Source: Tsukamurella conjunctivitidis (GTDB taxonomy: Bacteria; Actinomycetota; Actinomycetes; Mycobacteriales; Mycobacteriaceae). Taken from it: DNA of 64,000 nucleotides. This document shows, piece by piece, positions 1 to 64,000 of this stretch. The translations under genes were made by a program, and so were the position numbers. Location of the stretch: positions 372,001 through 436,000 of the forward strand of contig NZ_VIGX01000001.1 of the NCBI RefSeq assembly GCF_007858475.1. The letters are read 5' to 3'. Positions within the stretch are counted from its first letter, which is position 1. Each line of letters starts with the position of its first letter. Below the pieces are notes generated by a model that saw nothing but the letters and a program-made list of their open reading frames with translations, made no database searches and had not been told where the DNA came from.

Positions 1-78
1 GCTCGCGGCATTGCGTTCCCGCGCCCAATCGAGCGCAGTGGCGGATTCCACTTCTTCGAGCCATGCGTACTGGTCCAT
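1..78 (-). CDS. S9 prolyl oligopeptidase family peptidase, N-terminal fragment
   Basis: Only the first 26 codons lie in the window; the gene runs off the left edge. The translation begins [18 protein letters not shown], which matches the start of S9 prolyl-oligopeptidase proteins (a Y-x-W-L-E-E-x-E-S motif followed by A-L-x-W). In M. tuberculosis a peptidase of this family (Rv0457c) lies near lpdC, so the context fits. The ATG is supported by a TAGTGT -10 hexamer on the minus strand at 86-91, ending 7 nt upstream, which predicts a leaderless mRNA. The gene is divergent from lpd, with only 30 nt between the starts. Catalytic residues are outside the window, so activity cannot be judged. Confidence 0.75.
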
Positions 79-85
79 GGACTCC

Positions 86-101
86 ACACTAGGGCTAGGC
101 T
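86..101. promoter_or_regulatory. Divergent leaderless promoters, S9 peptidase / lpd
   Basis: TAGGCT at 96-101 (plus) ends 7 nt before the lpd GTG. TAGTGT on the minus strand (86-91) ends 7 nt before the peptidase ATG. Both match the TANNNT -10 consensus of mycobacterial sigma-A promoters and predict transcription starting at the first base of each start codon. Confidence 0.65.
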
Positions 102-108
102 GAAAGCC

Positions 109-1491
109 GTGGCTGATCACTTTGACACTGTTGTACTCGGCGCCGGCCCAGGAGGCTACGTCGCCGCTATTCGCGCCGCCCAACTCGGGCAGAAGGTCGC
201 GGTCATCGAGGAGAAGTACTGGGGCGGTGTGTGCCTGAACGTGGGCTGCATCCCGTCGAAGGCGCTCCTGAAGAACGCCGAGCTGGCGCACACCTTCACG
301 CACAAGGCCCAGCTGTTCGGCATCTCCGGCGACGTCTCGTTCGACTTCGGCGCCGCCTTCGACCGCAGCCGCAAGGTGTCGGAGGGGATCGTCAAGGGCG
401 TTCACTTCCTGATGAAGAAGAACAAGATCACCGAGATCAACGGCTACGGCACCTTCGTCGACGCCCACACCATCCAGGTGGGCGATCAGACGGTGACGGG
501 CGACAACATCATCATCGACACGGGTTCGACGGTGCGCCTGCTCCCGGGCGTCACGCTGTCCGACAACGTGGTCACCTACGAGGAGCAGATCCTCACCCGC
601 GACCTCCCCGAGTCGATCGCCATCGTCGGCGCCGGCGCGATCGGCATGGAGTTCGCCTACGTCCTGAAGAACTACGGCGTGGACGTCACCATCATCGAGT
701 TCCTCGACCGCGCGCTGCCCAATGAGGACGCCGACGTCTCCAAGGAGATCGCCAAGCAGTACAAGAAGCTGGGCGTGAACATCCTGACCTCCACCAAGGT
801 CGAGTCGGTCGACGATCAGGGCTCGCAGGTCGTCGTGAAGTACACCGGCCCCAAGGGGCCGGGCGAGATCACCGTCTCCAAGGTGCTCATGAGCATCGGC
901 TTCGCGCCCCGCGTCGAGGGCTTCGGCCTCGAGAAGACCGGTGTCGCCCTCACCGAGCGCGGCGCCATCGCCATCGACGACTACATGCGCACCAACGTCC
1001 CGGGCGTCTACGCCATCGGCGATGTCACCGCGAAGCTGCAGTTGGCGCACGTCGCCGAGGCGCAGGGCGTCGTCGCCGCCGAGACCATCGCCGGCGCGGA
1101 GACCCAGGCACTGGGCGACTACCGCATGATGCCGCGCGCCACCTTCTGCCAGCCGCAGGTCGCCTCGTTCGGCCTCACCGAACAGCAGGCGAAGGACGAG
1201 GGCTACGACGTCAAGACCGCGACCTTCCCGTACACGGCGAACGGCAAGGCTCAGGGCCTCGGCGACGCCGTCGGCTTCGTCAAGCTGGTCTCCGACGCCA
1301 AGTACGGCGAGCTGCTCGGCGGTCACCTCATCGGCCCCGACGTCTCCGAGCTGCTGCCCGAGCTGACCCTCGCTCAGAAGTGGGACCTCACCGTCAACGA
1401 GCTCGCGCGCAACGTGCACACGCACCCGACTCTGTCCGAGGCGCTGCAGGAGTCGATCCACGGCCTCGCCGGCCACATGATCAACCTGTAG
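109..1491 (+). CDS. lpd: Dihydrolipoyl dehydrogenase
   Basis: FAD-dependent E3 component that reoxidises dihydrolipoamide in pyruvate and other 2-oxoacid dehydrogenase complexes. In mycobacteria it also serves peroxynitrite reductase/peroxidase chemistry. The 460-residue protein has the usual length. It shows the FAD-binding motif GAGPGGY near residue 11, the redox disulfide in [13 protein letters not shown] (Cys42/Cys47), the NAD-binding GAGAIGMEF segment near 175, and the C-terminal His-Glu dyad region [10 protein letters not shown] near 440. The start is GTG, chosen because the protein begins right before the Rossmann fold and a TAGGCT -10 lies 7 nt upstream. No Shine-Dalgarno is evident, so the mRNA is probably leaderless. 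A strong hairpin follows the gene. Confidence 0.95.
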
Positions 1492-1505
1492 GAATCGTTC
1501 GCCCC

Positions 1506-1541
1506 GCGGCCCGGCATCGTCCTGCGACGGTGCCGGGCCGC
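1506..1541 (+). terminator. Strong hairpin terminator after lpd
   Basis: Perfect 11-bp arms (GCGGCCCGGCA / TGCCGGGCCGC) enclose a loop and are followed by GTCGTTTCCC. The right arm contains one copy of the over-represented 9-mer CGACGGTGC. It separates lpd from the following gene. Confidence 0.75.
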
Positions 1542-1567
1542 GTCGTTTCCCCCGAAGGAGACCGACC

Positions 1568-2332
1568 ATGTTCCGTGCCACCCCCGGCCCGCTGCCCGAG
1601 GCCGACGAGATCGCCGGCGTGGCGCTTCCGCCCGGGCGCATCGCGCTGGACGATCACGCGGTCGCGCGCGCCTGGGTCAGCACCGAGATTCTCCCCGCGG
1701 ACCGGCTCGGGGAACTGGTCCGTGCCCTCGCCGCGGCCTTCCCGCAGACCGGGCTGTGGCCGGTCCGGGTCCCGAAGCAGTACATGGGATCCGACCCCGA
1801 CGTTCCGTGGCGCTCGGGTCGCATCGAGCCGCCGGTCACCGCGATCCCCGACGCGCTCGGCATCGTGCTCCGCAACGCGGCTGAGGACGCGGCGGAGTTC
1901 GACGAGGACGATGACGACCCCAGCTTCCCGCCGCCGGTGGAGGACCTCGCGCCCGCGCAACCCGGGCCGGACCCGCAGCCCGGCGAGCTCGACGCCCCCG
2001 AGGAAGGAGCGCTGCTCCTGGTCCCCGTGGCCCGTCCGGCAGACGTTCCCGCCGCGCTCGGATGGGACGGCGCCGTCAACGCCGATCTCGACGCGGGCGA
2101 CGTGACCGCCCTCGTCCGTTCCTGGGAGGACAGGTTCGGGGCAGTCCTCGTGAGCCTCGGTCTCGACACGATGACGCTGCAGGTGACCCGTCGCCCGGAG
2201 AGCGGCGCCCAGCTGGACGCGCTGGCGTACGAGCACTACGCCTTCTGCTCGGACAACTACAGTCACGAGGTCTTCGACAGCTATCGCACCGGGCTGAGCG
2301 AGTGGAGGCACTGGAACTTCTGGTGGGACTGA
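1568..2332 (+). CDS. DUF4253 domain protein
   Basis: A 254-residue soluble protein of unknown function. The C-terminal half has the DUF4253 signature: a hydrophobic strand region (LLLVPVARPADV), then LAYEHYAFCSDN and the terminal W-R-H-W-N-F-W-W-D. The N-terminal third and an acidic, proline-rich linker (EFDEDDDDPSFPPP, near residue 115) are less conserved. A GAAGGAG ribosome-binding site sits 8 nt before the ATG, unlike its leaderless neighbour. It is bounded by the lpd terminator upstream and ectD downstream, so it is probably monocistronic. Family assignment is fairly sure; biological role is not known. Confidence 0.75.
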   Translation: MFRATPGPLPEADEIAGVALPPGRIALDDHAVARAWVSTEILPADRLGELVRALAAAFPQTGLWPVRVPKQYMGSDPDVPWRSGRIEPPVTAIPDALGIVLRNAAEDAAEFDEDDDDPSFPPPVEDLAPAQPGPDPQPGELDAPEEGALLLVPVARPADVPAALGWDGAVNADLDAGDVTALVRSWEDRFGAVLVSLGLDTMTLQVTRRPESGAQLDALAYEHYAFCSDNYSHEVFDSYRTGLSEWRHWNFWWD

Positions 2333-2492
2333 TCGGCGGAGTTGGACACTCGTCGCGGACCCTGGCATGGTCGGGTACGCGGCGTGGAGCCCCCACGGCG
2401 CCGGGTCGAGACGAGGCATCGGTGAAGTAGGAACATCCACGCCGTCAGGTGTGCAGTGCGCAACAGAGGCACTGCCCGGACGGAGGGTATCG

Positions 2493-3365
2493 ATGAATCA
2501 TTCTGCGACGCTTACCGACCCCTACCCCACGCGCGTCGACTCCAGCACCGTCACCGACCGGCCCGACCCCGTCGTCTGGCCCGGTCGCTCCGGTCCGTGG
2601 TCGGACGCCGCCGTGGATCACTTCGCGACGAACGGATTCCGCAGCGTGGAGGGCGTGCTCGACAAGGGGGACGTCACCGGGATCCGCTCCGAGATCGACC
2701 GGCTCGCCGAGCTGCTCGGGGAGGACGAGCGGCTGATCCGTGAGACCTCGGACGGCAGCGTGCGATCGCTGTTCGCGGTGCACGAGCTCAGCGACCGCAT
2801 CGCGTCGATCATCGCGCGTGACGAGATCGCCGGTGTCGCCCGGCAGCTGCTCGGCGACGACGTCTACGTGCATCAGAGCCGGGTCAATCTCAAGCCCGGC
2901 TTCGCCGGCGGACCCTTCTACTGGCACAGCGACTTCGAGACCTGGCACGCCGAGGACGGCATGCCCACGCCGCGCGCGGTGAGCGTCTCGCTGGCGCTCA
3001 CGCCGAACACGCCGTTCAACGGCTCACTGATGATCATGCCGGGCTCGCACCGCAAGTTCGTCTCCTGCGTGGGCCGCACACCCGGCGAGTACCACCGGGA
3101 GTCGCTGAAGTCCTACCGGCCGCCCTTCGGCACGCCGGAGGAGAGCGACATCGCGTCGATGGCCGACGAGTACGGCATCGAGCAGGTCACCGGTGGTGCG
3201 GGCAGCGCGCTGTACTTCGACTGCAACTGCCTGCACGCCTCGGCGGGGAACATCTCGCCGTACCCGCGGTCGAACCTGTTCGTGGTGTTCAACGCCGTCT
3301 CCAACGCGCTGCAGGAGCCCTTCGCCGCCGACGCCCGTCGCCCGGAGTACCTGGCGACCCGCTGA
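2493..3365 (+). CDS. ectD: Ectoine hydroxylase (Fe(II)/2-oxoglutarate dioxygenase)
   Basis: Converts the compatible solute ectoine to 5-hydroxyectoine using Fe(II), 2-oxoglutarate and O2. At 290 residues it has the length of EctD. It carries the family signature FYWHSDFETWHAEDGMPTPR (iron-binding His and Asp, with the ectoine-binding segment), then SVSLALTPNTPFNGSLM and LHASAGNISPYPRSN with the second iron His. The start is the ATG with GGAGGG 5 nt upstream; a longer in-frame extension to 2367 lacks support. No ectA, ectB or ectC lies nearby, so the substrate would have to be made elsewhere in the genome or imported. The related PhyH family is an alternative, but the signature favours EctD. 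Confidence 0.85.
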   Translation: MNHSATLTDPYPTRVDSSTVTDRPDPVVWPGRSGPWSDAAVDHFATNGFRSVEGVLDKGDVTGIRSEIDRLAELLGEDERLIRETSDGSVRSLFAVHELSDRIASIIARDEIAGVARQLLGDDVYVHQSRVNLKPGFAGGPFYWHSDFETWHAEDGMPTPRAVSVSLALTPNTPFNGSLMIMPGSHRKFVSCVGRTPGEYHRESLKSYRPPFGTPEESDIASMADEYGIEQVTGGAGSALYFDCNCLHASAGNISPYPRSNLFVVFNAVSNALQEPFAADARRPEYLATR

Positions 3366-3373
3366 CGCGTTCC

Positions 3374-3439
3374 GAACGTCGGGTTCTGCGGACGGGCGAG
3401 GCCGAATCCTGCCTCGCACCGCCGCAGAACCTGACGTTC
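3374..3439. terminator. Long bidirectional palindrome between ectD and VOC gene
   Basis: Near-perfect 18-bp arms (left GAACGTCGGGTTCTGCGG at 3374-3391, right 3422-3439) enclose a nested 7-bp stem, GCGAGGC / GCCTCGC. The genes on either side converge here, so it probably terminates both. Its build (arms near 20 bp with a nested or structured loop) resembles the palindromes at 23065-23142 and 47203-48285. Confidence 0.65.
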
Positions 3440-3459
3440 GAGACGGTCGGTGGTGGAGG

Positions 3460-3810
3460 TCAGTGGTGGCCGACCACGTTGACGACCGTGCCGTCCGGAG
3501 CGCGGACGAAGAATCGGCGCGGGCCCCACTCCTCGCTGGTGAGCGGGTGCACGATCTCGTAGCCGGACCGCTGCGCCTCGGCGTACGCGGCGTCGACGTC
3601 CTCGGTCATGACGGAGATGTCGGAGTCGATCTCCGCGGTCCGGTCACCGGTGACGAGCTGCACGCTGGCGCCGTGGTCGGGGGAGGAGAATCGGGCCACC
3701 CAGCCGAGGTTGAACTCCTCATCGGACAGGCCCAGGAAGTCGGCGTAGAAGCCGCGGGCCGAGTCGATGTCGTCGACCGCGATGTTGGTGATCACCTTGT
3801 GCACCTTCAT
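3460..3810 (-). CDS. VOC/glyoxalase-fold protein
   Basis: A 116-residue single-module vicinal-oxygen-chelate protein. It shows the N-terminal ITNIAVDDIDSARGFYADFLGL strand-helix unit, the mid-protein VQLVTGD, and the C-terminal PRRFFVRAPDGTVVNVVGHH. Such proteins include glyoxalase-, dioxygenase- and bleomycin-resistance-type members; the substrate cannot be inferred. The start is the ATG at the beginning of the domain; the same frame stays open further upstream, but that is a shadow of the neighbouring gene. It lies 2 nt after the stop of the carboxymuconolactone-decarboxylase-like gene and is probably its operon partner. Confidence 0.8.
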   Translation of the reverse strand: MKVHKVITNIAVDDIDSARGFYADFLGLSDEEFNLGWVARFSSPDHGASVQLVTGDRTAEIDSDISVMTEDVDAAYAEAQRSGYEIVHPLTSEEWGPRRFFVRAPDGTVVNVVGHH

Positions 3811-3812
3811 GG

Positions 3813-4337
3813 TCACGGCCGTTCCGGCTGGATGCCGAGGACGTCGATCGCGGTGGCGAGGCCGTCGTAGTTGGTCGCCAGCATGACGATCTCCACCAGC
3901 TTGCGGTCGTCGTAGAACTCGGAGAGGCGGGCCCAGGCGTCGTCGGTGACCGCCTTGTCCTCGACGAGCTCGGTGACGACGTCGAGCAGCGCGGCGCTGC
4001 GCTCGTCCCAGCCGGAGCCGTCGAAGATGCGCTCGAACTGCGTCTCCGTCAGGCCGGCCCGCGCGCCGATCCGCCGGTGGTGGCCCAGCTCGTAATCGCT
4101 TCCCCGCAGGTACGCCACGCGTACGATCACCGTCTCCGACTCCGACCGCTTGAGCGCACCGAAGGGCATGAGCATTCCCGAGTAGCCGAGCCACCCGACG
4201 AAGAGCCGCTTGGTGCGGCCGAGCGTGGAGAACAGATGCATGTCGTCGGCGCGGATGGCCTTCGCACCGATCCGGGCGATGGCGTAGTTGATCGGTCCGA
4301 GCTGGCGGAGTCCGCCGGGCGTCACGCGCGGTGTCAT
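3813..4337 (-). CDS. Carboxymuconolactone decarboxylase / AhpD-like protein
   Basis: A 174-residue alpha-helical protein. The core Y-E-L-G-H-H-R-R-I-G-A-R-A-G-L segment (near residue 85) gives the E-x-x-x-H-x pattern of CMD/AhpD-like folds, but the CxxC of true AhpD is absent. A peroxidase role is therefore unlikely by the standard thiol mechanism. The upstream residues (GALKRSESETVIVRVAYLRGSDYE) match the helix preceding the active site. It is first gene of a two-gene unit with the VOC protein and is transcribed away from ramB's terminus. Confidence 0.75.
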   Translation of the reverse strand: MTPRVTPGGLRQLGPINYAIARIGAKAIRADDMHLFSTLGRTKRLFVGWLGYSGMLMPFGALKRSESETVIVRVAYLRGSDYELGHHRRIGARAGLTETQFERIFDGSGWDERSAALLDVVTELVEDKAVTDDAWARLSEFYDDRKLVEIVMLATNYDGLATAIDVLGIQPERP

Positions 4338-4389
4338 GCCCCGACGCTACCGCCTGGCGGGTGCGGCGGAGCGGCACCGCCGGGCCCGG

Positions 4390-5790
4390 CTACCGGACGA
4401 GGTAGGGGGAGATGGTGGAGCGGTGTTCGTCGATGTCGAGTGCCTTGCCGATGGCGGGGAAGGCGCGCTGCGGGCAGCCGGCGCGCTCGCAGACGCGGCA
4501 GCCGGCGCCGATGGGGGTGGCGGTGACGTCGTGGAGATCCATGCCGCGGGCGTAGACCAGGCGGTGCGCGTGCCGCAGCTCGCAGCCGATGCCGATGGCG
4601 AAGGTCTTGCCGGGCTGCCCGTACCGTGCCGCACGTCGCTCGACGGTGCGCGCGACCCACAGGTAGTTGCGGCCGTCGGGCATCTCGACGATCTGCGTGA
4701 TGATCTTGCCCGGCCAGGCGAAGGTCTCGTAGACGTTCCACAGCGGACAGGTGCCGCCGGACGCGGAGAAGTGGAAGCCGGTGGAGCTCTGCCGCTTGCT
4801 CATGTTGCCCGCGCGGTCCACGCGCACGAAGGACAGCGGCACGCCGCGCAGGTTGGGACGCTGCAGCGTGGACAGCCGGTGCGCGATGGTCTCGTAACTC
4901 ACCGAGAAGAACGCGGACAGCCGCTCGATGTCGTACTCGAACTCCTCCGCGGCGCCGTGGAACTGCGTGTACGGCAGCACGACGGCGGCGGCGTAGTAGT
5001 TGGCCAGCCCCAGGCGGGCGAGCCGGCCGGCCTCCTCGGAGCCGAACCCGGCACCGTCGACCAGGGCGTCGATCTCCCGGCCGCATTCCAGGTAGGCGAG
5101 TTCGGCCGCCATCTTGAAGACCTGCTGCCCGCCGGAGAGGTGGCGGTTGATCTCGAGCACGCGGGTTCGCGGGTCGTAGCGATGCAGCACCGTCTCGCCG
5201 AGGTCGACGCGGCGGCGGATGGAGACGTTGTGCACGGCCTCGAGCCGGGTGACGATCTCGGTGCGCACGTCGGCGTTGTGCATGCGCATCCGCGCGGTGA
5301 GCTCCTCGGCCGCGACGTCGAGCTCGTGGAAGTAGTTCTGCCGCTGGTAGAAGAAGTCCCGCACCTCCTCGTGCGGATTGGGGATGGCTCCGCGCGCCCC
5401 CGGATCGTTGCGGCCGTCGGTCACCTGGGCCAGCTGGTCCGCGGCGCCGAGGTAGCGGCGGTGCAGCGCGACCATCGCGCGGGCGAAGCCGGGGTGGTCG
5501 CGGGCGAGCTCGGACAGCTCGTCGGTGCTGGTGGGTGCGTCGACGTCCATCGTGACCTCGCGCAGCTCCGCGATGAGGCGCGTCTGGTCCTGGGAGTTGA
5601 AGAACGAGGTGTCGACGCCGAAGACGTCGGTGATCTTGAGCAGGACCGGCACGCTGAGCGGGCGGACGTCGTGCTCGATCTGGTTCAGGTACGACGGCGA
5701 GATCTCCAGCGCCTCCGCCAGGGACGCCTGCGACAGCCCGCGCTCTTTGCGCAGGCCGCGCAGTCGTGCCCCCACGAAGGTCTTGGACAT
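4390..5790 (-). CDS. ramB: RamB-type XRE regulator of acetate/glyoxylate metabolism
   Basis: 466-residue transcriptional regulator. An N-terminal XRE helix-turn-helix (residues about 8-62; LSQASLAEALEISPSYLNQIE) is followed by an ImmA/IrrE-like region and the C-terminal DUF2083 domain with a Cys cluster (CRVCERAGCPQRAFP). In Corynebacterium and M. tuberculosis RamB binds upstream of isocitrate lyase and of its own gene. Here it lies divergent from icl, across a 402-bp spacer. The ImmA/IrrE zinc motif is degenerate (MAAELAYLECGRE where HExxH would be), so peptidase activity is not expected. A minus-strand TAATAT ending 7 nt before the ATG predicts a leaderless mRNA. Confidence 0.85.
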   Translation of the reverse strand: MSKTFVGARLRGLRKERGLSQASLAEALEISPSYLNQIEHDVRPLSVPVLLKITDVFGVDTSFFNSQDQTRLIAELREVTMDVDAPTSTDELSELARDHPGFARAMVALHRRYLGAADQLAQVTDGRNDPGARGAIPNPHEEVRDFFYQRQNYFHELDVAAEELTARMRMHNADVRTEIVTRLEAVHNVSIRRRVDLGETVLHRYDPRTRVLEINRHLSGGQQVFKMAAELAYLECGREIDALVDGAGFGSEEAGRLARLGLANYYAAAVVLPYTQFHGAAEEFEYDIERLSAFFSVSYETIAHRLSTLQRPNLRGVPLSFVRVDRAGNMSKRQSSTGFHFSASGGTCPLWNVYETFAWPGKIITQIVEMPDGRNYLWVARTVERRAARYGQPGKTFAIGIGCELRHAHRLVYARGMDLHDVTATPIGAGCRVCERAGCPQRAFPAIGKALDIDEHRSTISPYLVR

Positions 5791-6192
5791 GCAGCGAATA
5801 TTAGCCGCGGAAGCCCAGCTACCGTCGGGTTCCGGGCGTTCACGGGCGCCTTAGCAGTGAGGTGTGTCACAGGAGTGCGGCGGCGACGCGCGGCGCGGCG
5901 GCGGCGGACCGTCGGAACCGGACGGAGGGGCCCGGCGGCCGGGCTCGGCAAACTCCCAGTACGGGCGTACTTTTTCCTGCGGACTTCGCCCTCGGTCTTC
6001 GCAGGATTAGCAACTTCAGGGTGATTTCATGGCTTGCTTTGGCATCATCGACCGCCTTGGCCTGCAGCTTTAGGTGTGGCACAGTAGGTGAAGGCGCAAC
6101 GCCGGGACTGCGAATCGGGTTAGCGATAACCCTCGCTCAGCCGCCCGGCAGCCGATCAGATCCACATCGACGCAGAGAAGAACGGGGAGCCA
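5791..6192. promoter_or_regulatory. ramB-icl divergent intergenic region
   Basis: 402 bp with no convincing gene. It contains the ramB -10 TAATAT (minus, 5798-5803), a GTAC-GGGC-GTAC inverted repeat at 5959-5970, a CCTGCG/CGCAGG inverted repeat (5976-5981 and 6000-6005), and a perfect 6-bp-arm palindrome GGGTTA-GCGA-TAACCC at 6117-6132. A GGGGAG ribosome-binding site precedes icl. I could not find an exact match to the published Corynebacterium RamB consensus. The 6117-6132 palindrome is the best operator candidate because it lies 60 bp before the icl start. Confidence 0.5.
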
Positions 6193-7485
6193 ATGAGCAC
6201 CGTCGGACAGCCGAGGACCGCCGCCGAGATCCAGCAGGATTGGGACACCAACCCGCGCTGGAAGGGCATCACGCGCGAGTACACCGCCGAGCAGGTCGCT
6301 GAGCTGCAGGGCAGCGTCGTCGAGGAGAACACCCTCGCTCGCCGTGGCGCGGAGATCCTGTGGGACGGCGTCACCAAGGGTGACGGCTCCTACATCAACG
6401 CCCTGGGTGCCCTCACCGGCAACATGGCCGTGCAGCAGGTGCGCGCCGGCCTCAAGGCGATCTACCTCTCCGGCTGGCAGGTCGCCGGTGACGCGAACCT
6501 CTCGGGCCACACCTACCCCGACCAGTCGCTGTACCCGGCCAACTCGGTGCCGTCGGTCGTGCGTCGCATCAACAACGCCATGCTCCGCGCCGACGAGATC
6601 GCCCGGGTCGAGGGTGACAAGTCCGTCGACAACTGGGTCGTGCCGATCGTGGCCGACGGCGAGGCCGGCTTCGGTGGCGCGCTGAACGTCTACGAGCTGC
6701 AGAAGGCCATGATCGCCGCGGGTGCCGCCGGTACCCACTGGGAGGATCAGCTCGCCTCGGAGAAGAAGTGCGGCCACCTCGGTGGCAAGGTGCTCATCCC
6801 CACCCAGCAGCACATCCGCACGCTGACCTCGGCCCGCCTGGCCGCCGACGTGGCGAACACGCCCACCGTCGTCATCGCGCGCACCGACGCCGAGGCCGCC
6901 ACCCTGATCACCTCGGACGTCGACGATCGCGACAAGCCGTTCGTGACCGGTGAGCGCACCGCCGAGGGCTTCTACAACATCAAGAACGGCATCGAGCCCT
7001 GCATCGCCCGCGCCAAGGCCTACGCGCCGTACGCGGACATGATCTGGATGGAGACCGGCGTTCCGGACCTCGAGGTCGCCAAGAAGTTCGCCGAGGGCGT
7101 CAAGGCCGAGTTCCCGGACCAGCTGCTCTCCTACAACTGCTCGCCGTCCTTCAACTGGAAGCAGGCGCTGGACGACGCGACCATCGCCAAGTTCCAGAAG
7201 GAGCTCGGCGCGATGGGCTTCACCTTCCAGTTCATCACGCTGGCCGGCTTCCACGCCCTCAACCACTCGATGTTCGACCTGGCCTACGGCTACGCCCGCG
7301 AGGGCATGACGGCCTACGTCGACCTGCAGGAGCGCGAGTTCGCGTCGGAGGCTCGTGGCTACACCGCCACCAAGCACCAGCGTGAGGTCGGCGCCGGCTA
7401 CTTCGACCGCATCGCCACCACCGTCGACCCCAACACCTCGACGGCCGCCCTGAAGGGCTCCACCGAGGAGGGCCAGTTCCACTAA
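6193..7485 (+). CDS. aceA: Isocitrate lyase
   Basis: Glyoxylate-shunt enzyme that splits isocitrate to succinate and glyoxylate, needed for growth on acetate and fatty acids. The 430-residue protein is the short prokaryotic type (Icl1-like). The catalytic loop [12 protein letters not shown] carries Cys193. Mg/substrate residues are seen in [10 protein letters not shown] (near 156) and YNCSPSFNW (near 316). The ATG follows a GGGGAG ribosome-binding site. Neighbours agree with function: the presumed regulator ramB upstream and the beta-oxidation gene fadB2 downstream. Carbon-source control through RamB is expected. Confidence 0.97.
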
Positions 7486-7508
7486 GCGTGGACTGGGTCT
7501 AGAACTCT

Positions 7509-7552
7509 CGGCAGGCGGCTCGCAACGATTCCTCGTTGCGGGCCGCCTGCCG
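7509..7552 (+). terminator. 20-bp stem hairpin between icl and fadB2
   Basis: Arms 7509-7528 and 7533-7552 pair over 20 bp with one G-U, closed by a TTCC tetraloop. It ends 19 nt before the fadB2 start, just ahead of its ribosome-binding site. It may terminate icl transcription partly, or protect the 3' end of a processed icl message. Confidence 0.7.
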
Positions 7553-7571
7553 CATATCGAAGGACAATGCT

Positions 7572-8441
7572 ATGACTGAAACCGTTTCGCGGGTCGGCGT
7601 CGTGGGCGCCGGTCAGATGGGCGGCGGCATCGCCGAGGTGTCGGCCCGCGCCGGCGCCGACGTGCTGGTCTGGGAGGCCACCGAGGAGCTCGCGGCCGGC
7701 GGTCGCGCGCGCATCCTCAAGTCGCTGGACCGTGCCGTGTCCAGCGGCAAGATCACCGAGCGTGAGCGCGATCAGGCCGCCGAGCGGCTGCGCTTCACCA
7801 CCGACCTCGCCGACTTCGCCGACCGTCAGCTGGTGGTCGAGGCGATCGTCGAGAACGAGGCCGTGAAGGCGGAGATCTTCGGCAAGCTCGACGAGGTCGT
7901 CACCGACCCCGAGGCCGTGCTCGCGTCCAACACCAGCTCGCTGCCGATCCAGCGCATCGCCACCGCCACGAAGAACCCGGGCCGCGTGCTGGGCCTGCAC
8001 TTCTTCAACCCGGTGCCCGTGCTGCCGCTGGTCGAGGTCATCAGCTCGCTGTCGACGTCCGAGGCGGCCGCCGCCCGGGCCGAGCAGTTCGCGTCCGAGG
8101 TGCTGGGCAAGCAGGTCGTGCGCGCGACGGACCGTTCCGGATTCATCGTCAACGCCCTCTTGGTGCCGTACCTGCTCTCGGCGATCCGCATGTACGAGTC
8201 GGGTTTCGCGACCGCCGAGGACATCGACAAGGGCATGATGCTGGGCTGCGCGCACCCGATGGGTCCGCTCAAGCTGGCCGACCTCGTGGGCCTCGACACG
8301 GTGAAGTTCATCGCCGATGCGATGTACGCCGAGTACAAGGAGCCCACCTACGCCGCGCCGCCGCTGCTGCTGCGCCTGGTGGAGGCCGGCTACGTCGGCA
8401 AGAAGTCGGGCCGCGGCATCTACGAGTACCCCGCGAAGTAG
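7572..8441 (+). CDS. fadB2: 3-hydroxybutyryl-CoA dehydrogenase
   Basis: 289-residue NAD(P)-dependent enzyme that interconverts 3-hydroxybutyryl-CoA and acetoacetyl-CoA. The N-terminal Rossmann motif is VGVVGAGQMGGGIAEV. The conserved NTSSLPIQRIA and GLHFFNPVPVLPLVEV segments hold the catalytic Ser/His region. A C-terminal helical domain with HPMGPLKLADLVGLD follows. The ATG is chosen by the GAAGGA ribosome-binding site 7 nt upstream, rather than an in-frame upstream ATG in the hairpin region. Position after icl mirrors icl1-fadB2 in M. tuberculosis. It probably serves fatty-acid or hydroxybutyrate turnover alongside the glyoxylate shunt. Confidence 0.93.
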   Translation: MTETVSRVGVVGAGQMGGGIAEVSARAGADVLVWEATEELAAGGRARILKSLDRAVSSGKITERERDQAAERLRFTTDLADFADRQLVVEAIVENEAVKAEIFGKLDEVVTDPEAVLASNTSSLPIQRIATATKNPGRVLGLHFFNPVPVLPLVEVISSLSTSEAAAARAEQFASEVLGKQVVRATDRSGFIVNALLVPYLLSAIRMYESGFATAEDIDKGMMLGCAHPMGPLKLADLVGLDTVKFIADAMYAEYKEPTYAAPPLLLRLVEAGYVGKKSGRGIYEYPAK

Positions 8442-8460
8442 CCTCCGCTCGCAACGTTTG

Positions 8461-8490
8461 CTGAACCGGCAAGGAAACTTGCCGGTTCAG
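8461..8490 (+). terminator. Perfect 13-bp hairpin with GAAA tetraloop
   Basis: CTGAACCGGCAAG pairs fully with CTTGCCGGTTCAG around a GAAA loop, 19 nt after the fadB2 stop. It is a convincing intrinsic terminator, with CCGTTTCTGG downstream. Confidence 0.8.
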
Positions 8491-8514
8491 CCGTTTCTGG
8501 AGCACGGTGGATCC

Positions 8515-9459
8515 ATGAACGAAACGCAGATCCTGGACACCGTCATCGTCGGCGGCGGGGCCGCCGGGCTCACCGCCGCGCAGGTCCTCGGCCGGGCGCG
8601 ACGTACCGTCACCGTCGTCGACGCGGGCGCGCCCCGCAACGCCCCCGCTGAGCACATGCACGGCTACCTCGGCCACGACGGCCTCGATCCCGCCGAGCTG
8701 CTGGCGATCGGCCGCCGCGAGGCGCAGGCCTACGGCGTGCGCATCCTGGCGGGCGCCGCGACGGGGGTGCGCCGGGAGGGCGAGGTCCTCGTGGTCACCG
8801 TCGGCGACGAGGAACTGCGCGCCCGCACCCTGCTGGTCGCGACCGGCCTGCGCGACGTGCTGCCCGCGATCGACGGTGTCGTCGAGCGCTTCGGCCGCGA
8901 CGCGCTGCACTGCCCCTTCTGCCACGGCTACGAGGTGCGCGACCGGCCGCTCGCGGTGATCGGCGGGGAGATCGCTGCGATGTCGGTGCACCAGGCGCTG
9001 CTCATCCCGCAGTGGTCGCGCGACCTGATCTTCTTCACCAACGGCCTCGAGGTCGACGACGCCGACCGCGCGAAGATCTCCGCGCGCGGCACCCGCATCG
9101 TCGACGGTGCCGTCGCCGGCCTGGTCGTCGAGGACGACGCGCTGCGCGCGGTCCGGCTCGCCGATGGCACCGAGATCGAGCGGGAGGCCGTCTTCGTCGG
9201 CCCGCGGCTGGAGCCGCAGGACGAGCTGCTGCGGGCGCTCGGCGCCGAGCGCGTGGCCGCCGGGCCGTTCCCGACGGTCCCCGTCGACCCGATGGGTGCG
9301 GTCGCCGGGCAGTCGGGCGTGTGGGCGGCGGGCAACGTCGTGAATCCGATGGCGCAGGTGATCGTCGCGGCCGGAGCCGGTTCCGTCGCGGCCACGGCGA
9401 TCAGCGCGCACCTGCTCGAGCGCGACATCGCGACCGACCTGGCCCGGGGCGCGCAGTAG
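8515..9459 (+). CDS. Thioredoxin-reductase-like FAD oxidoreductase
   Basis: 314-residue flavoprotein of the low-molecular-weight thioredoxin reductase fold. FAD-binding GGGAAGLTAAQ lies near residue 14 and the redox-active pair is in HCPFCHGYE (Cys133/Cys136). The C-terminal FAD motif appears as GVWAAGNVVNPMAQV. The CPFCHGYE form, with a degenerate NADP-binding GGEIAAM segment, is typical of a broad group of TrxR-like proteins whose partner is unknown, so I do not call it trxB. Start taken at the ATG immediately before the FAD fold. A methyltransferase gene begins 18 nt downstream. Confidence 0.8.
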   Translation: MNETQILDTVIVGGGAAGLTAAQVLGRARRTVTVVDAGAPRNAPAEHMHGYLGHDGLDPAELLAIGRREAQAYGVRILAGAATGVRREGEVLVVTVGDEELRARTLLVATGLRDVLPAIDGVVERFGRDALHCPFCHGYEVRDRPLAVIGGEIAAMSVHQALLIPQWSRDLIFFTNGLEVDDADRAKISARGTRIVDGAVAGLVVEDDALRAVRLADGTEIEREAVFVGPRLEPQDELLRALGAERVAAGPFPTVPVDPMGAVAGQSGVWAAGNVVNPMAQVIVAAGAGSVAATAISAHLLERDIATDLARGAQ

Positions 9460-9464
9460 GGCGC

Positions 9465-9470
9465 TAGCGT
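9465..9470 (+). promoter_or_regulatory. -10 element of methyltransferase gene
   Basis: TAGCGT ends 7 nt before the ATG of the next gene, predicting its own leaderless promoter even though it lies close behind the oxidoreductase gene. Confidence 0.55.
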
Positions 9471-9477
9471 CATCCCC

Positions 9478-10230
9478 ATGACCAGCGCACTGGACCGGGT
9501 GCAGGCCCTGCTCGACCCCGAGCGGCTCGGCCGCGAGCCCGACCGCAGCCACGGCTACCTCGACGTGCTCGCGCCCGACAGCGCGAAGCCGACGGGGCTG
9601 AGCAACGCGCTCATGCACAACCCCGCGCTGGCCGCGGTCTACGAGAAGGCGTGGCGGCCCGCGTTCACCCGGCTGTTCAGCCTCGGCGGCTCGGGCACGC
9701 TGAGCCGGACCGACGTGCTGCTCGACGAGCTCACGGGCCGCGGCGATCAGAAGCTCCTCGACGTCGCGTGCGGGCCCGGGCTGTACACGAGACCGTTGGC
9801 CCGCAAGCTCAGCGGCGAGGGCGTGGTGGTGGGGCTCGATGTCTCCGACGCCATGCTGCAGCGCGCCGTCCGCGATAACGCGGGCGATCGCGTCGCCTAC
9901 GTGCGCGGCAGCGCTCTCGAGCTGCCCTTTCCGGACGACACCTTCGACACGGTGGTCTGCCTGGCCGCGCTGTACCTGATCCCGGCGCCGCGCCTCGCCG
10001 TGCGGGAGATCTGCCGGGTGACGAGGCCGGGCGGCCGGGTGGCGCTGTTCACCTCGCTGCAGACGCCGCTCACCTCCGTCCTCGGCTCGTCGACCGCGGA
10101 GCGGGTCTCGGGCTTCCGCTGGTTCGGCAAGGACGAGATCACCGGCTGGCTGCGCGACTACGGCCTCGCCGACGTGCAGCAGACGGTCAGCGGGCAGGGG
10201 CAGTTCGTGACGGCCCGCAAGCCGCAGTGA
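9478..10230 (+). CDS. Class I SAM-dependent methyltransferase
   Basis: 250 residues. The SAM-binding motif I is KLLDVACGPGLYTRPLARKL (near residue 92), followed by the acidic strand VVGLDVS, motif II/III region LPFPDDTFDTVVC and VTRPGGRVALF. This is the UbiE/Coq5-like methyltransferase pattern. Around 90 residues precede the SAM domain and contain no recognisable domain. The substrate is unknown; in mycolic-acid bacteria such enzymes modify lipids, quinones or small molecules. It directly follows the TrxR-like gene and converges on a LysR regulator. Confidence 0.8.
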   Translation: MTSALDRVQALLDPERLGREPDRSHGYLDVLAPDSAKPTGLSNALMHNPALAAVYEKAWRPAFTRLFSLGGSGTLSRTDVLLDELTGRGDQKLLDVACGPGLYTRPLARKLSGEGVVVGLDVSDAMLQRAVRDNAGDRVAYVRGSALELPFPDDTFDTVVCLAALYLIPAPRLAVREICRVTRPGGRVALFTSLQTPLTSVLGSSTAERVSGFRWFGKDEITGWLRDYGLADVQQTVSGQGQFVTARKPQ

Positions 10231-10237
10231 TCGGACC

Positions 10238-11122
10238 TCAGGCCGGGGGATAGGCCGCCAACAACGCGGTCCGGAGCGGGTCGGTCGTGTGGGGCAGCCA
10301 CAGCGCCTGGACCGGGACCTGCGGGGCGTCGTCGAGTTCGACGACGACGGCCCGGCCCCCGAACCGGGGCCCGGTGTCGTCGGTCACGAAGGCCGCGGCG
10401 TGCGGCGAGGTCAGCACGGCCGTCGCGGGCGGCGTGCCCTGCACGCGGTTCACCAGCAGGTCCGGTTCGAAGCCCGCGCGCCGGCACTGCGCGACGAGGA
10501 AATCCGTGTAGAACGAGGCGTGCGGCGGCGCCCACACCACGATGGGCGACGCGGCGAGGTCCGCCAGCGCGAGCGACTCGCGGCCCGCGAGCGGATGGTC
10601 GCGATGCAGCGCGACGCGCATCCGGTGGTAGCCGATCGTCACCCCGGCCAGCCGCTCGGGCAGCGCGACGCCCCGCCGGAGCACCAGGTCGACGGTGCCC
10701 TCCTCCAGCTCGGAGGTCATTGCCGACGGGAACAGCTCCCGCACCGTGATCGACGGTGAATCCTCCTGCACGATGAGGGGTTCCAGCAGCTCGTAGGCCT
10801 CGTCGGCGGTGACGGCGGGGCTGCGCCCCACGACGAAGCCCCGCGGCTTCTCCGCGCCCGCGTCCCGCGCTCGCGCCGCGAGCAGCCGGGCGCCGGACAG
10901 GACGGACGGCGCACCGTCGTATAGCGAGCGGGCGGCGGCGGTGGGTGCGAGGCGACGCCCGGACCGCGTGAACAGCGGCGTGCCGAGCTCGCGCTCCAGC
11001 TGGCGCAGCGCGGCCGAGAGTGCCTGCTGGCTCAGGTGCAGGCGGGCGGCCGCGGCGGCGAGCGAGGGCTCCTCCATCGCGGCCACGAACTGCTCGAGAC
11101 GTCGGAGGTCGGGGGTGGTCAC
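10238..11122 (-). CDS. LysR family transcriptional regulator
   Basis: 294 residues. The N-terminal winged HTH is LRRLEQFVAAMEEPSLAAAAARLHLSQQALSAALRQLERELG (segments about 5-46). The substrate-binding domain begins near residue 90. It starts at GTG and is divergent from an SDR gene; this is the classic arrangement in which LysR regulators control the neighbouring operon. The intergenic region has an inverted TTGGTGAA/TTCACCAA pair that could be the binding site. The ligand is unknown. Confidence 0.88.
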   Translation of the reverse strand: MTTPDLRRLEQFVAAMEEPSLAAAAARLHLSQQALSAALRQLERELGTPLFTRSGRRLAPTAAARSLYDGAPSVLSGARLLAARARDAGAEKPRGFVVGRSPAVTADEAYELLEPLIVQEDSPSITVRELFPSAMTSELEEGTVDLVLRRGVALPERLAGVTIGYHRMRVALHRDHPLAGRESLALADLAASPIVVWAPPHASFYTDFLVAQCRRAGFEPDLLVNRVQGTPPATAVLTSPHAAAFVTDDTGPRFGGRAVVVELDDAPQVPVQALWLPHTTDPLRTALLAAYPPA

Positions 11123-11245
11123 CCGACCAGCATCTCACAAATAGGATTGGTGAATAGACCGGAAAGTTTCGATTGTCAGTTGATGGTCGGGCTCGTATGT
11201 TGGGTATTGCAAAGGTTTCACCAACCCGACGAAGGAGAGACATTC
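11123..11245 (+). promoter_or_regulatory. SDR promoter with LysR-site candidates
   Basis: A sigma-A-type promoter TTGTCA (11173-11178), 17-bp spacer, TATGTT (11196-11201) precedes the SDR gene. TTGGTGAA at 11147-11154 lies about 54-61 bp before the predicted start site. Its inverted copy TTCACCAA at 11217-11224 lies just downstream of it. The upstream half-site is where LysR proteins usually bind. A GAAGGAG ribosome-binding site is at 11231-11237. Confidence 0.6.
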
Positions 11246-11995
11246 ATGACGAAGCTCGCAGGGAAGACCGCGGTCGTCGCCGGTGGCGGCAAGAACCTCG
11301 GTGGCCTGGTCAGCCGCCACCTGGCCGGCCTGGGCGCGAACGTCGCGGTGCACTACAACAGCCCGTCGTCGGAGGCGGAGGCGCGCGAGACCGCGGCCGC
11401 CGTCGAGGCCGCGGGCGGCAAGGCGCTCCTGTTTCAGGGCGACCTCACCGCGCCCGCCAAGGTCACCGAGCTGTTCGACGCGGCCGTCGCCGAGTTCGGC
11501 GGCGTGGACGTGGCCGTGAACACCGTCGGCAAGGTGCTGCGCAAGCCCATCCTCGAGACCAGCGAGGAGGAGTACGACTCGATGCTCGACATCAACGCCA
11601 AGGCGGCGTACTTCTTCATCAAGGAGGCGGGCCGCACCCTCAACGACGACGGCACGCTGATCACCATCGTGACCGCGCTGCTCGGCGCCTTCACCGACGG
11701 CTACTCCACCTACGCGGGCGGTAAGTCGCCGGTGGAGCACTTCAACCGCGCCGCGGCCAAGGAGTTCGGCACGCGCGGGATCAGCGTCAACGCCATCGCC
11801 CCCGGCCCGATGGACACGCCCTTCTTCTACGGCCAGGAGACGCCCGAGCGCGTCGAGTTCCACAAGTCGCAGGGAATGGGCAACCGCCTCACGTTCATCG
11901 AGGACATCGCGCCGATCGTCGACTTCCTCTCGACCGACGGCCACTGGATCACCGGTCAGACGCTGTTCGCGAACGGCGGCTACACCACGCGCTGA
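11246..11995 (+). CDS. Short-chain dehydrogenase/reductase
   Basis: 249-residue SDR. The cofactor motif is VAGGGKNLGGLVSRHLA (residues about 11-27), with NTVGK in place of the usual NNAG-type motif and catalytic YAGGK near 165. The residue 13 before the catalytic Tyr is Thr rather than the usual Ser. The C-terminal SVNAIAPGPMDTPFF and ITGQTLFANGG are standard. The start is the ATG after a strong GAAGGAG site. It is divergent from and probably controlled by the LysR gene. Substrate unknown. Confidence 0.85.
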   Translation: MTKLAGKTAVVAGGGKNLGGLVSRHLAGLGANVAVHYNSPSSEAEARETAAAVEAAGGKALLFQGDLTAPAKVTELFDAAVAEFGGVDVAVNTVGKVLRKPILETSEEEYDSMLDINAKAAYFFIKEAGRTLNDDGTLITIVTALLGAFTDGYSTYAGGKSPVEHFNRAAAKEFGTRGISVNAIAPGPMDTPFFYGQETPERVEFHKSQGMGNRLTFIEDIAPIVDFLSTDGHWITGQTLFANGGYTTR

Positions 11996-11996
11996 C

Positions 11997-12015
11997 ATCG
12001 GCGCGCGCCGCCGAT
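11997..12015 (+). terminator. Possible short terminator hairpin
   Basis: ATCGGCG and CGCCGAT arms (7 bp) directly after the SDR stop codon. GC-rich but without a T-run; weak support. Confidence 0.35.
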
Positions 12016-12025
12016 CCACGCGGCC

Positions 12026-12069
12026 TACGATGATCGACGTTTCGTGCGATCACGAACGCGATCACGAAC
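12026..12069 (+). repeat. 5'-leader repeats before ltrA-like gene
   Basis: A TACGAT -10 candidate at 12026-12031 is followed by a perfect inverted repeat TTCGTG-CGAT-CACGAA (12041-12056). Overlapping it is a perfect tandem duplication of the 12-mer GCGATCACGAAC (12046-12057 and 12058-12069). Both lie between the promoter and the ribosome-binding site (CAGGAG, about 12082-12087), so they are in the predicted 5' untranslated leader. Confidence 0.6.
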
Positions 12070-12094
12070 TTGGGCGACGAGCAGGAGATCTTCC

Positions 12095-13324
12095 GTGACT
12101 GATGGACCGTCGGCTTTGCGCCGCCGCTTGACCCGGATGGCGGGACGCGACCCCCACGAGGAGGGCCGGACGGCCACCACGCTGGAGTTGTTCTTCGACC
12201 TCACCTTCGTGGTGGTCTTCTCGCTCGCCGGGGTGCAGCTGGCGGACGCGATCGCGGAGGCGCACTACCTGGCGGCCTTCCTGGGCTTCGGGCTGTGCGC
12301 CTTCGCGGCGGTCTGGGCGTGGATCAACTTCACTTGGATGGCGTCGGCCTTCGACACCGATGACTGGCTCTTCCGCGCGGTGACCATGCTGCAGATGCTC
12401 GGTGTCTGCATCATGGGCCTCGGCGTCGAGCCCTTCTTCGCCTCGATCGTCGCGCACGAACAGCCGAACAACACGGTGCTGGTGATCGGCTACGTGGTGA
12501 TGCGCGTCGCGCTGCTCTCGCAGTGGGCCCGCGTGGCTATCTCCTCGCCGCAGTACCGCAAGGCCGCCGTCACGTACATCATCGCGATCACCGTCGCCCA
12601 GATCGGTTGGATCTTCAGCGCTTTCGCGCCGCTGACGCTTGCGCAGTTCGTCGGCATCGGCGTCGTCCTGTTCGTCGTCGAGCTCGGCGGGCCGTACATC
12701 GCCGAGCGGCGCGAGCGCACCCCGTGGAATCCGCACCACATCGCCGAGCGCTACGGGCTGCTCACCATCATCACGCTCGGCGAGGGCGTGGTGGGCACGG
12801 TCGTGGCGTTGCAGGCGCTGCTCAAGGCGCAGGGCTGGAGCATCGACGTCGCCGTCCTCGGCGTCGCGGCGATGGTGCTCAACCTGTCGATCTGGTGGAT
12901 CTACTTCTCGATCCCCGTCGGGGAGGCGCTGGTGCGCAACACCAACAAGTGCTTCGCCTGGGGCTACGGCCACATCGTGATCTTCATGGCGATCGCGGCC
13001 TTCGGTGCCGGGCTGCACGTCGAGGCGCTGGGCATCTCGCACGAGGCGCACGTGAGCAACGTGGTGGTCGCCTCCGCGTTCGTCCTTCCGCTGGCCGTCG
13101 CCGTGCTGGGGATCGAGATCATGGACGCCTACCTGTGCGGGTTCGACGGCCACCGCGCGGTCACCGTGGCGATCACCCTCGCGCTGCTCGGCGCCGGCGT
13201 CGCGGCCGTCGCCGCGGGGGCCACGCCGCTGGCCGCGCTGGTGTGGAGCGCGATCGCGCTGCTGGTGCAGGTCGTCGTCGAGGAGCTGTGGTCCGGCAAG
13301 CGCCGGGCCGAGCGCCTGGCCTAG
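12095..13324 (+). CDS. LtrA-like membrane protein
   Basis: 409-residue integral membrane protein of the low-temperature-requirement A family. The hallmark N-terminal motif is ATTLELFFDLTFVVVFSLAGVQ (near residue 35). The conserved central E-R-Y-G-L-L-T-I-I-T-L-G-E-G-V segment (near 215) and many hydrophobic helices run through to the C-terminus. Function is not well established for the family. The GTG start is preferred because CAGGAG lies 7 nt upstream and the protein then begins MTDGPSALRRRL, a basic cytoplasmic lead. A palindromic terminator follows and it converges on the PPK2 gene. Confidence 0.82.
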   Translation: MTDGPSALRRRLTRMAGRDPHEEGRTATTLELFFDLTFVVVFSLAGVQLADAIAEAHYLAAFLGFGLCAFAAVWAWINFTWMASAFDTDDWLFRAVTMLQMLGVCIMGLGVEPFFASIVAHEQPNNTVLVIGYVVMRVALLSQWARVAISSPQYRKAAVTYIIAITVAQIGWIFSAFAPLTLAQFVGIGVVLFVVELGGPYIAERRERTPWNPHHIAERYGLLTIITLGEGVVGTVVALQALLKAQGWSIDVAVLGVAAMVLNLSIWWIYFSIPVGEALVRNTNKCFAWGYGHIVIFMAIAAFGAGLHVEALGISHEAHVSNVVVASAFVLPLAVAVLGIEIMDAYLCGFDGHRAVTVAITLALLGAGVAAVAAGATPLAALVWSAIALLVQVVVEELWSGKRRAERLA

Positions 13325-13325
13325 C

Positions 13326-13362
13326 CCGACGGTGCCGGACCCGCGCGGCCCGGCACCGTCGG
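13326..13362. terminator. Bidirectional terminator built from an inverted 9-mer pair
   Basis: Perfect 13-bp arms CCGACGGTGCCGG (13326-13338) and its complement (13350-13362). The arms are one copy each of CGACGGTGC and GCACCGTCG. It sits between convergent genes. Confidence 0.8.
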
Positions 13363-13375
13363 CCTGCGGCCCGGA

Positions 13376-14230
13376 TCAGGCCTGCGCGAGGCGCGCCTTC
13401 TCGTGCTCGACGTCGAAGTCGGCGGGCGGCCAGTCGAGGTTCAGGCCCTCGAGCGCCTCGATGAGCAGCTCGGTGATCGCGAGCCGACTGAACCACTTCC
13501 GGTCGGCCGGGATGACGTGCCACGGCGCACCGTCGGTGCTGGTGCGGTCCAGCATGGCCTGGTAGGCCTCCTGGTACTTCGGCCAGTAGCCGCGCTCGTC
13601 GATGTCTGCCGGGTTGTACTTCCAGAACTTGTCGGGCCGGTCGAGCCGCTCCGCGAGGCGCTTCTTCTGCTCGTCGAGCGAGACGAACATCGCGCACTTG
13701 ACGACGGTGACACCCGACGCCGCCAGATCCTCCTCGAAGCTGTTGATGATCTCGTAGCGCGGCTCCCAGACGGTCTGCGGGACGAGGTCGTGCACGCGGA
13801 CCACCAGCACGTCCTCGTAGTGCGAGCGGTCGAAGACGCCGATCTGCCCGCCCTTGGGCGTCTGCTTGTGGATGCGCCACAGGAAGTCGTGCGCCAGCTC
13901 CTCCTCGGTCGGCTTGCCGAACGACGCCGTCTTCACGCCCTGCGGGTCGACCATCCCGATCACGTGCCGGACGATGCCGCCCTTGCCGGCGGTGTCCATG
14001 CCCTGCAGCACCAGGAGCACGGAGCGGTGATCGCCCGACCGGCCGTTCGCGTACAACAGCTCCTGCAGCTCCGAGAGCCGGGCTCCGCGCTCCGCGAGGA
14101 GCTTCTCGCCGAGGGCCTTGTCACCGTCGAAACCGGGCTTGCCGGAGGTGTCGATGTCCTGGACCAGGGAGCCCGGGTGCCAGCGCAGAGCTGCGGATGC
14201 GGAACCGGACCAACCGTTGTCGTTCGCCAT
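13376..14230 (-). CDS. ppk2: Polyphosphate kinase 2 family protein
   Basis: 284 residues. Family members transfer phosphate between polyphosphate and nucleotides (GDP/ADP or NMP). The Walker A motif is GMDTAGKGG (77-85) and the Walker B/lid segment is GVFDRSHYEDVLVVRVH (near 131). Downstream EDLAASGVTVVKCAMFVSLDEQKKRL and FWKYNPADIDERGYWPKYQEAY are characteristic of PPK2. One-domain length suggests class I or III; the substrate (NDP versus NMP) cannot be decided by eye. It is divergent from the DUF445 gene with a 50-bp gap. Confidence 0.88.
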   Translation of the reverse strand: MANDNGWSGSASAALRWHPGSLVQDIDTSGKPGFDGDKALGEKLLAERGARLSELQELLYANGRSGDHRSVLLVLQGMDTAGKGGIVRHVIGMVDPQGVKTASFGKPTEEELAHDFLWRIHKQTPKGGQIGVFDRSHYEDVLVVRVHDLVPQTVWEPRYEIINSFEEDLAASGVTVVKCAMFVSLDEQKKRLAERLDRPDKFWKYNPADIDERGYWPKYQEAYQAMLDRTSTDGAPWHVIPADRKWFSRLAITELLIEALEGLNLDWPPADFDVEHEKARLAQA

Positions 14231-14280
14231 GGAGTCACCCTATCCGGCGCACCGGGGTGATCTTCGTGCAAGATCGACTC

Positions 14281-15621
14281 GTGACGGTGTCATCTCCCGC
14301 GGGATCCCCGCAGTCGTCCGGGACGGGTTCGTCCCGCGTTCCGGCGAGTCCGTTCGGCGGCACGCCCGACGAGCAGAAGAAGCGCGACCTGCGCAAGATG
14401 AAGGCGCTCGCCCTCTCCTTCCTCATCGGCGCGGCGATCATCTACCTGTTCTGCGAGTACCTCGATACGAAGGGCGCGAACCTCCCGATCGCTGGGCCGT
14501 GGGTCGGCTACGTCAAGGCCGCGGCCGAGGCGGGCATGGTCGGCGGCCTCGCGGACTGGTTCGCGGTGACGGCCCTGTTCCGGCACCCCCTGGGCCTGCC
14601 GATCCCGCACACGGCCATCATCAAGCGCAAGAAGGACCAGCTGGGCGACGCGCTCGGCGGCTTCGTGGAGAGCAACTTCCTCACGCCCGAGGTGATCGCC
14701 GAGAAGGTGGGCTCGCTCGACCTGAGCGGCCGCGTCGCGAACTGGATGGCCGACCCGGAGAACTCGCAGAAGCTGGGTGCCGAGGCGGCGAAGCTGGTCA
14801 AGGTGATGAGCGAGGTGCTGCGCGACGAGGACGTCGAGGCGGTGCTCAACTCGACGATCATCAAGCGCCTGGCGGAGCCGGAGTGGGGGCCGCCCGTCGG
14901 GCGGCTCGTCGAGACGCTGCTGCAGGAGCAGCGCCAGCTGCCGCTGATCAACCTGCTCGCCGAGCGCGCGCACCACTGGGCCCTGGGCAGTCAGGGCGTG
15001 ATCGACAAGATCGTGGACACCGACGGTCCGCAGTGGTCGCCCAAGTTCGTCAACTCACTGCTGGGGGAGCGGATCTACCGCGAGCTGGTCGAGTTCACGT
15101 GGAAGGTGCGCAGCGACCCGGACCACGAGGTGCGGCAGGCGATGAGCACCTTCCTGTGGGACTTCGCCTCCGATCTGCAGCACGACCCGCGCACGATCGC
15201 CAAGGTCGAGGACGTCAAGGCCGAGCTCATGGGCCGCGAGGAGGTGCGCACCGCAGCGCAGGCGGCGTGGCGCGCGGCGAAACGGATGATCGAGGCCTCC
15301 GTCGAGGATCCGGATTCCACGCTGCGGGAGAAGTTCAGCGAGTCCGCGGCCCGGTTCGGTGTGCGGCTGCGCGACGATCAGGCGCTGCGCGACAAGGTCG
15401 ACTTCTGGGTCGACCGCTCGGTGCGGCACCTCGTCGAGAACTATGCGAGCCAGATCACATCGATCATCACGGACACCGTCGCGCGGTGGGACGCCGACGA
15501 GGCCTCGGACAAGATCGAGCTCGCCGTGGGACGTGACCTGCAGTTCATCCGGATCAACGGCACCGTCGTGGGCTCGATCGCGGGCCTGGTGATCTACTCG
15601 ATCACCCAGATCTTCTTCTGA
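14281..15621 (+). CDS. DUF445 membrane protein
   Basis: 446 residues. A basic N-terminal tail (EQKKRDLRKMKALALSF) leads into one membrane helix. Then come the DUF445 signature EAGMVGGLADWFAVTALFRHPLGLPIPHTAIIKRKKDQLG (segments, near residue 80) and a long helical, probably coiled-coil body, and a C-terminal membrane helix (GSIAGLVIYSITQIFF). Two-anchor topology suggests a bridging or scaffolding role in the envelope, but the function is unknown. The GTG start is tentative; in-frame GTGs lie 12-24 nt upstream. It precedes XRE-hbhA as Rv0473 precedes Rv0474-Rv0475. Confidence 0.82.
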   Translation: MTVSSPAGSPQSSGTGSSRVPASPFGGTPDEQKKRDLRKMKALALSFLIGAAIIYLFCEYLDTKGANLPIAGPWVGYVKAAAEAGMVGGLADWFAVTALFRHPLGLPIPHTAIIKRKKDQLGDALGGFVESNFLTPEVIAEKVGSLDLSGRVANWMADPENSQKLGAEAAKLVKVMSEVLRDEDVEAVLNSTIIKRLAEPEWGPPVGRLVETLLQEQRQLPLINLLAERAHHWALGSQGVIDKIVDTDGPQWSPKFVNSLLGERIYRELVEFTWKVRSDPDHEVRQAMSTFLWDFASDLQHDPRTIAKVEDVKAELMGREEVRTAAQAAWRAAKRMIEASVEDPDSTLREKFSESAARFGVRLRDDQALRDKVDFWVDRSVRHLVENYASQITSIITDTVARWDADEASDKIELAVGRDLQFIRINGTVVGSIAGLVIYSITQIFF

Positions 15622-15634
15622 TTGAAATCACTCT

Positions 15635-15676
15635 GCTAGCAAACTGCTTGCAAGAGCTAGCACTAGCTGTTAGCGT
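15635..15676 (+). promoter_or_regulatory. XRE-hbhA promoter with GCTAGC repeats
   Basis: TTGCAA (15648-15653), 17-bp spacer, TAGCGT (15671-15676) is a near-ideal promoter. Palindromic GCTAGC hexamers at 15635-15640 and 15656-15661 are exactly 21 bp apart (two helical turns), with a further CTAGC-like unit at 15663-15668. The repeats flank and fill the spacer, as expected for a repressor site, possibly autoregulation by the XRE protein. Confidence 0.6.
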
Positions 15677-15706
15677 GGTGTCAGCCGCGCAGACGGGAGA
15701 CCGGAT

Positions 15707-16087
15707 ATGACGAGCGACGAAGAGACCGTTGAGAATTCGGGATCTGACATCGGAGCGTTCATTCGGGCGCAGCGTCTCGCGGCGGAGGTGTCCATCCGGC
15801 AGCTGGCCGAACGGGCGGGGGTTTCCAACCCGTACCTGAGCCAGATCGAGCGGGGGCTCCGACGACCGTCGGCCGACGTGCTCGGGCAGATCGCCAAAGC
15901 GTTGCGGCTCTCGGCGGAGGTGCTCTACGTACAGGCCGGGATCCTCGAGGAGCGTCCGGAATCGCCGGTGCGCGACGCGTTGATCGCGGACACGACCATC
16001 ACCGAGCGGCAGAAGCAGGCACTCCTCGAGATCTACGAGAGCTTCCGCCGCGAGAACGAGACTGCATTGAAGGAGATCACCCCATGA
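15707..16087 (+). CDS. XRE family regulator upstream of hbhA
   Basis: 126-residue HTH protein. The XRE domain spans about residues 14-70 (IRAQRLAAEVSIRQLAERAGVSNPYLSQIERGLRRPS, read in segments). A short C-terminal helix follows (ITERQKQALLEIYESFRRENE). It corresponds in position and size to Rv0474 in M. tuberculosis. The stop overlaps the hbhA start by 4 bp (ATGA), so the two are translationally coupled. Autoregulation is plausible given the GCTAGC repeats in its promoter. Confidence 0.9.
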   Translation: MTSDEETVENSGSDIGAFIRAQRLAAEVSIRQLAERAGVSNPYLSQIERGLRRPSADVLGQIAKALRLSAEVLYVQAGILEERPESPVRDALIADTTITERQKQALLEIYESFRRENETALKEITP

Positions 16088-16713
16088 CCGAGCAGAACAC
16101 CCTCGACGACCTGAAGACCCCCCTGTTCGCCGCTCTCGGCGCCGGTGACTACGCCTACGAGGCCGTCTCCGAGGTCGTCGAGAAGCTGCGCGCCGCCGCC
16201 ACCGACGCGTCGAAGGACTTCCAGACCAAGGTCGAGGAGGCCCAGGCCAAGGTCGAGGAGGCCGCCGGCTCCGCGCAGACCAAGCTGACCGAGGCCAAGG
16301 ACGGCCTGCCCAAGGACGTCGACGAGCTGCGCGCCAAGTTCACCGCCGACGAGCTCCGCAAGGTCGCCGCCGCGTACATCCAGGTCGCCACCGACATCTA
16401 CGAGTCGCTCGCCGAGCGCGGTGAGACCGCCTTCGAGCGGCTCACGTCCGGCTCCGTGATCGAGGACGCCACCGAGCAGGCCACCAAGGCCTACAACTCG
16501 GCCGTCGAGCTGACCGAGTCCTCGCTGGGCCAGGTCGCCACCGCCACCAAGCAGGTCGGCGAGCGCGCCGCCAAGCTGGTCGGCCGCGCGGGCGACGAGG
16601 CCGAGGCCGCCGCCGACAAGGCCGAGGCCGCCGTCAAGGAGACCACCGAGAAGGCCACCGCCGCCGTGAAGAAGGCCGCCCCGAAGCCGGCCGCCAAGAA
16701 GGCCGACGCGTAA
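16084..16713 (+). CDS. hbhA: Heparin-binding hemagglutinin-like protein
   Basis: 209-residue surface or lipid-associated protein. The N-terminal part (TLDDLKTPLFAALGAGDYAYEAV) and a long Ala/Glu/Lys-rich coiled coil (about residues 40-170) are followed by a Lys/Ala/Pro-rich tail (KKAAPKPAAKKADA). In mycobacteria the tail of HbhA binds sulfated glycans and is methylated; the tail here is shorter in repeats but the same type. No signal peptide is seen, as in HbhA. HbhA has also been linked to intracellular lipid inclusions. Coupled to the XRE gene; a strong terminator follows. Confidence 0.85.
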   Translation: MTEQNTLDDLKTPLFAALGAGDYAYEAVSEVVEKLRAAATDASKDFQTKVEEAQAKVEEAAGSAQTKLTEAKDGLPKDVDELRAKFTADELRKVAAAYIQVATDIYESLAERGETAFERLTSGSVIEDATEQATKAYNSAVELTESSLGQVATATKQVGERAAKLVGRAGDEAEAAADKAEAAVKETTEKATAAVKKAAPKPAAKKADA

Positions 16714-16738
16714 TCCGCGTCACCCACAGCTCCACCCC

Positions 16739-16769
16739 GGGCGCCCGGCGGCACTGCCGCCGGGCGCCC
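16739..16769 (+). terminator. Terminator after hbhA
   Basis: Perfect 14-bp GC arms (GGGCGCCCGGCGGC and complement) around a 3-nt loop, followed by CGACCTTT. Confidence 0.8.
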
Positions 16770-16775
16770 GACCTT

Positions 16776-16781
16776 TAGGCT
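16776..16781 (+). promoter_or_regulatory. -10 of DUF2516 gene
   Basis: TAGGCT ends 6 nt before the ATG, predicting a leaderless mRNA. It is the same hexamer as at lpd, pirin and gpx. Confidence 0.6.
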
Positions 16782-16787
16782 GGTGTC

Positions 16788-17087
16788 ATGGACGTCTTCC
16801 TGACCGGATTGAACACCGCGAGTGCGCTCGCCTACCTCGTGATCACGCTCGCGCTGCTCGCGGCGGCGGTGTTCTCGATCATCCACGCGCTGCGCGCCCC
16901 CGCCGACGCCTTCACGGCCGCGGGGAAGTGGCAGAAGAAGGGCTGGATGCTGGTCCTGCTCCTGTGCCTGCTCCTCGTGCTGGCCGGTCTGAACTACATG
17001 GGCACCGTCCTCGGGGCCATCGGCATCCTGGTGTACCTCCTCGATGTGAAGCCGAAGCTCGATGAGGTCCGCCGCCCGCGCTATTGA
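16788..17087 (+). CDS. DUF2516 membrane protein
   Basis: 99-residue protein with two to three hydrophobic helices: AYLVITLALLAAAVFSIIHAL, then LVLLLCLLLVLAGLNYMG and VLGAIGILVYLLDVKPKL. A soluble linker (RAPADAFTAAGKWQKKGW) separates the first two. This is the DUF2516 layout, equivalent to Rv0476 in the hbhA-deoC region of M. tuberculosis. Function unknown. It probably has its own leaderless promoter after the hbhA terminator. Confidence 0.8.
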   Translation: MDVFLTGLNTASALAYLVITLALLAAAVFSIIHALRAPADAFTAAGKWQKKGWMLVLLLCLLLVLAGLNYMGTVLGAIGILVYLLDVKPKLDEVRRPRY

Positions 17088-17098
17088 GCTTTAGTTAG

Positions 17099-17104
17099 TA
17101 AGGT
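17099..17104 (+). promoter_or_regulatory. -10 of alpha/beta hydrolase gene
   Basis: TAAGGT ends 7 nt before the ATG; leaderless start predicted. Confidence 0.55.
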
Positions 17105-17111
17105 TGCCAGC

Positions 17112-18164
17112 ATGAAGATCTCCAGGAAGCTCGTCGTCGGCGCCGCCGGTGCCCTCGGCGCCGGTGCCGCCGCCATCGCCGCGAGCGTCGCCGCCTACGC
17201 GCTGTCGTCCCCGGCGGAGCCGGCGAACGCCAAGCTGATCGAGGATTACGACGGCCCGCACGAGGACGGCGTCGTCGTCTCCGGCGACGGCACCCGCCTG
17301 CACACCCGGGTGTGGGGACCGGAGGACGGCCCGATCGCCGTGCTCATCCACGGCTGGACGTGCAACCTCACCAACTTCCCGCGCCAGGTCGAGCACCTCG
17401 TCGGCCGGGGCTTCCGCGTCGTCGCCTACGACCAGCGCGGTCACGGCGAGTCCGAGCCGGGTGCCTTCGCCTACGCCGCCCCCGTCCTCGCGGACGATCT
17501 GCACGCCGTCCTCGCGGCGCACGTGCCGGAGGGGCGCAAGGCGCTGCTCGTCGGGCACAGCATGGGCGCGATCACCATCATGGCCTGGGCGGACAAGTAC
17601 ACCGACGAGGTGGCCGAGCGAGCCCATCACGCGGTGCTGATCTCCACCTACGCCAAGGACGCCGTCGTCGGCTTCGCGGGCGCCACGCCGCTCGCCGGTC
17701 TCACCAGGATCGCGCCCCGTACCACCCTGAAACTGGGCGATGCGATCCTCGGCGCGAACGTCGCCGTCCGGCACAACCGCCTGCACACCGCCATCATCCG
17801 GTACACCGCGCTGTGCGGCTACGCCTCCTACGGTGCGGTGCGCTACACCGAGGACATGATCGCCGCGTGCCCGCCGGACGTGCGCGGCGAGTGGGGCCAC
17901 ATCCTGGCGACGGTCGACGTCACCGAGGGCCTGCGCAAGATCACGATCCCGACGTCGGTCGTGGTGGGCCAGTTCGACCACCTGACCCCGCCCGCCGATG
18001 CCGACATCATCGCCGGTGAGCTCCGCGTCGCCGGCACGCTCGATCGCTTCGCCGTGATCCGCGACTCCGGCCACATGCTGCCGCTCGAGCAGCCGGAGAA
18101 GCTCAACGCCCTGCTGGACTCCATCCTCGACGGCCGCCCCGTCGCCTCCGGGGCGCCGGAGTAG
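17112..18164 (+). CDS. Alpha/beta hydrolase, probably membrane-anchored or exported
   Basis: 350 residues. The hydrophobic N-terminus (KLVVGAAGALGAGAAAIAAS) looks like a signal or anchor. The hydrolase core has the oxyanion loop HGWTCNL (near 80), nucleophile elbow GHSMGAIT (near 153), acid VGQFDHLTPP (near 288) and terminal His in RDSGHMLPLEQP (near 320). All triad members appear present. The substrate is unknown; an esterase or lipase acting on envelope lipids is plausible. It converges with purU. Confidence 0.82.
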   Translation: MKISRKLVVGAAGALGAGAAAIAASVAAYALSSPAEPANAKLIEDYDGPHEDGVVVSGDGTRLHTRVWGPEDGPIAVLIHGWTCNLTNFPRQVEHLVGRGFRVVAYDQRGHGESEPGAFAYAAPVLADDLHAVLAAHVPEGRKALLVGHSMGAITIMAWADKYTDEVAERAHHAVLISTYAKDAVVGFAGATPLAGLTRIAPRTTLKLGDAILGANVAVRHNRLHTAIIRYTALCGYASYGAVRYTEDMIAACPPDVRGEWGHILATVDVTEGLRKITIPTSVVVGQFDHLTPPADADIIAGELRVAGTLDRFAVIRDSGHMLPLEQPEKLNALLDSILDGRPVASGAPE

Positions 18165-18188
18165 CGCGCCGTCGGACGCGGGCGGGCG

Positions 18189-19064
18189 TCAGGAGAAGAC
18201 GACCGTCTTGCGGCCGTGCACCAGCACCCGGTTCTCCAGGTGCCAGCGCAGGCCGCGCGCGAGCACGACCTTCTCGATGTCGCGGCCGCGCAGCACCATG
18301 TCGGCCGCGGCGTCGGCGTGGTCCACGCGCGCGACGTCCTGCTCGATGATCGGCCCCGCGTCGAGGTCCGCCGTCACGTAATGGCAGGTCGCCCCGATCA
18401 GCTTCACGCCGCGCGCGAAGGCCTGGTGGTACGGCCGCGCGCCGATGAAGCTCGGCAGGAAGCTGTGGTGGATGTTGATCGCCCGCCCCGCCCACGCCTC
18501 GCACAGCTCGGCGGGCAGCACCTGCATGAACCGGGCGAGCACGACCGCGTCCGGATTCAGGGCATCGGTGAGTTCCGCGACGCGAGCGAAGGCCGCCGAC
18601 TTGTCCTCGCCCGCGCCCGGGAAGGGCACGTGGTGGAACGGGATGTCGAGGCGCTCCACGAAGTCGCGCAGGTCCTCGTGATTGCCGATCACTGCCGCGA
18701 TGCGCGCGTTCAGTTCCCCCGTCGCCACCCGCCCGACGAGGTCGTGCAGGCAGTGCCCCTCCTTGCTCACCAGCACGACGATGTCCTTGGGCTCCGTGCT
18801 CGAGGTCAGCCGCCACTCGGTCTCGGGGCCCAACTCGGCGGCGACCTCGGCCGCGAACCGCTCCCGCAGCTCCTCCAGCGGCAGCGACACCGAATCCGCC
18901 CGCACGGCCTGGCGCGTGAAGAACCAGCCGGAATCCTGGTCTGAGTGGTAACCGGCCTCGACGATCCATCCGCCCACGTCGGCGAGGAAGGTCGAGATGC
19001 GCGCGACGATGCCCGTGGTGTCCGGGCAGCCGAGCGTGAGGACGTAGCGTGTATCGCGGGTCAC
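18189..19064 (-). CDS. purU: Formyltetrahydrofolate deformylase
   Basis: Hydrolyses 10-formyl-THF to formate and THF, balancing one-carbon pools. An N-terminal ACT domain ([21 protein letters not shown]) is followed by the formyltransferase-fold domain with [25 protein letters not shown] (catalytic Asn/His) and [14 protein letters not shown] place the start at the GTG giving [11 protein letters not shown], because the longer GTG start at 19091 would overlap the divergent deoC start by 8 nt. The longer form remains possible. Confidence 0.9.
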
Positions 19065-19070
19065 GACCGG

Positions 19071-19076
19071 TATCGT
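19071..19076 (+). promoter_or_regulatory. -10 of deoC
   Basis: TATCGT ends 7 nt before the deoC GTG. The opposite strand around 19072-19077 reads GACGAT, a weaker -10 ending 7 nt from the purU GTG, so the two divergent promoters appear to overlap. Confidence 0.55.
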
Positions 19077-19083
19077 CTCAAAC

Positions 19084-19788
19084 GTGCTCACACGCTCCGA
19101 AGTCGCCGCCCTCGTCGATCACACGCTGCTCAAGCCCGAGGCCACCGAGGCGGCCGCGGCCGCCGCCTACCAGGAGGGCCTGGACCTGGGCGTCTACGCG
19201 GTCTGCCTGTCGCCGTCGATGCTGCCGTTGCGCGCCGCGATCGACGCCCAGGAGGCCGCCCTCGCCGCCGGTCGCTGGGCACCGCGGACCTGCGTGGTCT
19301 CCGGATTCCCCTCGGGCAAGCACCACACGCTCATCAAGGCCGCCGAGTCGCGGATGGCGATCGAGGAGGGCGCGCACGAGGTCGACATGGTGATCGACGT
19401 CGGGCTCGCGCTGGCCGGGGAGCTGGACCGCGTCTTCTCCGACGTGCTCACCGTCCGCGAGGCCATCGGCGCCGACCCGGTGCTCAAGGTCATCGTCGAG
19501 TCCGCCGCGCTGCTGGAGTTCGGCGACGCCGACCTGCTCACCGAGGTGTGCAAGCGCGCCGTCAAGGGCGGCGCCACCTTCGTCAAGACCTCCACCGGCT
19601 TCCACCCGTCGGGCGGCGCGTCCGCCGAGGCGGTCGGCATCATGCGCGCGGCTGTCGGGCCCGACGTCGGCGTGAAGGCCTCGGGCGGCATCCGCACCGC
19701 CGAGGCCGCGCAGGAGATGATCGACGCAGGCGCCAGCCGGCTCGGCCTCTCCGGCTCGCGGGCCGTGCTCGCCGGCTTCCCGGAGTAA
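19084..19788 (+). CDS. deoC: Deoxyribose-phosphate aldolase
   Basis: Class I aldolase that splits 2-deoxyribose-5-phosphate to acetaldehyde and glyceraldehyde-3-phosphate in deoxynucleoside catabolism. 234 residues, normal length. The Schiff-base lysine lies in [12 protein letters not shown] (Lys168) and the second active-site lysine in VKASGGIRT (Lys198). [12 protein letters not shown] marks the N-terminus and GLSGSRAV the phosphate-binding C-terminus. GTG start, probably leaderless. It matches the Rv0478 position. Confidence 0.95.
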
Positions 19789-19816
19789 CTCCGTCCGGCC
19801 CGACGGTGCGCCGCGC

Positions 19817-21106
19817 TCAGCCCAGGCGCGCCGGGAGCGTGGCGTAGCCGTACAGCGTGGAGAGCCCGCGGTGCCGCGCACCGTCGGACAGCGTGACCGA
19901 GGGGTACCGCTCGAACAGCGCGGACAGGGCGACGGCGGCCTCCATCCGCGCGAGCGCGGCGCCGATGCAGGCGTGGATGCCGTAGCCGAAGCTCACGTTC
20001 TTCTTCGCCTCGGCGCGCGTGACGTCGAACTCGTGCGGCCGGTCGAAGACCTTCGGGTCCCGGTTCGCCCCGGCGAGCTGCAGCGAGACCATCGTGCCGC
20101 GCGGGATCGCGAACCCGGCGAGCTCCACGTCCTCCCGCGCGACGCGGGCGGTGCGCTGGACGGGGCTGGAGAAGCGCAGGATCTCCTCGACGGCGTTCGG
20201 CCACAGCTCGGGGCGCTCCCGCAGGATCGCCAGCTGTTCCGGGTGCGCCAGCAGCTCGACGATGCCGTTGCCGATCAGGTTCACCGTGGTCTCGAAGCCC
20301 GCGCCGATGAGCAGCGCGGCATTGGCGATGAGCTCGCGGTCGGTCAGCTCGCCGCTGGAGGCCAGGAGCGCGAACGGATGGTCGGCGCCGGGATCGGCGC
20401 GCACGCGCGCGAAATGGTCCGTGAGGTACGCGCGCAGGCCGGTCAGCGCGACCTGAGAGCGCCGGTAGACCGGCCACGACAGCCCCGGGTCGAGCAGCGG
20501 CGCCGCCGCCTCGCCCCACTCGAGCATGTACTCGTCGTCCTCCTCGGGCAGGCCCAGGAGCCGCCCGATCATGGTGACGGGCAGCTTCGCCGCGAAGTCG
20601 CGGACGAGGTCGGGCGAGGGCTCGTCGGCCATCGCGTCCAGGAGCGCGGCGGTCACCGTGCGGGCCCGGTCGGTGAGCTGCTCGATGGAGCGGGGCGTGA
20701 AGGTCCGCGCGATGGGATGCCGATATGCGGTGTGCGCCGGCGGCTCGCTCACCAGCATCGACGGCGGCTCGACGGGATTGGGCAGCTCCAGGTCGGTCCG
20801 TTCCAGGACGCGCAGCAGCGGCCGTGGGAAACCGAAGTCGGCCGGCTGCACGGTGCCGAAGCGCTGGTCGCGCAGCACCTCGCGGCACACCGCGTGGTCG
20901 GCGGTGGTGGCGCCCACCTCGCTGCGCACGAGCGGCCCCTCGGCGCGCAGGGCGTCGAAGGTCGCGTACTGCGAGCCCGGCTCCCCGTAACCGAGCAGCA
21001 TCTGCGCCATGCGGTCGCCGCGCGCGGCGCGCCGCGGCAGCGCGCGCCGGGGGAGCCCGTGCAGGATCCCCCAGCGCACGCGGGTGGCGAGCGCCGCCGG
21101 CAGCAT
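19817..21106 (-). CDS. Cytochrome P450
   Basis: 429-residue soluble P450. The heme-binding loop is FGYGIHACIGAALARMEA near residue 370, with Cys as thiolate ligand. The I-helix is LLIGAGFETTVNLIGNG near 250, where E-T-T gives the acid/Thr pair, and the K-helix EEILR supplies ExxR. A PERF-like region is FDRPHEFDVTRAE. Redox partners are not encoded nearby. The substrate and CYP family are not assignable by eye. The start lies 1 nt after the stop of the upstream DUF2993 gene, implying co-transcription with it. Confidence 0.9.
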   Translation of the reverse strand: MLPAALATRVRWGILHGLPRRALPRRAARGDRMAQMLLGYGEPGSQYATFDALRAEGPLVRSEVGATTADHAVCREVLRDQRFGTVQPADFGFPRPLLRVLERTDLELPNPVEPPSMLVSEPPAHTAYRHPIARTFTPRSIEQLTDRARTVTAALLDAMADEPSPDLVRDFAAKLPVTMIGRLLGLPEEDDEYMLEWGEAAAPLLDPGLSWPVYRRSQVALTGLRAYLTDHFARVRADPGADHPFALLASSGELTDRELIANAALLIGAGFETTVNLIGNGIVELLAHPEQLAILRERPELWPNAVEEILRFSSPVQRTARVAREDVELAGFAIPRGTMVSLQLAGANRDPKVFDRPHEFDVTRAEAKKNVSFGYGIHACIGAALARMEAAVALSALFERYPSVTLSDGARHRGLSTLYGYATLPARLG

Positions 21107-21107
21107 G

Positions 21108-22214
21108 TCAGAGCACCGAGCAGTTCGTGGCGCCCACGTCGCCGCCGCTCTCGATGTCCTTCGGGAGGACGTTCTGGCCGGAGTAGCGCAGCGAGATGCC
21201 CTCGTCGGTCATCTTCAAGTCGCTGGCGGTCAGGCCCTTCGGGGTGGGGATGTCCGCGACGGCGCTGATGAGCTGCTGCGCCAGATCGTCGGGCACGCCG
21301 ATGCCGAAGACCGAAGCCTTGCTCGCCGTGAGCACCACCTTGTTGTCCTTGATGGTGGGCTTGAGGTTCACCGTGACCGGGAGGATCACGGCGGTGCCGC
21401 TGACCTCGATCTGGTTCGCGGAGGAGTTCAGCACGACCTTGGGGTCGGTGATCACCTGCGAGGCCACGACCTTGTTCTTGATGCCGTCGGCCGTGAAGGT
21501 GCCGAGGATCGTCGCGTCGTCGACCTTGTTGTCGCCGCTGGGCTCGACCCCCTTGAGCAGGATGTGGGCATTGAGGCCCGGCGTGCCCTGCATGCCGTCG
21601 ACCTGGATGTCGATCGACGGGATCTTGCCGCTCGCGTTCTGGATCAGCATCGGGGTCTTCTCGAAGCTGACCTTGACGTCGTTCGCCTTGGTGCCGCTCT
21701 TGATGTTGTCGGCGAGGCAGTTCTGCACGTGATTGCGGATGTACAGCTCGGAGCCGACGAGCACGATCACCAGCAGCGCCACGACGCCGGCGGCGGTGAG
21801 GCCGATGAGCTTGCCCGTGGAGCGCTTCTTCGGCGGCGTGCCGCCGCCCCCACCCTGGCCGCCGGGGCCGGTGGGCGGGATCTGCGTGGGCGGGACCGGC
21901 GGCTGACCGGGCTGCCCCTGCGGACCTGCCTGCTGCGGCGGCCGGCCCTGCTGTGCCGCGCCGGGCATCGCGCCCTCAGGCCGCGCGTGCGCGCCCGACG
22001 GGCGCTGCGCGGACTCGATCGGCCGGGTCAGGCCGTCCTGCGGGCCGGGCTGCTGCGGAGCGCCCACCTGCGGGGGCTGCTGCTGCGACTGCTGCTGCCG
22101 GTCGGCCGGGGCGATCGGTCGCGTCAGGTTCGGGTCCTGCGGGCCGGAGTTCTGCGGGCCGGGGTTCTGCGGGGTGTTCGGGTTCGTATCCATCGGCGTT
22201 AGATTGTTCCTCAT
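21108..22214 (-). CDS. DUF2993 (LmeA-like) protein with Pro/Gln-rich N-terminus
   Basis: About 368 residues. Roughly 125 N-terminal residues are rich in Pro, Gln and Gly (cytoplasmic, disordered). They precede one membrane helix (LIGLTAAGVVALLVIVLVGSELYI) and an exported DUF2993 domain. The domain begins RNHVQNCLADNIKSGT and repeats weakly, with alternating strands such as VKVSFEKTPMLIQ. LmeA of mycobacteria, in the same family, supports lipomannan mannan elongation in the periplasm. The ATG at 22214 overlaps the upstream nitrilase stop (ATGA). An alternative ATG at 22193 has a CAATCT -10 7 nt upstream. Confidence 0.75.
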   Translation of the reverse strand: MRNNLTPMDTNPNTPQNPGPQNSGPQDPNLTRPIAPADRQQQSQQQPPQVGAPQQPGPQDGLTRPIESAQRPSGAHARPEGAMPGAAQQGRPPQQAGPQGQPGQPPVPPTQIPPTGPGGQGGGGGTPPKKRSTGKLIGLTAAGVVALLVIVLVGSELYIRNHVQNCLADNIKSGTKANDVKVSFEKTPMLIQNASGKIPSIDIQVDGMQGTPGLNAHILLKGVEPSGDNKVDDATILGTFTADGIKNKVVASQVITDPKVVLNSSANQIEVSGTAVILPVTVNLKPTIKDNKVVLTASKASVFGIGVPDDLAQQLISAVADIPTPKGLTASDLKMTDEGISLRYSGQNVLPKDIESGGDVGATNCSVL

Positions 22215-23026
22215 CCCTGGGTGGCGACGGTGAAGTCCCTGCGGTTGGCGAGCACGGGCAGCGCCGCCCGCACCTCGTCGACCCGCCCGAGCGGCAGGTC
22301 GACGACGAGCTGTTCCGGCCCGGTGCCGGCGGAGGCGAGCACGGCACCGTCGGGTCCGACGGCGAGCGAGCCGCCCACGCCGCGCGGCGCGGCCCCGGGG
22401 TCCGGGTCGGACGGTCGCGCCTGGTCGACGGCGACGACGTAGGTCGTGGAGTCGAGCGCCCGCGCGCGGGCCAGCGTGGTGAAGGCGTCGAGCTTGCCGG
22501 GGCCGTCGCCCCACGACGCGGGCGCGACGATCACCTGGGCGCCGGCGTCGGCGAGCGCCTGGTAGAGGGCGGGGAACCGCAGGTCGTAGCAGGTGCTCAG
22601 ACCCACGGTCACACCGTCGACGTCGATGAGCGCCGCGTGCTCACCCGCCTCGACGGTGCGCGACTCGGCGAAGCCGAAGGCGTCGTAGAGGTGGATCTTG
22701 TCGTAGGCGGTGCGGGTGCCGTCGGGGGAGACCGACAGCAGCGTGTTGCGGACGCGGCCGTCGGCGGCGGGGGTGAACATGCCCGCGACGACGTGCACGC
22801 CCGTGGCGTGCGCGAGCTCCGCGATGCGCGTCGCCCACGGCCCGTCGAGCGGCTCGGCGACCGGCGTCAGCGACACCCCGAACCGGCACATCGTGGCCTC
22901 GGGGAAGACCGCGAGCCGCGCACCGGCCTCCGCGGCGCGGCGCAGACCGTCCTCGACCAGCGCGGCATTGGCCGCCGGGTCCGTGGTGGCCTCGATCTGG
23001 GCCAGCGCGACGGTCAGCGATGTCAT
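22211..23026 (-). CDS. Carbon-nitrogen hydrolase (nitrilase superfamily)
   Basis: 271-residue amidase-type hydrolase. The Glu-Lys-Cys triad is visible: LAVFPEATMCRFG (Glu near 44), YDKIHLYDAFGF (Lys near 112) and LSTCYDLRFPALY (Cys near 147). It corresponds to Rv0480c in location and is related to Nit/omega-amidase proteins, which repair deaminated or misformed metabolites such as deaminated glutathione. The exact substrate here is unproven. The ATG at the start of TSLTVALAQ is chosen because a minus-strand TAGTGT ends 7 nt upstream. Confidence 0.85.
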   Translation of the reverse strand: MTSLTVALAQIEATTDPAANAALVEDGLRRAAEAGARLAVFPEATMCRFGVSLTPVAEPLDGPWATRIAELAHATGVHVVAGMFTPAADGRVRNTLLSVSPDGTRTAYDKIHLYDAFGFAESRTVEAGEHAALIDVDGVTVGLSTCYDLRFPALYQALADAGAQVIVAPASWGDGPGKLDAFTTLARARALDSTTYVVAVDQARPSDPDPGAAPRGVGGSLAVGPDGAVLASAGTGPEQLVVDLPLGRVDEVRAALPVLANRRDFTVATQG

Positions 23027-23033
23027 GCGCACC

Positions 23034-23039
23034 ACACTA
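23034..23039 (-). promoter_or_regulatory. -10 of nitrilase gene
   Basis: Minus-strand TAGTGT ends 7 nt before the ATG; predicts a leaderless nitrilase-DUF2993-P450 transcript. Confidence 0.6.
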
Positions 23040-23064
23040 CTGACTCGTGCTCGATAAGGCTCCG

Positions 23065-23142
23065 CGCTCACGATGTCGGCTTCTGGGCACGTGGACGTGC
23101 GTCACGACACCTCCGACGCTCCAGAAGTCGACATCGTGAGCG
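23065..23142. terminator. Long palindrome after methyltransferase gene
   Basis: 22-bp arms (23065-23086 and 23121-23142) with a single mismatch. The loop holds a further small stem, GCACG-TGGA-CGTGC. It begins one base past the minus-strand methyltransferase stop and ends before the nitrilase promoter, so it probably terminates that unit. The build resembles the palindromes at 3374 and 47203/48226. Confidence 0.6.
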
Positions 23143-23143
23143 G

Positions 23144-23932
23144 CTACGGCGCGACGAGCTCCCAGTCGACGGTGAGCAGGCTGTCGCGCACCGGGCGACG
23201 GGGCGCGCGGGCGGCCCCGTCGGTCCGCTCCTCCAGCAGCGCCGCGGCGGCGCGCCAGCGCACCCGGTTGCCGTACGTCGCGTAGCCGGCGGCCTCGTCC
23301 CAGCAGCGGTCCGCGAGCGTCAGCAGGGCGTGGATGCGCTCGCCGGGGACGTTGTGGTGGATGAGAGCCTTCGGCAGCCGCTCGGCCAGGTCCGACGGGT
23401 GCTCGCTGTACCCGGGGTGCCAGGCGAGGGTCAGCGAGCGCGGCACCGGCAGCCCGGATGTACCAGCGCCGGGCGCGCCCAACGTGAGCCAGCAGCACCG
23501 TCGGCCCAGCTCGTCGCACGTGCCCTCGATGAAGACCCCGCCGGGCGCGAGCCGCTCGGTCACCATCGCCCAGGCGTCGCGCACCTCGGACTCGTCGTAC
23601 TGGCGCAGCACGTTGAACGCCCGGACGAGGTTCGGACGCAGGCCCGCGAGCTCGAAGCCGCCGCGGGCGAAGTCCACGCCGTCGCGGCCGGGGACCACGC
23701 GGGCGGGGTCGATCTCCAGGCCGGTTACCCGCACGGACGGGTTGACGCGACGCAGCCAGCCCGCCCACTCGAGCGTCGTGTTCGGGCGCGCGCCGTAGCC
23801 CACGTCGACCGCGAGTGGCGACGGCCCCCGGAGCGCGGCCAGCACCGCGGGGGACTGCACCGACCAACGGTCGCTGCGGCGCAGGCGATTCAGGCCCGTG
23901 GTGCCGCGGGTGATGCGCCCCTCAGGAGGCAC
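23144..23932 (-). CDS. Class I methyltransferase-like protein
   Basis: 262 residues. The N-terminus GLNRLRRSDRWSVQSPAV leads into a motif I-like LAVDVGYGARPNTTLEWAGWL (near 42), then VTGLEIDPARV, and FNVLRQYDESEVRDAW with LAPGGVFIEGTCDELG. This is a Rossmann methyltransferase fold found in actinobacteria; its substrate is unknown. GTG start. It follows the DUF2505 gene by 3 nt, so is co-transcribed with it. Confidence 0.7.
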   Translation of the reverse strand: MPPEGRITRGTTGLNRLRRSDRWSVQSPAVLAALRGPSPLAVDVGYGARPNTTLEWAGWLRRVNPSVRVTGLEIDPARVVPGRDGVDFARGGFELAGLRPNLVRAFNVLRQYDESEVRDAWAMVTERLAPGGVFIEGTCDELGRRCCWLTLGAPGAGTSGLPVPRSLTLAWHPGYSEHPSDLAERLPKALIHHNVPGERIHALLTLADRCWDEAAGYATYGNRVRWRAAAALLEERTDGAARAPRRPVRDSLLTVDWELVAP

Positions 23933-23935
23933 GGG

Positions 23936-24442
23936 TCAGTTCTTGTCGACCCAGTACTTGAGGTACTCGGCCTCGGCGCGGAAGAGGTCCACGAGGTTGA
24001 TGAGGATGAGCTGCTCGAGCTTGGTGCCCACGAACGGCACGAAGACCTTCACCACGGTGGTGTAGCGCATGGTGCAGCCGGTCTCGGTGTTGAACAGCGA
24101 GGCCTCGCCTTTGAGCGAGCCGGGGCCGGCGGGGATCGACGCCTTGTAGTCGCCGACGGAGTTCTCGCCGTCCCACGCGCCGTAGAACTCCTCGCGCGTG
24201 ATGATCATGTCTTTCTTCACGACGCCCTGCGCGATCGGCGGCAGGTACTCGTGCGGCAGGTTCTGCTTCTGGACGACCGTGATGCCCTCGTCGTCGACGT
24301 CGAACTCGGAGAGCTCGGACAGCGGCGTGAGGTTGCGGAAGTCGGTCATCTTCTCGGTCCAGTACTCCTTGGTGGAGTACGCGTTGTAGAAGACCTCGGC
24401 GGGGAACGGGAAGCGCGCCGAATAGCTGAGACGTCGTGCCAT
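23936..24442 (-). CDS. DUF2505 (START/SRPBCC-like) protein
   Basis: 168 residues forming a single SRPBCC-like ligand-binding domain. It begins ARRLSYSARFPFPAEVFYNAYS, has a central GEASLFNTETGCTMRYTTVVKVFVPFVG, and ends with a helix (LIDLFRAEAEYLK-type). The DUF2505 family is typical of Mycobacteriales; lipid or small-molecule binding is only inferred. A paralogue lies just upstream. TAGGCT on the minus strand (24451-24456) ends 8 nt before its ATG, giving it its own promoter. Confidence 0.78.
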   Translation of the reverse strand: MARRLSYSARFPFPAEVFYNAYSTKEYWTEKMTDFRNLTPLSELSEFDVDDEGITVVQKQNLPHEYLPPIAQGVVKKDMIITREEFYGAWDGENSVGDYKASIPAGPGSLKGEASLFNTETGCTMRYTTVVKVFVPFVGTKLEQLILINLVDLFRAEAEYLKYWVDKN

Positions 24443-24450
24443 GAGGGCTG

Positions 24451-24456
24451 AGCCTA
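24451..24456 (-). promoter_or_regulatory. -10 of first DUF2505 gene
   Basis: Minus-strand TAGGCT ends 8 nt before the ATG at 24442; near-leaderless start. Confidence 0.5.
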
Positions 24457-24461
24457 TCGCG

Positions 24462-24989
24462 TCAGGACCGCTCGGCGATCCAGGCCAACGTGAAATCGCG
24501 CTCCGACTCCATCAGTTCCTGCAGGTTCTCGACCACCAGGGACTCGACCTTCTTCGCCACGAAGGGGATCGAGACGCTGGCCTCGCCGTCGGCGGTGATG
24601 CGCGCGGCGGCGCCGTCGGAGCCGGGGCTCGCCTCCAGGACGGCCGTACCGGACAGCTGCGCCGGGACGCCCTGGATGTCGGCGGAGAAGCGGCCCTCGC
24701 AGCGGGTTCCGTCGAACGGGCCCCACTCCTCGACGCGGTGGATCTCCAGGCCGCCGGGCCGGACCGCGGTCACGACGGGCGGCAACTTGTCCTCGCCGAT
24801 CACGTGCACGACGAGCACGCGGACCGACCGGCCCGCGCCCTCGCCGGTGATGTTCAGCTCCGCGACGCGCGCACCCTCGCCGCCGACCTCGGCCACGCGG
24901 GCGGGCCAGTACGCGTCGTCGGTGAACGCGGCGTGCAGCGCGGCCGGACTGGTGGCGTAATCGAGCGAGCGCTCGAGGCGGGTGGTCAT
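24462..24989 (-). CDS. DUF2505 protein, paralogue of the preceding gene
   Basis: 175 residues, same SRPBCC-like pattern: TTRLERSLDYATSPAALHAAFTDDAYW at the N-terminus, the middle GTAVLEASPGSDGA, and the hallmark SVSIPFVAKKVESLVVENLQELM near the C-terminus (compare FVPFVGTKLEQLILINLVDLF in the neighbour). The two genes are probably an old tandem duplication. The gene matches the Rv0481c position next to murB. It is divergent from murB with overlapping -10 elements. Confidence 0.8.
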   Translation of the reverse strand: MTTRLERSLDYATSPAALHAAFTDDAYWPARVAEVGGEGARVAELNITGEGAGRSVRVLVVHVIGEDKLPPVVTAVRPGGLEIHRVEEWGPFDGTRCEGRFSADIQGVPAQLSGTAVLEASPGSDGAAARITADGEASVSIPFVAKKVESLVVENLQELMESERDFTLAWIAERS

Positions 24990-24997
24990 GAGGAGAC

Positions 24998-25007
24998 ACG
25001 TTACCGT
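24998..25007. promoter_or_regulatory. Overlapping divergent -10 elements, DUF2505 / murB
   Basis: TAACGT (minus, 24998-25003) ends 8 nt from the DUF2505 ATG. TACCGT (plus, 25002-25007) ends 6 nt from the murB GTG. The hexamers share two base pairs, so only one polymerase could bind at a time. Confidence 0.55.
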
Positions 25008-25013
25008 TGCGGG

Positions 25014-26087
25014 GTGCCTGAACTGCTATCGGAGTTGACCACGCTGCGTCTGGGCGGTCCCGCCCGCGCCTATCTGCGTTGCGATTCCGCCGCCGCGGTC
25101 GCCGAGGCCGTCGCCCGCTGCGACGCCGCCGGTGAGCCGGTGATGCTGGTCGGCGGCGGATCGAACCTGGTGATCGCCGACGAGGGCTTCGCCGGCACCG
25201 TCGTGCACCTGGCGCACGACGAGGTCGCGATCGACGGCACCGTCCTCACCGCCGACGCGGGCGCCGTCTGGGACGACGTCGTCGCCGCGTCCGTCGCGGC
25301 GGGTCTCGGCGGCCTCGAGTGCCTCTCCGGCATCCCCGGGTCCGCGGGCGCGACGCCGGTGCAGAACGTCGGCGCGTACGGCGTCGAGGTGTCCGCGTGG
25401 CTGGACGCCGTCGAGCTCTACCACCGCGCCACCGGCGAGACGGCGTGGGTCGCGCCCGAGACGCTGGGCCTGGCGTACCGCACGTCGCGCCTCAAGCAGC
25501 ACGAGGCACCCGGCGCGGCCGGCTCCGGCCCCGCCGACGTCGTACTCCGCGTGCGGTTCGCGCTGACCGACGGTGCCTCCGCGCCGATCCGCTACGGCGA
25601 GCTCGCCCGCGCGCTGGGCGCGGAGCCCGGCGCCACCGTCGACCCCGCCCACGCGCGCGAGCACGTGCTGACGCTGCGCCGCGGCAAGGGCATGGTCCTC
25701 GACCCGGCCGATCACGACACCTGGAGCGTCGGCTCCTTCTTCACCAACCCGGTGGTGCCCGCCGCGGCGGCGGAGGCGACCGTCGCCGGGATCGAGGAGG
25801 CGACGGGCGAGAGCACGCCGCAGTACCCCGCGCCGGACGGGACGAAGCTCTCGGCGGGCTGGCTGATCGAGCGCGCGGGCTTCCACAAGGGCTACGACGG
25901 CGGCCGGGCGGGCGTCTCGCTGTCGACGAAGCACACGCTCGCGCTGACCAACCGCGGCACGGGCACGACGGCGGAGCTGCTCGCCCTGGCGGCCGAGGTC
26001 CGGGATGGGGTGTTCGCCCGGTTCGGCGTCGAGCTGCGGCCCGAGCCCGTCCTCGTGGGTGCGGAGCTTCCTCCGCTGCGCCCGTAG
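25014..26087 (+). CDS. murB: UDP-N-acetylenolpyruvoylglucosamine reductase
   Basis: FAD/NADPH enzyme that makes UDP-MurNAc for peptidoglycan. 357 residues. The FAD-binding start TTLRLGGPARAYL and VGGGSNLVIADEGF are followed by GLECLSGIPGSAGATPVQNVGAYG. The catalytic Ser is in SVGSFFTNPVV near residue 240 and the terminal Glu region is in EVRDGVFARFGVELRPEPVLVG. The GTG start is supported by a TACCGT -10 6 nt upstream; a long open extension upstream on the same strand is a shadow. It leads a cell-wall group with the L,D-transpeptidase gene. Confidence 0.95.
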   Translation: MPELLSELTTLRLGGPARAYLRCDSAAAVAEAVARCDAAGEPVMLVGGGSNLVIADEGFAGTVVHLAHDEVAIDGTVLTADAGAVWDDVVAASVAAGLGGLECLSGIPGSAGATPVQNVGAYGVEVSAWLDAVELYHRATGETAWVAPETLGLAYRTSRLKQHEAPGAAGSGPADVVLRVRFALTDGASAPIRYGELARALGAEPGATVDPAHAREHVLTLRRGKGMVLDPADHDTWSVGSFFTNPVVPAAAAEATVAGIEEATGESTPQYPAPDGTKLSAGWLIERAGFHKGYDGGRAGVSLSTKHTLALTNRGTGTTAELLALAAEVRDGVFARFGVELRPEPVLVGAELPPLRP

Positions 26088-26090
26088 AAT
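26085..26090 (+). promoter_or_regulatory. -10 of L,D-transpeptidase gene
   Basis: TAGAAT overlaps the murB stop codon and ends 7 nt before the GTG; leaderless start predicted. Confidence 0.6.
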
Positions 26091-26097
26091 TCATACG

Positions 26098-27282
26098 GTG
26101 TTCGACATGTTTCGCGCGCCGTTGGGTCGGCGCGCCTTCCTCGGCGGTGCCGCGGCGACGGTCGCCGTCGTCGCGACCGCCTGCACCCGGGACGGCGGCA
26201 CCGCCGAGACCAGGGCGGATGGCCCCACGTTCGAGTACTCGCCGGCGGACGGGAAGAAGATCGGTCCCCGCGACACCGTCTCGGTGCGCGTGCGGGGCGG
26301 CAGCTTCCGTCCCGGCGTCGCACTGATCAACACCCAGTCGGGCAAAAGGGTCGAACTGACCGCGTCGCCCGACGGTGTGACCTATTCGACGGCCGAGCCC
26401 CTCGGCTTCGGCGCCACCTACCGGTGGTCCGGCGCGGCCGACGGCGTGGCCGGCACCTGGGCGAGCCTCGACGGCGAGGTCTCCGTCGTCTCGCCCGACG
26501 CGACCATGTCCGTCCAGATCAACATCGCCGACGACGCCGAGGTCGGTATCGCGGCGCCGCTGATCCTCAAGTTCGCCGGCACCGTCGAGGACAAGGCCGC
26601 GGTCGAGAAGGCGCTCGAGGTCACCACGACCCCGCACACCGAGGGCGCGTGGGCCTGGCTGCCCGAGGACAACGGCTCCCGCGCGCACTGGCGCCCTCGC
26701 GAGTACTACAAGCCGAACACCAGGGTGACGATGAACGGCAAGCTCTACGGCCTCGACCACGGCGACGGCAAGTACGGCGCCAGCGACGTGACCAGTTCGT
26801 TCGTCGTGGGCCGCTCGCAGATCGTCAAGGCCTCGGCGCCGTCGCACCGCATCCTGGTGATGCGTGGCGACCAGGTCTTCCTGGACCTGCCCTGCTCGTA
26901 CGGCGAGGGCGACCTGCCGCGCAACGTCACGCGCTCCGGCATCCACGTGGTGAGCGAGAAGCACGAGGACTTCTACATGTCCAACCCCGCGGCCGGGTAC
27001 TTCAACGTGCACGAGCGCTTCGCGGTGCGGATCTCCAACAACGGCGAGTTCATCCACGCCAACCCGCAGACCGTCGGGAACCAGGGCAGCACCAACGTCA
27101 CCAACGGCTGCATCAACCTCTCGCTCGAGGATGCGCAGCGCTACTTCCAGAGCGCGCTGTTCGGTGACCCGGTCGAGGTCACGGGCACGTCGATCGAGCT
27201 GTCGGAGGCCGACGGGGACATCTACGACTGGACCCTAGACTGGCCGACGTGGCAATCGAAGTCGGCGCTGTCGAAGAACTAG
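26098..27282 (+). CDS. L,D-transpeptidase lipoprotein (LprQ/LdtMt5-like)
   Basis: 394-residue exported enzyme that forms 3-3 peptidoglycan crosslinks. The N-terminus GRRAFLGGAAATVAVVATAC has twin arginines and a lipobox with Cys29, suggesting a Tat-type lipoprotein. Ig-like domains (about 40-260) precede the YkuD catalytic domain, with FIHANPQTVGNQG and the nucleophile Cys338 in NVTNGCINLSLEDAQRYF. The usual Ser/Thr-His-Gly-Cys is Thr-Asn-Gly-Cys here. Position after murB matches Rv0482-Rv0483. GTG start with a TAGAAT -10. Confidence 0.88.
   Translation: MFDMFRAPLGRRAFLGGAAATVAVVATACTRDGGTAETRADGPTFEYSPADGKKIGPRDTVSVRVRGGSFRPGVALINTQSGKRVELTASPDGVTYSTAEPLGFGATYRWSGAADGVAGTWASLDGEVSVVSPDATMSVQINIADDAEVGIAAPLILKFAGTVEDKAAVEKALEVTTTPHTEGAWAWLPEDNGSRAHWRPREYYKPNTRVTMNGKLYGLDHGDGKYGASDVTSSFVVGRSQIVKASAPSHRILVMRGDQVFLDLPCSYGEGDLPRNVTRSGIHVVSEKHEDFYMSNPAAGYFNVHERFAVRISNNGEFIHANPQTVGNQGSTNVTNGCINLSLEDAQRYFQSALFGDPVEVTGTSIELSEADGDIYDWTLDWPTWQSKSALSKN
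27236..27241 (+). promoter_or_regulatory. -10 of transglutaminase gene, inside the preceding coding region
   Basis: TAGACT ends 7 nt before the GTG at 27249, within the last 50 bp of the L,D-transpeptidase gene. It predicts an internal leaderless promoter. Confidence 0.5.
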
Positions 27283-28094
27283 TGGTCCCCGGCGCGCGGA
27301 GGATGTCCGCCCGGGTGGCGTGCACGGTCCTCGCGCCCACGGTCCTCGAGTACCAGGCGACCGTGGCGCGGGTGCCAGGCCTGCAGGTGCAGGAGTCGCT
27401 GGGCGTCACGCTCGACGGTGCGCCGCTGCCCGTCCATGAGGTCGTCGGGCCGCACGGCGGCCGCATCCATCGCGTCGACGCCGGTCCTGGGAAGGTGCTG
27501 CTCGAGTACCACGCGCAGGTCGCGGGGTTCGCAGCGCCGGAGCCCGTCGACGAGTACCTGCGGTCGCTGTACCTGCGGCCCTCGCGGTACTGCGAGGTCG
27601 ACCGGTTCTACGGCTTCGCCGCGAAGCAGTTCGCCGGCGTGGCCGGCGATGCACAACGTGCTGTGGCGGTGCGGGAGTTCGTCGCGGGGCGGCTCGATTA
27701 CCTCCCCGGCGCCAGCCGTTCCGTCGACGGCGCCTCCGACACCCTGCTCGCCTCCGCCGGCGTCTGCCGTGACTACGCGCACCTGACGATCGCGCTGCTC
27801 CGCGCGCTGAAGCTGCCCGCGCGGATGAGCGCGGTCTTCGCGCCCGGCTGCGATCCGATGGACTTCCACGCCGTCGCCGAGGTCATGGTCGACGGGCGCT
27901 GGTGGGTGCTCGACGCGACCGGGCTCGCCCCGCGCGCCGCCATGGTGCGGATCGCCACCGGCCGCGACGCCGCCGACATCGCCTTCCTCGACAATCACGG
28001 CGGCTCCATCCGGTTCGAGCGCCTGACGGTGACCGCCGAGTCCGCCGCGCCGCTCCCCGCCGACGACCCGCGCGCCCTGATCCCCATCGCCTGA
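27249..28094 (+). CDS. Transglutaminase-like domain protein
   Basis: 281 residues. A beta-rich N-terminal domain (about 1-95) precedes the transglutaminase-like core with a Cys-His-Asp triad: AGVCRDYAHLTIALLRAL (Cys173), CDPMDFHAVAEVMVDGRWW (His207) and VLDATGLAPR (Asp222). Bacterial proteins of this type are often cysteine proteases or amidases rather than crosslinkers. It has no signal peptide. The GTG start overlaps the end of the L,D-transpeptidase gene by 34 nt and is backed by the nested -10. Confidence 0.82.
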   Translation: MAIEVGAVEELVVPGARRMSARVACTVLAPTVLEYQATVARVPGLQVQESLGVTLDGAPLPVHEVVGPHGGRIHRVDAGPGKVLLEYHAQVAGFAAPEPVDEYLRSLYLRPSRYCEVDRFYGFAAKQFAGVAGDAQRAVAVREFVAGRLDYLPGASRSVDGASDTLLASAGVCRDYAHLTIALLRALKLPARMSAVFAPGCDPMDFHAVAEVMVDGRWWVLDATGLAPRAAMVRIATGRDAADIAFLDNHGGSIRFERLTVTAESAAPLPADDPRALIPIA

Positions 28095-28157
28095 GCAGGG
28101 CCCGGCGCGGGCTGGGGGAGTCGTGCCGCGCGGGGGACGGCTCCGCGCGGGGGTACG

Positions 28158-28175
28158 ACGGTGCGATGCCACCGT
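28158..28175. terminator. Weak hairpin between convergent genes
   Basis: ACGGTG-CGATGC-CACCGT, 6-bp arms, in the 114-bp gap between the transglutaminase gene and otsB. It includes one CGACGGTGC copy. The rest of the gap holds a CCGCGCGGGGG direct repeat. Confidence 0.35.
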
Positions 28176-28208
28176 GCGACGGCATGCGCCGCCCGGCCGC
28201 GCCGCGAC

Positions 28209-28973
28209 TCAGGCGCGACGCAGCGCCAGCAGCTCCTCGAAGACCGCCCGCGCATCCGCAGGGCCGTCGATGCGGAAGCGGGCGGCGGTGGCACCGTCGC
28301 CCACCTTGACGGAGACGTCCTCGGCGTCGGTGAGCACGGCGAAGGCCTTCTCGTCGGTCACGTCGTCGCCGAGGTACAGCACGGCCCGGGCGGCGCACCG
28401 CTCGCGGAGCGCGGTGAGCGCCCGGCCCTTGGAGGTCTCCAGCACCGCCAGCTCCAGCACGGCCTTGCCGTCCGTGGCGTGCACGCCGGGCAGGGCGGCG
28501 GGGCCCCGTCGGGCCTCCTCCAGCGCGGGGGCGGCGTGCGACGGATCCACGACGTTGCGGACGTGCAGCGCGCCGCCCAGCGGCTTCGGTTCCACGGCCG
28601 CGCCGGGGAACCTGCCGGCGATCGCGGCGAGGTCCGACAGCACCGTCGCGCGGAGCTCCGCCAGGCCGGGGGAGAGGGCGCCCTCGAAGCCCTCCGCCCA
28701 CTCGGCCCCGTGGCTCCCGACGGTCACGATCGGGTCGGCGACGCCCGACAGCCGGCCCAGGGTCGCGCGGTCGCGGCCGGAGACGAGCGCGACCGTCACG
28801 CCGGGCAGCGCGGCGAGCGCCTCCAGCGCCGCAACGGTTCCCGGCAGCGGGAAGGCCGCGGCGGGGTCGGAGACGATCGGGGCGACCACGCCGTCGTAAT
28901 CGGTGGACACGAGCACGGTGCCGAGCCGGGCGAACCGGGCCAGCGCCGCGGCGAGACCGTCGGGCAGGGTCAT
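28209..28973 (-). CDS. otsB: Trehalose-6-phosphate phosphatase
   Basis: 254-residue HAD phosphatase that completes OtsAB trehalose synthesis. HAD motif I is [12 protein letters not shown] (nucleophile Asp near 24), motif [11 protein letters not shown] (near 63), and motif [16 protein letters not shown] (near 200). GSHGAEWA is typical of OtsB. The ATG overlaps the otsA stop by 4 bp (ATGA); the in-frame open region upstream is a shadow of otsA. Trehalose is both an osmolyte and the carrier for mycolic acids. Confidence 0.93.
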
Positions 28974-30415
28974 GCCGGCGTCTCGTCGACGGTGCCGGCG
29001 AGCGTCTGCAGGAAGGAGCGCGCCCAGCGGTCGACGTCGTACTGCAGGACCTGCCGGCGCATCGTGCGCACGCGGCGCTTGCCGTCCTCGGGGTCCTGGT
29101 GCACGGCCTCGTCGATGGCGTTCTTGACGCCCTCGAGGTCGTGCGGGTTGCACTGATAGGCCTGGCGGAGTTCGGCTGCGGCCCCGGTGAACTCGCTGAG
29201 CACCAGCGCGCCCGACGAATCGTTGCGGCAGGCGATGTACTCCTTGGCGACGAGGTTCATGCCGTCGCGCAGCGGGGTCACGAGCATGACGTCGGCGGCC
29301 GCGAAGAAGGCCAGCAACTCGCGCCGCGGCACCGGCCGGTGCACGTAGTGGATCGCGGGGCGGCCGACGCGGCCGAAGTCGCCGTTGATGCGGCCGACCT
29401 GCCGCTCGATGTCGTCGCGCATGGCCTTGTAGGACTCCACGCGCTCGCGCGACGGGGTCGCCAGCTGCACGAAGACGTGCCGCTCCGGATCGAGGCGCCC
29501 CTCCTGGTACAACTCGCCGATCGCGCGCAGCCGCACGTCGATGCCCTTGGTGTAGTCCAGGCGGTCCACGCCGAGCAGGATCTTCTCCGGGTTGCCGAGC
29601 TCCTTGCGCAGCGCGCGGGCCCGCTGCTTGGTCTCCGGGAGCTTCGCGGTGGCCGCGAGCTCGGCGGACTCGATCGAGATGGGGAAGGCGCCCACGCGCA
29701 CCGAGCGGAAGCCCACGGTGACCACGCCGAACTTCGACCGCACGCCGATCGAGTTCTTGCTCGTCGCGTATCCGGCCAGCTTGCTGGCGAGGTACAGGAA
29801 GTTCTGGGCGCCGCCGGGCAGGTGGAAGCCGACGAGGTCGGCGCCGAGGATGCCCTCGACGATCTCTCGCCGCCACGGCATCTGCATGAACAGCTCGACG
29901 GGCGGGAAGGGGATGTGCAGGAAGAAGCCGATCTTCACGTCGGGCCGCAGCATCCGCAGCATCTTGGGCACCAGCTGCAGCTGGTAGTCCTGCACCCAGA
30001 CGGTCGCGCCCTCGGCGGCGACCTTGGCGGTCTCCTCCGCGAAGCGGCGGTTGACCTCGACGTAGGTGTTCCACCACTCGCGGTGGTACTCGGGCTTGAC
30101 GATGACGTCGTGGTACAGCGGCCACAGGCTGCCGTTGGAGAAGCCCTCGTAGTGCTCCTCCACCTCCTGGGCGCTGAGCTTGACCGGGACGAGGAGCATG
30201 TCCTCGCCGGGGATCGGCTCGCCGCCCACATCGGGGGCGCCGGGCCAGCCGACCCATGCGCCGTTGCGGGCGCTGAGGATCGGCTTGAGCGCGGTGACGA
30301 GACCGCCGGGCGATTCCTTCCAGGTCAGCGTCCCGTCGGGCGCCTTCTCGACGTCGACCGGAAGCCGGTTCGCCACGACGATGAAATCAGATGTTCCGAA
30401 CGCCGCAGCGGCCAT
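28970..30415 (-). CDS. otsA: Alpha,alpha-trehalose-phosphate synthase (UDP-forming)
   Basis: 481-residue GT20 glycosyltransferase that joins UDP-glucose and glucose-6-phosphate. Features: [13 protein letters not shown] at the N-terminus, [46 protein letters not shown] (near 280), and [19 protein letters not shown] near 375. It sits in a three-gene unit: 53-residue protein, otsA, otsB, with 7-nt and overlapping junctions. The ATG has an upstream GGAGG at a rather long spacing. Confidence 0.95.
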
Positions 30416-30422
30416 GGGTGGG

Positions 30423-30584
30423 CTACGCCTCCTTGGGGCCGATGCCGAGCATCGACAGCAGCATCCGGCACTCGTCGGTGTCCTCGGCGTACGCCGCGAC
30501 GACGCGCTGGGCCTGGCGTGCGGTCTCGTCCGCTACCGGCTCGAGTTCGTCTTCGCTGATGTCCTGCGTGGTCTTCGGGGGCAT
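30423..30584 (-). CDS. Conserved small protein upstream of otsA
   Basis: 53-residue acidic protein: starts [17 protein letters not shown] and ends [16 protein letters not shown]. It has a GAAGG ribosome-binding site 8 nt before its ATG and ends 7 nt before otsA. In M. tuberculosis a small protein gene (Rv3489) also precedes otsA. The C-terminal [10 protein letters not shown] helix looks like the conserved part. No known domain. A role linked to OtsA is only suggested by position. Confidence 0.7.
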
Positions 30585-30638
30585 GAACGCACCTTCGTTC
30601 GGGAATGACGAGCAAGGTCAGTTTACCTGCGAAACGTT

Positions 30639-32066
30639 TCAGTCGCGGACCCGGCGGAAGGTGATGCCCCCGATATGGGGCCGCAGGTTCGGCGGGAGCT
30701 GCGGTCGGCGGAGCGTCCGCGCCAGCCATTCGCCCAGCGTGACCCCCGCCGCCAGCGCGCAACCGACGGTCAGCGCCGTCGCCATGTTGGTCAGCGCGGA
30801 GGTCGTCTGGCCCTCCATCAGCTCCGACAGGCCGCGGTAGACGGCCAGACCGGGGACCAGCGGGGTGATGCCCGCGACGGCCACGATGAGCGGGGGCACG
30901 ACGGCCCGGCGAGCGAGGAGACCACCGGCCAGGCCGACGACGGTGGCGGCCACCGTCGAGGAGACGATGGGGCCGAGGCCGAGGTTCAGGGTCGACCCGG
31001 CGACGAGTGCGCCGAAGCACCCCGCGAGGAAGGACGCCGTGAGGGCCCGGATCTGCGCGTACCCGGCGAGCGCGAAGGCCGCGGCGGCCACGCCGCCCGT
31101 GACGACGAGGATCGGCAGCGGCGCGTAGTCGAAGGGCTGCTGCTGCAGGGGCGGCAGGGTCGCGCCCAGCTCGCTGGTCACGCGCAGCGCCATGCCGACG
31201 CCGGCCACCACGCCGCCCGTGAAGACCACGACCTCGAAGAAGCGGGCCGCGCCGGTGACCGGTGCCCCGGTGATGGCGTCCTGGACCGAACCGACCAGCG
31301 AGAGCCCGGCCATGAGCACGATGATGCCCGCGACGATCACCCGGTAGGGCTGCACGTCCCAGCCGAACTCGAGCGAGACCCGATAGATCACCGCCGCCGG
31401 CAGGGTCGCGAGGAAACCGCCCACGACCTGCTGGAAGAAGTACGGCAGGCCCCACTGGCTCAGCCGGACGTTGACCGCGTAGATCAGCGCCGTCGTCACG
31501 AAGGCGACCCCCGCGAGCGAGAGCTTGCCGCCGAGCAGCAGGGTCAGCGCCGCGGCCATGAGCGCCCACCCGAAGGTCGCGACGGCGCGCGGGTACGGGT
31601 GCCCGGCGTTCATGATCGACTCGAGCGCGGCGAGCGCCTGGTCCGGCCGGATCCGCCCGCGCCCGATGCGCCGCACCAGGGTATCGACCTGGGAGAGCCG
31701 GGTGTAGTCGAGGGACCGGTGGCTCACCGTCCGCGTGTAGGTCGACGGGGGCAGGCCCCGCCCGCGCTGCACGCTCACCGTGATCGCGTTGTAGGTCACG
31801 GTGACCGTGACGTCGTCGATGCCGTAGGTCGCGGCGACGTAGCGCACCTGCGCCTCGGTGTCGACGGCGCCGGTGCCGGAGTCCAGCAGCACCTCGCCGA
31901 CCTTCATCGCGACCTCGAGGACCTCGCCGACGGTCTCGTTGTCGCGGAGGTCGACGGGCTGCAGCGGGGTGAGGACGGGCATGCCCGCGGTGTCGACGGT
32001 CGCGGCGTTCCGGCCGGTGACGGCCTGGACCGCGTGCGCGAGGCGATCGCGGAACGGGGGCTTCAT
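30639..32066 (-). CDS. thrE: ThrE-type threonine/serine exporter
   Basis: 475-residue membrane protein of the ThrE family. A soluble N-terminal part contains VGEVLLDSGTGAVDTEAQVRY and the conserved GRGLPPSTYTRTVSHRSLDYTRL segment (about 40-140). About ten membrane helices follow, ending GVTLGEWLARTLRRPQLPPN. Corynebacterium ThrE exports threonine and serine driven by the proton gradient. The ATG with GGAGG upstream is used; the longer reading MPRRPEV is unlikely. A TTGACC-18-TAACGA promoter is possible at 32122-32151 (minus). Confidence 0.87.
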   Translation of the reverse strand: MKPPFRDRLAHAVQAVTGRNAATVDTAGMPVLTPLQPVDLRDNETVGEVLEVAMKVGEVLLDSGTGAVDTEAQVRYVAATYGIDDVTVTVTYNAITVSVQRGRGLPPSTYTRTVSHRSLDYTRLSQVDTLVRRIGRGRIRPDQALAALESIMNAGHPYPRAVATFGWALMAAALTLLLGGKLSLAGVAFVTTALIYAVNVRLSQWGLPYFFQQVVGGFLATLPAAVIYRVSLEFGWDVQPYRVIVAGIIVLMAGLSLVGSVQDAITGAPVTGAARFFEVVVFTGGVVAGVGMALRVTSELGATLPPLQQQPFDYAPLPILVVTGGVAAAAFALAGYAQIRALTASFLAGCFGALVAGSTLNLGLGPIVSSTVAATVVGLAGGLLARRAVVPPLIVAVAGITPLVPGLAVYRGLSELMEGQTTSALTNMATALTVGCALAAGVTLGEWLARTLRRPQLPPNLRPHIGGITFRRVRD

Positions 32067-32121
32067 CGTGGGGGCGCCTCCTTGTCGGTTCACCTCGGGT
32101 CGTCGTGGCACGGACCTTCTT

Positions 32122-32151
32122 TCGTTACTGTGCCAGACGGCTCCGGGTCAA
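32122..32151 (-). promoter_or_regulatory. Candidate thrE promoter
   Basis: Minus strand: TTGACC (32146-32151), 18-bp spacer, TAACGA (32122-32127). The -10 lacks the final T, so this is moderate support only. Confidence 0.4.
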
Positions 32152-32256
32152 GGCTCCCGCGCCACCCCGTCATCCGCGGCCCGCGCTCGGGGCGCGTCAT
32201 CCGCCGCGGCGGACACCTCCGCGGCCGCCCCGTCCGGATCGTCCGCGGCGGGGTCG

Positions 32257-32424
32257 TCAGCGGTCGAAGAACCGATCGTTGAGGCGGTCGAAGAAGCCGT
32301 CGATCCGCTTCTCGCGATCGGTGCCCTCGACCTTCGAGTTCCAGAGGTGGACCAGCCCGAAGACCACGGCGACGAGGCCGAGGACGAGCGCGGTGATCAG
32401 GAGGACCTGCATCGTCGTCGACAT
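32257..32424 (-). CDS. Small single-pass membrane protein
   Basis: 55 residues: a short N-terminus (MSTTM), one membrane helix (QVLLITALVLGLVAVVFGLVHL) and a charged C-terminal tail (REKRIDGFFDRLNDRFFDR). No known domain. It starts 14 nt after the 3' end of a tRNA-Thr on the same strand, so the two could share a transcript. The in-frame extension upstream is translated tRNA and is rejected. Confidence 0.55.
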   Translation of the reverse strand: MSTTMQVLLITALVLGLVAVVFGLVHLWNSKVEGTDREKRIDGFFDRLNDRFFDR

Positions 32425-32438
32425 CGCCGCCCCTTCCG

Positions 32439-32513
32439 TGGAGCCCCCCGTCGGGATTGAACCGACGACCTTCGCTTTACAAGAGCGGTGCTCTACCACT
32501 GAGCTAGGGAGGC
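32439..32513 (-). tRNA. tRNA-Thr (anticodon UGU)
   Basis: The minus strand folds as a full cloverleaf. The acceptor arm GCCTCCC pairs with GGGGGGC, the D-arm is GCTC-AGTGGTAGA-GC, and the anticodon arm CGCT-CTTGTAA-AGCG gives anticodon TGT. The T-arm GTCGG-TTCAATC-CCGAC ends in an encoded TCCA. The variable loop is short. It lies between divergent echA-like and small-protein genes. Confidence 0.93.
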
Positions 32514-32542
32514 GTGGGCCCTGCGGCCGCCGGAGCACAGCA

Positions 32543-32548
32543 TATCGT
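32543..32548 (+). promoter_or_regulatory. -10 of enoyl-CoA hydratase gene
   Basis: TATCGT ends 7 nt before the ATG at 32556; leaderless start predicted, 43 bp from the tRNA 5' end. Confidence 0.6.
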
Positions 32549-32555
32549 GACCTGC

Positions 32556-33434
32556 ATGACTGATTCCTTCGAGACCATCAGCTGGACCGTCGACGACGAC
32601 GGCATCGCGACCCTCGTGCTCGACCGGCCGGATCAGCTCAACGCCTTCAGCGTGACGATGGCGCGCGAGCTCACCGAGTTCTTCCAGGTGGACGCCCACA
32701 GCGACGACATCCGCGCCGTCGTCGTCACCGGCGCCGGACGCGCCTTCTGCGCCGGCATGGACCTCACCGGCGAGGGCAACGTCTTCGGCCTCGACGAGTC
32801 GGTGCGGCCCACGCCCGAGGAGTTCGCCGCCGCCTACGATCAGGAGCCCTACGAGACCGGCGTGCGCGACACGGGCGGCAAGCTCACGCTGGCGATCCAC
32901 GCGCTGCCCAAGCCGGTGATCGCCGCGATCAACGGACCCGCGGTCGGTATCGGCGCGACGATGACCCTCGCGATGGACACCCGCCTCGCGTCGACGAAGG
33001 CCCGCATCGGCTTCGTCTTCGGCCGCCTGGGCATCGTCATGGAGGCGTGCTCCAGCTGGTTCCTGCCGCGCATCGTCGGCCCCGCCCAAGCCCTCGAATG
33101 GGTCTACTCCGCCGACATCCTCACCGCCGAGCAGGCCCGCGAGGGCCGCCTGGTCCGCAGCATCCACGAGCCCGAGGATCTCGTTCCCGCCGCGCAGGAG
33201 CTCGCCCGGTCCTGGGTCAAGGGCCGCTCCGCCGCCGGCGTCGCGATCAACAAGCAGCTGATCTACCGCGGCCTGGGCGCCGCGAAGCCGCTGGATCAGC
33301 ACCTGATGGACTCGCTCGGCATGTACTACACGTCGATCGGCGACGGTAAGGAGGGCGTGGCCGCCTTCCTCGACAAGCGCGCCCCCGAGTTCACGTCGAA
33401 GGCGTCCGAGGTGCCGCGGATCGTCGCCGACTGA
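32556..33434 (+). CDS. Enoyl-CoA hydratase/isomerase (crotonase) family protein
   Basis: 292 residues. Crotonase-fold signatures: LVLDRPDQLNAFSVTMARELTEFF, the oxyanion segment VVTGAGRAFCAGMDL, and KPVIAAINGPAVGIGATMTLAMD (near 125). In canonical hydratases the second oxyanion loop is followed by two catalytic Glu. Here the region reads FGRLGIVMEACSSWFLPRIVG, which keeps one Glu. The reaction is probably on an acyl-CoA in fatty-acid breakdown, but isomerase or other crotonase chemistry is possible. Genome numbering of EchA not attempted. Confidence 0.85.
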   Translation: MTDSFETISWTVDDDGIATLVLDRPDQLNAFSVTMARELTEFFQVDAHSDDIRAVVVTGAGRAFCAGMDLTGEGNVFGLDESVRPTPEEFAAAYDQEPYETGVRDTGGKLTLAIHALPKPVIAAINGPAVGIGATMTLAMDTRLASTKARIGFVFGRLGIVMEACSSWFLPRIVGPAQALEWVYSADILTAEQAREGRLVRSIHEPEDLVPAAQELARSWVKGRSAAGVAINKQLIYRGLGAAKPLDQHLMDSLGMYYTSIGDGKEGVAAFLDKRAPEFTSKASEVPRIVAD

Positions 33435-33438
33435 GCGG

Positions 33439-34698
33439 TCAGAGCAGCGCGATCGGGATCAGGCTCAGCACGCCAGGGACGACGACGGCGAGCGTGGCGG
33501 CCAGGATCAGCAGGCGCCGGAACAGCGCGTCCTGCTCCTCGTGCACGGTGTTGCCGATGATCAGCGTCCCGGCGACGTGGATCGGGTTCATCACCATCAG
33601 CGCGGACGGGACGCACACCGCGGCCGTCACCCAGAAGACGGCGCCGGTGTGCCCGAAGGAGCCGAAGGCGATCGGCATCATCAGGCCGAGCACGCCGAGC
33701 GTCGAGCTCTCGATGTTGCACAGCAGCGCCGTCAGGTAGGCGAGCACCAGGATCAGCAGTGCCCCGGTCCCGAGGTGCTGCAGGATGTGCGCGATCGAGT
33801 CCATCGTCCCGATCCGCTGCATCAGCCCGAGGTAGGTGAGCAGTCCGCAGAGCAGCAGGATCGAGTTCCACGGGATGCGCGCGAGCAGCGACCGTTCGTC
33901 GGCCTGCGCGTGGAAGGCGATCTGCAGCAGCGCCGCGAGGCACATCGCGGTGAGGCCGACGTCCGTCGTGGCGAGCACCACCAGCAGCACGAAGGCCACC
34001 AGCGCGGCGCCGGAGGCGGCCATGTACCAGGGGTTCGACGGTGCCTCGTGCTGCTCCGCCGCAGCCGGCGCCGGCGTGGCCTCGACGGGGTGCCCCCGCC
34101 TGCGCGCGAGGACGGTGAGCGCCTGCAGGACCGCGACGACGATCACCGCCACCGTCATCGAGACCGCCCACAGGCCCCACCCGGAGTAGGTCACGCCGAC
34201 CTTGTTCGCGGCCGCCCGCACCACCGCGCCGGTGGGGTTGAGCGGCGACAGGCCCGCCGAGTTGGCGCCGATGATCACCGCCAGCTCGCTGATCAGGAAG
34301 GTCCGGCGCGAGCGCACCCCGACGTGCGCGACCATCGGCACCAGGAAGGCGATCGGTGCCGTCGAGAACGCCCCCGCGGTGGACAGTGCCGCGCCGATCG
34401 CGAAGCCCGCCCACGGGATCAGCCCGTGGCGGTCGCCGATCGCCGCGTACACCCGATCGACGAACAGCTCCAGGGCGCGGCTGCGTTCCAGGTGCGCGAA
34501 GAGCAGGGAGACGCCCGCGATGAGCACGACGATGTCCCCGGGGAAGGCCGTGTACATGGCCTTCGCGTCGACGCCGGCGACGACGAGCACGGGTAGGGCG
34601 GCGGCGAGCGCGAGGACCCCGATGTTCATGCGGCGCAGGATCGCGAGGACCAGGATTCCGCCCAGCAGGACGAGCGAGAGGACCTGCGGTGCGGTCAT
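33439..34698 (-). CDS. SLC13/MatC-like ion transporter
   Basis: 419-residue membrane protein with about eleven helices. The N-terminal half has FPGDIVVLIAGVSLLFAHLERSRALE and the half-repeat SELAVIIGANSAGLSPLNPTGAVVRAA. The C-terminal half has VFWVTAAVCVPSALMVMNPIHVAGTLIIGNTV. This inverted-repeat pattern is shared by SLC13, ArsB/NhaD and MatC dicarboxylate carriers; GANSAGLSPLNPTG favours the MatC-like group, so dicarboxylate uptake is a reasonable guess. A GGAGGGAG ribosome-binding site precedes the ATG. It converges with the crotonase gene. Confidence 0.75.
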   Translation of the reverse strand: MTAPQVLSLVLLGGILVLAILRRMNIGVLALAAALPVLVVAGVDAKAMYTAFPGDIVVLIAGVSLLFAHLERSRALELFVDRVYAAIGDRHGLIPWAGFAIGAALSTAGAFSTAPIAFLVPMVAHVGVRSRRTFLISELAVIIGANSAGLSPLNPTGAVVRAAANKVGVTYSGWGLWAVSMTVAVIVVAVLQALTVLARRRGHPVEATPAPAAAEQHEAPSNPWYMAASGAALVAFVLLVVLATTDVGLTAMCLAALLQIAFHAQADERSLLARIPWNSILLLCGLLTYLGLMQRIGTMDSIAHILQHLGTGALLILVLAYLTALLCNIESSTLGVLGLMMPIAFGSFGHTGAVFWVTAAVCVPSALMVMNPIHVAGTLIIGNTVHEEQDALFRRLLILAATLAVVVPGVLSLIPIALL

Positions 34699-34853
34699 CG
34701 ACGACTCCCTCCGACGGTCCGCCGCGCCCGTCGGGCCGCCGCGGAGCAGAACGTTGCGTTGCGAAACTACTCTTTCGTGGGTCCGCCGATCCCGTCCGCG
34801 CGGTCGTGCCGCGCGGTTCGTCCCCGTTCGGGTGATATGCCGCCGCGGCGGCC

Positions 34854-34859
34854 TATCGT
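34854..34859 (+). promoter_or_regulatory. -10 of VOC gene
   Basis: TATCGT ends 6 nt before the ATG at 34866; leaderless start predicted. Confidence 0.55.
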
Positions 34860-34865
34860 GGAGCC

Positions 34866-35276
34866 ATGGCCCCTCCCCGTTTCCGGCAAGTGGTCCTCGA
34901 CGCCGCGGACGCGCGCAGGTCCGCGGAGTTCTACCGCGCGTTCCTCGGGCTCGACTACCTCCCCGGCGACGAGCCGCGCGCCGGGGTCGGCGACCCCGAC
35001 TTCATCGTGCTCACCGATGCGGACGGCCGTCGCCTGCTCGCCTTCCAGACGGTGCCGGCGTTCGCCCGCTCCACCTGGCCGTCGATGGACGTGCCGCAGC
35101 AACTGCACCTCGACTTCGCGGCCCGCGACCTCGCGGAGATGGCGGAGCAGCACGACCGGGTGCTCGCGCTCGGCGGCAGCCTGGTCGACGACCGGATCGA
35201 CGACCCGGAGGAAGCGCTGCGCGTCTACGCCGACCTGGACGGGCACCCGTTCTGCATCTTCGTGGCCGAGCAATAA
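34866..35276 (+). CDS. VOC/glyoxalase-fold protein
   Basis: 136 residues, one VOC unit pair. FRQVVLDAADARRSAEFYRAFLGLDYLPGDEP starts the first module and LHLDFAARDLAEMAEQHDRVLALGG the second. It ends YADLDGHPFCIFVAEQ. Potential metal ligands are the His in LHLDF and Glu near the C-terminus. Substrate unknown. An acetyltransferase gene starts 9 nt after its stop. Confidence 0.8.
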   Translation: MAPPRFRQVVLDAADARRSAEFYRAFLGLDYLPGDEPRAGVGDPDFIVLTDADGRRLLAFQTVPAFARSTWPSMDVPQQLHLDFAARDLAEMAEQHDRVLALGGSLVDDRIDDPEEALRVYADLDGHPFCIFVAEQ

Positions 35277-35279
35277 GCT
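35274..35279 (+). promoter_or_regulatory. -10 of GNAT gene
   Basis: TAAGCT overlaps the preceding stop codon and ends 6 nt before the ATG. Confidence 0.5.
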
Positions 35280-35285
35280 GGCCGC

Positions 35286-35774
35286 ATGGAGATCCGCGAC
35301 GCGCAGCCGGCCGACCTGCCGGCGATCCTCGTCATCCACAACGATGCCGTGGAGAACTCGACCGCCATCTGGTCCGAGGAGAAGGCCGACCTCGCCGAGC
35401 GCGAGGCATGGCTGGCGGAGCGCCGGGCCGGGGGCTTCCCGGTCCTCGTCGCCATCGTCGACGGTGCGCTCGGCGGGTACGCGACGTACGGGCCCTTCCG
35501 CGCCAAGTCGGGGTACCGGCACACCGTCGAGAACTCGGTGTACGTCGCGGACGGCTACTACCGGCGCGGGATCGCCGAGGCGCTGATGGTCGCGCTGATC
35601 GAGCGCGCGCAGCAGTCCGACGTGCACGTCGTAGTGGCTGCGATCGAGGAGTCCAACCACGCCTCGGTGGCGCTGCACCGCAAGCTCGGCTTCCGGGTCA
35701 CCGGGCAGATGCCGCAGGTCGGCATCAAGTTCGGCCGCTGGCTGGACCTGGTGCTCATGCAGCGCATCCTGTAG
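35286..35774 (+). CDS. GNAT acetyltransferase, phosphinothricin/methionine-sulfone type
   Basis: 162 residues. The N-terminus IRDAQPADLPAILVIHNDAVENSTAIW and the acetyl-CoA loop YVADGYYRRGIAEALMVALIE (near 90), with IEESNHASVALHRKLGFRVTGQMPQVGIKFGRWLDLVLMQR (read in segments), match the PAT/Bar/MddA group. They acetylate phosphinothricin, methionine sulfone or sulfoximine. Actual resistance is not shown. The stop codon abuts the convergent hydrolase gene with no gap. Confidence 0.85.
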   Translation: MEIRDAQPADLPAILVIHNDAVENSTAIWSEEKADLAEREAWLAERRAGGFPVLVAIVDGALGGYATYGPFRAKSGYRHTVENSVYVADGYYRRGIAEALMVALIERAQQSDVHVVVAAIEESNHASVALHRKLGFRVTGQMPQVGIKFGRWLDLVLMQRIL

Positions 35775-36614
35775 TCACACCCGCGCCGCGGTCGCGACGA
35801 TCTCGGCCGCGAGCTGCTCGGGCCGCTCGTCGGGGATCCAATGGCTCACCCCGTCCAGCACGACGAACCGGTACGGCCCGTCGACGTACTCGCCCGCGAG
35901 CTCCGCTCCGGCCCGCGTGAGCGCGATGTCGTCCGTGCTCCACACGTACGTCACCGGGCAGCCGATGCGGGTGCCCTCGCCGGGCTTCACCGCGGTGAAG
36001 GGCATGCCCCGGTAGTAGTTCAGGCCGCCGGTCAGGAGGCCGGGCGTCAGCACTTCATCGACGACGGTGCGCACTGCGCCGTCGGGCATCCCGCTCGCGC
36101 GGAGGAAGGCCTCGAACCGGCCCGGGAACCTCCGGGCCAGCAGCTCCGGGACGGCCGGGATCTGGAACAGGAACATGTAGTACGACTTCAGCGCCTGATT
36201 CGAGCGGAGGAAGGCGCGCAGGAAGGCGAGCGGGTGCGGCACCGAGACGGCGGTGAGCGTGCGCACCGACTCCGGGTAGGTGGCCGCGGTGAGCCACGCC
36301 GTCGACGAACCCCAGTCGTGTCCGACGAGGTGCGCCGGCCCCGTCCGCTGCAGCAGCGCCGCCACGTCGGCGGCCAGCTCGGAACTGCGGTACTGCCAGC
36401 GCCGCGCCGGGCTCGCGGTGCGCGCGTACCCCCGCTGCCACGGCACGACGGTGCGGTACCCCTGCGCGTGCAGGTGCTCGGCCGTCGCCTCCCAGGAGGT
36501 GGGCGTCTGCGGGAAGCCGTGCAGCAGCACGACGATCTCACCGTCGATCGGCCCGCTGTCGACCACCGGGAAGGTGAGGCCCGACCGGGTGAACTCCGTG
36601 ATCCGTTCCGTCAT
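35775..36614 (-). CDS. Alpha/beta hydrolase, epoxide-hydrolase-like
   Basis: 279 residues. Oxyanion motif LLHGFPQTPTSW (near 29), nucleophile elbow VGHDWGSSTAW (Asp near 96 rather than Ser), acid VWSTDDIAL (near 225) and catalytic His in GVSHWIPDERPE (near 253). An Asp nucleophile in GHDWG is the hallmark of epoxide hydrolases and haloalkane dehalogenases. The cap domain (about 125-200) is present. The ATG with GTGAGG upstream is preferred over a start 24 codons earlier. Confidence 0.82.
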   Translation of the reverse strand: MTERITEFTRSGLTFPVVDSGPIDGEIVVLLHGFPQTPTSWEATAEHLHAQGYRTVVPWQRGYARTASPARRWQYRSSELAADVAALLQRTGPAHLVGHDWGSSTAWLTAATYPESVRTLTAVSVPHPLAFLRAFLRSNQALKSYYMFLFQIPAVPELLARRFPGRFEAFLRASGMPDGAVRTVVDEVLTPGLLTGGLNYYRGMPFTAVKPGEGTRIGCPVTYVWSTDDIALTRAGAELAGEYVDGPYRFVVLDGVSHWIPDERPEQLAAEIVATAARV

Positions 36615-36704
36615 GGCCTCACCCAACCACGCGCGCCGGCCCGCCACATCCGCCTGGGGGAGGAGGTGGGCCGGCGTCGGCGTCACCCGACCTGGTTCTT
36701 AAGC

Positions 36705-36729
36705 GGCTCTTGAGCGGCGCTCAAGAGCC
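36705..36729. promoter_or_regulatory. Inverted repeat upstream of secreted-protein gene
   Basis: GGCTCTTGAG-CGGCG-CTCAAGAGCC: perfect 10-bp arms with a 5-nt spacer, 51 bp before the start codon. It is less GC-rich than terminators in this window and lacks a T-run, so an operator is as likely as a terminator. Confidence 0.45.
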
Positions 36730-36779
36730 CGCCGCGATGCTGTGGAGGTCAGCAGAACGTCCACGGAGAAGGAGCAGTC

Positions 36780-37145
36780 ATGATCATCCGCACGAAGATC
36801 GTCGCCGCCACCGCCGCCCTGGCGGCAGCTGCAGGGATCGCCGCCGTCGCGCCCGGGGCCGCGAACGCCGCGCCCAACGGCTGCGACGTGCATCAGAGCA
36901 CGATCGCGCACATCGAGACGCCCAGTTCCAGCGCCTCCATCTGCCGATGGCAGGGAGACGGCCGCACCGAGTACCGCGGCTTCGGCAAGGGCAACGGCCT
37001 GGCCGTGACCGCGCCGGTCGTGTGGTCGAACGGCGCGTCGTACAGCGCCGTCAACAACGGCTACACCTACCGCCTCGACGTGGGCCGCGGGCTCGCCGTC
37101 ATCGCGCCGAACGGGTACCAGATCTCCTACGAGCCCGCGCTGTAG
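36780..37145 (+). CDS. Small secreted protein
   Basis: 121 residues with a clear Sec signal peptide (IIRTKIVAATAALAAAAGIAAVAPGAANA, cleavage about residue 30). The mature domain has two Cys (GCDVHQS and SICRWQ), which could form a disulfide, and a repetitive beta pattern with YRGFGKGNGLAVTAPVVW and YRLDVGRGLAVIAPNGYQ, suggesting two related strands/repeats. No known domain was recognised. A GGAGAAGGAG ribosome-binding site precedes the ATG, and a strong terminator follows. Confidence 0.75.
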   Translation: MIIRTKIVAATAALAAAAGIAAVAPGAANAAPNGCDVHQSTIAHIETPSSSASICRWQGDGRTEYRGFGKGNGLAVTAPVVWSNGASYSAVNNGYTYRLDVGRGLAVIAPNGYQISYEPAL

Positions 37146-37162
37146 GAGGCGGCTCGATCGCG

Positions 37163-37187
37163 ACCCCGGCGGCGCGCCCGCCGGGGT
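37163..37187 (+). terminator. Terminator after secreted-protein gene
   Basis: ACCCCGGCGG and its complement CCGCCGGGGT (10 bp) around CGCGC, followed by TTTC. Confidence 0.75.
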
Positions 37188-37247
37188 TTCGGTGCGCGGC
37201 CCACGGGGTATTCCCGGGCGTCACCGACAGCGACGGAAGGAGTGGAC

Positions 37248-37796
37248 ATGGGCGGACTCGACGGCAGGACGATCGCGTTCCTCGCGGCGCCCGAGGGGAC
37301 CGAGCAGGTGGAACTCACGGAACCGTGGCGGGCGCTCCGGGAAGCGGGTGCCACGAATCGGCTCCTCTCGACGGAGGCGGGCACGATTCAGGCCTTCGAC
37401 CACCTCGACCGCGCCGACACCTTCGCCGTCGACGGCGTCGTGGGCGAGGCCGACCCCTCCGCGTTCGACGCCCTCGTGCTCCCCGGTGGGGTCGCGAACC
37501 CCGATGCCCTGCGCACCGACGAGGCCGCAGTGGACTTCGTGCGACGGTGCGCGGAGACGGGGACCCCGATCGGCGTGATCTGCCACGGGCCGTGGACGCT
37601 CATCGAAGCCGGAGTGGTGCGGGGCCGCACCCTGACCTCCTACCCGAGCGTGCGGACCGACCTGGTCAACGCGGGCGCCACCTGGGTGGATCAGGAGGTG
37701 GTGGTCTGCCGGGACGGCGCGGGACCGATCGTCTCCAGTCGGCGGCCCGACGATCTGCCCGCGTTCTGCAGCGCGCTGGTGGCCGCGTTCGCCTAG
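37248..37796 (+). CDS. DJ-1/PfpI family protein
   Basis: 182 residues of the class I glutamine-amidotransferase-like DJ-1/PfpI fold. The nucleophile elbow is IGVICHGPWTLIEAG (Cys112), with FDALVLPGGVANPDALR before it (conserved Glu/Asp region) and GRTLTSYPSVRTDLVNAGATW after. This is the intracellular protease/general stress protein 18-like subgroup, possibly glyoxalase III or protein deglycase-like. The ATG is chosen over a GTG 6 nt upstream because GGAAGGAG is then at normal spacing. Confidence 0.85.
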   Translation: MGGLDGRTIAFLAAPEGTEQVELTEPWRALREAGATNRLLSTEAGTIQAFDHLDRADTFAVDGVVGEADPSAFDALVLPGGVANPDALRTDEAAVDFVRRCAETGTPIGVICHGPWTLIEAGVVRGRTLTSYPSVRTDLVNAGATWVDQEVVVCRDGAGPIVSSRRPDDLPAFCSALVAAFA

Positions 37797-37800
37797 TGCC

Positions 37801-38265
37801 TCACACCCGGTGCCGCACCTCGTACCCGCTCACCACGGACACGCGGTTGAAGGCGTTGATGGTCACCGCCGCCCAGATCAGCACCGAGGTCTGCGCCTCG
37901 TCGAGCACGTCGGTCGCGCGGTCGTAGGCGATGTCCGCGGCGTGGTGCGGCGGCAGCTCGGTGACCAGTTCGGCGATCTCGAGGGCGGCGCGCTGCATGT
38001 CGTCGAACAGCGCGGGCGCCTCGCGCCAGGCCGCCACGACGTCGAGCTGCTGGTCGGTGAGTCCGGCCGCGCGCCCCGCGCGGGCGTGCAGGTCGAGGCA
38101 GTAGGCGCAGCCGTTGAGCTGCGAGCACCGCAGGTTCACCAATTCGACCACGTCCCGGCCGATCCCGGCGGCCTCGGCGGCGGCCGCCACCTCCGTCGAG
38201 ACGGCGATCAACTGCTTGTAGATGCGGGGAGACGCCTTGTCGATCCGCACGCGCTGGGCTGGCAT
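37801..38265 (-). CDS. AhpD-like carboxymuconolactone decarboxylase
   Basis: 154 residues. The conserved helix NLRCSQLNGCAYCLDLHARAGRAAGL has a CxxC pair (CAYC) and the following His, which is the AhpD-like thiol peroxidase/reductase motif. It is divergent from the pirin gene. A minus-strand TAGCCT ends 6 nt before its ATG. A role in peroxide or organic radical stress is plausible by family. Confidence 0.85.
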   Translation of the reverse strand: MPAQRVRIDKASPRIYKQLIAVSTEVAAAAEAAGIGRDVVELVNLRCSQLNGCAYCLDLHARAGRAAGLTDQQLDVVAAWREAPALFDDMQRAALEIAELVTELPPHHAADIAYDRATDVLDEAQTSVLIWAAVTINAFNRVSVVSGYEVRHRV

Positions 38266-38270
38266 GGCAC

Positions 38271-38277
38271 TAGGCTA
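38271..38277. promoter_or_regulatory. Shared -10 for divergent CMD and pirin genes
   Basis: The palindromic core CTAGGCTAG gives TAGGCT (plus, 38271-38276; 7 nt before the pirin ATG) and TAGCCT (minus, 38272-38277; 6 nt before the CMD ATG). The two hexamers overlap by 5 bp, while the starts are only 18 nt apart. Confidence 0.65.
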
Positions 38278-38283
38278 GCGGTC

Positions 38284-39288
38284 ATGAGCAACGTCGACCG
38301 ACAGCCCGAAGAGGTCGAGTGCGGGGCCACGGTGGACGCAACGGCCCCCGGCGCCGGCGTCGAGGTGATCTCTCCGCGGGAGGTGCCGCTCGGTGGCCCC
38401 CGCGCGATGACGGTGCGCCGCACCCTCCCCACGCACGAACGCTCGATGGTCGGGGCGTGGTGCTTCGCCGACCACTACGGCCCCGACGAGGTGGACCGCT
38501 CCGGCGGCATGAACGTTCCGCCGCACCCGCACACCGGTCTGCAGACCGTGAGTTGGCTGTTCGAGGGCGAGATCGAGCACCGCGACAGCGCCGGCGTCGA
38601 GGCGCCGGTCCTGCCGGGCGAGATCAACCTCATGTCCGCGGGCTACGGAATCAGCCATTCGGAGGTCTCCACCCCGCAGACCCGCCGGCTGCACGGGGTC
38701 CAGTTGTGGCTCGCCCTGCCGGACCGGGCGCGCAACGCGCCCAACGGCTTCCAGCACCACGCGCCGGCCGCCGTCGACCTTCCCGACGTGCGGTCCGGCG
38801 GGCCGGGTGGCAGCGCCCGCGTCTTCATCGGCGAGCTCGCGGGCAGTGTCTCCCCGGTCGTCACCGCCACCCCGCTCCTCGGCGCCGAGCTGATCCTGCG
38901 GCCCGGCGCGCGGGTGAGCCTCGCGGTCGACGCCGCGTTCGAGCACGGGGTCCTGCTCGACACCGAGCGTCTTCTCGTCGACGGTGTCGCGCTCGCCCGG
39001 GGAGATCTCGGGTACGTCGGCCCGGGACTCGGCGGGCTGCGCCTGCACAACCCCGCCGAGGAGGACGCCCGGGTGGTCCTGCTCGGCGGCGTCCCGTTCG
39101 ATGAGGACATCGTGATGTGGTGGAACTTCGTGGGCCGCACGCACGAGGAGATCGTGGAGTACCGCGAGGAATGGGAGCAGCGCTCCGTACGTTTCGGCAG
39201 TGTGAGCGGATGGCGCGACGATCAGTACCTGCCGGCGCCGCCGCTCCCCACGACCCGGCTCAAGCCCCGCAGGAGGAACCCGCAGTGA
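38284..39288 (+). CDS. Pirin family protein
   Basis: 334-residue bicupin. The N-terminal pirin signature is NVPPHPHTGLQTVSWLFEGEIEHRDSAG (read in segments, near residue 78), with two His and a later His/Glu as metal ligands. LMSAGYGISHSE and LHGVQLWLALPDRARN follow. The C-terminal cupin is less conserved. Bacterial pirins include quercetinases and regulators of pyruvate dehydrogenase. The GNAT-like gene downstream starts within its stop codon. Confidence 0.88.
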   Translation: MSNVDRQPEEVECGATVDATAPGAGVEVISPREVPLGGPRAMTVRRTLPTHERSMVGAWCFADHYGPDEVDRSGGMNVPPHPHTGLQTVSWLFEGEIEHRDSAGVEAPVLPGEINLMSAGYGISHSEVSTPQTRRLHGVQLWLALPDRARNAPNGFQHHAPAAVDLPDVRSGGPGGSARVFIGELAGSVSPVVTATPLLGAELILRPGARVSLAVDAAFEHGVLLDTERLLVDGVALARGDLGYVGPGLGGLRLHNPAEEDARVVLLGGVPFDEDIVMWWNFVGRTHEEIVEYREEWEQRSVRFGSVSGWRDDQYLPAPPLPTTRLKPRRRNPQ

Positions 39289-39611
39289 CCGAGAACACCG
39301 AGAACGTCGCCGTCACCCGCAACGACGCCGAGGGCCGCTACGACATCACCGTGGACGGGGAGCTCGCCGGCTTCACCGTCTTCCTGGACCGTGGGGACCA
39401 GCGCATCTTCCCGCACACCGAGCTCGACGAGAAGTTCTCCGGCCGCGGCCTCAGCGGCATCCTGGTGCACGACGCGCTGACCGACACCCGCGCCGCGGGC
39501 AAGCGCGTCGTCCCGGTCTGCCCGCTGGTCAAGCGGTACGTCTCCAAGCATCCCGAGGTGCAGGACATCGTCGACCCCGTGACCCCGGAGATCCTCGCCT
39601 CCCTTCGCTGA
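39285..39611 (+). CDS. Small GNAT-like N-acetyltransferase (YjdJ type)
   Basis: 108 residues. A shortened GNAT fold with YDITVDGELAGFTVFLDRG, the acetyl-CoA loop FSGRGLSGILVHDALTDTRAAGKRVVPVCPLVKRYV and a terminal HPEVQDIVDP, matching the small YjdJ/GCN5-like family. It starts at GTG overlapping the pirin TGA (GTGA), with AGGAGG upstream, so is coupled to the pirin gene. Its substrate is unknown. Confidence 0.82.
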   Translation: MTENTENVAVTRNDAEGRYDITVDGELAGFTVFLDRGDQRIFPHTELDEKFSGRGLSGILVHDALTDTRAAGKRVVPVCPLVKRYVSKHPEVQDIVDPVTPEILASLR

Positions 39612-39632
39612 TCGAGCATCGCGCCGTCACGT

Positions 39633-39650
39633 TCACAGCGAACTGACAGC
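39633..39650 (+). promoter_or_regulatory. PhoP-box-like direct repeat
   Basis: TCACAGC-GAAC-TGACAGC: two 7-mers with 11-bp periodicity, one mismatch between them. Mycobacterial PhoP binds direct repeats of TCACAGC with this spacing. The site lies 44-61 bp upstream of the predicted phoP start, a position suited to autoactivation. Confidence 0.65.
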
Positions 39651-39693
39651 GAGTCGTCAGAAAGGTGGGCGCCGCGCCGTGCACTATGGCGGT

Positions 39694-40401
39694 GTGTCCA
39701 GTGCGAATGACGAAGCCATGCCCCGCGTACTCGTGGTCGACGACGAGCAGAGCATCCGGGAGTTGCTGCAGGTCAGCCTCAAGTTCCAGGGCTTCGACGT
39801 GGCCGTCGCCCACGACGGGCCCGCGGCCCTCGACCGCGTCCGCGCCTTCCGGCCGGACGTGATGGTGCTCGACATCATGATGCCGGGCATGGACGGGCTC
39901 GGGCTGCTCAAACGGCTCCGCCAGGACGGGATCGACGCGCCCGCCCTGTTCCTCACGGCCCGCGACTCGGTCGAGGACAAGGTCGCCGGCCTCACCCTCG
40001 GCGGCGACGACTACGTCACCAAGCCGTTCAGCCTCGAGGAGGTCGTGGCCCGCATCAACGTCCTGCTGCGGCGCCACGGCTTCGGTGAGGACGAGGCCAC
40101 CACCCGCCTGACCTTCGCCGACCTCGAGCTGGACGACGAGACGCACGAGGTGTGGAAGGCGGGCGAGCTGGTCTCCCTCTCGCCCACGGAGTTCACGCTG
40201 CTGCGGTACTTCATGGTCAACGCCGGCGTCGTGCTGTCGAAGCCGCGGATCCTCGACCACGTCTGGCACTACGACTTCGGCGGCGACGTCAACGTCGTCG
40301 AGTCCTACGTCTCCTACCTCCGCCGCAAGGTCGACACGGGCGAGAAGCGGCTCATCCACACCCTCCGCGGCGTCGGCTACGTGCTCCGCGAACCGCGGTA
40401 G
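39694..40401 (+). CDS. phoP: Response regulator PhoP
   Basis: OmpR-class DNA-binding regulator, 235 residues from this start. The receiver domain has VLVVDDEQS, phospho-acceptor Asp60 in VMVLDIMMPGMDG, and conserved Thr/Lys in LFLTARDS and YVTKPFSLEEVVARI. The winged helix has SLSPTEFTLLRYF and YDFGGDVNVVESYVSYLRRKVDTG. These long segments match M. tuberculosis PhoP closely as I recall it. I choose the GTG at 39694 because CACTAT lies 6 nt upstream and the PhoP-box is well placed; GTG 39679 or ATG 39721 remain possible. It forms an operon with phoR. Confidence 0.92.
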   Translation: MSSANDEAMPRVLVVDDEQSIRELLQVSLKFQGFDVAVAHDGPAALDRVRAFRPDVMVLDIMMPGMDGLGLLKRLRQDGIDAPALFLTARDSVEDKVAGLTLGGDDYVTKPFSLEEVVARINVLLRRHGFGEDEATTRLTFADLELDDETHEVWKAGELVSLSPTEFTLLRYFMVNAGVVLSKPRILDHVWHYDFGGDVNVVESYVSYLRRKVDTGEKRLIHTLRGVGYVLREPR

Positions 40402-40407
40402 GCGCGC

Positions 40408-41802
40408 ATGGGTTCGACCTCCCTGGCCTCCCGCGTCCCCCTGCGCCTGTCCCTGGTCGCGGTCGTCGTCGGCCTCGTCTTCCTGGGCCTGCTGGCCTCC
40501 GGGACCGCGCTGACCGCGGCGATGAAGGACCAGCTCCTCTCGCGCGAGGACCAGGCGCTGCGCCAGGCGGCCGAGACGTGGGCCCGGCCCAAGCCGCCGA
40601 TCCTGCCGGAGCCCTCCCGCGGAGGCCGTCCGCCCACTCGCTTCTACCAGGCCGTCTTCCTCCCCGACGGGCGACAGCTGCAGATCAGCAATCCCGATTT
40701 CACGCAGCGGCCCGACCTCTCGGGTCTCGGCGACCTGGACGGCGACGCCGTCACGGTGCATTCCGCCGGCGGCGGGGGACCGGAGTGGCGCGTGGTGCAG
40801 TCCTCGTCGGAGTACGGCGTCGCCTTCGTCGCGGTCACGCTCACGGACGTCGACTCGACGCTCCGGGCCATGGTCGCGCTGGAGCTGCTCATCGGCGGCG
40901 GCGTGCTCGTCATCGCCGGCGGCCTCGGCTACCTCGTGGTGCGCCGGTCGCTCCGTCCGCTCGAGGAGGTGGAGGCCACCGCCGAGGCGATCGCCGCGGG
41001 GGACCTCACGCGCCGGGTGCCCGAGGCACCCGCCCACACCGAGGTCGGCCGGCTGTCGACGTCGATCAACACGATGCTGCACCAGGTGCAGGACTCCTTC
41101 GACCGCGTCGCGTCCTCGGAGGAGCAGGCCCGCGCCGGCGAGGAGCGGATGCGACGCTTCGTGGGCGACGCCTCGCACGAGCTGCGCACCCCGCTGACCT
41201 CGATCCGCGGCTTCGCCGAGCTGTACCGGCAGGGCGCCACCGATGACACCGGCTTCGTCATGTCCCGGATCGAGTCCGAGGCGGAGCGGATGGGGCTGCT
41301 CGTGGAGGACCTGCTGCTGCTCGCGCGGCTCGATGCGCGCCGGCCGCTCGCGGCGGACACCGTCGACCTGGTCGCGGTGGCCGACGACGTGGTGCACGCC
41401 GCGCAGGCCCGCGAGCCGGGCCGGGACATCGCGCTGGAGGCGGAGACCGGCACCGTCGCGCTGACCGGCGACCGGGACCGCCTGCATCAGGTGGTCACCA
41501 ACCTGGTCTCGAACGCCCTGCGCCACACCCCCGACGAGGCGACGGTGCGTGTGCGGCTCAGCGAGGAACCGGGCGCGGTGGTGCTCGCCGTCGCCGACAC
41601 CGGGCCGGGCATGGAGCCCGACGAGGCGGCGCGGGTCTTCGAGCGCTTCTATCGCACCGACACCTCGCGCAGCCGCGGCAGCGGCGGCGCCGGGCTCGGG
41701 CTGTCGATCGTGCACAGCATCGTCGAGCGGCACGGCGGCACCGTCACCGTCGATACGGCGCCGGGCGCGGGCGCGACCTTCACGGTGCGCCTGCCCGGGT
41801 AG
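40408..41802 (+). CDS. phoR: Sensor histidine kinase PhoR
   Basis: 464 residues. Membrane helix 1 is about residues 12-35, followed by an extracytoplasmic sensor (about 36-150), helix 2 (LLIGGGVLVIAGGLGYLVV, near 155-175) and HAMP. The HisKA domain has DASHELRTPLTSIRG (His257). The HATPase has NLVSNALRHTP (N box), ADTGPGM (G1) and GSGGAGLGLSIV (G2). In mycobacteria PhoPR senses acid/redox-type cues and controls lipid synthesis; the signal here is unknown. The ATG is 6 nt after phoP. Confidence 0.92.
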   Translation: MGSTSLASRVPLRLSLVAVVVGLVFLGLLASGTALTAAMKDQLLSREDQALRQAAETWARPKPPILPEPSRGGRPPTRFYQAVFLPDGRQLQISNPDFTQRPDLSGLGDLDGDAVTVHSAGGGGPEWRVVQSSSEYGVAFVAVTLTDVDSTLRAMVALELLIGGGVLVIAGGLGYLVVRRSLRPLEEVEATAEAIAAGDLTRRVPEAPAHTEVGRLSTSINTMLHQVQDSFDRVASSEEQARAGEERMRRFVGDASHELRTPLTSIRGFAELYRQGATDDTGFVMSRIESEAERMGLLVEDLLLLARLDARRPLAADTVDLVAVADDVVHAAQAREPGRDIALEAETGTVALTGDRDRLHQVVTNLVSNALRHTPDEATVRVRLSEEPGAVVLAVADTGPGMEPDEAARVFERFYRTDTSRSRGSGGAGLGLSIVHSIVERHGGTVTVDTAPGAGATFTVRLPG

Positions 41803-41803
41803 C

Positions 41804-42205
41804 TCACTCCGCCGCGAGCGCCTCCACGATCCTGGTCTGCGCGTCGTCGAGCGACTCGGGCGAGGGATTGGGGTCGGCCTGGCCGAAGTCGAAGTCGGTG
41901 AGCGCGTAGGCCGGGAAGACGTGCACGTGCAGGTGCGGCACCTCGAGGCCCGCGATCACCACGCCGGCGCGCGGCGCGTCGAAGGCGCGCTTGACGGCGC
42001 GGCCCAGCTTCCGCGAGACGGTGCTGATGTGATTCCAGAGCTCGTCGTCGACCGACTCCCAATGGTCGACCTCCTCGCGCGGCACCACCAGCACGTGGCC
42101 CTGTGTGAGCGGGGCGATGGTCAGGAACGCCACCACCGAATCGTCCTGGTACACGAACCGGCCCGGGAGCTCGCCGGCGATGATCTTCGAGAAGACGGAT
42201 GCCAT
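41804..42205 (-). CDS. HIT family hydrolase
   Basis: 133 residues. The histidine triad is [12 protein letters not shown] near residue 95. N-terminal [38 protein letters not shown] is standard for HIT nucleotide hydrolases (Hint-like). Position next to phoR matches Rv0759c, which supports the synteny argument. TAGCCT (minus, 42212-42217) ends 6 nt before its ATG. Confidence 0.92.
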
Positions 42206-42211
42206 GCGGCC

Positions 42212-42217
42212 AGGCTA
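42212..42217 (-). promoter_or_regulatory. -10 of HIT gene
   Basis: Minus-strand TAGCCT ends 6 nt before the HIT ATG and overlaps the stop codon of the upstream ArsR-like gene. Confidence 0.55.
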
Positions 42218-42679
42218 TCGGAGCAGTCCACCGATGTCCGCGGACGCCAGCATCGCCACCAGGATCGGCACCACCCGCTGCGGCGCCACCGCGTACTGGC
42301 CGCGCGCGCCCTTGTCGACCACGCCGGCTCCGGTGAGGGTCCCCAGGTGGTGGTACAGCTGCCCCTTGGACCCGCCGTCGGCGCGTTCCATCAGCTCCGC
42401 GGCCGTGCGGGGGCCGAGCAGCAGGTCCTGCACGAGGGCGAGTCGCGCGGGATGGCCGAGCGCCGCGAGGACCGTCGCGAGCCGCTCGGGCGGCATCGCG
42501 GCCACCGCCCCGGCGGAGTAGTCGATGCGCCAGCCCACGTCGCCGTCGAGGCTCACCGTTCCGGTGTATCCGACGGTGCCGCCGGCCGTCGGCGGCTGCT
42601 CCGCCGGTGCGGTTCCCACCGCCGCCTCCAGTGCGGCGACCCGTGTTTCGAGGTCGGCGAGGCGGTCGTCGTCGGTCAT
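42215..42679 (-). CDS. ArsR-like winged-helix regulator with N-terminal coiled coil
   Basis: 154 residues. A short heptad region (DDRLADLETRVAALEAAVG) is followed by a winged HTH: LATVLAALGHPARLALVQDLLLGPRTAAELMERADGGSKGQLYHHLGTLTGAGVV (segments, residues about 63-120). The dimer and DNA-recognition helices look like ArsR/SmtB. No clear Cys/His metal-binding cluster is present, so it may sense an organic ligand or redox state. It lies 9 nt from the serine hydrolase gene's stop, with the HIT gene downstream. Confidence 0.75.
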   Translation of the reverse strand: MTDDDRLADLETRVAALEAAVGTAPAEQPPTAGGTVGYTGTVSLDGDVGWRIDYSAGAVAAMPPERLATVLAALGHPARLALVQDLLLGPRTAAELMERADGGSKGQLYHHLGTLTGAGVVDKGARGQYAVAPQRVVPILVAMLASADIGGLLR

Positions 42680-42688
42680 GGCGGGAGT

Positions 42689-43690
42689 CTACGAGCGCAG
42701 CGCGCACGCCACGCGCCCGCGGGTGTCGGCGTCGGTCATGGCCCGCAGCAGGAGCTCCTGGTGCGGCATGCCGGCCTCGGTGTCCTTGCGGGCGTCCGCC
42801 GGGGAGATCCGGCGCACCATGAGCACCCCGACGGTGACGGAACCGTCGGGCCTGCGTCCCTCGAAGGCCTCGGTGAGCACGGCCGGCAGTGAGCCGCCCT
42901 TGAAGCCGAGCGCCGCGAGGCCCGCCGGGGCGCCGCCCTGGAACTCGAGGAAGCCGCGGGCGAGGTCCGCGCCCGGGCCGGAGCGGCCGGTGGCGATATC
43001 GCCGATGAGCCGCGCGAACGACGAGGCCGGCGCCGCGTAGGTCTGGTCCGCGGCACGCTGTACCTGCTCCGGTGTGCCCGCCCCGCTGGCGACGAGCCCG
43101 TCGTAGAGGCCCTTGAGCGACGGGGCGGGGCCGGGCATCCCGTACCGCGTCATCACGTCCTGCAGCGCCTCGTCGCCGAGGCGGGCGCGGATCGCGTCGG
43201 GTGCGGCGCTGTCGGAGAAGCGGATCATCACATCGGCGAGCTGGTGCAGAGAGACGGTGCCGGACGGGTCGTTCGGGACGCCGTTCGTCGCGGGTATCCC
43301 CAGGTACTCCAGGGCCTTGATGTGGGCACCGCCGTCGAGCGGGGTGCCCCGGTAGGCGACGTACCACTTCTGCCAGTCGGCGACGGGGATCCGCTCGTTG
43401 AGGTCGATGCGCCCGGCGCCGGCCCGGCCGGTGAGCGCGGCGAGGTGGATCAGCTTGAGCATCGAGGCGGTGGGCATCGCCGCGTCCGGACGGTGCCGGA
43501 CGGTGCCGCCGCGGCCGTCGTCGACCACGAGTGCGACGTCGCCGCGGTGCTGCGCGAGGTACCCGGTCCAGCCCGCCGCGGTGCCGGTATCGACCGCGGG
43601 CGCGGGCGCGCACGGAGCGGCGGTCGTGGACGGGGCCGGCCCCGTGGCCACGAGTACGGCGGTGACGGCGGTGATCAGGGTGCGGCGCAT
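42689..43690 (-). CDS. Secreted class-A-beta-lactamase-like serine hydrolase
   Basis: 333 residues with a signal peptide (about 1-25). The serine motif SMLK (Ser76/Lys79 in [14 protein letters not shown]) lies at the expected place. SDS occurs in [13 protein letters not shown] where SDN stands in class A enzymes, and KGG in [11 protein letters not shown] replaces KTG. Overall fold is that of class A beta-lactamases and related penicillin-interacting hydrolases; actual beta-lactam hydrolysis is uncertain. The ATG follows GAGGAG. A 22-bp palindrome lies at its promoter. Confidence 0.8.
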
Positions 43691-43712
43691 CGCGTTCTCC
43701 TCGGTACGATGA

Positions 43713-43734
43713 ATCGTAATTCCGGAATTACGAT
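43713..43734. promoter_or_regulatory. 22-bp perfect palindrome, likely operator
   Basis: Each half reads ATCGTAATTCC toward the centre. The palindrome is AT-rich against a GC-rich background. The minus-strand TACGAT inside it is a plausible -10 for the serine hydrolase gene, so a bound repressor would block that promoter. The plus-strand copy of TACGAT could serve the purD direction. Confidence 0.65.
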
Positions 43735-43770
43735 ACCGATGCTGACGTCGGATGTACAGGGCCGCCCCGG

Positions 43771-43776
43771 TAAGGT
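43771..43776 (+). promoter_or_regulatory. -10 of purD
   Basis: TAAGGT ends 7 nt before the purD GTG at 43784; leaderless start predicted. Confidence 0.6.
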
Positions 43777-43783
43777 CGGCGAC

Positions 43784-45022
<1,239 letters not shown>

Positions 45023-45101
45023 CGCGGTTCGCCCACGTCGGCCGAACTGGACGCCGACGATTTGGTCGAAACCCTCAGGCCGAGCGGGACGTGCTGGCAG
45101 C

Positions 45102-45713
45102 ATGTCTCAGATGACAGCCGCGACCACGCCCAAGGGTGAGCGCCGGCGCGCGGCCCTCGTGGCGGCGGCCGGAGAGCTCCTCGTCGAGGGCGGCTTCGAA
45201 TCGGTCCGGCACCGCGCCGTCGCGCACCGCGCGCACATCCCCCTGGCCGCGACCACCTACTATTTCGAGTCGCTCGGCGATCTGCTCTCCCACGCCGTCG
45301 CCTACGCGGGCGAGCTGGACGTCGCCGCCGTCCGCGCCCGCGCGGAGGCGGTGAGCCGGCGCAAGCGCGGTGATTCCGCCCTCGCGAAGCTCCTCTCCTC
45401 GGTCTTCTTCGCCTGTGACACCGCCGCCGAGCGCGGCGCTCTCGTCTCGCGCTACGAGCGGATGGTGCTGTGCGCCCGCGATCCCGAGCTCACGCGGCTG
45501 CAGGCGCAGCTGCGGAACGTCTTCGCGGACCTGCACGTGGAGGTGCTCACCCGATCGGGGCGCCGGGTGTCGGGGCCGTGCGTCGAGCGGCTGATGGCCA
45601 TCGAGGACGGTGCCGCGCTCGCCGCGTTCACCGACCACGGTTCCGACGTGCCCCGCGCGGTCCGCGACGCGCTCGCCACGGTGATCGACGATCTGGCGCC
45701 CGCCCTGGAGTGA
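45102..45713 (+). CDS. TetR family regulator
   Basis: 203 residues. The N-terminal HTH is RRRAALVAAAGELLVEGGFESVRHRAVAHRAHIPLAATTYYFESLGDLL (read in segments, residues about 14-62). The C-terminal ligand domain is divergent. It lies between purD and purB, as the TetR gene Rv0775 does in M. tuberculosis. A second in-frame ATG at 45111 could also be the start. Target unknown; the 22-bp palindrome at 43713 is one candidate within the window. Confidence 0.83.
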   Translation: MSQMTAATTPKGERRRAALVAAAGELLVEGGFESVRHRAVAHRAHIPLAATTYYFESLGDLLSHAVAYAGELDVAAVRARAEAVSRRKRGDSALAKLLSSVFFACDTAAERGALVSRYERMVLCARDPELTRLQAQLRNVFADLHVEVLTRSGRRVSGPCVERLMAIEDGAALAAFTDHGSDVPRAVRDALATVIDDLAPALE

Positions 45714-45768
45714 TGGGCCCCGCGCCCGGGACGGACGAGAGGGAACGGGTCCGTGAGAGAATCGGGGC

Positions 45769-47196
45769 GTGAGCACCTCCCGCATCCCCGACGTCCTCGC
45801 CAACCGGTACGCCAGCCCCCGCATGCGCGAGCTGTGGTCGCCGGAGCACAAGATCGTGCTGGAGCGTCAGCTCTGGATCGCGGTGCTCAAGGCGCAGCGC
45901 GACCTCGGGATCGACGTGCCCGACGGAGCCGTCGAGGCCTACGAGAAGGTCGTCGACCAGGTGGATCTGGCGTCCATCGCCGAGCGCGAGCGGATCACGC
46001 GGCACGACGTGAAGGCACGGATCGAGGAGTTCAGCGACCTCGCGGGCTTCGAGCAGATCCACAAGGGCATGACCTCGCGCGACCTGACGGAGAACGTCGA
46101 GCAGCTGCAGGTCCTGCGCTCGCTGGAGTACGTCCGCGATCACGCCGTCGCGGTGGCGGCCCGGCTCGCCGAGCGGGCGGCGCAGTACTCCTCCGTCGTC
46201 ATGGCCGGCCGCTCGCACAACGTCGCGGCGCAGGCCACCACCCTCGGCAAGCGCTTCGCGAGCGCCGCGAACGAACTGCTCGTGGCGATCGCCCGCATCG
46301 AGGACCTGATCGGCCGCTACCCGCTGCGCGGCATCAAGGGCCCGATGGGCACGTCGCAGGACATGCTCGACCTGCTGGGCGGCGACGCCGCCAAGCTCGC
46401 TTCGCTGGAGGAGCGGGTGGCGGAGCACCTCGGATTCTCGCAGTCCTTCGTCTCGGTGGGGCAGGTATACCCCCGATCGCTCGATCACGACGTGGTGAGC
46501 GCGCTGGTGCAGGTGGCTGCGGGACCGTCGTCGATGGCCACGACGATCCGGCTGATGGCCGGGCACGAGCTGGTCACCGAGGGCTTCCAGCCGGGCCAGG
46601 TGGGCAGCTCCGCGATGCCGCACAAGATGAACACCCGCTCCTGCGAGCGCGTCAACGGCCTCACCGTGATCCTGCGCGGATACGGCTCGATGGCGGCCGA
46701 GATGGCGGGTTCGCAGTGGAACGAGGGCGACGTCTTCTGTTCCGTGATCCGCCGCGTGGCCCTTCCGGATTCGTTCTTCGCGATCGACGGACTCTTCGAG
46801 ACCTTCCTGACCGTTCTCGACGAGTTCGGCGCCTACCCCGCGGTGATCGAGAACGAGCTGAACCGCTACCTGCCCTTCCTCGCCACCACCCGCGTGCTCA
46901 TGGCCGCGGTGCGCGCCGGTGTCGGCCGCGAGGTCGCGCACGAGGCGATCAAGGAGCACGCCGTCGCCGTGGCCCTCGCGATGCGTGAGGAGGGCCGCGA
47001 GCCCGATCTGCTCGACCGCCTCGCGGGCGACTCCCGCCTCGGCCTCACCCGCGCCCAGCTCGACGAGGCGCTGGCCGACCGCGCCGCCTTCACCGGCGCC
47101 GCCGAGGCGCAGGTCGCCCAGGTCGTCGCCGACGTCGAGGCGCTGACCGCGAAGTACCCCACCGCCGCCTCCTACACTCCCGCCCCCATCCTCTGA
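45769..47196 (+). CDS. purB: Adenylosuccinate lyase
   Basis: 475-residue enzyme catalysing two steps of purine synthesis (SAICAR to AICAR, adenylosuccinate to AMP). The fumarase/lyase signature is VGSSAMPHKMNTRSCERV near residue 280. HKGMTSRDLTENVEQLQ and AGRSHNVAAQATTLGKRFA provide catalytic residues. GTG start with GAGAAT 6 nt upstream (weak -10). It is followed by a palindromic repeat, not directly by purC. Confidence 0.95.
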   Translation: MSTSRIPDVLANRYASPRMRELWSPEHKIVLERQLWIAVLKAQRDLGIDVPDGAVEAYEKVVDQVDLASIAERERITRHDVKARIEEFSDLAGFEQIHKGMTSRDLTENVEQLQVLRSLEYVRDHAVAVAARLAERAAQYSSVVMAGRSHNVAAQATTLGKRFASAANELLVAIARIEDLIGRYPLRGIKGPMGTSQDMLDLLGGDAAKLASLEERVAEHLGFSQSFVSVGQVYPRSLDHDVVSALVQVAAGPSSMATTIRLMAGHELVTEGFQPGQVGSSAMPHKMNTRSCERVNGLTVILRGYGSMAAEMAGSQWNEGDVFCSVIRRVALPDSFFAIDGLFETFLTVLDEFGAYPAVIENELNRYLPFLATTRVLMAAVRAGVGREVAHEAIKEHAVAVALAMREEGREPDLLDRLAGDSRLGLTRAQLDEALADRAAFTGAAEAQVAQVVADVEALTAKYPTAASYTPAPIL

Positions 47197-47202
47197 CCCA
47201 CC

Positions 47203-47263
47203 GGTTCCCTGCGGTTCCGGCGGCCGCGACCTGCGATTCGCCCGCCGAAACCGCTAGAAACCG
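47203..47263. repeat. Palindromic repeat, copy 1 (degenerate)
   Basis: About 61 bp with 22-bp outer arms that match at 18 positions. The core (GGCGGCCGCGACCTGCGATT and its flanks) is nearly identical to copy 2 at 48226-48285. It overlaps the stop codon of the minus-strand nuclease-like gene. Both purB and that gene converge here, so it may terminate both. Confidence 0.75.
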
Positions 47264-48198
47264 AGTGATTCCGGTGGCGCCGGGTCCTCCGGCTTGGTCA
47301 TGGCGCCTGCTGGGAGCTCGAGGCGGGGCTCCGTCGGCGTCGGGCCGCTCCAGCCGCGCCGCCGCAGCTCGGATTCGATCCTCGCGATGAACGCCGCACG
47401 GTCGCGGGTCAACGTCGTGGACGTGACCCTGATGATCACCCACTTATGGTCGGTGATCGCGTTCCAGCGCCGAATGTCCTTTCGCTGCTGGGCGATTGAG
47501 CGGTGATATCCGCCGTCGTACTCGATCGCGATCCGGTGCTCCTGGTCTCCGAGGTCCACGTGGTACTGGGTACCGGGGACCGGTGACTGGGGTGTGAAGA
47601 ACGTCAGCCCCGAGCGATGGACGGTGAGACGGGTGTACGTCTCCCAATGCGAGTCGGTGCCGGTGCTCGATTCGGCGAGCACGGCCCGCACCCGACGTGC
47701 GCCGTAGAACCGCGGATGTGCGTCGAGGTACGCCTGGACGGCCCCTTTCGTGGTCACCGACCTGCCGTACCGATCGACGCGAAGGCACTGGTCGAAGCCT
47801 GCGATGCCCTCGTCATCGGTGGTGTGACGGGCGATGTCCGCCGCCGTGAGGGCGCCGCACGTGGCCCGCCGGCGCAGGACGATCTCCATGTCCTCGTCGA
47901 GCATCTGACCCACCCGGATGATCACCCCCTTCCGCGTCCGTTGCTGCGGTAGCCAGATCTCCGGAGGATGCCCTTCGGTGTAGAGGGCGCCGTGGAGGGC
48001 CGCGGCGGTCCACCCGGTGAACACCGCATCGGGGTACGCGATGGCCAGCGCGTCGCGCACGTCGCGGGCGGTCGGGGCGGTTGCGCCATGGCATCGGACG
48101 CCCTGAATGACGGATGTCGAGTCGAGTCGCATCGCGTGCGGGGTCTCCGTCCGTAGGAGGTCGCGCGTTCGGCGGATCATATGAATTGGACGCACCAC
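47254..48198 (-). CDS. DUF559-like nuclease-fold protein
   Basis: 314 residues. The C-terminal third (about 190-285) looks like the DUF559/Vsr-type endonuclease fold: SHWETYTRLTVHRSGLTFFT, YHVDLGDQEHRIAIEYDGGYH, then KDIRRWNAITDHKWVIIRVT. The acidic set Glu, Asp and Glu plus Tyr-Asp could form a metal site. The N-terminal half (VRDALAIAYPDAVFTGWTAAALHGALY) resembles the AbiEi-like winged-helix/antitoxin-type lead seen with such proteins. The function is unknown. It is flanked by palindromic repeats and breaks the purB-purC order. In-frame ATG 48180 is an alternative start. Confidence 0.65.
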   Translation of the reverse strand: MVRPIHMIRRTRDLLRTETPHAMRLDSTSVIQGVRCHGATAPTARDVRDALAIAYPDAVFTGWTAAALHGALYTEGHPPEIWLPQQRTRKGVIIRVGQMLDEDMEIVLRRRATCGALTAADIARHTTDDEGIAGFDQCLRVDRYGRSVTTKGAVQAYLDAHPRFYGARRVRAVLAESSTGTDSHWETYTRLTVHRSGLTFFTPQSPVPGTQYHVDLGDQEHRIAIEYDGGYHRSIAQQRKDIRRWNAITDHKWVIIRVTSTTLTRDRAAFIARIESELRRRGWSGPTPTEPRLELPAGAMTKPEDPAPPESLGF

Positions 48199-48225
48199 CC
48201 CGCACGCACGGTTCCCGCTCCCTGC

Positions 48226-48285
48226 ATTCCCTGCGGTTTCGGCGGCCGCGACCTGCGATTCGCCCGCCGAAACCGCAGGGAACCG
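48226..48285. repeat. Palindromic repeat, copy 2 (perfect 19-bp arms)
   Basis: TTCCCTGCGGTTTCGGCGG at 48227-48245 pairs perfectly with 48264-48282 around an 18-nt loop that is identical to copy 1. It lies just upstream of the purC promoter and ends 9 nt before the -10. Confidence 0.8.
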
Positions 48286-48293
48286 TCAGGCGA

Positions 48294-48299
48294 TAGGGT
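48294..48299 (+). promoter_or_regulatory. -10 of purC
   Basis: TAGGGT ends 6 nt before the GTG at 48306; leaderless start predicted. Confidence 0.6.
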
Positions 48300-48305
48300 G
48301 GCGGT

Positions 48306-49196
48306 GTGCGTCCTGAACTGAGCGAATACACGCCGATCTACTCGGGCAAGGTCCGCGAGCTGTACGAGATCGACGACGAGCACCTGCTGCTGGTCGCGAG
48401 CGACCGGATCAGCGCCTACGACTACATCCTGGACACGCCGATCCCGGACAAGGGGCGTGTGCTCACCGCGATGTCGGTCTTCTTCTTCGACGCGCTCGGC
48501 GTTCCGAACCACCTGGCCGGGCCCGCCGACGACCCGCGCATCCCCGAGTCGGTGCTCGGGCGCGCGCTCGTCACGCGCCGGCTGGAGATGGTGCCGGTGG
48601 AGTGCGTCGCCCGCGGTTACCTCACCGGCTCCGGCCTCAAGGAGTACCGCGCGGGCGGCGAGGTGTGCGGCGTCCCCCTGCCGGACGGACTGGTCGACGG
48701 CAGCCGCATCGACCCGCCGATCTTCACCCCCGCCACCAAGGCCGCCGTCGGCGACCACGACGAGAACGTCTCCTTCGAGCGGGTCGCCGAGGACGTCGGG
48801 ATCGAGTTGGCAACGCGCCTGCGCGACCTCACGCTCGACGTCTACACCCGTGGCGCCGACATCGCGCGCGAGCGGGGGATCATCCTCGCGGACACCAAGT
48901 TCGAGTTCGGGCACAGTTCCGACGGTGACCTCCTCCTCGCCGACGAGGTGCTCACGCCCGATTCCTCCCGGTACTGGGACGGTGCGCTGTACGAGCCGGG
49001 TAAGACGCTTCCCAGCTTCGACAAGCAGATCGTCCGCGACTGGCTCACGAAGGAATCCGGCTGGTCGACCTCGTCCGACACCCCGCCGCCGGCCCTGCCC
49101 GCCGAGGTCGTGGAGCGCACCCGGGCCAGATACATCGAGGCGTACGAACGCATCTCGGGCCTGCGCTTCGCCGACTGGCCGGGCGGAGCGGCATGA
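48306..49196 (+). CDS. purC: SAICAR synthase
   Basis: 296 residues; joins CAIR and aspartate in purine synthesis. Motifs: [28 protein letters not shown] (ATP-binding), [34 protein letters not shown] and [12 protein letters not shown]. The GTG fits a leaderless start. The stop overlaps ptrB by 4 bp (ATGA), so the two are coupled as in M. tuberculosis. Confidence 0.95.
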
Positions 49197-51283
49197 GCGC
49201 CCCGGCCCAGCCCGTCGCGCAGAAGGTCCCGTCCTCACGCACCTTCCACGGCGACACCGTGATCGACGACTACGCCTGGCTCGCCGATACCAAGAACGAC
49301 GAGGTGCTCGACTACCTGCGCGCCCACAACGCCTTCACCGAGGCCGCCACGGCGGGCCACGAGCCCCTGCGGGCGGCGATCTTCGGGGAGATCAAGGCGC
49401 ACACGCAGGAGACCGACATGTCGGTGCCGCAGCGTCGCGCGGATCACTGGTACTACGCGCGCACCGTCGAGGGCAAGCAGTACGGGATCCACTGCCGGGC
49501 ACCGATCTCGGGTCCCGACGACTGGACTCCACCGGTCCTGTCCGACGAGCCGCTCCCCGGCGAGCAGGTGCTGCTCGACCTCAACGTGGAGGCCGAGGGG
49601 CACGAATACATCGCCGTCGGCGCCGCCTCGGTCTCGCCCGACGGCACGCTGCTCGCCTTCTCCCTCGACACCGCCGGCGACGAGCGGTTCACGCTGCGCA
49701 TCAAGAACATCGACACGGGCGAGCTGCTGCCCGATGAGGTCGGCGACGTCTTCTACGGCGCCACCTGGGCCCTCGACGGGCGGCACCTGTTCTACACCAC
49801 CGTCGACGAGGCCTGGCGCGCCGACAGCATCTGGCGGCACGAGATCGGCTCCGCCGCGGACGATGTGAAGGTCTTCCACGAGGCGGACCAGCGCTTCGGC
49901 GTGGGCGTCGGCCTCACCCGCAGCGAGAAATACCTGATGATCGCCGCCTCGTCGACGCTGAGCTCCGAGACCTGGGTCCTCGATGCGGCCGATCCCACGG
50001 GCGAGTTCCGTCTACTGCGGCGGCGTGAGGAGGACGTCGAGTACTCGGTCGAGCACGCGGTGCTCGACGGCGAGGACCGGTTCCTGTTCCTGCACAACCG
50101 CACCGGTATCAACTTCGAGCTGGCGTCGGCCCCCGTCGACGCGCCGGAGGCGTGGACGGTCCTCGTCCCGCACCGCGACGACGTGCGCCTGGAGTACGTG
50201 GACGCCTACGCCCGACGTCTCGCCCTCGGGTACCGACGGGGCGGCCTGCCGCGGCTCGCGCTCGCCGCGGCCACGGCCGCACCGGAGTTCACCGAGTGGG
50301 ACCCGGGCGAGGAGCTCGTGAACCTCGGTCCGGCAGCGAATCCCGAGTGGGACGCCCCGCGCCTGCGCCTGGCCTACGAGTCCTTCGTGACCCCTGGCAC
50401 CGTCCTCGAGCTCGACCCGGAGACGGGCGAGCAGACGGTGCTCAAGCGCGCCAACGTCCCCGGCTACGACGCCGCGCTCTACACCGCGGAGCGGCTGTGG
50501 GTGACCGCCCGCGACGGCGCGGAGGTGCCCGTCTCGGTGGTGCGCCGCAAGGATGTTCCGGATGGTCCGGCGCCGACCCTGCTGTACGGCTACGGCTCCT
50601 ACGAGGCCACGCTCGACCCGTGGTTCTCGGTCGCGCGGCTCTCGCTCATGGACCGCGGCGTGGCCTTCGTGGTGGCGCACGTGCGCGGCGGCGGCGAGAT
50701 GGGGCGCGCCTGGTACGACCACGGCAAGCAGCTGGAGAAGCGGAATACCTTCACCGACTTCGTGGACGTCGCACAGAACCTCGTGGACACCGGCCGGTCG
50801 GTGCCGCAGCGGCTGGTGGCGATGGGCGGCAGCGCGGGCGGCCTCCTCGTCGGCGCCGTGGCGAACCTGGCACCGGAACTGTTCTCCGGCATCGTCGCCG
50901 ACGTTCCGTTCGTGGACCCGCTCACGTCGATCCTCGACCCGAGCCTGCCGCTCACGGTGGGGGAGTGGGACGAGTGGGGCAACCCGCTCGAGAGCGCCGA
51001 GGTGTACCGGTACATGCGGGACTACTCGCCGTACGAGAACGTCGCCGCGAAGCCCTATCCTGCGATCCTCGCGACGACCTCCCTCAACGACACCCGGGTG
51101 CTGCCCACCGAGCCCGCGAAGTGGGTGGCCAAGCTCCTCGACCACACCACCTCGGGGGAGCAGATCCTGCTCAAGACCGAGATGGTCGCCGGCCACGCGG
51201 GGGTCAGCGGGCGCTACGCGAAATGGCGGGAGACGGCGTTCGAGTACGCCTGGGTCCTCGACAGGCTCGGCGTCGCGCAGTAG
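49193..51283 (+). CDS. ptrB: Oligopeptidase B (S9A family)
   Basis: 696-residue serine peptidase. The N-terminal part (about 1-75 and the terminal third) forms the hydrolase domain and the middle a beta-propeller. Nucleophile Ser547 is in [30 protein letters not shown] supplies Asp and [14 protein letters not shown] the His. YGYGSYEA is typical. Oligopeptidase B cleaves after basic residues in short peptides. Cytosolic. A bidirectional terminator follows. Confidence 0.9.
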
Positions 51284-51351
51284 CTCCGGCCACCCACCGG
51301 GAAGGTCGGGCCACGGCACCGTCGCCGGCTAGCGCCCGACCCCGGATGCAC

Positions 51352-51385
51352 GAAGTGCCCGGCCCCCAGGGGGACCGGGCACTTC
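51352..51385. terminator. Bidirectional terminator between ptrB and MFS gene
   Basis: GAAGTGCCCGG and its complement CCGGGCACTTC (11 bp) enclose a further GC-rich stem. Genes converge here. Confidence 0.8.
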
Positions 51386-51402
51386 CTGTCAGACGGTGAT
51401 GA

Positions 51403-53010
51403 TCAGTGCGGCATGACCATCTGGCGTTCCGCGGCCTCGGTGTCCGTCGCGTGGGTGCGCGGCAGGAAGAACGCGGGGATGATGCACAGCGCGACCAGGA
51501 TCGCGGCCACGAAGTAGGTGTTCCCGAAGGCCTCCGCCGCGAACGGCAGGTTCTCGTGCAGGAACTTCGAGAAACCGCTCTCGCCCTGGAACATCGCGAT
51601 GCCGCCCTCGCGGGCCTCGGGGCTCGAGTTCAGGCCGAAGGCGAGCGCGCCGGTGTGCTTCTCGCCCTGCGGCGTCTGCATCGCCGGGCCGGCGTTGGTG
51701 AGCCAGTTGGTGAACAGCACCGAGAAGATCGCGGTGCCCATCGACGCGGCGATCTGCTGGACGATGTTCGTCAGCGTGGAGCCGCGGGAGATGGATTCCG
51801 GAGCGAGGGTGCGGATCGCGGCCGACATCGTGGGCATCATCGTCATACCCATGCCGAGGCCCTGGATCAGCAGCGAGCCGAGCAGGATCCAGTAGGGCGT
51901 GTCCGCCGAGAGCTGGGTGAAGGCGATCATGCCGCCGGTGATCAGCGCGAGGCCGGTCATGACGAACTTGCCCGGGCCCATCTTGTCGGTGAGCACGCCG
52001 GCGATCGGCATGGTGAGCATGGCGCCGAGGCCCTGCGGGGCGAGCAGCAGGCCGGCCATCAGGGTCGACTCGCCGCGGATGCCGATGAAGTACTGCGCGT
52101 ACAGGATCGAGCTGCCGAAGAAGGCCATCGCGAACATCGCGAAGGTGATCATGGCGACCGTCATGTTGCGGTTCTTGAACAGTCGCAGGTCGAGCAGCGG
52201 CAGCTTGGCGCGCAGCGCCCAGAAGACGAAGGCGACGATCAGCACCAGGCCGACGACGGTGGCGGGGATGACCCGGCCGGTGTACATCGACGAGTCCGAC
52301 TGCGCCTCGGGGATCGACGAGACGCCGAACAGGAACAGCGCGAGGCCGGGGGAGAGCAGCACGAAGCCGACGAGGTCGAACTTCTGGCCCTTGACGGGCT
52401 CGTCCTTGTCCAGCACGAACCAGGCGTAGACGATCGCGAGCGCGCCGATCGGGACGTTGATCAGGAAGATCCAGTGCCACGAGAAGGACTCGATCAGCCA
52501 GCCGCCGAGGATCGGGCCGCCGATGGGGCCGAGCAGCATCGGGATGCCGAGCACGGCCATGACGCGGCCGATGCGCTCCGGGCCGGCGGCCCGGGTCAGG
52601 ATCATCATGCCCAGCGGCATCAGCATGCCGCCGCCGAGGCCCTGCAGCACCCGGTACAGGATCAGCAGGTCGATCGAGGTCGCGGTGGCACACAGAGCGG
52701 AGCCGGCCACGAACATCGCGGTCGCTGCCATGTACAGCCGCTTGGTGCCGAACCGGTCGGCGGCCCAGCCGGTCACGGGGATCACGGCGGCCAGGGCCAG
52801 GGTGTAGCCGGTCATGGTCCAGGCGACGGTGGCGGGCGATGCGCCCCACTGCGCCTGGAAGGTGTTCTGCGCGACGGCCACGATCGTCATGTCCAGGATG
52901 GCCATGATCGACCCGAGGACGACCACACCGGCCACCATCAGGACACGACGGTCGAGGCCCTCACCCGCGTGCGGGATCGCGCTCTTGTCGAGCGTGTTCT
53001 CGGTACTCAT
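51403..53010 (-). CDS. DHA2 family MFS drug exporter (EmrB/QacA type)
   Basis: 535 residues, 14 predicted helices. The N-terminus has IMAILDMTIVAVAQNTF (motif D1-like) and MTGYTLALAAVIPVTGWAADRFGTKRLYMAAT (motif A). LGGGMLMPLGMMILTRAAGPE and GPIGGPILGGWLI (motif C-like) follow. It is the antiporter-type drug/proton exchanger family. The ATG overlaps the marR stop by 4 bp; the pair forms an operon with presumed substrate-induced derepression. It corresponds to the emrB (Rv0783c) position near purC-ptrB. Confidence 0.9.
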   Translation of the reverse strand: MSTENTLDKSAIPHAGEGLDRRVLMVAGVVVLGSIMAILDMTIVAVAQNTFQAQWGASPATVAWTMTGYTLALAAVIPVTGWAADRFGTKRLYMAATAMFVAGSALCATATSIDLLILYRVLQGLGGGMLMPLGMMILTRAAGPERIGRVMAVLGIPMLLGPIGGPILGGWLIESFSWHWIFLINVPIGALAIVYAWFVLDKDEPVKGQKFDLVGFVLLSPGLALFLFGVSSIPEAQSDSSMYTGRVIPATVVGLVLIVAFVFWALRAKLPLLDLRLFKNRNMTVAMITFAMFAMAFFGSSILYAQYFIGIRGESTLMAGLLLAPQGLGAMLTMPIAGVLTDKMGPGKFVMTGLALITGGMIAFTQLSADTPYWILLGSLLIQGLGMGMTMMPTMSAAIRTLAPESISRGSTLTNIVQQIAASMGTAIFSVLFTNWLTNAGPAMQTPQGEKHTGALAFGLNSSPEAREGGIAMFQGESGFSKFLHENLPFAAEAFGNTYFVAAILVALCIIPAFFLPRTHATDTEAAERQMVMPH

Positions 53011-53501
53011 GCGTTCTCTTTCATTGCGGTGAAGAAGGGGTTCGGAGGGATCAGGCCCTCGTCGAGGATCTCGACCATCACGTCGTGCAGCCGGGTGCGG
53101 AGCTCGAGCGGCAGCCGCTCCGCGAAACTCAGCACCTCACGGTGCTTGTCGCTGACCGCGGACGCAACTGTTTTTCGCCCGAGGTCGGTGATGGTCAGGT
53201 TCTTGATCCGGCGGTCCGAGGCGTCCTCACGCCGATCCACCATCTCGAGCTGGACAAGCTTCTCCACGTTCCGTCCCGTGGCGGCGACGGACAGTCCCAG
53301 ATCGTCGGCGAGCCGGTTGATCGGGAGCGGGGCCTCAGCGGCCGTGAGCTGCAGCAGGATGTGGAACTGGTGCGCGGTGATGTCCGACGACAGCATCGTG
53401 CCCAGGCTCTCCTGCGTGACGTTGCACATGAGTCGGCCCATGAACTCGCCGAAGACCGCGGAGAGGTCCTCGGGAGTCACGTCCCTGGAAGTTGCTTGCA
53501 C
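53007..53501 (-). CDS. MarR family regulator
   Basis: 164 residues. Winged HTH: ITAHQFHILLQLTAAEAPLPINRLADDLGLSVAATGRNVEKLVQLEMVDRREDASDRRIKNLTIT (segments, about 45-110). The GTG start is supported by a minus-strand TATCGT -10 6 nt upstream and a TTGCGC -35 at 17 bp. It probably represses itself and the downstream exporter through the palindrome over the -35. Confidence 0.88.
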   Translation of the reverse strand: MQATSRDVTPEDLSAVFGEFMGRLMCNVTQESLGTMLSSDITAHQFHILLQLTAAEAPLPINRLADDLGLSVAATGRNVEKLVQLEMVDRREDASDRRIKNLTITDLGRKTVASAVSDKHREVLSFAERLPLELRTRLHDVMVEILDEGLIPPNPFFTAMKENA

Positions 53502-53507
53502 CCGAAA

Positions 53508-53537
53508 ACGATAACTCTGACGCAACCATTGCGCAAT
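53508..53537 (-). promoter_or_regulatory. marR promoter with ATTGCGCAAT operator candidate
   Basis: Minus strand: TTGCGC (53531-53536), 17-bp spacer, TATCGT (53508-53513). A 10-bp palindrome ATTGCGCAAT (53528-53537) overlaps the -35, and CGCAA/TTGCG half-sites occur at 53521-53533. It is well placed for autorepression. Confidence 0.65.
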
Positions 53538-53569
53538 CGAGATAGATGTGTCCTGCGTTACATCCCGCG

Positions 53570-53575
53570 TAGGCT
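53570..53575 (+). promoter_or_regulatory. -10 of glutathione peroxidase-like gene
   Basis: TAGGCT ends 7 nt before the ATG at 53583; leaderless start predicted. Confidence 0.6.
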
Positions 53576-53582
53576 CGGGCGC

Positions 53583-54074
53583 ATGACCACTCTCGACTCC
53601 ATCGCCCTGACCACCCTCGACGGCGCCCCCACCTCCCTCGCCGAATACGCCGGCCGGGCCGTGCTCGTCGTCAACGTCGCCAGCAAGTGCGGGCTGACCC
53701 CGCAGTACGCCGGCCTGGAGGCGCTCGCGACCCGGTACGCGGACCGCGGGCTGACGGTGTTGGGCGTGCCCTGCAACCAGTTCGCCGGGCAGGAGCCGGG
53801 CACGGCGGAGGAGATCGCCACCTTCTGTTCCACGAGCTACGGCGTCACCTTCCCGCTGCTGGCGAAGACCGAGGTCAACGGCGAGAACCGGAACCCGCTG
53901 TACGTGGAGCTCACCCAGACCGCCGACGCCGAGGGCGAGGCCGGCGACGTCCAGTGGAACTTCGAGAAGTTCCTCGTCGCGCCCGACCACGTCGCGGTGC
54001 AGCGCTTCCGCCCGCGCACCGAGCCCGAGTCCGCCGAGGTCATCGGCGCGATCGAGGCCGTCCTCCCCGCCTGA
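53583..54074 (+). CDS. Glutathione peroxidase-family thiol peroxidase
   Basis: 163 residues. The peroxidatic Cys36 is in NVASKCGLTPQYAGLEAL, with VLGVPCNQFAGQEPG (Cys and the conserved Gln) and WNFEKFLV containing the Trp-Asn pair. It is the non-selenium Cys type; actinobacterial members normally use thioredoxin or mycothiol systems rather than glutathione. Leaderless start. Confidence 0.9.
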   Translation: MTTLDSIALTTLDGAPTSLAEYAGRAVLVVNVASKCGLTPQYAGLEALATRYADRGLTVLGVPCNQFAGQEPGTAEEIATFCSTSYGVTFPLLAKTEVNGENRNPLYVELTQTADAEGEAGDVQWNFEKFLVAPDHVAVQRFRPRTEPESAEVIGAIEAVLPA

Positions 54075-54175
54075 TCGGCGCGGGCGGCGCGCCGCGGCAC
54101 CCGCCGGCGGACTCGTTCAGCGACACGCAACCTGTCGTCCCCGAACGGGACACCTGGGGCGCGCACACTGCGGAC

Positions 54176-54874
54176 ATGAGCTCGCCGCTGTACGTCTCGG
54201 TCTCCGCCCTCTCCGACGCCACACGCGCCGACGCGGAGCGGTTCACGGCTCGGATGGACGAACGCGGTGTGCCCGTCTCGCTGCTCGTGGCGCCCCGCCT
54301 GAAGGGCAAGTACAAGCTGGTCGACGACCCGTCGACCCAGTCCTTCCTGCGGGAGCGCCGCGTCGGCGGTGACGCGATCGTGCTCAACGGATACGACCAG
54401 GCCGCGACGAAGCGTCGCCGGGCCGAGTTCTCCACCCTCGGGGCGCACGAGGCCGCGTTGCGCCTCGCCGCCGCCGACCGGGTGCTGGAGACGGTGGGCC
54501 TGCGGACCCGCGTCTTCGCCGCGCCCCGCTGGAACGCCTCCACGGGGGCGGTCCTCGCGTTGCCCGACGCCGGCTTCCGCCTGAACCTCGGCTACACCGC
54601 TATCACCGATCTCGTCACCGGCGCGGAGGAGAAGGCCCGCGTCCTCGGTATCGGCGACGGATTCCTCAGCGAGCCCTGGTGGTGCCGGGCGCTGCTCGCG
54701 CAGGCCAACCGCATCGCCCGACGGGGCGGCACGCTCCGTCTCGCGGTCGACGCCCGACGGCTCGCCTCCTCGACGGTCTCGCGCACCATGCTCGACGCCG
54801 TCGACCTCGCGCTGCATCACGGCGCCTCGCCCGTCGTCTACGAGCACCGCGCGCGGGTCCTCGTCGCCGCCTAG
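54176..54874 (+). CDS. DUF2334 domain protein
   Basis: 232 residues related to the polysaccharide-deacetylase-like DUF2334 family. It begins SPLYVSVSALSDATRADAERF and has VPVSLLVAPRLKGKY, AIVLNGYDQ and RVFAAPRWNASTGAVLALPDAGF. The strands and acidic residues resemble a TIM-barrel deacetylase. Catalytic residues are not clear by eye. CACACT 6 nt before the ATG may be a weak -10. It converges with the MBL gene. Confidence 0.7.
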   Translation: MSSPLYVSVSALSDATRADAERFTARMDERGVPVSLLVAPRLKGKYKLVDDPSTQSFLRERRVGGDAIVLNGYDQAATKRRRAEFSTLGAHEAALRLAAADRVLETVGLRTRVFAAPRWNASTGAVLALPDAGFRLNLGYTAITDLVTGAEEKARVLGIGDGFLSEPWWCRALLAQANRIARRGGTLRLAVDARRLASSTVSRTMLDAVDLALHHGASPVVYEHRARVLVAA

Positions 54875-54902
54875 GATTCGCCGCTCCCGGGACGGCGCAC
54901 CG

Positions 54903-55547
54903 TCAGACCTCGAGCGAGCCCTCGGCGTCCCAGCGGATGAAGTCGGCACCGTCGGGACGCAGTTCGGCGAGCCGGCCGAGGTAGACCCCCGCACCCTCCT
55001 GCGTGAGCAGCGCGTCGTGGATCGGGACCGCGGTGTCGGGGCGGACGGCGCGGAAGAAATCGATGGTCTCGCTGATCCGGCACCACGGCGCGTTCACGGG
55101 CAGGCCGAGGACGTCGACGGCGACGTCGGGGACGTGCAGGGCGTCGCCGGGGTGGTAGAAGCGGCCGATCCGCTCCTCGTCACCGAGCAGGACCGACGTG
55201 TTGTCGATGGTCGGGATGTCCGGGTGGATCACGGCGTGCACCCCGCCGACAGCGCGGGCGATGAGGTTGCCGATCCCGTAGTCGTGGCCGGGAACCGCGG
55301 CGATCCAGCGGCCGCCGCGGGTGGCCGCGGTGGTCGGGTCGGCGAACAGCTGCGCCTCGGGATTGGCGTCGACGAGGGCGTCGATGCGCTCGGGATCGAT
55401 GTGGTCCGGATGCTGATGGGTGACGACGATCGCGTCGAGCCCCGTCAGGTTCTCGAAGCCGGTGGAGAAGGTGCCGGGATCGAAGAGGACCCGGGTCTCG
55501 GACATCTCCACGAGGACGCAGGAATGGCGGTAGTGGGTGAGTCGCAT
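54903..55547 (-). CDS. Metallo-beta-lactamase-fold hydrolase
   Basis: 214 residues. HxHxDH motif: [15 protein letters not shown] near residue 50. [14 protein letters not shown] starts the fold and [12 protein letters not shown] and [15 protein letters not shown] supply further ligands. It matches Rv0786c by position near purS/purQ. The substrate is unknown; UlaG-like lactonases share this N-terminus. The ATG is chosen because CATACT lies 6 nt upstream. Confidence 0.85.
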
Positions 55548-55628
55548 GCGCCCAGTATGCGCCGGTAAACTGGCAGTCACAGCGCGATCGACACCTCCAG
55601 AACGCGCTCGAACCGAGAGGGAAGCTAC

Positions 55629-55868
55629 GTGGCACGGATTGTGGTGGATGTGATGCCGAAGGCCGAGATCCTGGATCCCCAGGGGAAGGCGATCGTGGGC
55701 GCGCTCGACCGCCTCGGATTCGCCGGTGTCGCGGACGTGCGGCAGGGCAAGCGGTTCGAGCTCGAGGTCGAGGGCGACCTGAGCGACGAGCAGCTCGAGA
55801 AGATCGCGGCCGACGTTCTCACGAACACCGTGATCGAGGACTTCACCATCACGCGGGTGACCGCATGA
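55629..55868 (+). CDS. purS: Phosphoribosylformylglycinamidine synthase subunit PurS
   Basis: 79-residue small subunit that links PurQ and PurL. It begins [25 protein letters not shown] and has the [13 protein letters not shown] strand, ending [17 protein letters not shown] start with GAGAGGGA upstream and a leadered transcript from TAAACT (55565-55570). Overlaps purQ by 4 bp. purL is not in the window. Confidence 0.93.
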
Positions 55869-56539
55869 CGCGCGTCGGCGTCATCACCTTCCCCGGCACG
55901 CTCGATGACGTCGACGCGGCGCGCGCGGTGGAGCGCGCGGGCGGCGAGGCCGTCGCGCTCTGGCACAAGGACCACGATCTGCAGGGCGTCGACGCCGTCG
56001 TCGTCCCCGGCGGCTTCTCCTACGGCGACTACCTGCGCGCCGGCGCCATCGCCTCCCTCGCCCCCGTGATGACCGAGGTCGTCGAGGCGGCGGGCAAGGG
56101 CATGCCGGTGCTCGGCATCTGCAACGGCTTCCAGATCCTGTGCGAGGCGGGCCTGCTCCCCGGCGCCCTGACCCGCAACGAGGGCCTGCACTTCGTGTGC
56201 CGCGATCAGTGGCTGCGCGTCGAGGCCACGAACACCGCGTGGACCTCCCGCTACGAGGCGGGCGCCGAGATCCTGGTCCCCGTGAAGAACGCGGAGGGCC
56301 GCTTCCAGGCCTCCGAGGCCGTGCTCGACGAGCTCGAGGGCGAGGGCCGCGTCGCCTTCCGCTACGTGGGCGGCAACCCCAACGGCTCGCAGCGCGACAT
56401 CGCCGGCATCGCCTCGGCGAACGGCCGCATCGTCGGCCTCATGCCGCACCCCGAGCACGCCACCGAGGCCCTCACCGGCCCGTCGGACGACGGCCTGGGC
56501 ATCTTCTACTCCGCGCTGGACGCGGTGCTGTCGGCCTGA
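55865..56539 (+). CDS. purQ: Phosphoribosylformylglycinamidine synthase subunit PurQ
   Basis: 224-residue glutaminase that feeds ammonia to PurL. The nucleophile is Cys86 in [39 protein letters not shown] starts the protein and the His/Glu pair lies in [10 protein letters not shown] near 200. ATGA overlap with purS and 1-nt overlap with the peptidase gene imply a three-gene operon. Confidence 0.95.
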
Positions 56540-57813
56540 TGGCTACCGGCCGAGCCTCCGCGGACGGATTGTGCGCCTTCGTCGACGCCTCCCCGTCGCC
56601 CTTCCACGTCTGCCGGACGGTGGCCCGCCGCCTCGGTGAGGCCGGGTACACGGAACTGGTCGAGCACGACGTCTGGCCGGGGCCGGGCCGGTACTTCGTG
56701 GTGCGCGGCGGATCGATCATCGCCTTCGACTCGTCGCACTGCGAGCACGGCGAGCTGCCCGCGTTCCGCATCGTCGGCGGCCACACGGACAGCCCGAACC
56801 TGCGGGTCAAGCAGCATCACGACGCGGAATCCGCGGGGCTCGCGCAGGTGCTCCTGGAGTCCTACGGCGGCGCCTGGCTCAACTCCTGGCTGGACCGCGA
56901 CCTCGGCGTCTCCGGTCGCCTCGCCGTGCGCGAGGGCGGCCGGGTGGTGCACACGCTGGTGCGGATCGACGAGCCCCTGCTGCGGGTTCCACAGCTGGCC
57001 ATTCACCTCTCGGAGAACCGCAAGGGTGTCGAGCTCGATCCCCAGCGTCACCTGCACGCGATCTGGGGCGCCGCCGGCGCGGGCGGCTTCCTGGCACGCG
57101 TGGCGGCCGCGGAGGGCTATGCCGCCGACGACGTGCTCGGGTTCGAGCTGATGACGCACGACCTGGCGCCGTCCCGCACCGTCGGGGCCGACGGTGCGCT
57201 GGTCTCCGCGCCTCGGCTCGACAACCAGGGGACCTGCTACGCGGGCACCGAGGCGCTGCTGGCGATCACGCCGGTCGACGGGATCGTGCCCGTGCTCGCC
57301 CTGTTCGACCACGAGGAAGTGGGCTCGGGCTCCGATCGCGGAGCCGCGTCCGACTTCCTGATCACCGTGCTGGAGCGGATCGGCCTGTCGCACAGGCTCA
57401 GCCGCGAGGATTTCCTGCGCACGCTGAGCCTGTCCGCGGTGGCATCCGGCGACATGGCGCACGCGACGCACCCGAACTACCCGGACCGGCACGAGCCCGC
57501 GCACCACATCGCGGTGAACGGCGGACCGGTCCTCAAGGTGAACCAGAATCTGCGCTACGCCTCCGATTCCGACGGCGAGGCGCTCTTCGCCCTCGCCGCG
57601 GAGCAGGCGGGCGTGCCGCTGCAGCGCTACGTGCACCGGGCCGACCTGCCCTGCGGGTCCACGATCGGTCCGATCACCGCGGCCCGCACGGGCCTGACCA
57701 CCGTCGACGTCGGGGCACCGCAGCTCGCGATGCACAGCGCCCGCGAGCTCATGGGCTCCGCCGACATCGGGTACTACTCCGCGGCGCTCGCCGCGTTCCT
57801 CGCCCCGGCCTGA
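56539..57813 (+). CDS. pepC: M18 family aminopeptidase
   Basis: 424-residue aspartyl-type aminopeptidase (apeB/PepC). Zinc-site segments: [17 protein letters not shown] (His/Asp), [33 protein letters not shown] (Glu-Glu pair) and [16 protein letters not shown] with a terminal [13 protein letters not shown] containing the last His. It corresponds to Rv0800. Overlaps the purQ stop by one base. It carries an inverted pair of the 9-mer CGACGGTGC in its coding region (57176-57197). Cytosolic peptide turnover. Confidence 0.9.
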
Positions 57814-58845
57814 TCAGGCGCGGAAGTCCAGCAGTACCTTGCCCGAGGCCGCGGGGTCGCGGGCGATCGCGAAGGCCGCCGCGGCGTCCGCAGCCGGGAG
57901 TACGTGGGTCACCACGCCGCGCACGTCCAGCGAGCCGTCGGCGAGCGCGGCGATGACCTCGTCGATCTCGTCGTTGAACCGCAGCGCCCCGCGCAGGTCC
58001 AGCTCGCGGGTGATGGCCTGCGCCGCGGGGAAGTCGATGTCGCCCGCCCGCTGCAGACCGAGCAGCACGACGACGCCGCCGCGCGCCGCAGCATCGACGG
58101 CGGCGTGCAGGCCGGGCACCGTGCCGGAGGACTCGAGCACCACGTCCGCGTGCAGCGCGGCGATCGCGTCGGATTCCCGGGCGTCGAGCGCCGCAGCGGC
58201 GCCCAGCGTCAGCGCGCGCTCCCGGGGACCGGCCGCGACGTCCGTGGCCACGACCTCGGTGGCGCCGTGGTGCAGGGCCACTGCGATCGCGAGCAGCCCG
58301 ATCGGACCCGCGCCGATCACCGCGACCCGCTTGCCCGCGACGTCGCCGGCCCGCGCGAGCCCGTGCCAGGCGACCGCGGCGGGCTCGATGAGGGCCGCGT
58401 CCCGCGCCCCGATCCCGGCGGGCAGGGCACGCAGCATCCGCGTGGGGAGCGCGACCCGGCGGGCGAAAGCGCCGTCGCAGTGCGGGACGTGCGCGGCGGA
58501 GCCCAGATACGTCGCCGCCGGCGCGAGGTTCGGGCGGTCCTTCGGGTACGGCACCCCGTCGATCGCGTGGGGCGTGCCGGGGTGCACGGCGACGGGCGTC
58601 CCGGGGGCCGGGCCGGAGCCGTCGGCCGCCGCCCGTGCGACGACGCCGACCACCTCGTGCCCGAGGAGCATCGGGGCGCGCAGGATCGAGGTCCCGGCGG
58701 CGCCGTGCTGCCAGTAGTGCAGGTCGGAACCGCACACCCCGCCGTACTCGATCGCGATCACCGCCTCGTCGAGGGAGGGTGACGGCTCGGGCAGCTCCTC
58801 GACGCGCAGATCCCCGGCCGCGTGTGCGACGACACCCAGGTTCAC
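57814..58845 (-). CDS. Zinc-dependent alcohol dehydrogenase, L-idonate 5-dehydrogenase-like
   Basis: 343-residue MDR enzyme. Catalytic zinc: GVCGSDLHYWQHG (Cys near 37) and GHEVVGVV (His-Glu); NADP-binding VAVIGAGPIGLLAIAVALHHGATEVVATDV (segments, near 170). The structural-zinc Cys cluster seen in many MDR enzymes is absent here, which is also the case for some short members. Next to the SDR gene and MFS gene it fits an L-idonate/5-ketogluconate pathway, but other sugar alcohols are possible. GTG start favoured by GGGGAG 5 nt upstream; ATG 58860 overlaps the SDR stop. Confidence 0.82.
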   Translation of the reverse strand: MNLGVVAHAAGDLRVEELPEPSPSLDEAVIAIEYGGVCGSDLHYWQHGAAGTSILRAPMLLGHEVVGVVARAAADGSGPAPGTPVAVHPGTPHAIDGVPYPKDRPNLAPAATYLGSAAHVPHCDGAFARRVALPTRMLRALPAGIGARDAALIEPAAVAWHGLARAGDVAGKRVAVIGAGPIGLLAIAVALHHGATEVVATDVAAGPRERALTLGAAAALDARESDAIAALHADVVLESSGTVPGLHAAVDAAARGGVVVLLGLQRAGDIDFPAAQAITRELDLRGALRFNDEIDEVIAALADGSLDVRGVVTHVLPAADAAAAFAIARDPAASGKVLLDFRA

Positions 58846-58856
58846 ATCGTCTCCCC

Positions 58857-59627
58857 TCATACGACGGCCGTCATGCCGCCGTCGACGTACAGGATCTGCC
58901 CGTTGACGAACGCGGACGCCCCGGAGGCGAGGAAGACCAACGGCCCCACCAGATCCGCGACGTCGCCCCAGCGGGCGGCCGGGGTGCGGTCGGCCACCCA
59001 CGCCGAGAACGCGGCGTCGTCGACCAGGGCCTGCGTCAGCTCGGTCGCGAAGTAGCCGGGGGCGAGCGCGTTGGCCGTGATGCCGTGCGGCGCGAGTTCG
59101 GCGCACAGGCCCTTGGTCAGCATGACGATGCCGCCCTTGGTCGCCGCGTAGGGCGTGATGTTCGGCCGGGCGAGCTGCGACTGCACCGAGCCGACGTTGA
59201 CGATCCTGCCGCTGCCGCGCGCGATCATGCCTGTCGCGACGCGCTTGGCGACGAGGAAGGCACTCGTGAGGTTGGTCGCGAGAAGCGCGTTCCAGTCGGC
59301 GGCGGGGAACTCGGTGAGCGGGTGCCGGATCTGCATCCCCGCGTTGTTGACCAGGATGTCCGGAGTACCGTGCGCGGCCTCGATCGCGCCGATCGCGGCG
59401 TCGACGGCGGCCTCGTCGGTCACGTCGAAGGCCGTGGCGTGCGCGGGGTGCCCGGTGGTGATCTCCGCGGCGACCCGCCGCGCGGCCTCCGGATCGCGGC
59501 CGTGCACGATCACGGTCGCGCCGGCGGCGGAGAGCCCCTCGGCGAGCCGCCGGCCGATGCCGCGGGTGCTGCCGGTGACCAGCGCGGTGCGGCCGGTGAG
59601 GTCGAAAGCGGAGGTGTCGCTGGGCAT
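58857..59627 (-). CDS. SDR oxidoreductase, gluconate 5-dehydrogenase-like
   Basis: 256 residues. NADP motif ALVTGSTRGIGRRLAEGL, NNAGMQIRHPLTEFP, catalytic Ser in VNVGSVQS and YAATKGG (Tyr-x-x-x-Lys, near 158), with C-terminal NGQILYVDGGMTAVV. The QIRHP segment after NNAG is typical of IdnO-like gluconate 5-dehydrogenases. Together with the adjacent MDR gene it would interconvert idonate, 5-ketogluconate and gluconate. Preceded by GAAAGG. Confidence 0.85.
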   Translation of the reverse strand: MPSDTSAFDLTGRTALVTGSTRGIGRRLAEGLSAAGATVIVHGRDPEAARRVAAEITTGHPAHATAFDVTDEAAVDAAIGAIEAAHGTPDILVNNAGMQIRHPLTEFPAADWNALLATNLTSAFLVAKRVATGMIARGSGRIVNVGSVQSQLARPNITPYAATKGGIVMLTKGLCAELAPHGITANALAPGYFATELTQALVDDAAFSAWVADRTPAARWGDVADLVGPLVFLASGASAFVNGQILYVDGGMTAVV

Positions 59628-59636
59628 GGCGGCCTT

Positions 59637-61100
59637 TCAGTGCGCTGCGGACGGTGCGGGTGCCGCGGTGGGCGTGGACACGGCGGCGGGGGAGGGGAAG
59701 TCGAGCGTGCTCAGCGCGGCGGTGCCCGGCACGGCGTATCCCGTTCCGGCCTCGGCGTCCGAGATCTTGACCGCGTCGTCGGTGCGCGTGAGGTCCCGGC
59801 CCACCGTCTCGGGGAGGAGGAAGGTGCTCGCGGCGGTGATGGTGCACAGCGCCACCATGTACAGGCCGAGGACCAGCCAATTCCCGTGGGTGACCTTGAT
59901 CAGGTAGGCGCCGAGCACCCCGGCCACACCGCCGGCGAGGACGGCCGAGATCTCGCGGGCCATCGCCACGCCCAGGTAGCGGTGGCGCGCGCCGAACATC
60001 TCGGGGATCAGTGCGCACTGCGGACCGAGCATCGAGTTCACGCCCACGCCGATGCCGATCGCGATGACGGCGACCGCGACGGCGTGGTTGTGCAGGGTCA
60101 GTGCCCACCAGGCGGGCAGCGCGTAGACGAGGAGGAACAGGGCGCCGGCCCGGTAGACGATCCGGCGGCCGAACCGGTCCGAGAGGTGCCCGGTGAACGG
60201 GACGGAGAAGACCCCGATGAGCGAGCCGATCGTGACGCCCCAAGTGAGCACGCCCTTGTCGGCGCCGGGGCCGGTCACGCTCACGAAGAAGGACAATGCC
60301 AGTGCCTGGAACATGTACGAGCCGCCGTTCTCCGCCATCCGCAGGCCGATGCCCACGAGGACGCCGGGGAATCCGTGCTTGAACAGCTCGCGCACGGGCT
60401 TGTCGGCGACCTGCTCCTGCTTCTCCAACTCGACGAAGGTCGGCGTCTCCTGCAGCTTCATCCGGATCGCAACAGCCAGCAGGATCAGCAGGAAGGAGGA
60501 GAGGAACGGCACGCGCCAGCCCCAACTGAGCATGGCCTCCTCGGGCAGCATGCTGATGAGGGTGAACACCAGCGCGGCGAGCAGCGTGCCGGCCTGGATG
60601 CCGATGAACGGCAGCGCCGAGAAGAATCCGCGGCGTTTCACCGGCGCGTACTCGGCCATGAGCACCGTCGAGCCGGCCTGCTCGGCGCCGGCGCCGAAGC
60701 CCTGGAGCAGGCGCAGCGCCACCAGCATGATCGGCGCCCAGATCCCGATCGACTCGTACGTGGGCAGCAGGCCGATCAGGGTCGAGGCGCCGCCCATCAG
60801 CATGATCGTGATGACCAGGACCGCCTTGCGGCCCACCTTGTCGCCGAGGCGACCGAAGAACAGGCCGCCGAACGGGCGGGCGGCGAAGCCGACGCCGAAG
60901 GTCGCGAAGGCCGCCACCGTCGCCATCGCCGGGTCGCCCTGCGGGAAGAACAGCACGTTGAAGATCAGGGCGGTGGAGAGGCCGTACAGCGCGAAGTCGA
61001 AGTACTCGAGGGCGCTGCCGATGCTGGAGGCCAGGGTCGCGCGCGTGAGGTTCGCGGCGTACTCGGGGTCCTGTTCGGGCGAGGTGGTGGTGGTCGACAA
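59637..61100 (-). CDS. MFS transporter, metabolite:H+ symporter type
   Basis: 487 residues, 12 helices, of the ProP/ShiA/KgtP-type metabolite:H+ symporter group. SSIGSALEYFDFALYG, GVGFAARPFGGLFFGRLGDKVGRKAVLVITI (motif A) and LLQGFGAGAEQAGSTVLMAEYAP are characteristic. A C-terminal tail of about 45 residues is proline/alanine-rich. It is the first gene of a three-gene operon with the SDR and MDR genes, so gluconate- or idonate-type uptake is plausible. No regulator is adjacent. Confidence 0.85.
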   Translation of the reverse strand: MSTTTTSPEQDPEYAANLTRATLASSIGSALEYFDFALYGLSTALIFNVLFFPQGDPAMATVAAFATFGVGFAARPFGGLFFGRLGDKVGRKAVLVITIMLMGGASTLIGLLPTYESIGIWAPIMLVALRLLQGFGAGAEQAGSTVLMAEYAPVKRRGFFSALPFIGIQAGTLLAALVFTLISMLPEEAMLSWGWRVPFLSSFLLILLAVAIRMKLQETPTFVELEKQEQVADKPVRELFKHGFPGVLVGIGLRMAENGGSYMFQALALSFFVSVTGPGADKGVLTWGVTIGSLIGVFSVPFTGHLSDRFGRRIVYRAGALFLLVYALPAWWALTLHNHAVAVAVIAIGIGVGVNSMLGPQCALIPEMFGARHRYLGVAMAREISAVLAGGVAGVLGAYLIKVTHGNWLVLGLYMVALCTITAASTFLLPETVGRDLTRTDDAVKISDAEAGTGYAVPGTAALSTLDFPSPAAVSTPTAAPAPSAAH

Positions 61101-61153
61101 CGGCGTCTCCTTCGAACCATCGGCTCGTGACCGGCGTCACATCCGATGTCTCG

Positions 61154-61182
61154 AAGCTAACACTAGATCGAACGGTGTACAA
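61154..61182 (-). promoter_or_regulatory. Promoter of the MFS-SDR-MDR operon
   Basis: Minus strand: TTGTAC (61177-61182), 17-bp spacer, TAGCTT (61154-61159). An imperfect dyad with outer ACAC/GTGT arms lies between the elements (about 61161-61179) and may be a GntR-type operator. The remainder of the 61101-61289 gap holds no gene I would support. Confidence 0.55.
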
Positions 61183-61275
61183 CCAGCTGAACGATTTCGT
61201 GGAGCAGGAGTGCGCCCGCCGCGGCCTTCGGGGCCGCCGCGGCTCCCGAGTGAACCAGGACTCACCGGGATCGGT

Positions 61276-61281
61276 TAGTGT
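61276..61281 (+). promoter_or_regulatory. -10 of amino-acid permease gene
   Basis: TAGTGT ends 8 nt before the ATG at 61290; near-leaderless start. Confidence 0.5.
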
Positions 61282-61289
61282 CCCGAATC

Positions 61290-62762
61290 ATGACCACCTC
61301 ACCTGCGGCACCGTCGGACCCGGAGGAGGGTGAGCACCTCACCCGAGCCCTGAGCAATCGCCACATCCAGCTCATCGCCATCGGCGGCGCGATCGGCACC
61401 GGACTGTTCATGGGCTCCGGCAAGACGATCTCGGTCGCCGGGCCGTCGGTGATCCTCGTGTACATGGTGATCGGCTTCATGCTGTACTTCGTCATGCGCG
61501 CGATGGGCGAGCTGCTGCTCAGCCGCACCGGCTACCGCAACTTCTCCGACTTCGCCGGCGACATCCTCGGCCCGTGGGCCGCGCACTTCACCGGATGGAC
61601 CTACTGGTTCTGCTGGGTCGTGACCGCGGTGGCCGACGTGGTGGTCATCGCATCGGTCTACATCACCTTCTGGGCCAAGGACATTCCGCCGTGGATCCCC
61701 GCGGTCGCGGTGATAGTGCTGCTGATCGGCCTCAACCTGCCGACGGTCCGGGCCTTCGGCGAGACCGAGTTCTGGTTCGCCATGATCAAGATCGTCGCCA
61801 TCGTCGCGCTCATCATCGTCGGCGCGGTGCTCATCCTCACCGGCTTCGAGCACGACGGCGCCCGCGCCTCGCTCGCGAACCTGTGGGAGCACGGCGGCGT
61901 CTTCCCGCAGGGCTTCATGGGTTTCGTGGCGGGCTTCCAGATCGCGGTCTTCGCCTTCGTCGGCATCGAGCTCGTGGGCACCGCGGCGGCCGAGACCAAG
62001 AATCCCGAGAAGAACCTGCCCCGCGCGATCAACGCCATCCCGATCCGGATTCTGCTGTTCTACGTCGGCTCGCTCGTGATCCTCATGTCCGTGGTGCCGT
62101 GGGACCGGTTCAGCAAGGACGAGTCCCCGTTCGTCATGCTCTTCACGCTCGCCGGGCTCGGCGCCGCCGCGCACCTGGTGAACGCGGTCGTGCTGACCTC
62201 GGCCATGTCGTCCGCGAACTCGGGCATCTACTCCACCTCGCGCATGGTCTACGGCCTGGCGACCGAGGGCGACGCCCCCAGGATCTTCGCGAAGCTCTCC
62301 GGCCGCAAGGTGCCCCAGAACGCCCTCTTCCTCACGGGCGTGATGATGCTGTCGTCGGTGGTGCTGCTCGGCTTCGGCCTCGACAAGTCGGCCGGCTTCA
62401 CCGTGGTCACCACGGTCTCGTCGCTGTGCTTCATGTTCGTGTGGACCATCATCCTGGTCAGCTACCTCGTCTACCGCTGGCGCCGGCCGCAGCTGCACGC
62501 GGAGAGCGCCTTCAAGATGCCCCTCGGCACCGTAATGCCGTGGATCGTCTTCGCGTTCTTCCTCTTCCTGCTCTGGGCCTTCACCCGCGAGACCGACACG
62601 CTGCAGGCCATGCTGGTCACGCCGATCTGGTTCCTCATCGTCGGCGCCGCGTACCTCGTGCTGCGCCGCAACCCGGAGCACCTCGCCGCGCGTCGGGCTT
62701 TCGCCGCCCGCGTCGTGGAGGAGAAGAAGGCCGCCGCGCAGTGGCGGGCCGCGCAGCGCTGA
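61290..62762 (+). CDS. cycA: APC family permease, CycA-like (D-Ser/D-Ala/Gly)
   Basis: 490 residues, 12 helices. N-terminus LTRALSNRHIQLIAIGGAIGTGLFMGSG is the amino-acid:H+ symporter signature. FAFVGIELVGTAAAETKNPEKNLPRAIN is the conserved helix 6-loop. NSGIYSTSRMVYGLA is also typical. Overall pattern best fits CycA, which imports D-serine, D-alanine and glycine; related permeases (AnsP, GabP, AroP) share much of it. The ATG is preferred to a GTG 12 nt upstream because the TAGTGT -10 overlaps that GTG. Confidence 0.82.
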   Translation: MTTSPAAPSDPEEGEHLTRALSNRHIQLIAIGGAIGTGLFMGSGKTISVAGPSVILVYMVIGFMLYFVMRAMGELLLSRTGYRNFSDFAGDILGPWAAHFTGWTYWFCWVVTAVADVVVIASVYITFWAKDIPPWIPAVAVIVLLIGLNLPTVRAFGETEFWFAMIKIVAIVALIIVGAVLILTGFEHDGARASLANLWEHGGVFPQGFMGFVAGFQIAVFAFVGIELVGTAAAETKNPEKNLPRAINAIPIRILLFYVGSLVILMSVVPWDRFSKDESPFVMLFTLAGLGAAAHLVNAVVLTSAMSSANSGIYSTSRMVYGLATEGDAPRIFAKLSGRKVPQNALFLTGVMMLSSVVLLGFGLDKSAGFTVVTTVSSLCFMFVWTIILVSYLVYRWRRPQLHAESAFKMPLGTVMPWIVFAFFLFLLWAFTRETDTLQAMLVTPIWFLIVGAAYLVLRRNPEHLAARRAFAARVVEEKKAAAQWRAAQR

Positions 62763-62765
62763 TCC

Positions 62766-63977
62766 TCAGTCCTGCTCGGCGAGCATCGGCGCGTCCGGTC
62801 CCAGTGGGCGGTGCAGGAGCGAGCCGCGGGTGACCGCGGCTCGACCGAACCGGTGGCGCAGGGAGTCCATGGCCTGGTCGAGATCGGCGTCGTGCTCACC
62901 GCCGTCGAAGGGCAGTGCGAGCTGCACCGCCCCGTGGTTCTCCAGGTTCGCCAGCGACAGCCCGACCAGTGTGCAGCCGCGCTCGCGGACCAACGGCATG
63001 GCCTCGTCGAGCAGCGCGCGGGCCGTCGCGAGCACGATCTCCGTCTGATCAGTCGGTTCGCGGAGCGAACGTGACCGGGTCACCGCGGTGAAATCGTCGA
63101 ACCGCAGCCGCAGTTCGACGGTCCGCGTGACGCGCCCGGCGGCCCGCAGCCGCTCGCCCAGGCGGTCCACTATCGCGAGCGCGGTGCCCTCGATCTCGGC
63201 CTCCGACTTCGTCCGCCGCCCCAGCGCCCGCTGGGCGCCGATCGACCTGCGCCGCCGCCCGGTGTCGACGCGGCGCGGGTCGTGCGCCATCGCCAGCGCG
63301 TAGAGGTGGCGCGCGGTACCGCGCCCGAGGAAGGCGGCGAGGCGGTGCTCTCCGAGCTCCGCGATCTGCCCGACGGTGACGATCCCGACTTCGTGCAGGC
63401 GCGCCTCGGTCTTAGGGCCCACGCCCCACAGGCGCCGCACCGGGAGGGGGTGCAGGAACTGCAGCTCGGTGCCGGGCGCGACCTCCAGCAGCCCGTCGGG
63501 TTTGCCGACGGCACTCGCCACCTTCGCCAGGAACTTGCTGCGCGCGACGCCGACGGTGATCGGTAGCCCGACCTCGGCGCGCACCCGCTCGCGCAGCCGT
63601 GCCGCGATCTGCACGGGAGTGCCGCGGATGGCGCGGAGGCCGCCCACGTCGAGGAAGGCCTCGTCGACCGACAGCCCCTCCACCAGCGGGGTGGTGTCCC
63701 GGAAGATCTCGAAGACGCGGCGGCTCGCCTCCATGTACGCGTCGAACCGGGGCGGCTGGGTGATCGCGAAGGGGGCGAGCGCGAGGGCCTCGCGGTGCGG
63801 CATGGGGGAGCGCACGCCCTTCGCCTTCGCCTCGTAGCTCGCGGCGAGCACGACGCCCGAGCCCACGAGGACCGGGCGGCCCCGCAGCCACGGGTGGTCG
63901 CGCTGCTCGACCGAGGCGTAGAAGGAATCGAGATCGGCGTGCAGGATCGACGCCTCTGCCCGCACGTCCATCCGCAT
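62766..63977 (-). CDS. dinB: DNA polymerase IV (Y family)
   Basis: 403-residue translesion polymerase. N-terminal SILHADLDSFYASVEQRDHPWLRG carries the first catalytic Asp. LSVDEAFLDVGGLR carries the Asp-Glu pair, and YEAKAKGVRSPMPHREA follows the steric-gate region. HhH region: GVGPKTEARLHEVGIVTVGQIAEL. QLALPFDG near the C-terminus is a likely beta-clamp-binding motif. GATACT 6 nt before the ATG is a weak -10. A stop 3 nt from the permease stop makes the genes convergent. Confidence 0.92.
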   Translation of the reverse strand: MRMDVRAEASILHADLDSFYASVEQRDHPWLRGRPVLVGSGVVLAASYEAKAKGVRSPMPHREALALAPFAITQPPRFDAYMEASRRVFEIFRDTTPLVEGLSVDEAFLDVGGLRAIRGTPVQIAARLRERVRAEVGLPITVGVARSKFLAKVASAVGKPDGLLEVAPGTELQFLHPLPVRRLWGVGPKTEARLHEVGIVTVGQIAELGEHRLAAFLGRGTARHLYALAMAHDPRRVDTGRRRRSIGAQRALGRRTKSEAEIEGTALAIVDRLGERLRAAGRVTRTVELRLRFDDFTAVTRSRSLREPTDQTEIVLATARALLDEAMPLVRERGCTLVGLSLANLENHGAVQLALPFDGGEHDADLDQAMDSLRHRFGRAAVTRGSLLHRPLGPDAPMLAEQD

Positions 63978-64000
63978 GGCCGCAGTATCGCGCCCGGGTC

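Follow-up and report, generated by a model that had tools for sequence, protein, structure and literature searches.

Repeated DNA words of the kind considered here are known from few lineages, and every one of them has brought to light a process central to the cell, whether DNA uptake, repair directed by Chi or the segregation of chromosomes. The KOPS and SRS words (FtsK, SpoIIIE) have a strong polarity towards the terminus, Chi sites are usually skewed to the leading strand and are read in E. coli by the RecC subunit, and DNA uptake sequences (DUS) are associated with terminators. To our knowledge, DUS have arisen twice so far, neither time in the Actinomycetota. E. coli Chi is GCTGGTGG (published abstract), DUS number from 943 to nearly 6,000 copies per genome (PMC3630211), uptake sequences described so far favour one orientation within genes (PMC2346458), and the cyanobacterial word HIP1, for which a link to methyltransferases is described, has the palindromic sequence GCGATCGC (PMC4390886).

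The double-stranded DNA of Tsukamurella carries a word of nine bases peculiar to the genus, CGACGGTGC, which is retained and multiplied at the level of the DNA itself. It has been kept through evolution whatever protein it encodes, and very likely some machinery of the cell reads it as a signal; possibly, this signal lets the cell recognise its own kind of DNA. The window, meaning the whole 64-kb stretch of Tsukamurella conjunctivitidis DNA that was analysed, has the exact word 42 times, 22 times on the forward strand and 20 times on the reverse (Table 1). These are the numbers that a first-pass annotation had reached, and all of the 20 coordinates it listed agree except one (5052, actually 5051). 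With the strands pooled, no other 9-mer is as frequent in the window. Independent bases predict 1.9 copies, in line with the two or so expected by the earlier estimate, and Markov models predict 3.7 (order 1), 5.4 (order 2), 7.8 (order 3), 13.5 (order 4) and 22 (order 5), the high orders being an unfair null because they absorb the motif itself. Dinucleotide shuffles of the window (n=100) gave a mean of 3.7 and a maximum of 11. The genome as a whole (5.07 Mb) carries 2,709 copies (1,408 + 1,301), and the same word read backwards occurs 32 + 43 times. Spacing is random (CV 1.00), at a density of one copy per 1.2-1.9 kb (genomes G001 and G000, respectively).

Table 1. Exact copies of CGACGGTGC in the 64-kb window
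Position	Strand	Context
527..535	+	
1525..1533	+	between called genes 229-1491 and 1568-2332
4641..4649	+	
5051..5059	-	
6197..6205	-	
9102..9110	+	
10690..10698	+	
10911..10919	-	
13327..13335	+	left arm of inverted pair, possible hairpin; convergent called genes 12137-13324 (+) and 13376-14230 (-)
13353..13361	-	right arm of inverted pair, partner 13327
13527..13535	-	
15560..15568	-	
19801..19809	+	between convergent called genes 19084-19788 and 19817-21106
19878..19886	-	
22344..22352	-	
22651..22659	+	
23495..23503	-	
25195..25203	-	
25568..25576	+	
26579..26587	-	
27413..27421	+	
28156..28164	+	between convergent called genes 27303-28094 and 28209-28973
28291..28299	-	
28640..28648	-	
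28987..28995	+	
34036..34044	+	
35459..35467	+	
36062..36070	+	
36446..36454	+	
37542..37550	+	
41450..41458	-	
41540..41548	+	
42571..42579	+	
44479..44487	+	in purD
44740..44748	+	in purD
49461..49469	-	
51316..51324	-	between convergent called genes 49193-51283 and 51403-53010
54946..54954	-	
57176..57184	-	inverted pair with 57189; in aminopeptidase gene 56569-57813
57189..57197	+	inverted pair with 57176; in aminopeptidase gene 56569-57813
60662..60670	-	
61308..61316	-	

Genes were called throughout with a home-made codon-usage caller. They hold 36 of the 42 copies in the window; five of the six intergenic ones lie between convergent genes. In a 456-kb sample of the contig to which the window belongs, where the strands are again balanced (169/148), genes contain 295 copies, against 44 (sd 7, maximum 64) in 60 synonymous-codon shuffles, a null free of codon-pair effects, which the other genera put at about threefold at most. 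The count therefore does not match a codon-aware null, and the excess is seen on both gene strands, which bears out the earlier view that amino-acid use is insufficient to explain the copies. Nor is the enrichment confined to one frame. Copies on the same strand as the gene read mainly as Asp-Gly-Ala (offset 2, 100 copies) or Thr-Val (offset 1, 50), and those on the opposite strand as Thr-Val (offset 1, 99) or Ala-Pro-Ser (offset 0, 42). Of the frames originally proposed, Asp-Gly-Ala and Thr-Val are thus well populated, and Arg-Arg-Cys is one of the remaining two frames with just 2 copies each. Orientation relative to the gene is even (152 same, 143 opposite), and the distribution over quintiles of gene length (50, 44, 67, 70 and 64) is only mildly tilted.

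Where a glycine is kept between two species, GGT is unchanged at 51 of 72 positions inside CGACGGTGC and at 176 of 849 elsewhere; for GCA, the same two species give 25/30 inside and 89/458 elsewhere. Comparison with a second species yields 44/55 against 145/647 for GGT and 15/18 against 69/348 for GCA. Both codons are retained mainly inside the word, which is therefore maintained at the DNA level. The word is also sharp: nearly any single change, not one kind of change, costs most of the excess, with the end bases more tolerant. A repair or mutation drive, such as a Vsr-like or methylation-linked bias, might make and protect CGACGGTGC without benefit to the cell. It would act in any frame and on either strand, as observed, it would extend to phage DNA, and a single enzyme could account for the genus specificity. 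If it worked through one repaired mismatch, the word's precursor should be depleted. No depletion is seen for CGACGGCGC, the most frequent partner word (120 vs 104 expected), on which ground mutational conversion of CGACGGCGC into CGACGGTGC was rejected; the loss of excess with nearly all single changes also speaks against a drive, which we consider very unlikely.

Among the 61 genomes examined, the excess is confined to Tsukamurella. The 16 genomes of the genus carry 827-4,002 copies each, the highest count being found in 4.9 Mb, and the ratio of CGACGGTGC to CGTCGGTGC, a matched base-swapped one-base variant used as the control, is 2.3-9.4 in all 16; in all 45 genomes of other genera it is 0.50-1.62. 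Pooled counts set against codon shuffles are 19 vs 7.5 in Gordonia, 32 vs 12.5 in Rhodococcus, 23 vs 7 in Nocardia, 29 vs 9.3 in mycobacteria, 6 vs 2.3 in Williamsia, 12 vs 11.5 in Streptomyces, 0 vs 1.5 in Dietzia and 4 vs 1.8 in Hoyosella and others, their significance being inflated since the pools are orthologous stretches around purB. In G020, a genome sampled from another genus, the word ranks fifth by z (21 vs 6.7). The Gordonia pool also hinted at CGTCGGTGC as a dialect (39 vs 11.4), which was rejected: it is abundant in 0 of the 61 whole genomes (32-1,053 copies, the maximum in a 9.2-Mb genome). Within Tsukamurella, G006 (whole-genome counts and 15.7 kb) and G007 are the most divergent by PurB and have few copies. 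A separate dialect of this pair was likewise dismissed, the top 9-mer of G007 still being CGACGGTGC, at a weaker level (99 vs 28.6); CGACGATGC is elevated there as well (73 vs 24.9).

The genus comparison and the GGT and GCA conservation together refute ordinary composition, whether codon, codon-pair or amino-acid use, as do the shuffles (295 vs 44) and the loss of excess on single changes. The background of about 1-3-fold over codon shuffles in other genera speaks for composition; the 5-8-fold excess in G000, G001 and G009, where CGACGGTGC is first of all 9-mers by z, and the retention of the two codons mainly inside the word leave this explanation with next to no probability.

Copies are densest between convergent genes, with 27 in 19.1 kb against 1.06 expected (order 2). 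The intergenic counts come from three regions that are in part orthologous to one another and are therefore not independent. An inverted partner with no more than 1 mismatch lies within 45 bp of nine of these 27, a direct one of none; at up to 2 mismatches there are 15 inverted and 10 direct partners, small numbers from related species. Some inverted pairs thus lie between convergent genes, in agreement with the earlier placing of copies at terminators. No excess of inverted partners is seen in genes (100 inverted and 113 direct, of 1,054 copies), between tandem genes (6 and 8, of 33) or between divergent genes (1 and 1, of 12). The first 60 kb of the T. paurometabola plasmid are at background level (9 copies, order-2 expectation 3.1), the last 40 kb are dense in the word (35 against 3.6, order 2), and phage TPA2, which infects this species, carries 17 copies in 50 kb against a codon null of 3.9, together with 2 copies of CGTCGGTGC.

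No replication polarity was seen. With the arms set from the position of dnaA and the terminus assumed opposite, 225 copies are leading and 216 lagging (95% interval 0.46-0.56); the T. paurometabola sample alone leans slightly towards leading (91/76, interval 0.47-0.62). A KOPS-type polar signal was rejected on this ground. The first-pass argument from strand balance speaks strongly against KOPS and does no more than weaken a Chi-type signal. A Chi-like signal, in which RecBCD (or AdnAB) would read the core GACGGTGC at a broken end and turn from degradation to recombination, with resident DNA keeping copies to survive, seems rather unlikely to us. RecC, by which the presence of RecBCD was judged, has matches in 16 of 16 Tsukamurella genomes, 14 of them above the family cut-off, the matches in G000, G006 and G014 being found only as separate pieces. 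However, RecC is also found in 13 of 21 genomes of other genera of the family, where the excess is missing, and was rejected as a Tsukamurella-specific marker; G006 and G007 have recC matches yet few copies. The core conforms to GNNGGTGN, as does E. coli Chi, but their agreement is a weak five-of-eight. The enrichment in TPA2 would suit a word that shields whatever DNA the cell contains, and the background level in part of the plasmid is also in its favour. The lack of leading-strand bias, the status of CGTCGGTGC as a strong dialect in 0 of 61 genomes and the enrichment between convergent genes, which a Chi-like signal does not predict, weigh against it.

It is also unlikely that a chromosome-organising protein, either nucleoid-associated or condensin-like, binds CGACGGTGC chromosome-wide. 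The random spacing (CV 1.00), the occurrence on both strands without polarity, the conservation in genes and the presence both in and between them would all be compatible with such a site, and competence would not be required. However, we know of no exact, non-palindromic 9-bp chromosome-organising site at one per 1.2-1.9 kb, and housekeeping compaction does not predict that 60 kb of a plasmid resident in the cell should be at background level.

The favoured mechanism, to which the genome pattern lends a probability of roughly 0.4, is that CGACGGTGC serves as a DUS-like watermark of self-DNA for natural transformation. A DNA-binding protein of the uptake machinery, at the surface or in the periplasm, would favour fragments bearing the word, and recombination would import alleles with it more often. 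Such import would spread the word and restore broken copies, silent positions included, and CGACGGTGC would thereby mark the DNA of kin. With 2,709 copies in the 5.07-Mb genome and 4,002 at most, CGACGGTGC is about as numerous as DUS (PMC3630211). The strand neutrality, the random spacing, the excess over codon shuffles, the conservation at silent sites, the sharpness of the word with its more tolerant ends, the restriction to one genus, the high density between convergent genes, the background level in the first 60 kb of the plasmid and the presence of ComEC also speak for uptake. Even orientation in genes (152/143) counts against it, because the known uptake sequences are orientation-biased there (PMC2346458); so do the lack of excess of inverted partners in genes and between tandem genes, and the enrichment in TPA2, since it is not evident what a phage would gain from such a mark.

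ComEC is matched in all 16 Tsukamurella genomes, but also in 44 of 45 of other genera; ComEA adjoins ComEC in the window's genome and a Tad/Flp pilus locus lies near the window, both named by reading. TadE matches pass the cut-off in 3 of the 16 genomes of Tsukamurella, and in 35 of all 61. Neither ComEC nor TadE separates the genus from its relatives, and both were discarded as Tsukamurella-specific marker machinery. None of the 16 Tsukamurella genomes matched the ComP receptor family (PF16732), and neither did any of 14 control genomes; N_methyl pilins (PF07963) were found in one of the 16. The open-access literature searched held no account of Tsukamurella being naturally transformable, topic searches returned nothing on such a word in the genus, and a search for CGACGGTGC gave nothing on topic among the matches listed. 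The likeness to DNA-uptake sequences that had first been suggested is upheld for density and anatomy only; against identity with them stand ComP, which was not found, and the enrichment in TPA2. More tentatively still, Tsukamurella, with its mycolic-acid outer membrane, may have evolved a self-watermark for DNA import independently, with a reader unrelated to ComP, which would be a third origin of DUS and the first in the Actinomycetota. With its clear codon-level conservation, the word gives direct access to the way in which mycolic-acid bacteria exchange or repair DNA, and testing is simple, since the word, its neighbour words and the non-carrying relatives are all defined.

Among known systems, KOPS and SRS share with CGACGGTGC a short word found genome-wide, but they are polar towards the terminus and it is not. 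Chi (RecBCD/AddAB) resembles it in the 8-bp core of the form GNNGGTGN and in the RecC matches of 16/16 genomes, and differs in the leading-strand skew, which is not seen here (225/216). HIP1 is likewise a highly iterated word of one lineage whose function is debated, although CGACGGTGC is not palindromic. The uptake signal sequences (USS) of Pasteurellaceae have a core of ~9 bp and are dense and apparently randomly spaced, as is the case here; their sequence is unrelated, the uptake role of CGACGGTGC is putative, and its mild tilt over gene quintiles contrasts with the bias to gene termini described in PMC2346458. From the DUS of Neisseriaceae it is set apart by an unrelated sequence, a high-GC mycolic-acid actinobacterium as host, ComP not found (0/16) and N_methyl pilins not found in 15 of 16 Tsukamurella genomes searched, the lack of orientation bias in genes, the phage that carries the word and a putative role in transformation. 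Like DUS, it is a word in the 9-12-bp range that recurs exactly, about a thousand to several thousand times, on both strands, inside and between genes, perhaps with some inverted pairs at gene ends, and its distribution is specific to one lineage.

CGACGGTGC is a DNA-level, strand-neutral and genus-specific word that is maintained between Tsukamurella species. It is the most frequent 9-mer of the window, and both the over-representation and the count reported in the first-pass annotation were reproduced: 42 exact copies, 22 forward and 20 reverse, against a mean of 3.7 and a maximum of 11 when the window is dinucleotide-shuffled 100 times. The T. conjunctivitidis assembly (5,074,876 bases in 343 contigs) holds 1,408 + 1,301 copies; the reversed letter order occurs 32 + 43 times. 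The two orientations are slightly unequal genome-wide (p 0.04), contig orientation being arbitrary, and spacing along C110, the contig that contains the window at 372001-436000, is random (CV 1.00). Also in the window, ARAGORN calls a tRNA-Ser at 22063-22148, within a gene called at 21108-22193 on the opposite strand; an Rfam search at the gathering threshold lists the other tRNA alone, and the tRNA-Ser is probably false.

Amino-acid use is insufficient to explain the excess, as had been proposed, and so is codon use. Across 456 kb of C110 with 419 called genes, there are 295 genic copies against 44 (sd 7, maximum 64) in 60 synonymous-codon shuffles, balanced with respect to gene orientation (152 same, 143 opposite). 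Copies occupy several frames, as had also been noted, with excesses of 47-fold for Ala-Pro-Ser, 10.7-fold for Asp-Gly-Ala, and 8.5-fold and 3.6-fold for the two Thr-Val frames; the other two frames have 2 copies each. In 20 codon shuffles of C110, CGACGGTGC stands at 6.4 times expectation and outranks every other 9-mer by z (36; runner-up 22). Its one-base variants reach 0.4-2.5 times expectation at the seven inner positions, 1.3-2.8 at the first base and 2.2-2.9 at the last. A second word family also exceeds codon expectation on C110: CGATCCCG (169 vs 67), GGGATCGA (95 vs 31) and CGGGATCGA (66 vs 18).

Maintenance between species is seen in alignments of T. conjunctivitidis genes to their reciprocal best hits in two other Tsukamurella genomes, G003 (318 pairs) and G001 (250 pairs), pairs below 60% identity and aligned blocks shorter than 8 residues being excluded from the counts. 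Against G003, the word is retained at 148 of 224 places; the value for other 9-mers is 0.38. The decisive test compares single codons inside and outside CGACGGTGC where the amino acid is kept. For conserved glycine, GGT is unchanged in 51/72 cases inside and 176/849 outside between T. conjunctivitidis and G003 (Fisher p 6e-18), 44/55 and 145/647 between T. conjunctivitidis and G001, and 36/50 and 114/563 between G003 and G001. The alanine codon GCA, with the word on the opposite strand, gives 25/30 and 89/458, 15/18 and 69/348, and 14/18 and 57/302 for the same comparisons, and ACG, GTG, GTC and ACC are likewise more often retained within the word. All three genomes carry CGACGGTGC at 69 of 256 places, and six pooled one-mismatch words at 18 of 375. 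By conservation it ranks ninth among 1,229 frequent 9-mers (0.60, median 0.33), so eight words are better kept, one of which overlaps it.

Among the genomes examined, the excess is confined to the genus. Copies number 827-4,002 in 16 Tsukamurella genomes (T. conjunctivitidis included) and 51-713 in 45 genomes of the same family and order but other genera. The control word CGTCGGTGC, of equal base composition, occurs 325-497 times per Tsukamurella genome; the ratio of CGACGGTGC to it spans 2.3-9.4 across the 16, and in the 45 it spans 0.50-1.62 around a median of 1.02. The lowest Tsukamurella ratios belong to G006 and G007, in which PurB identity falls to 84-85%. Codon shuffles give 333 observed vs 43 in G001, 154 vs 30 in T. 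paurometabola and 99 vs 29 in G007. Pooled stretches of eight other groups lie at 0-3.3 times the shuffle, and in 100 kb of one other genus (G020) the word ranks fifth by z among 9-mers (21 vs 6.7). The best 80 loci matched by the window's adenylosuccinate lyase include Tsukamurella asaccharolytica at 95%; those of Williamsia, Gordonia, Rhodococcus and others reach 83% at most. One base away from CGACGGTGC, CGACGATGC is raised in G007 (L211-L230; 73 vs 25 codon-shuffled) and well kept among T. conjunctivitidis, G003 and G001 (0.57); it is perhaps a tolerated variant.

Between genes, copies are densest where transcription converges: 1.41 per kb in convergent, 0.44 in tandem and 0.27 in divergent spacers of T. 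conjunctivitidis, G003, G001 and T. paurometabola pooled (0.45, 0.29 and 0.39 in G007 separately). Observed counts against order-2 expectation are 27 vs 1.06, 33 vs 3.40 and 12 vs 1.60, respectively. An inverted partner (≤1 mismatch, within 45 bp) accompanies 9/27 convergent copies and a direct partner 0/27. No such inverted excess is found in tandem spacers (6 inverted, 8 direct; n=33), divergent spacers (1 and 1; n=12) or genes (100 and 113; n=1,054).

Closely spaced copies of CGACGGTGC in the window
Feature	Window positions	Strands	Setting
Inverted pair	13327/13353	+/-	between convergent genes; partner with ≤1 mismatch within 45 bp
Pair	57176/57189	-/+	intragenic

The T. paurometabola plasmid (G009:C2, L144-L148) matches NC_014159.1 without a difference over 19.8 kb of compared sequence. 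The first 60 kb of this plasmid hold 9 copies (order-2 expectation 3.1), a background density, and the last 40 kb hold 35 (3.6), a chromosome-like one; non-ribosomal peptide synthetase genes lie in the final 20 kb, and the plasmid looks like a mosaic. NZ_LR134468.1 ("plasmid 26" of T. tyrosinosolvens NCTC13231) has the word at a chromosome-like 42 and 40 copies per 50 kb (L254, L255), together with groEL, htpG and thiamine genes; the record is probably a stretch of chromosome deposited under a plasmid name. Phage TPA2 (L169), which infects T. paurometabola, has 17 copies in 50 kb (codon null 3.9; CGTCGGTGC 2), close to the host density. The word is fourth of 2,520 words of equal composition in TPA2, after three CG-rich ones, and the enrichment is therefore suggestive only. 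Phages TIN2 and TIN4 (59% GC) have 3 and 2 copies (1.1 and 1.3 expected), and two Gordonia relatives of TPA2, sampled over 24 and 26 kb, carry 0 and 3 (1.1 and 0.9).

RecC matches occur in 16/16 Tsukamurella genomes, 14 above cut-off, and RecC is found in 13/21 genomes of other family genera, all without the CGACGGTGC excess. In G014 (83% complete), recC matches at C1:2299046-2302221 are split into several pieces, which may be a sequencing error. The genus-wide RecC, a core of the form GNNGGTGN and the phage copies make a Chi-like recombination signal the leading rival to an uptake sequence. Such a role is opposed by the strand distribution: leading/lagging counts are 91/76 in the T. paurometabola chromosome (20 stretches of 20 kb) and 134/140 in one arm of G003 (400 kb), with no leading-strand skew in the two samples combined (225/216).

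As for uptake machinery, ComEC is present in 60/61 genomes, and in T. conjunctivitidis it adjoins ComEA, so named from reading of the protein. A putative Tad/Flp pilus locus lies at C110:119738-124406, its names resting on protein reading and one weak TadE match; TadE is above its cut-off in 3/16 Tsukamurella genomes, N_methyl pilins occur in 1/16 and ComP (PF16732) in 0/16. No publication on CGACGGTGC was found in the open-access literature, by topic searches or among the matches listed in a letter search. The likeness to uptake sequences first suggested stands in anatomy; a role in uptake is opposed by the copies in TPA2, the failure to find ComP and the unbiased genic orientation. Biased import would act as a drive accounting for both the spread of CGACGGTGC and its silent restoration, and its anatomy, nearest to that of uptake sequences, suggests that it may serve in DNA uptake.
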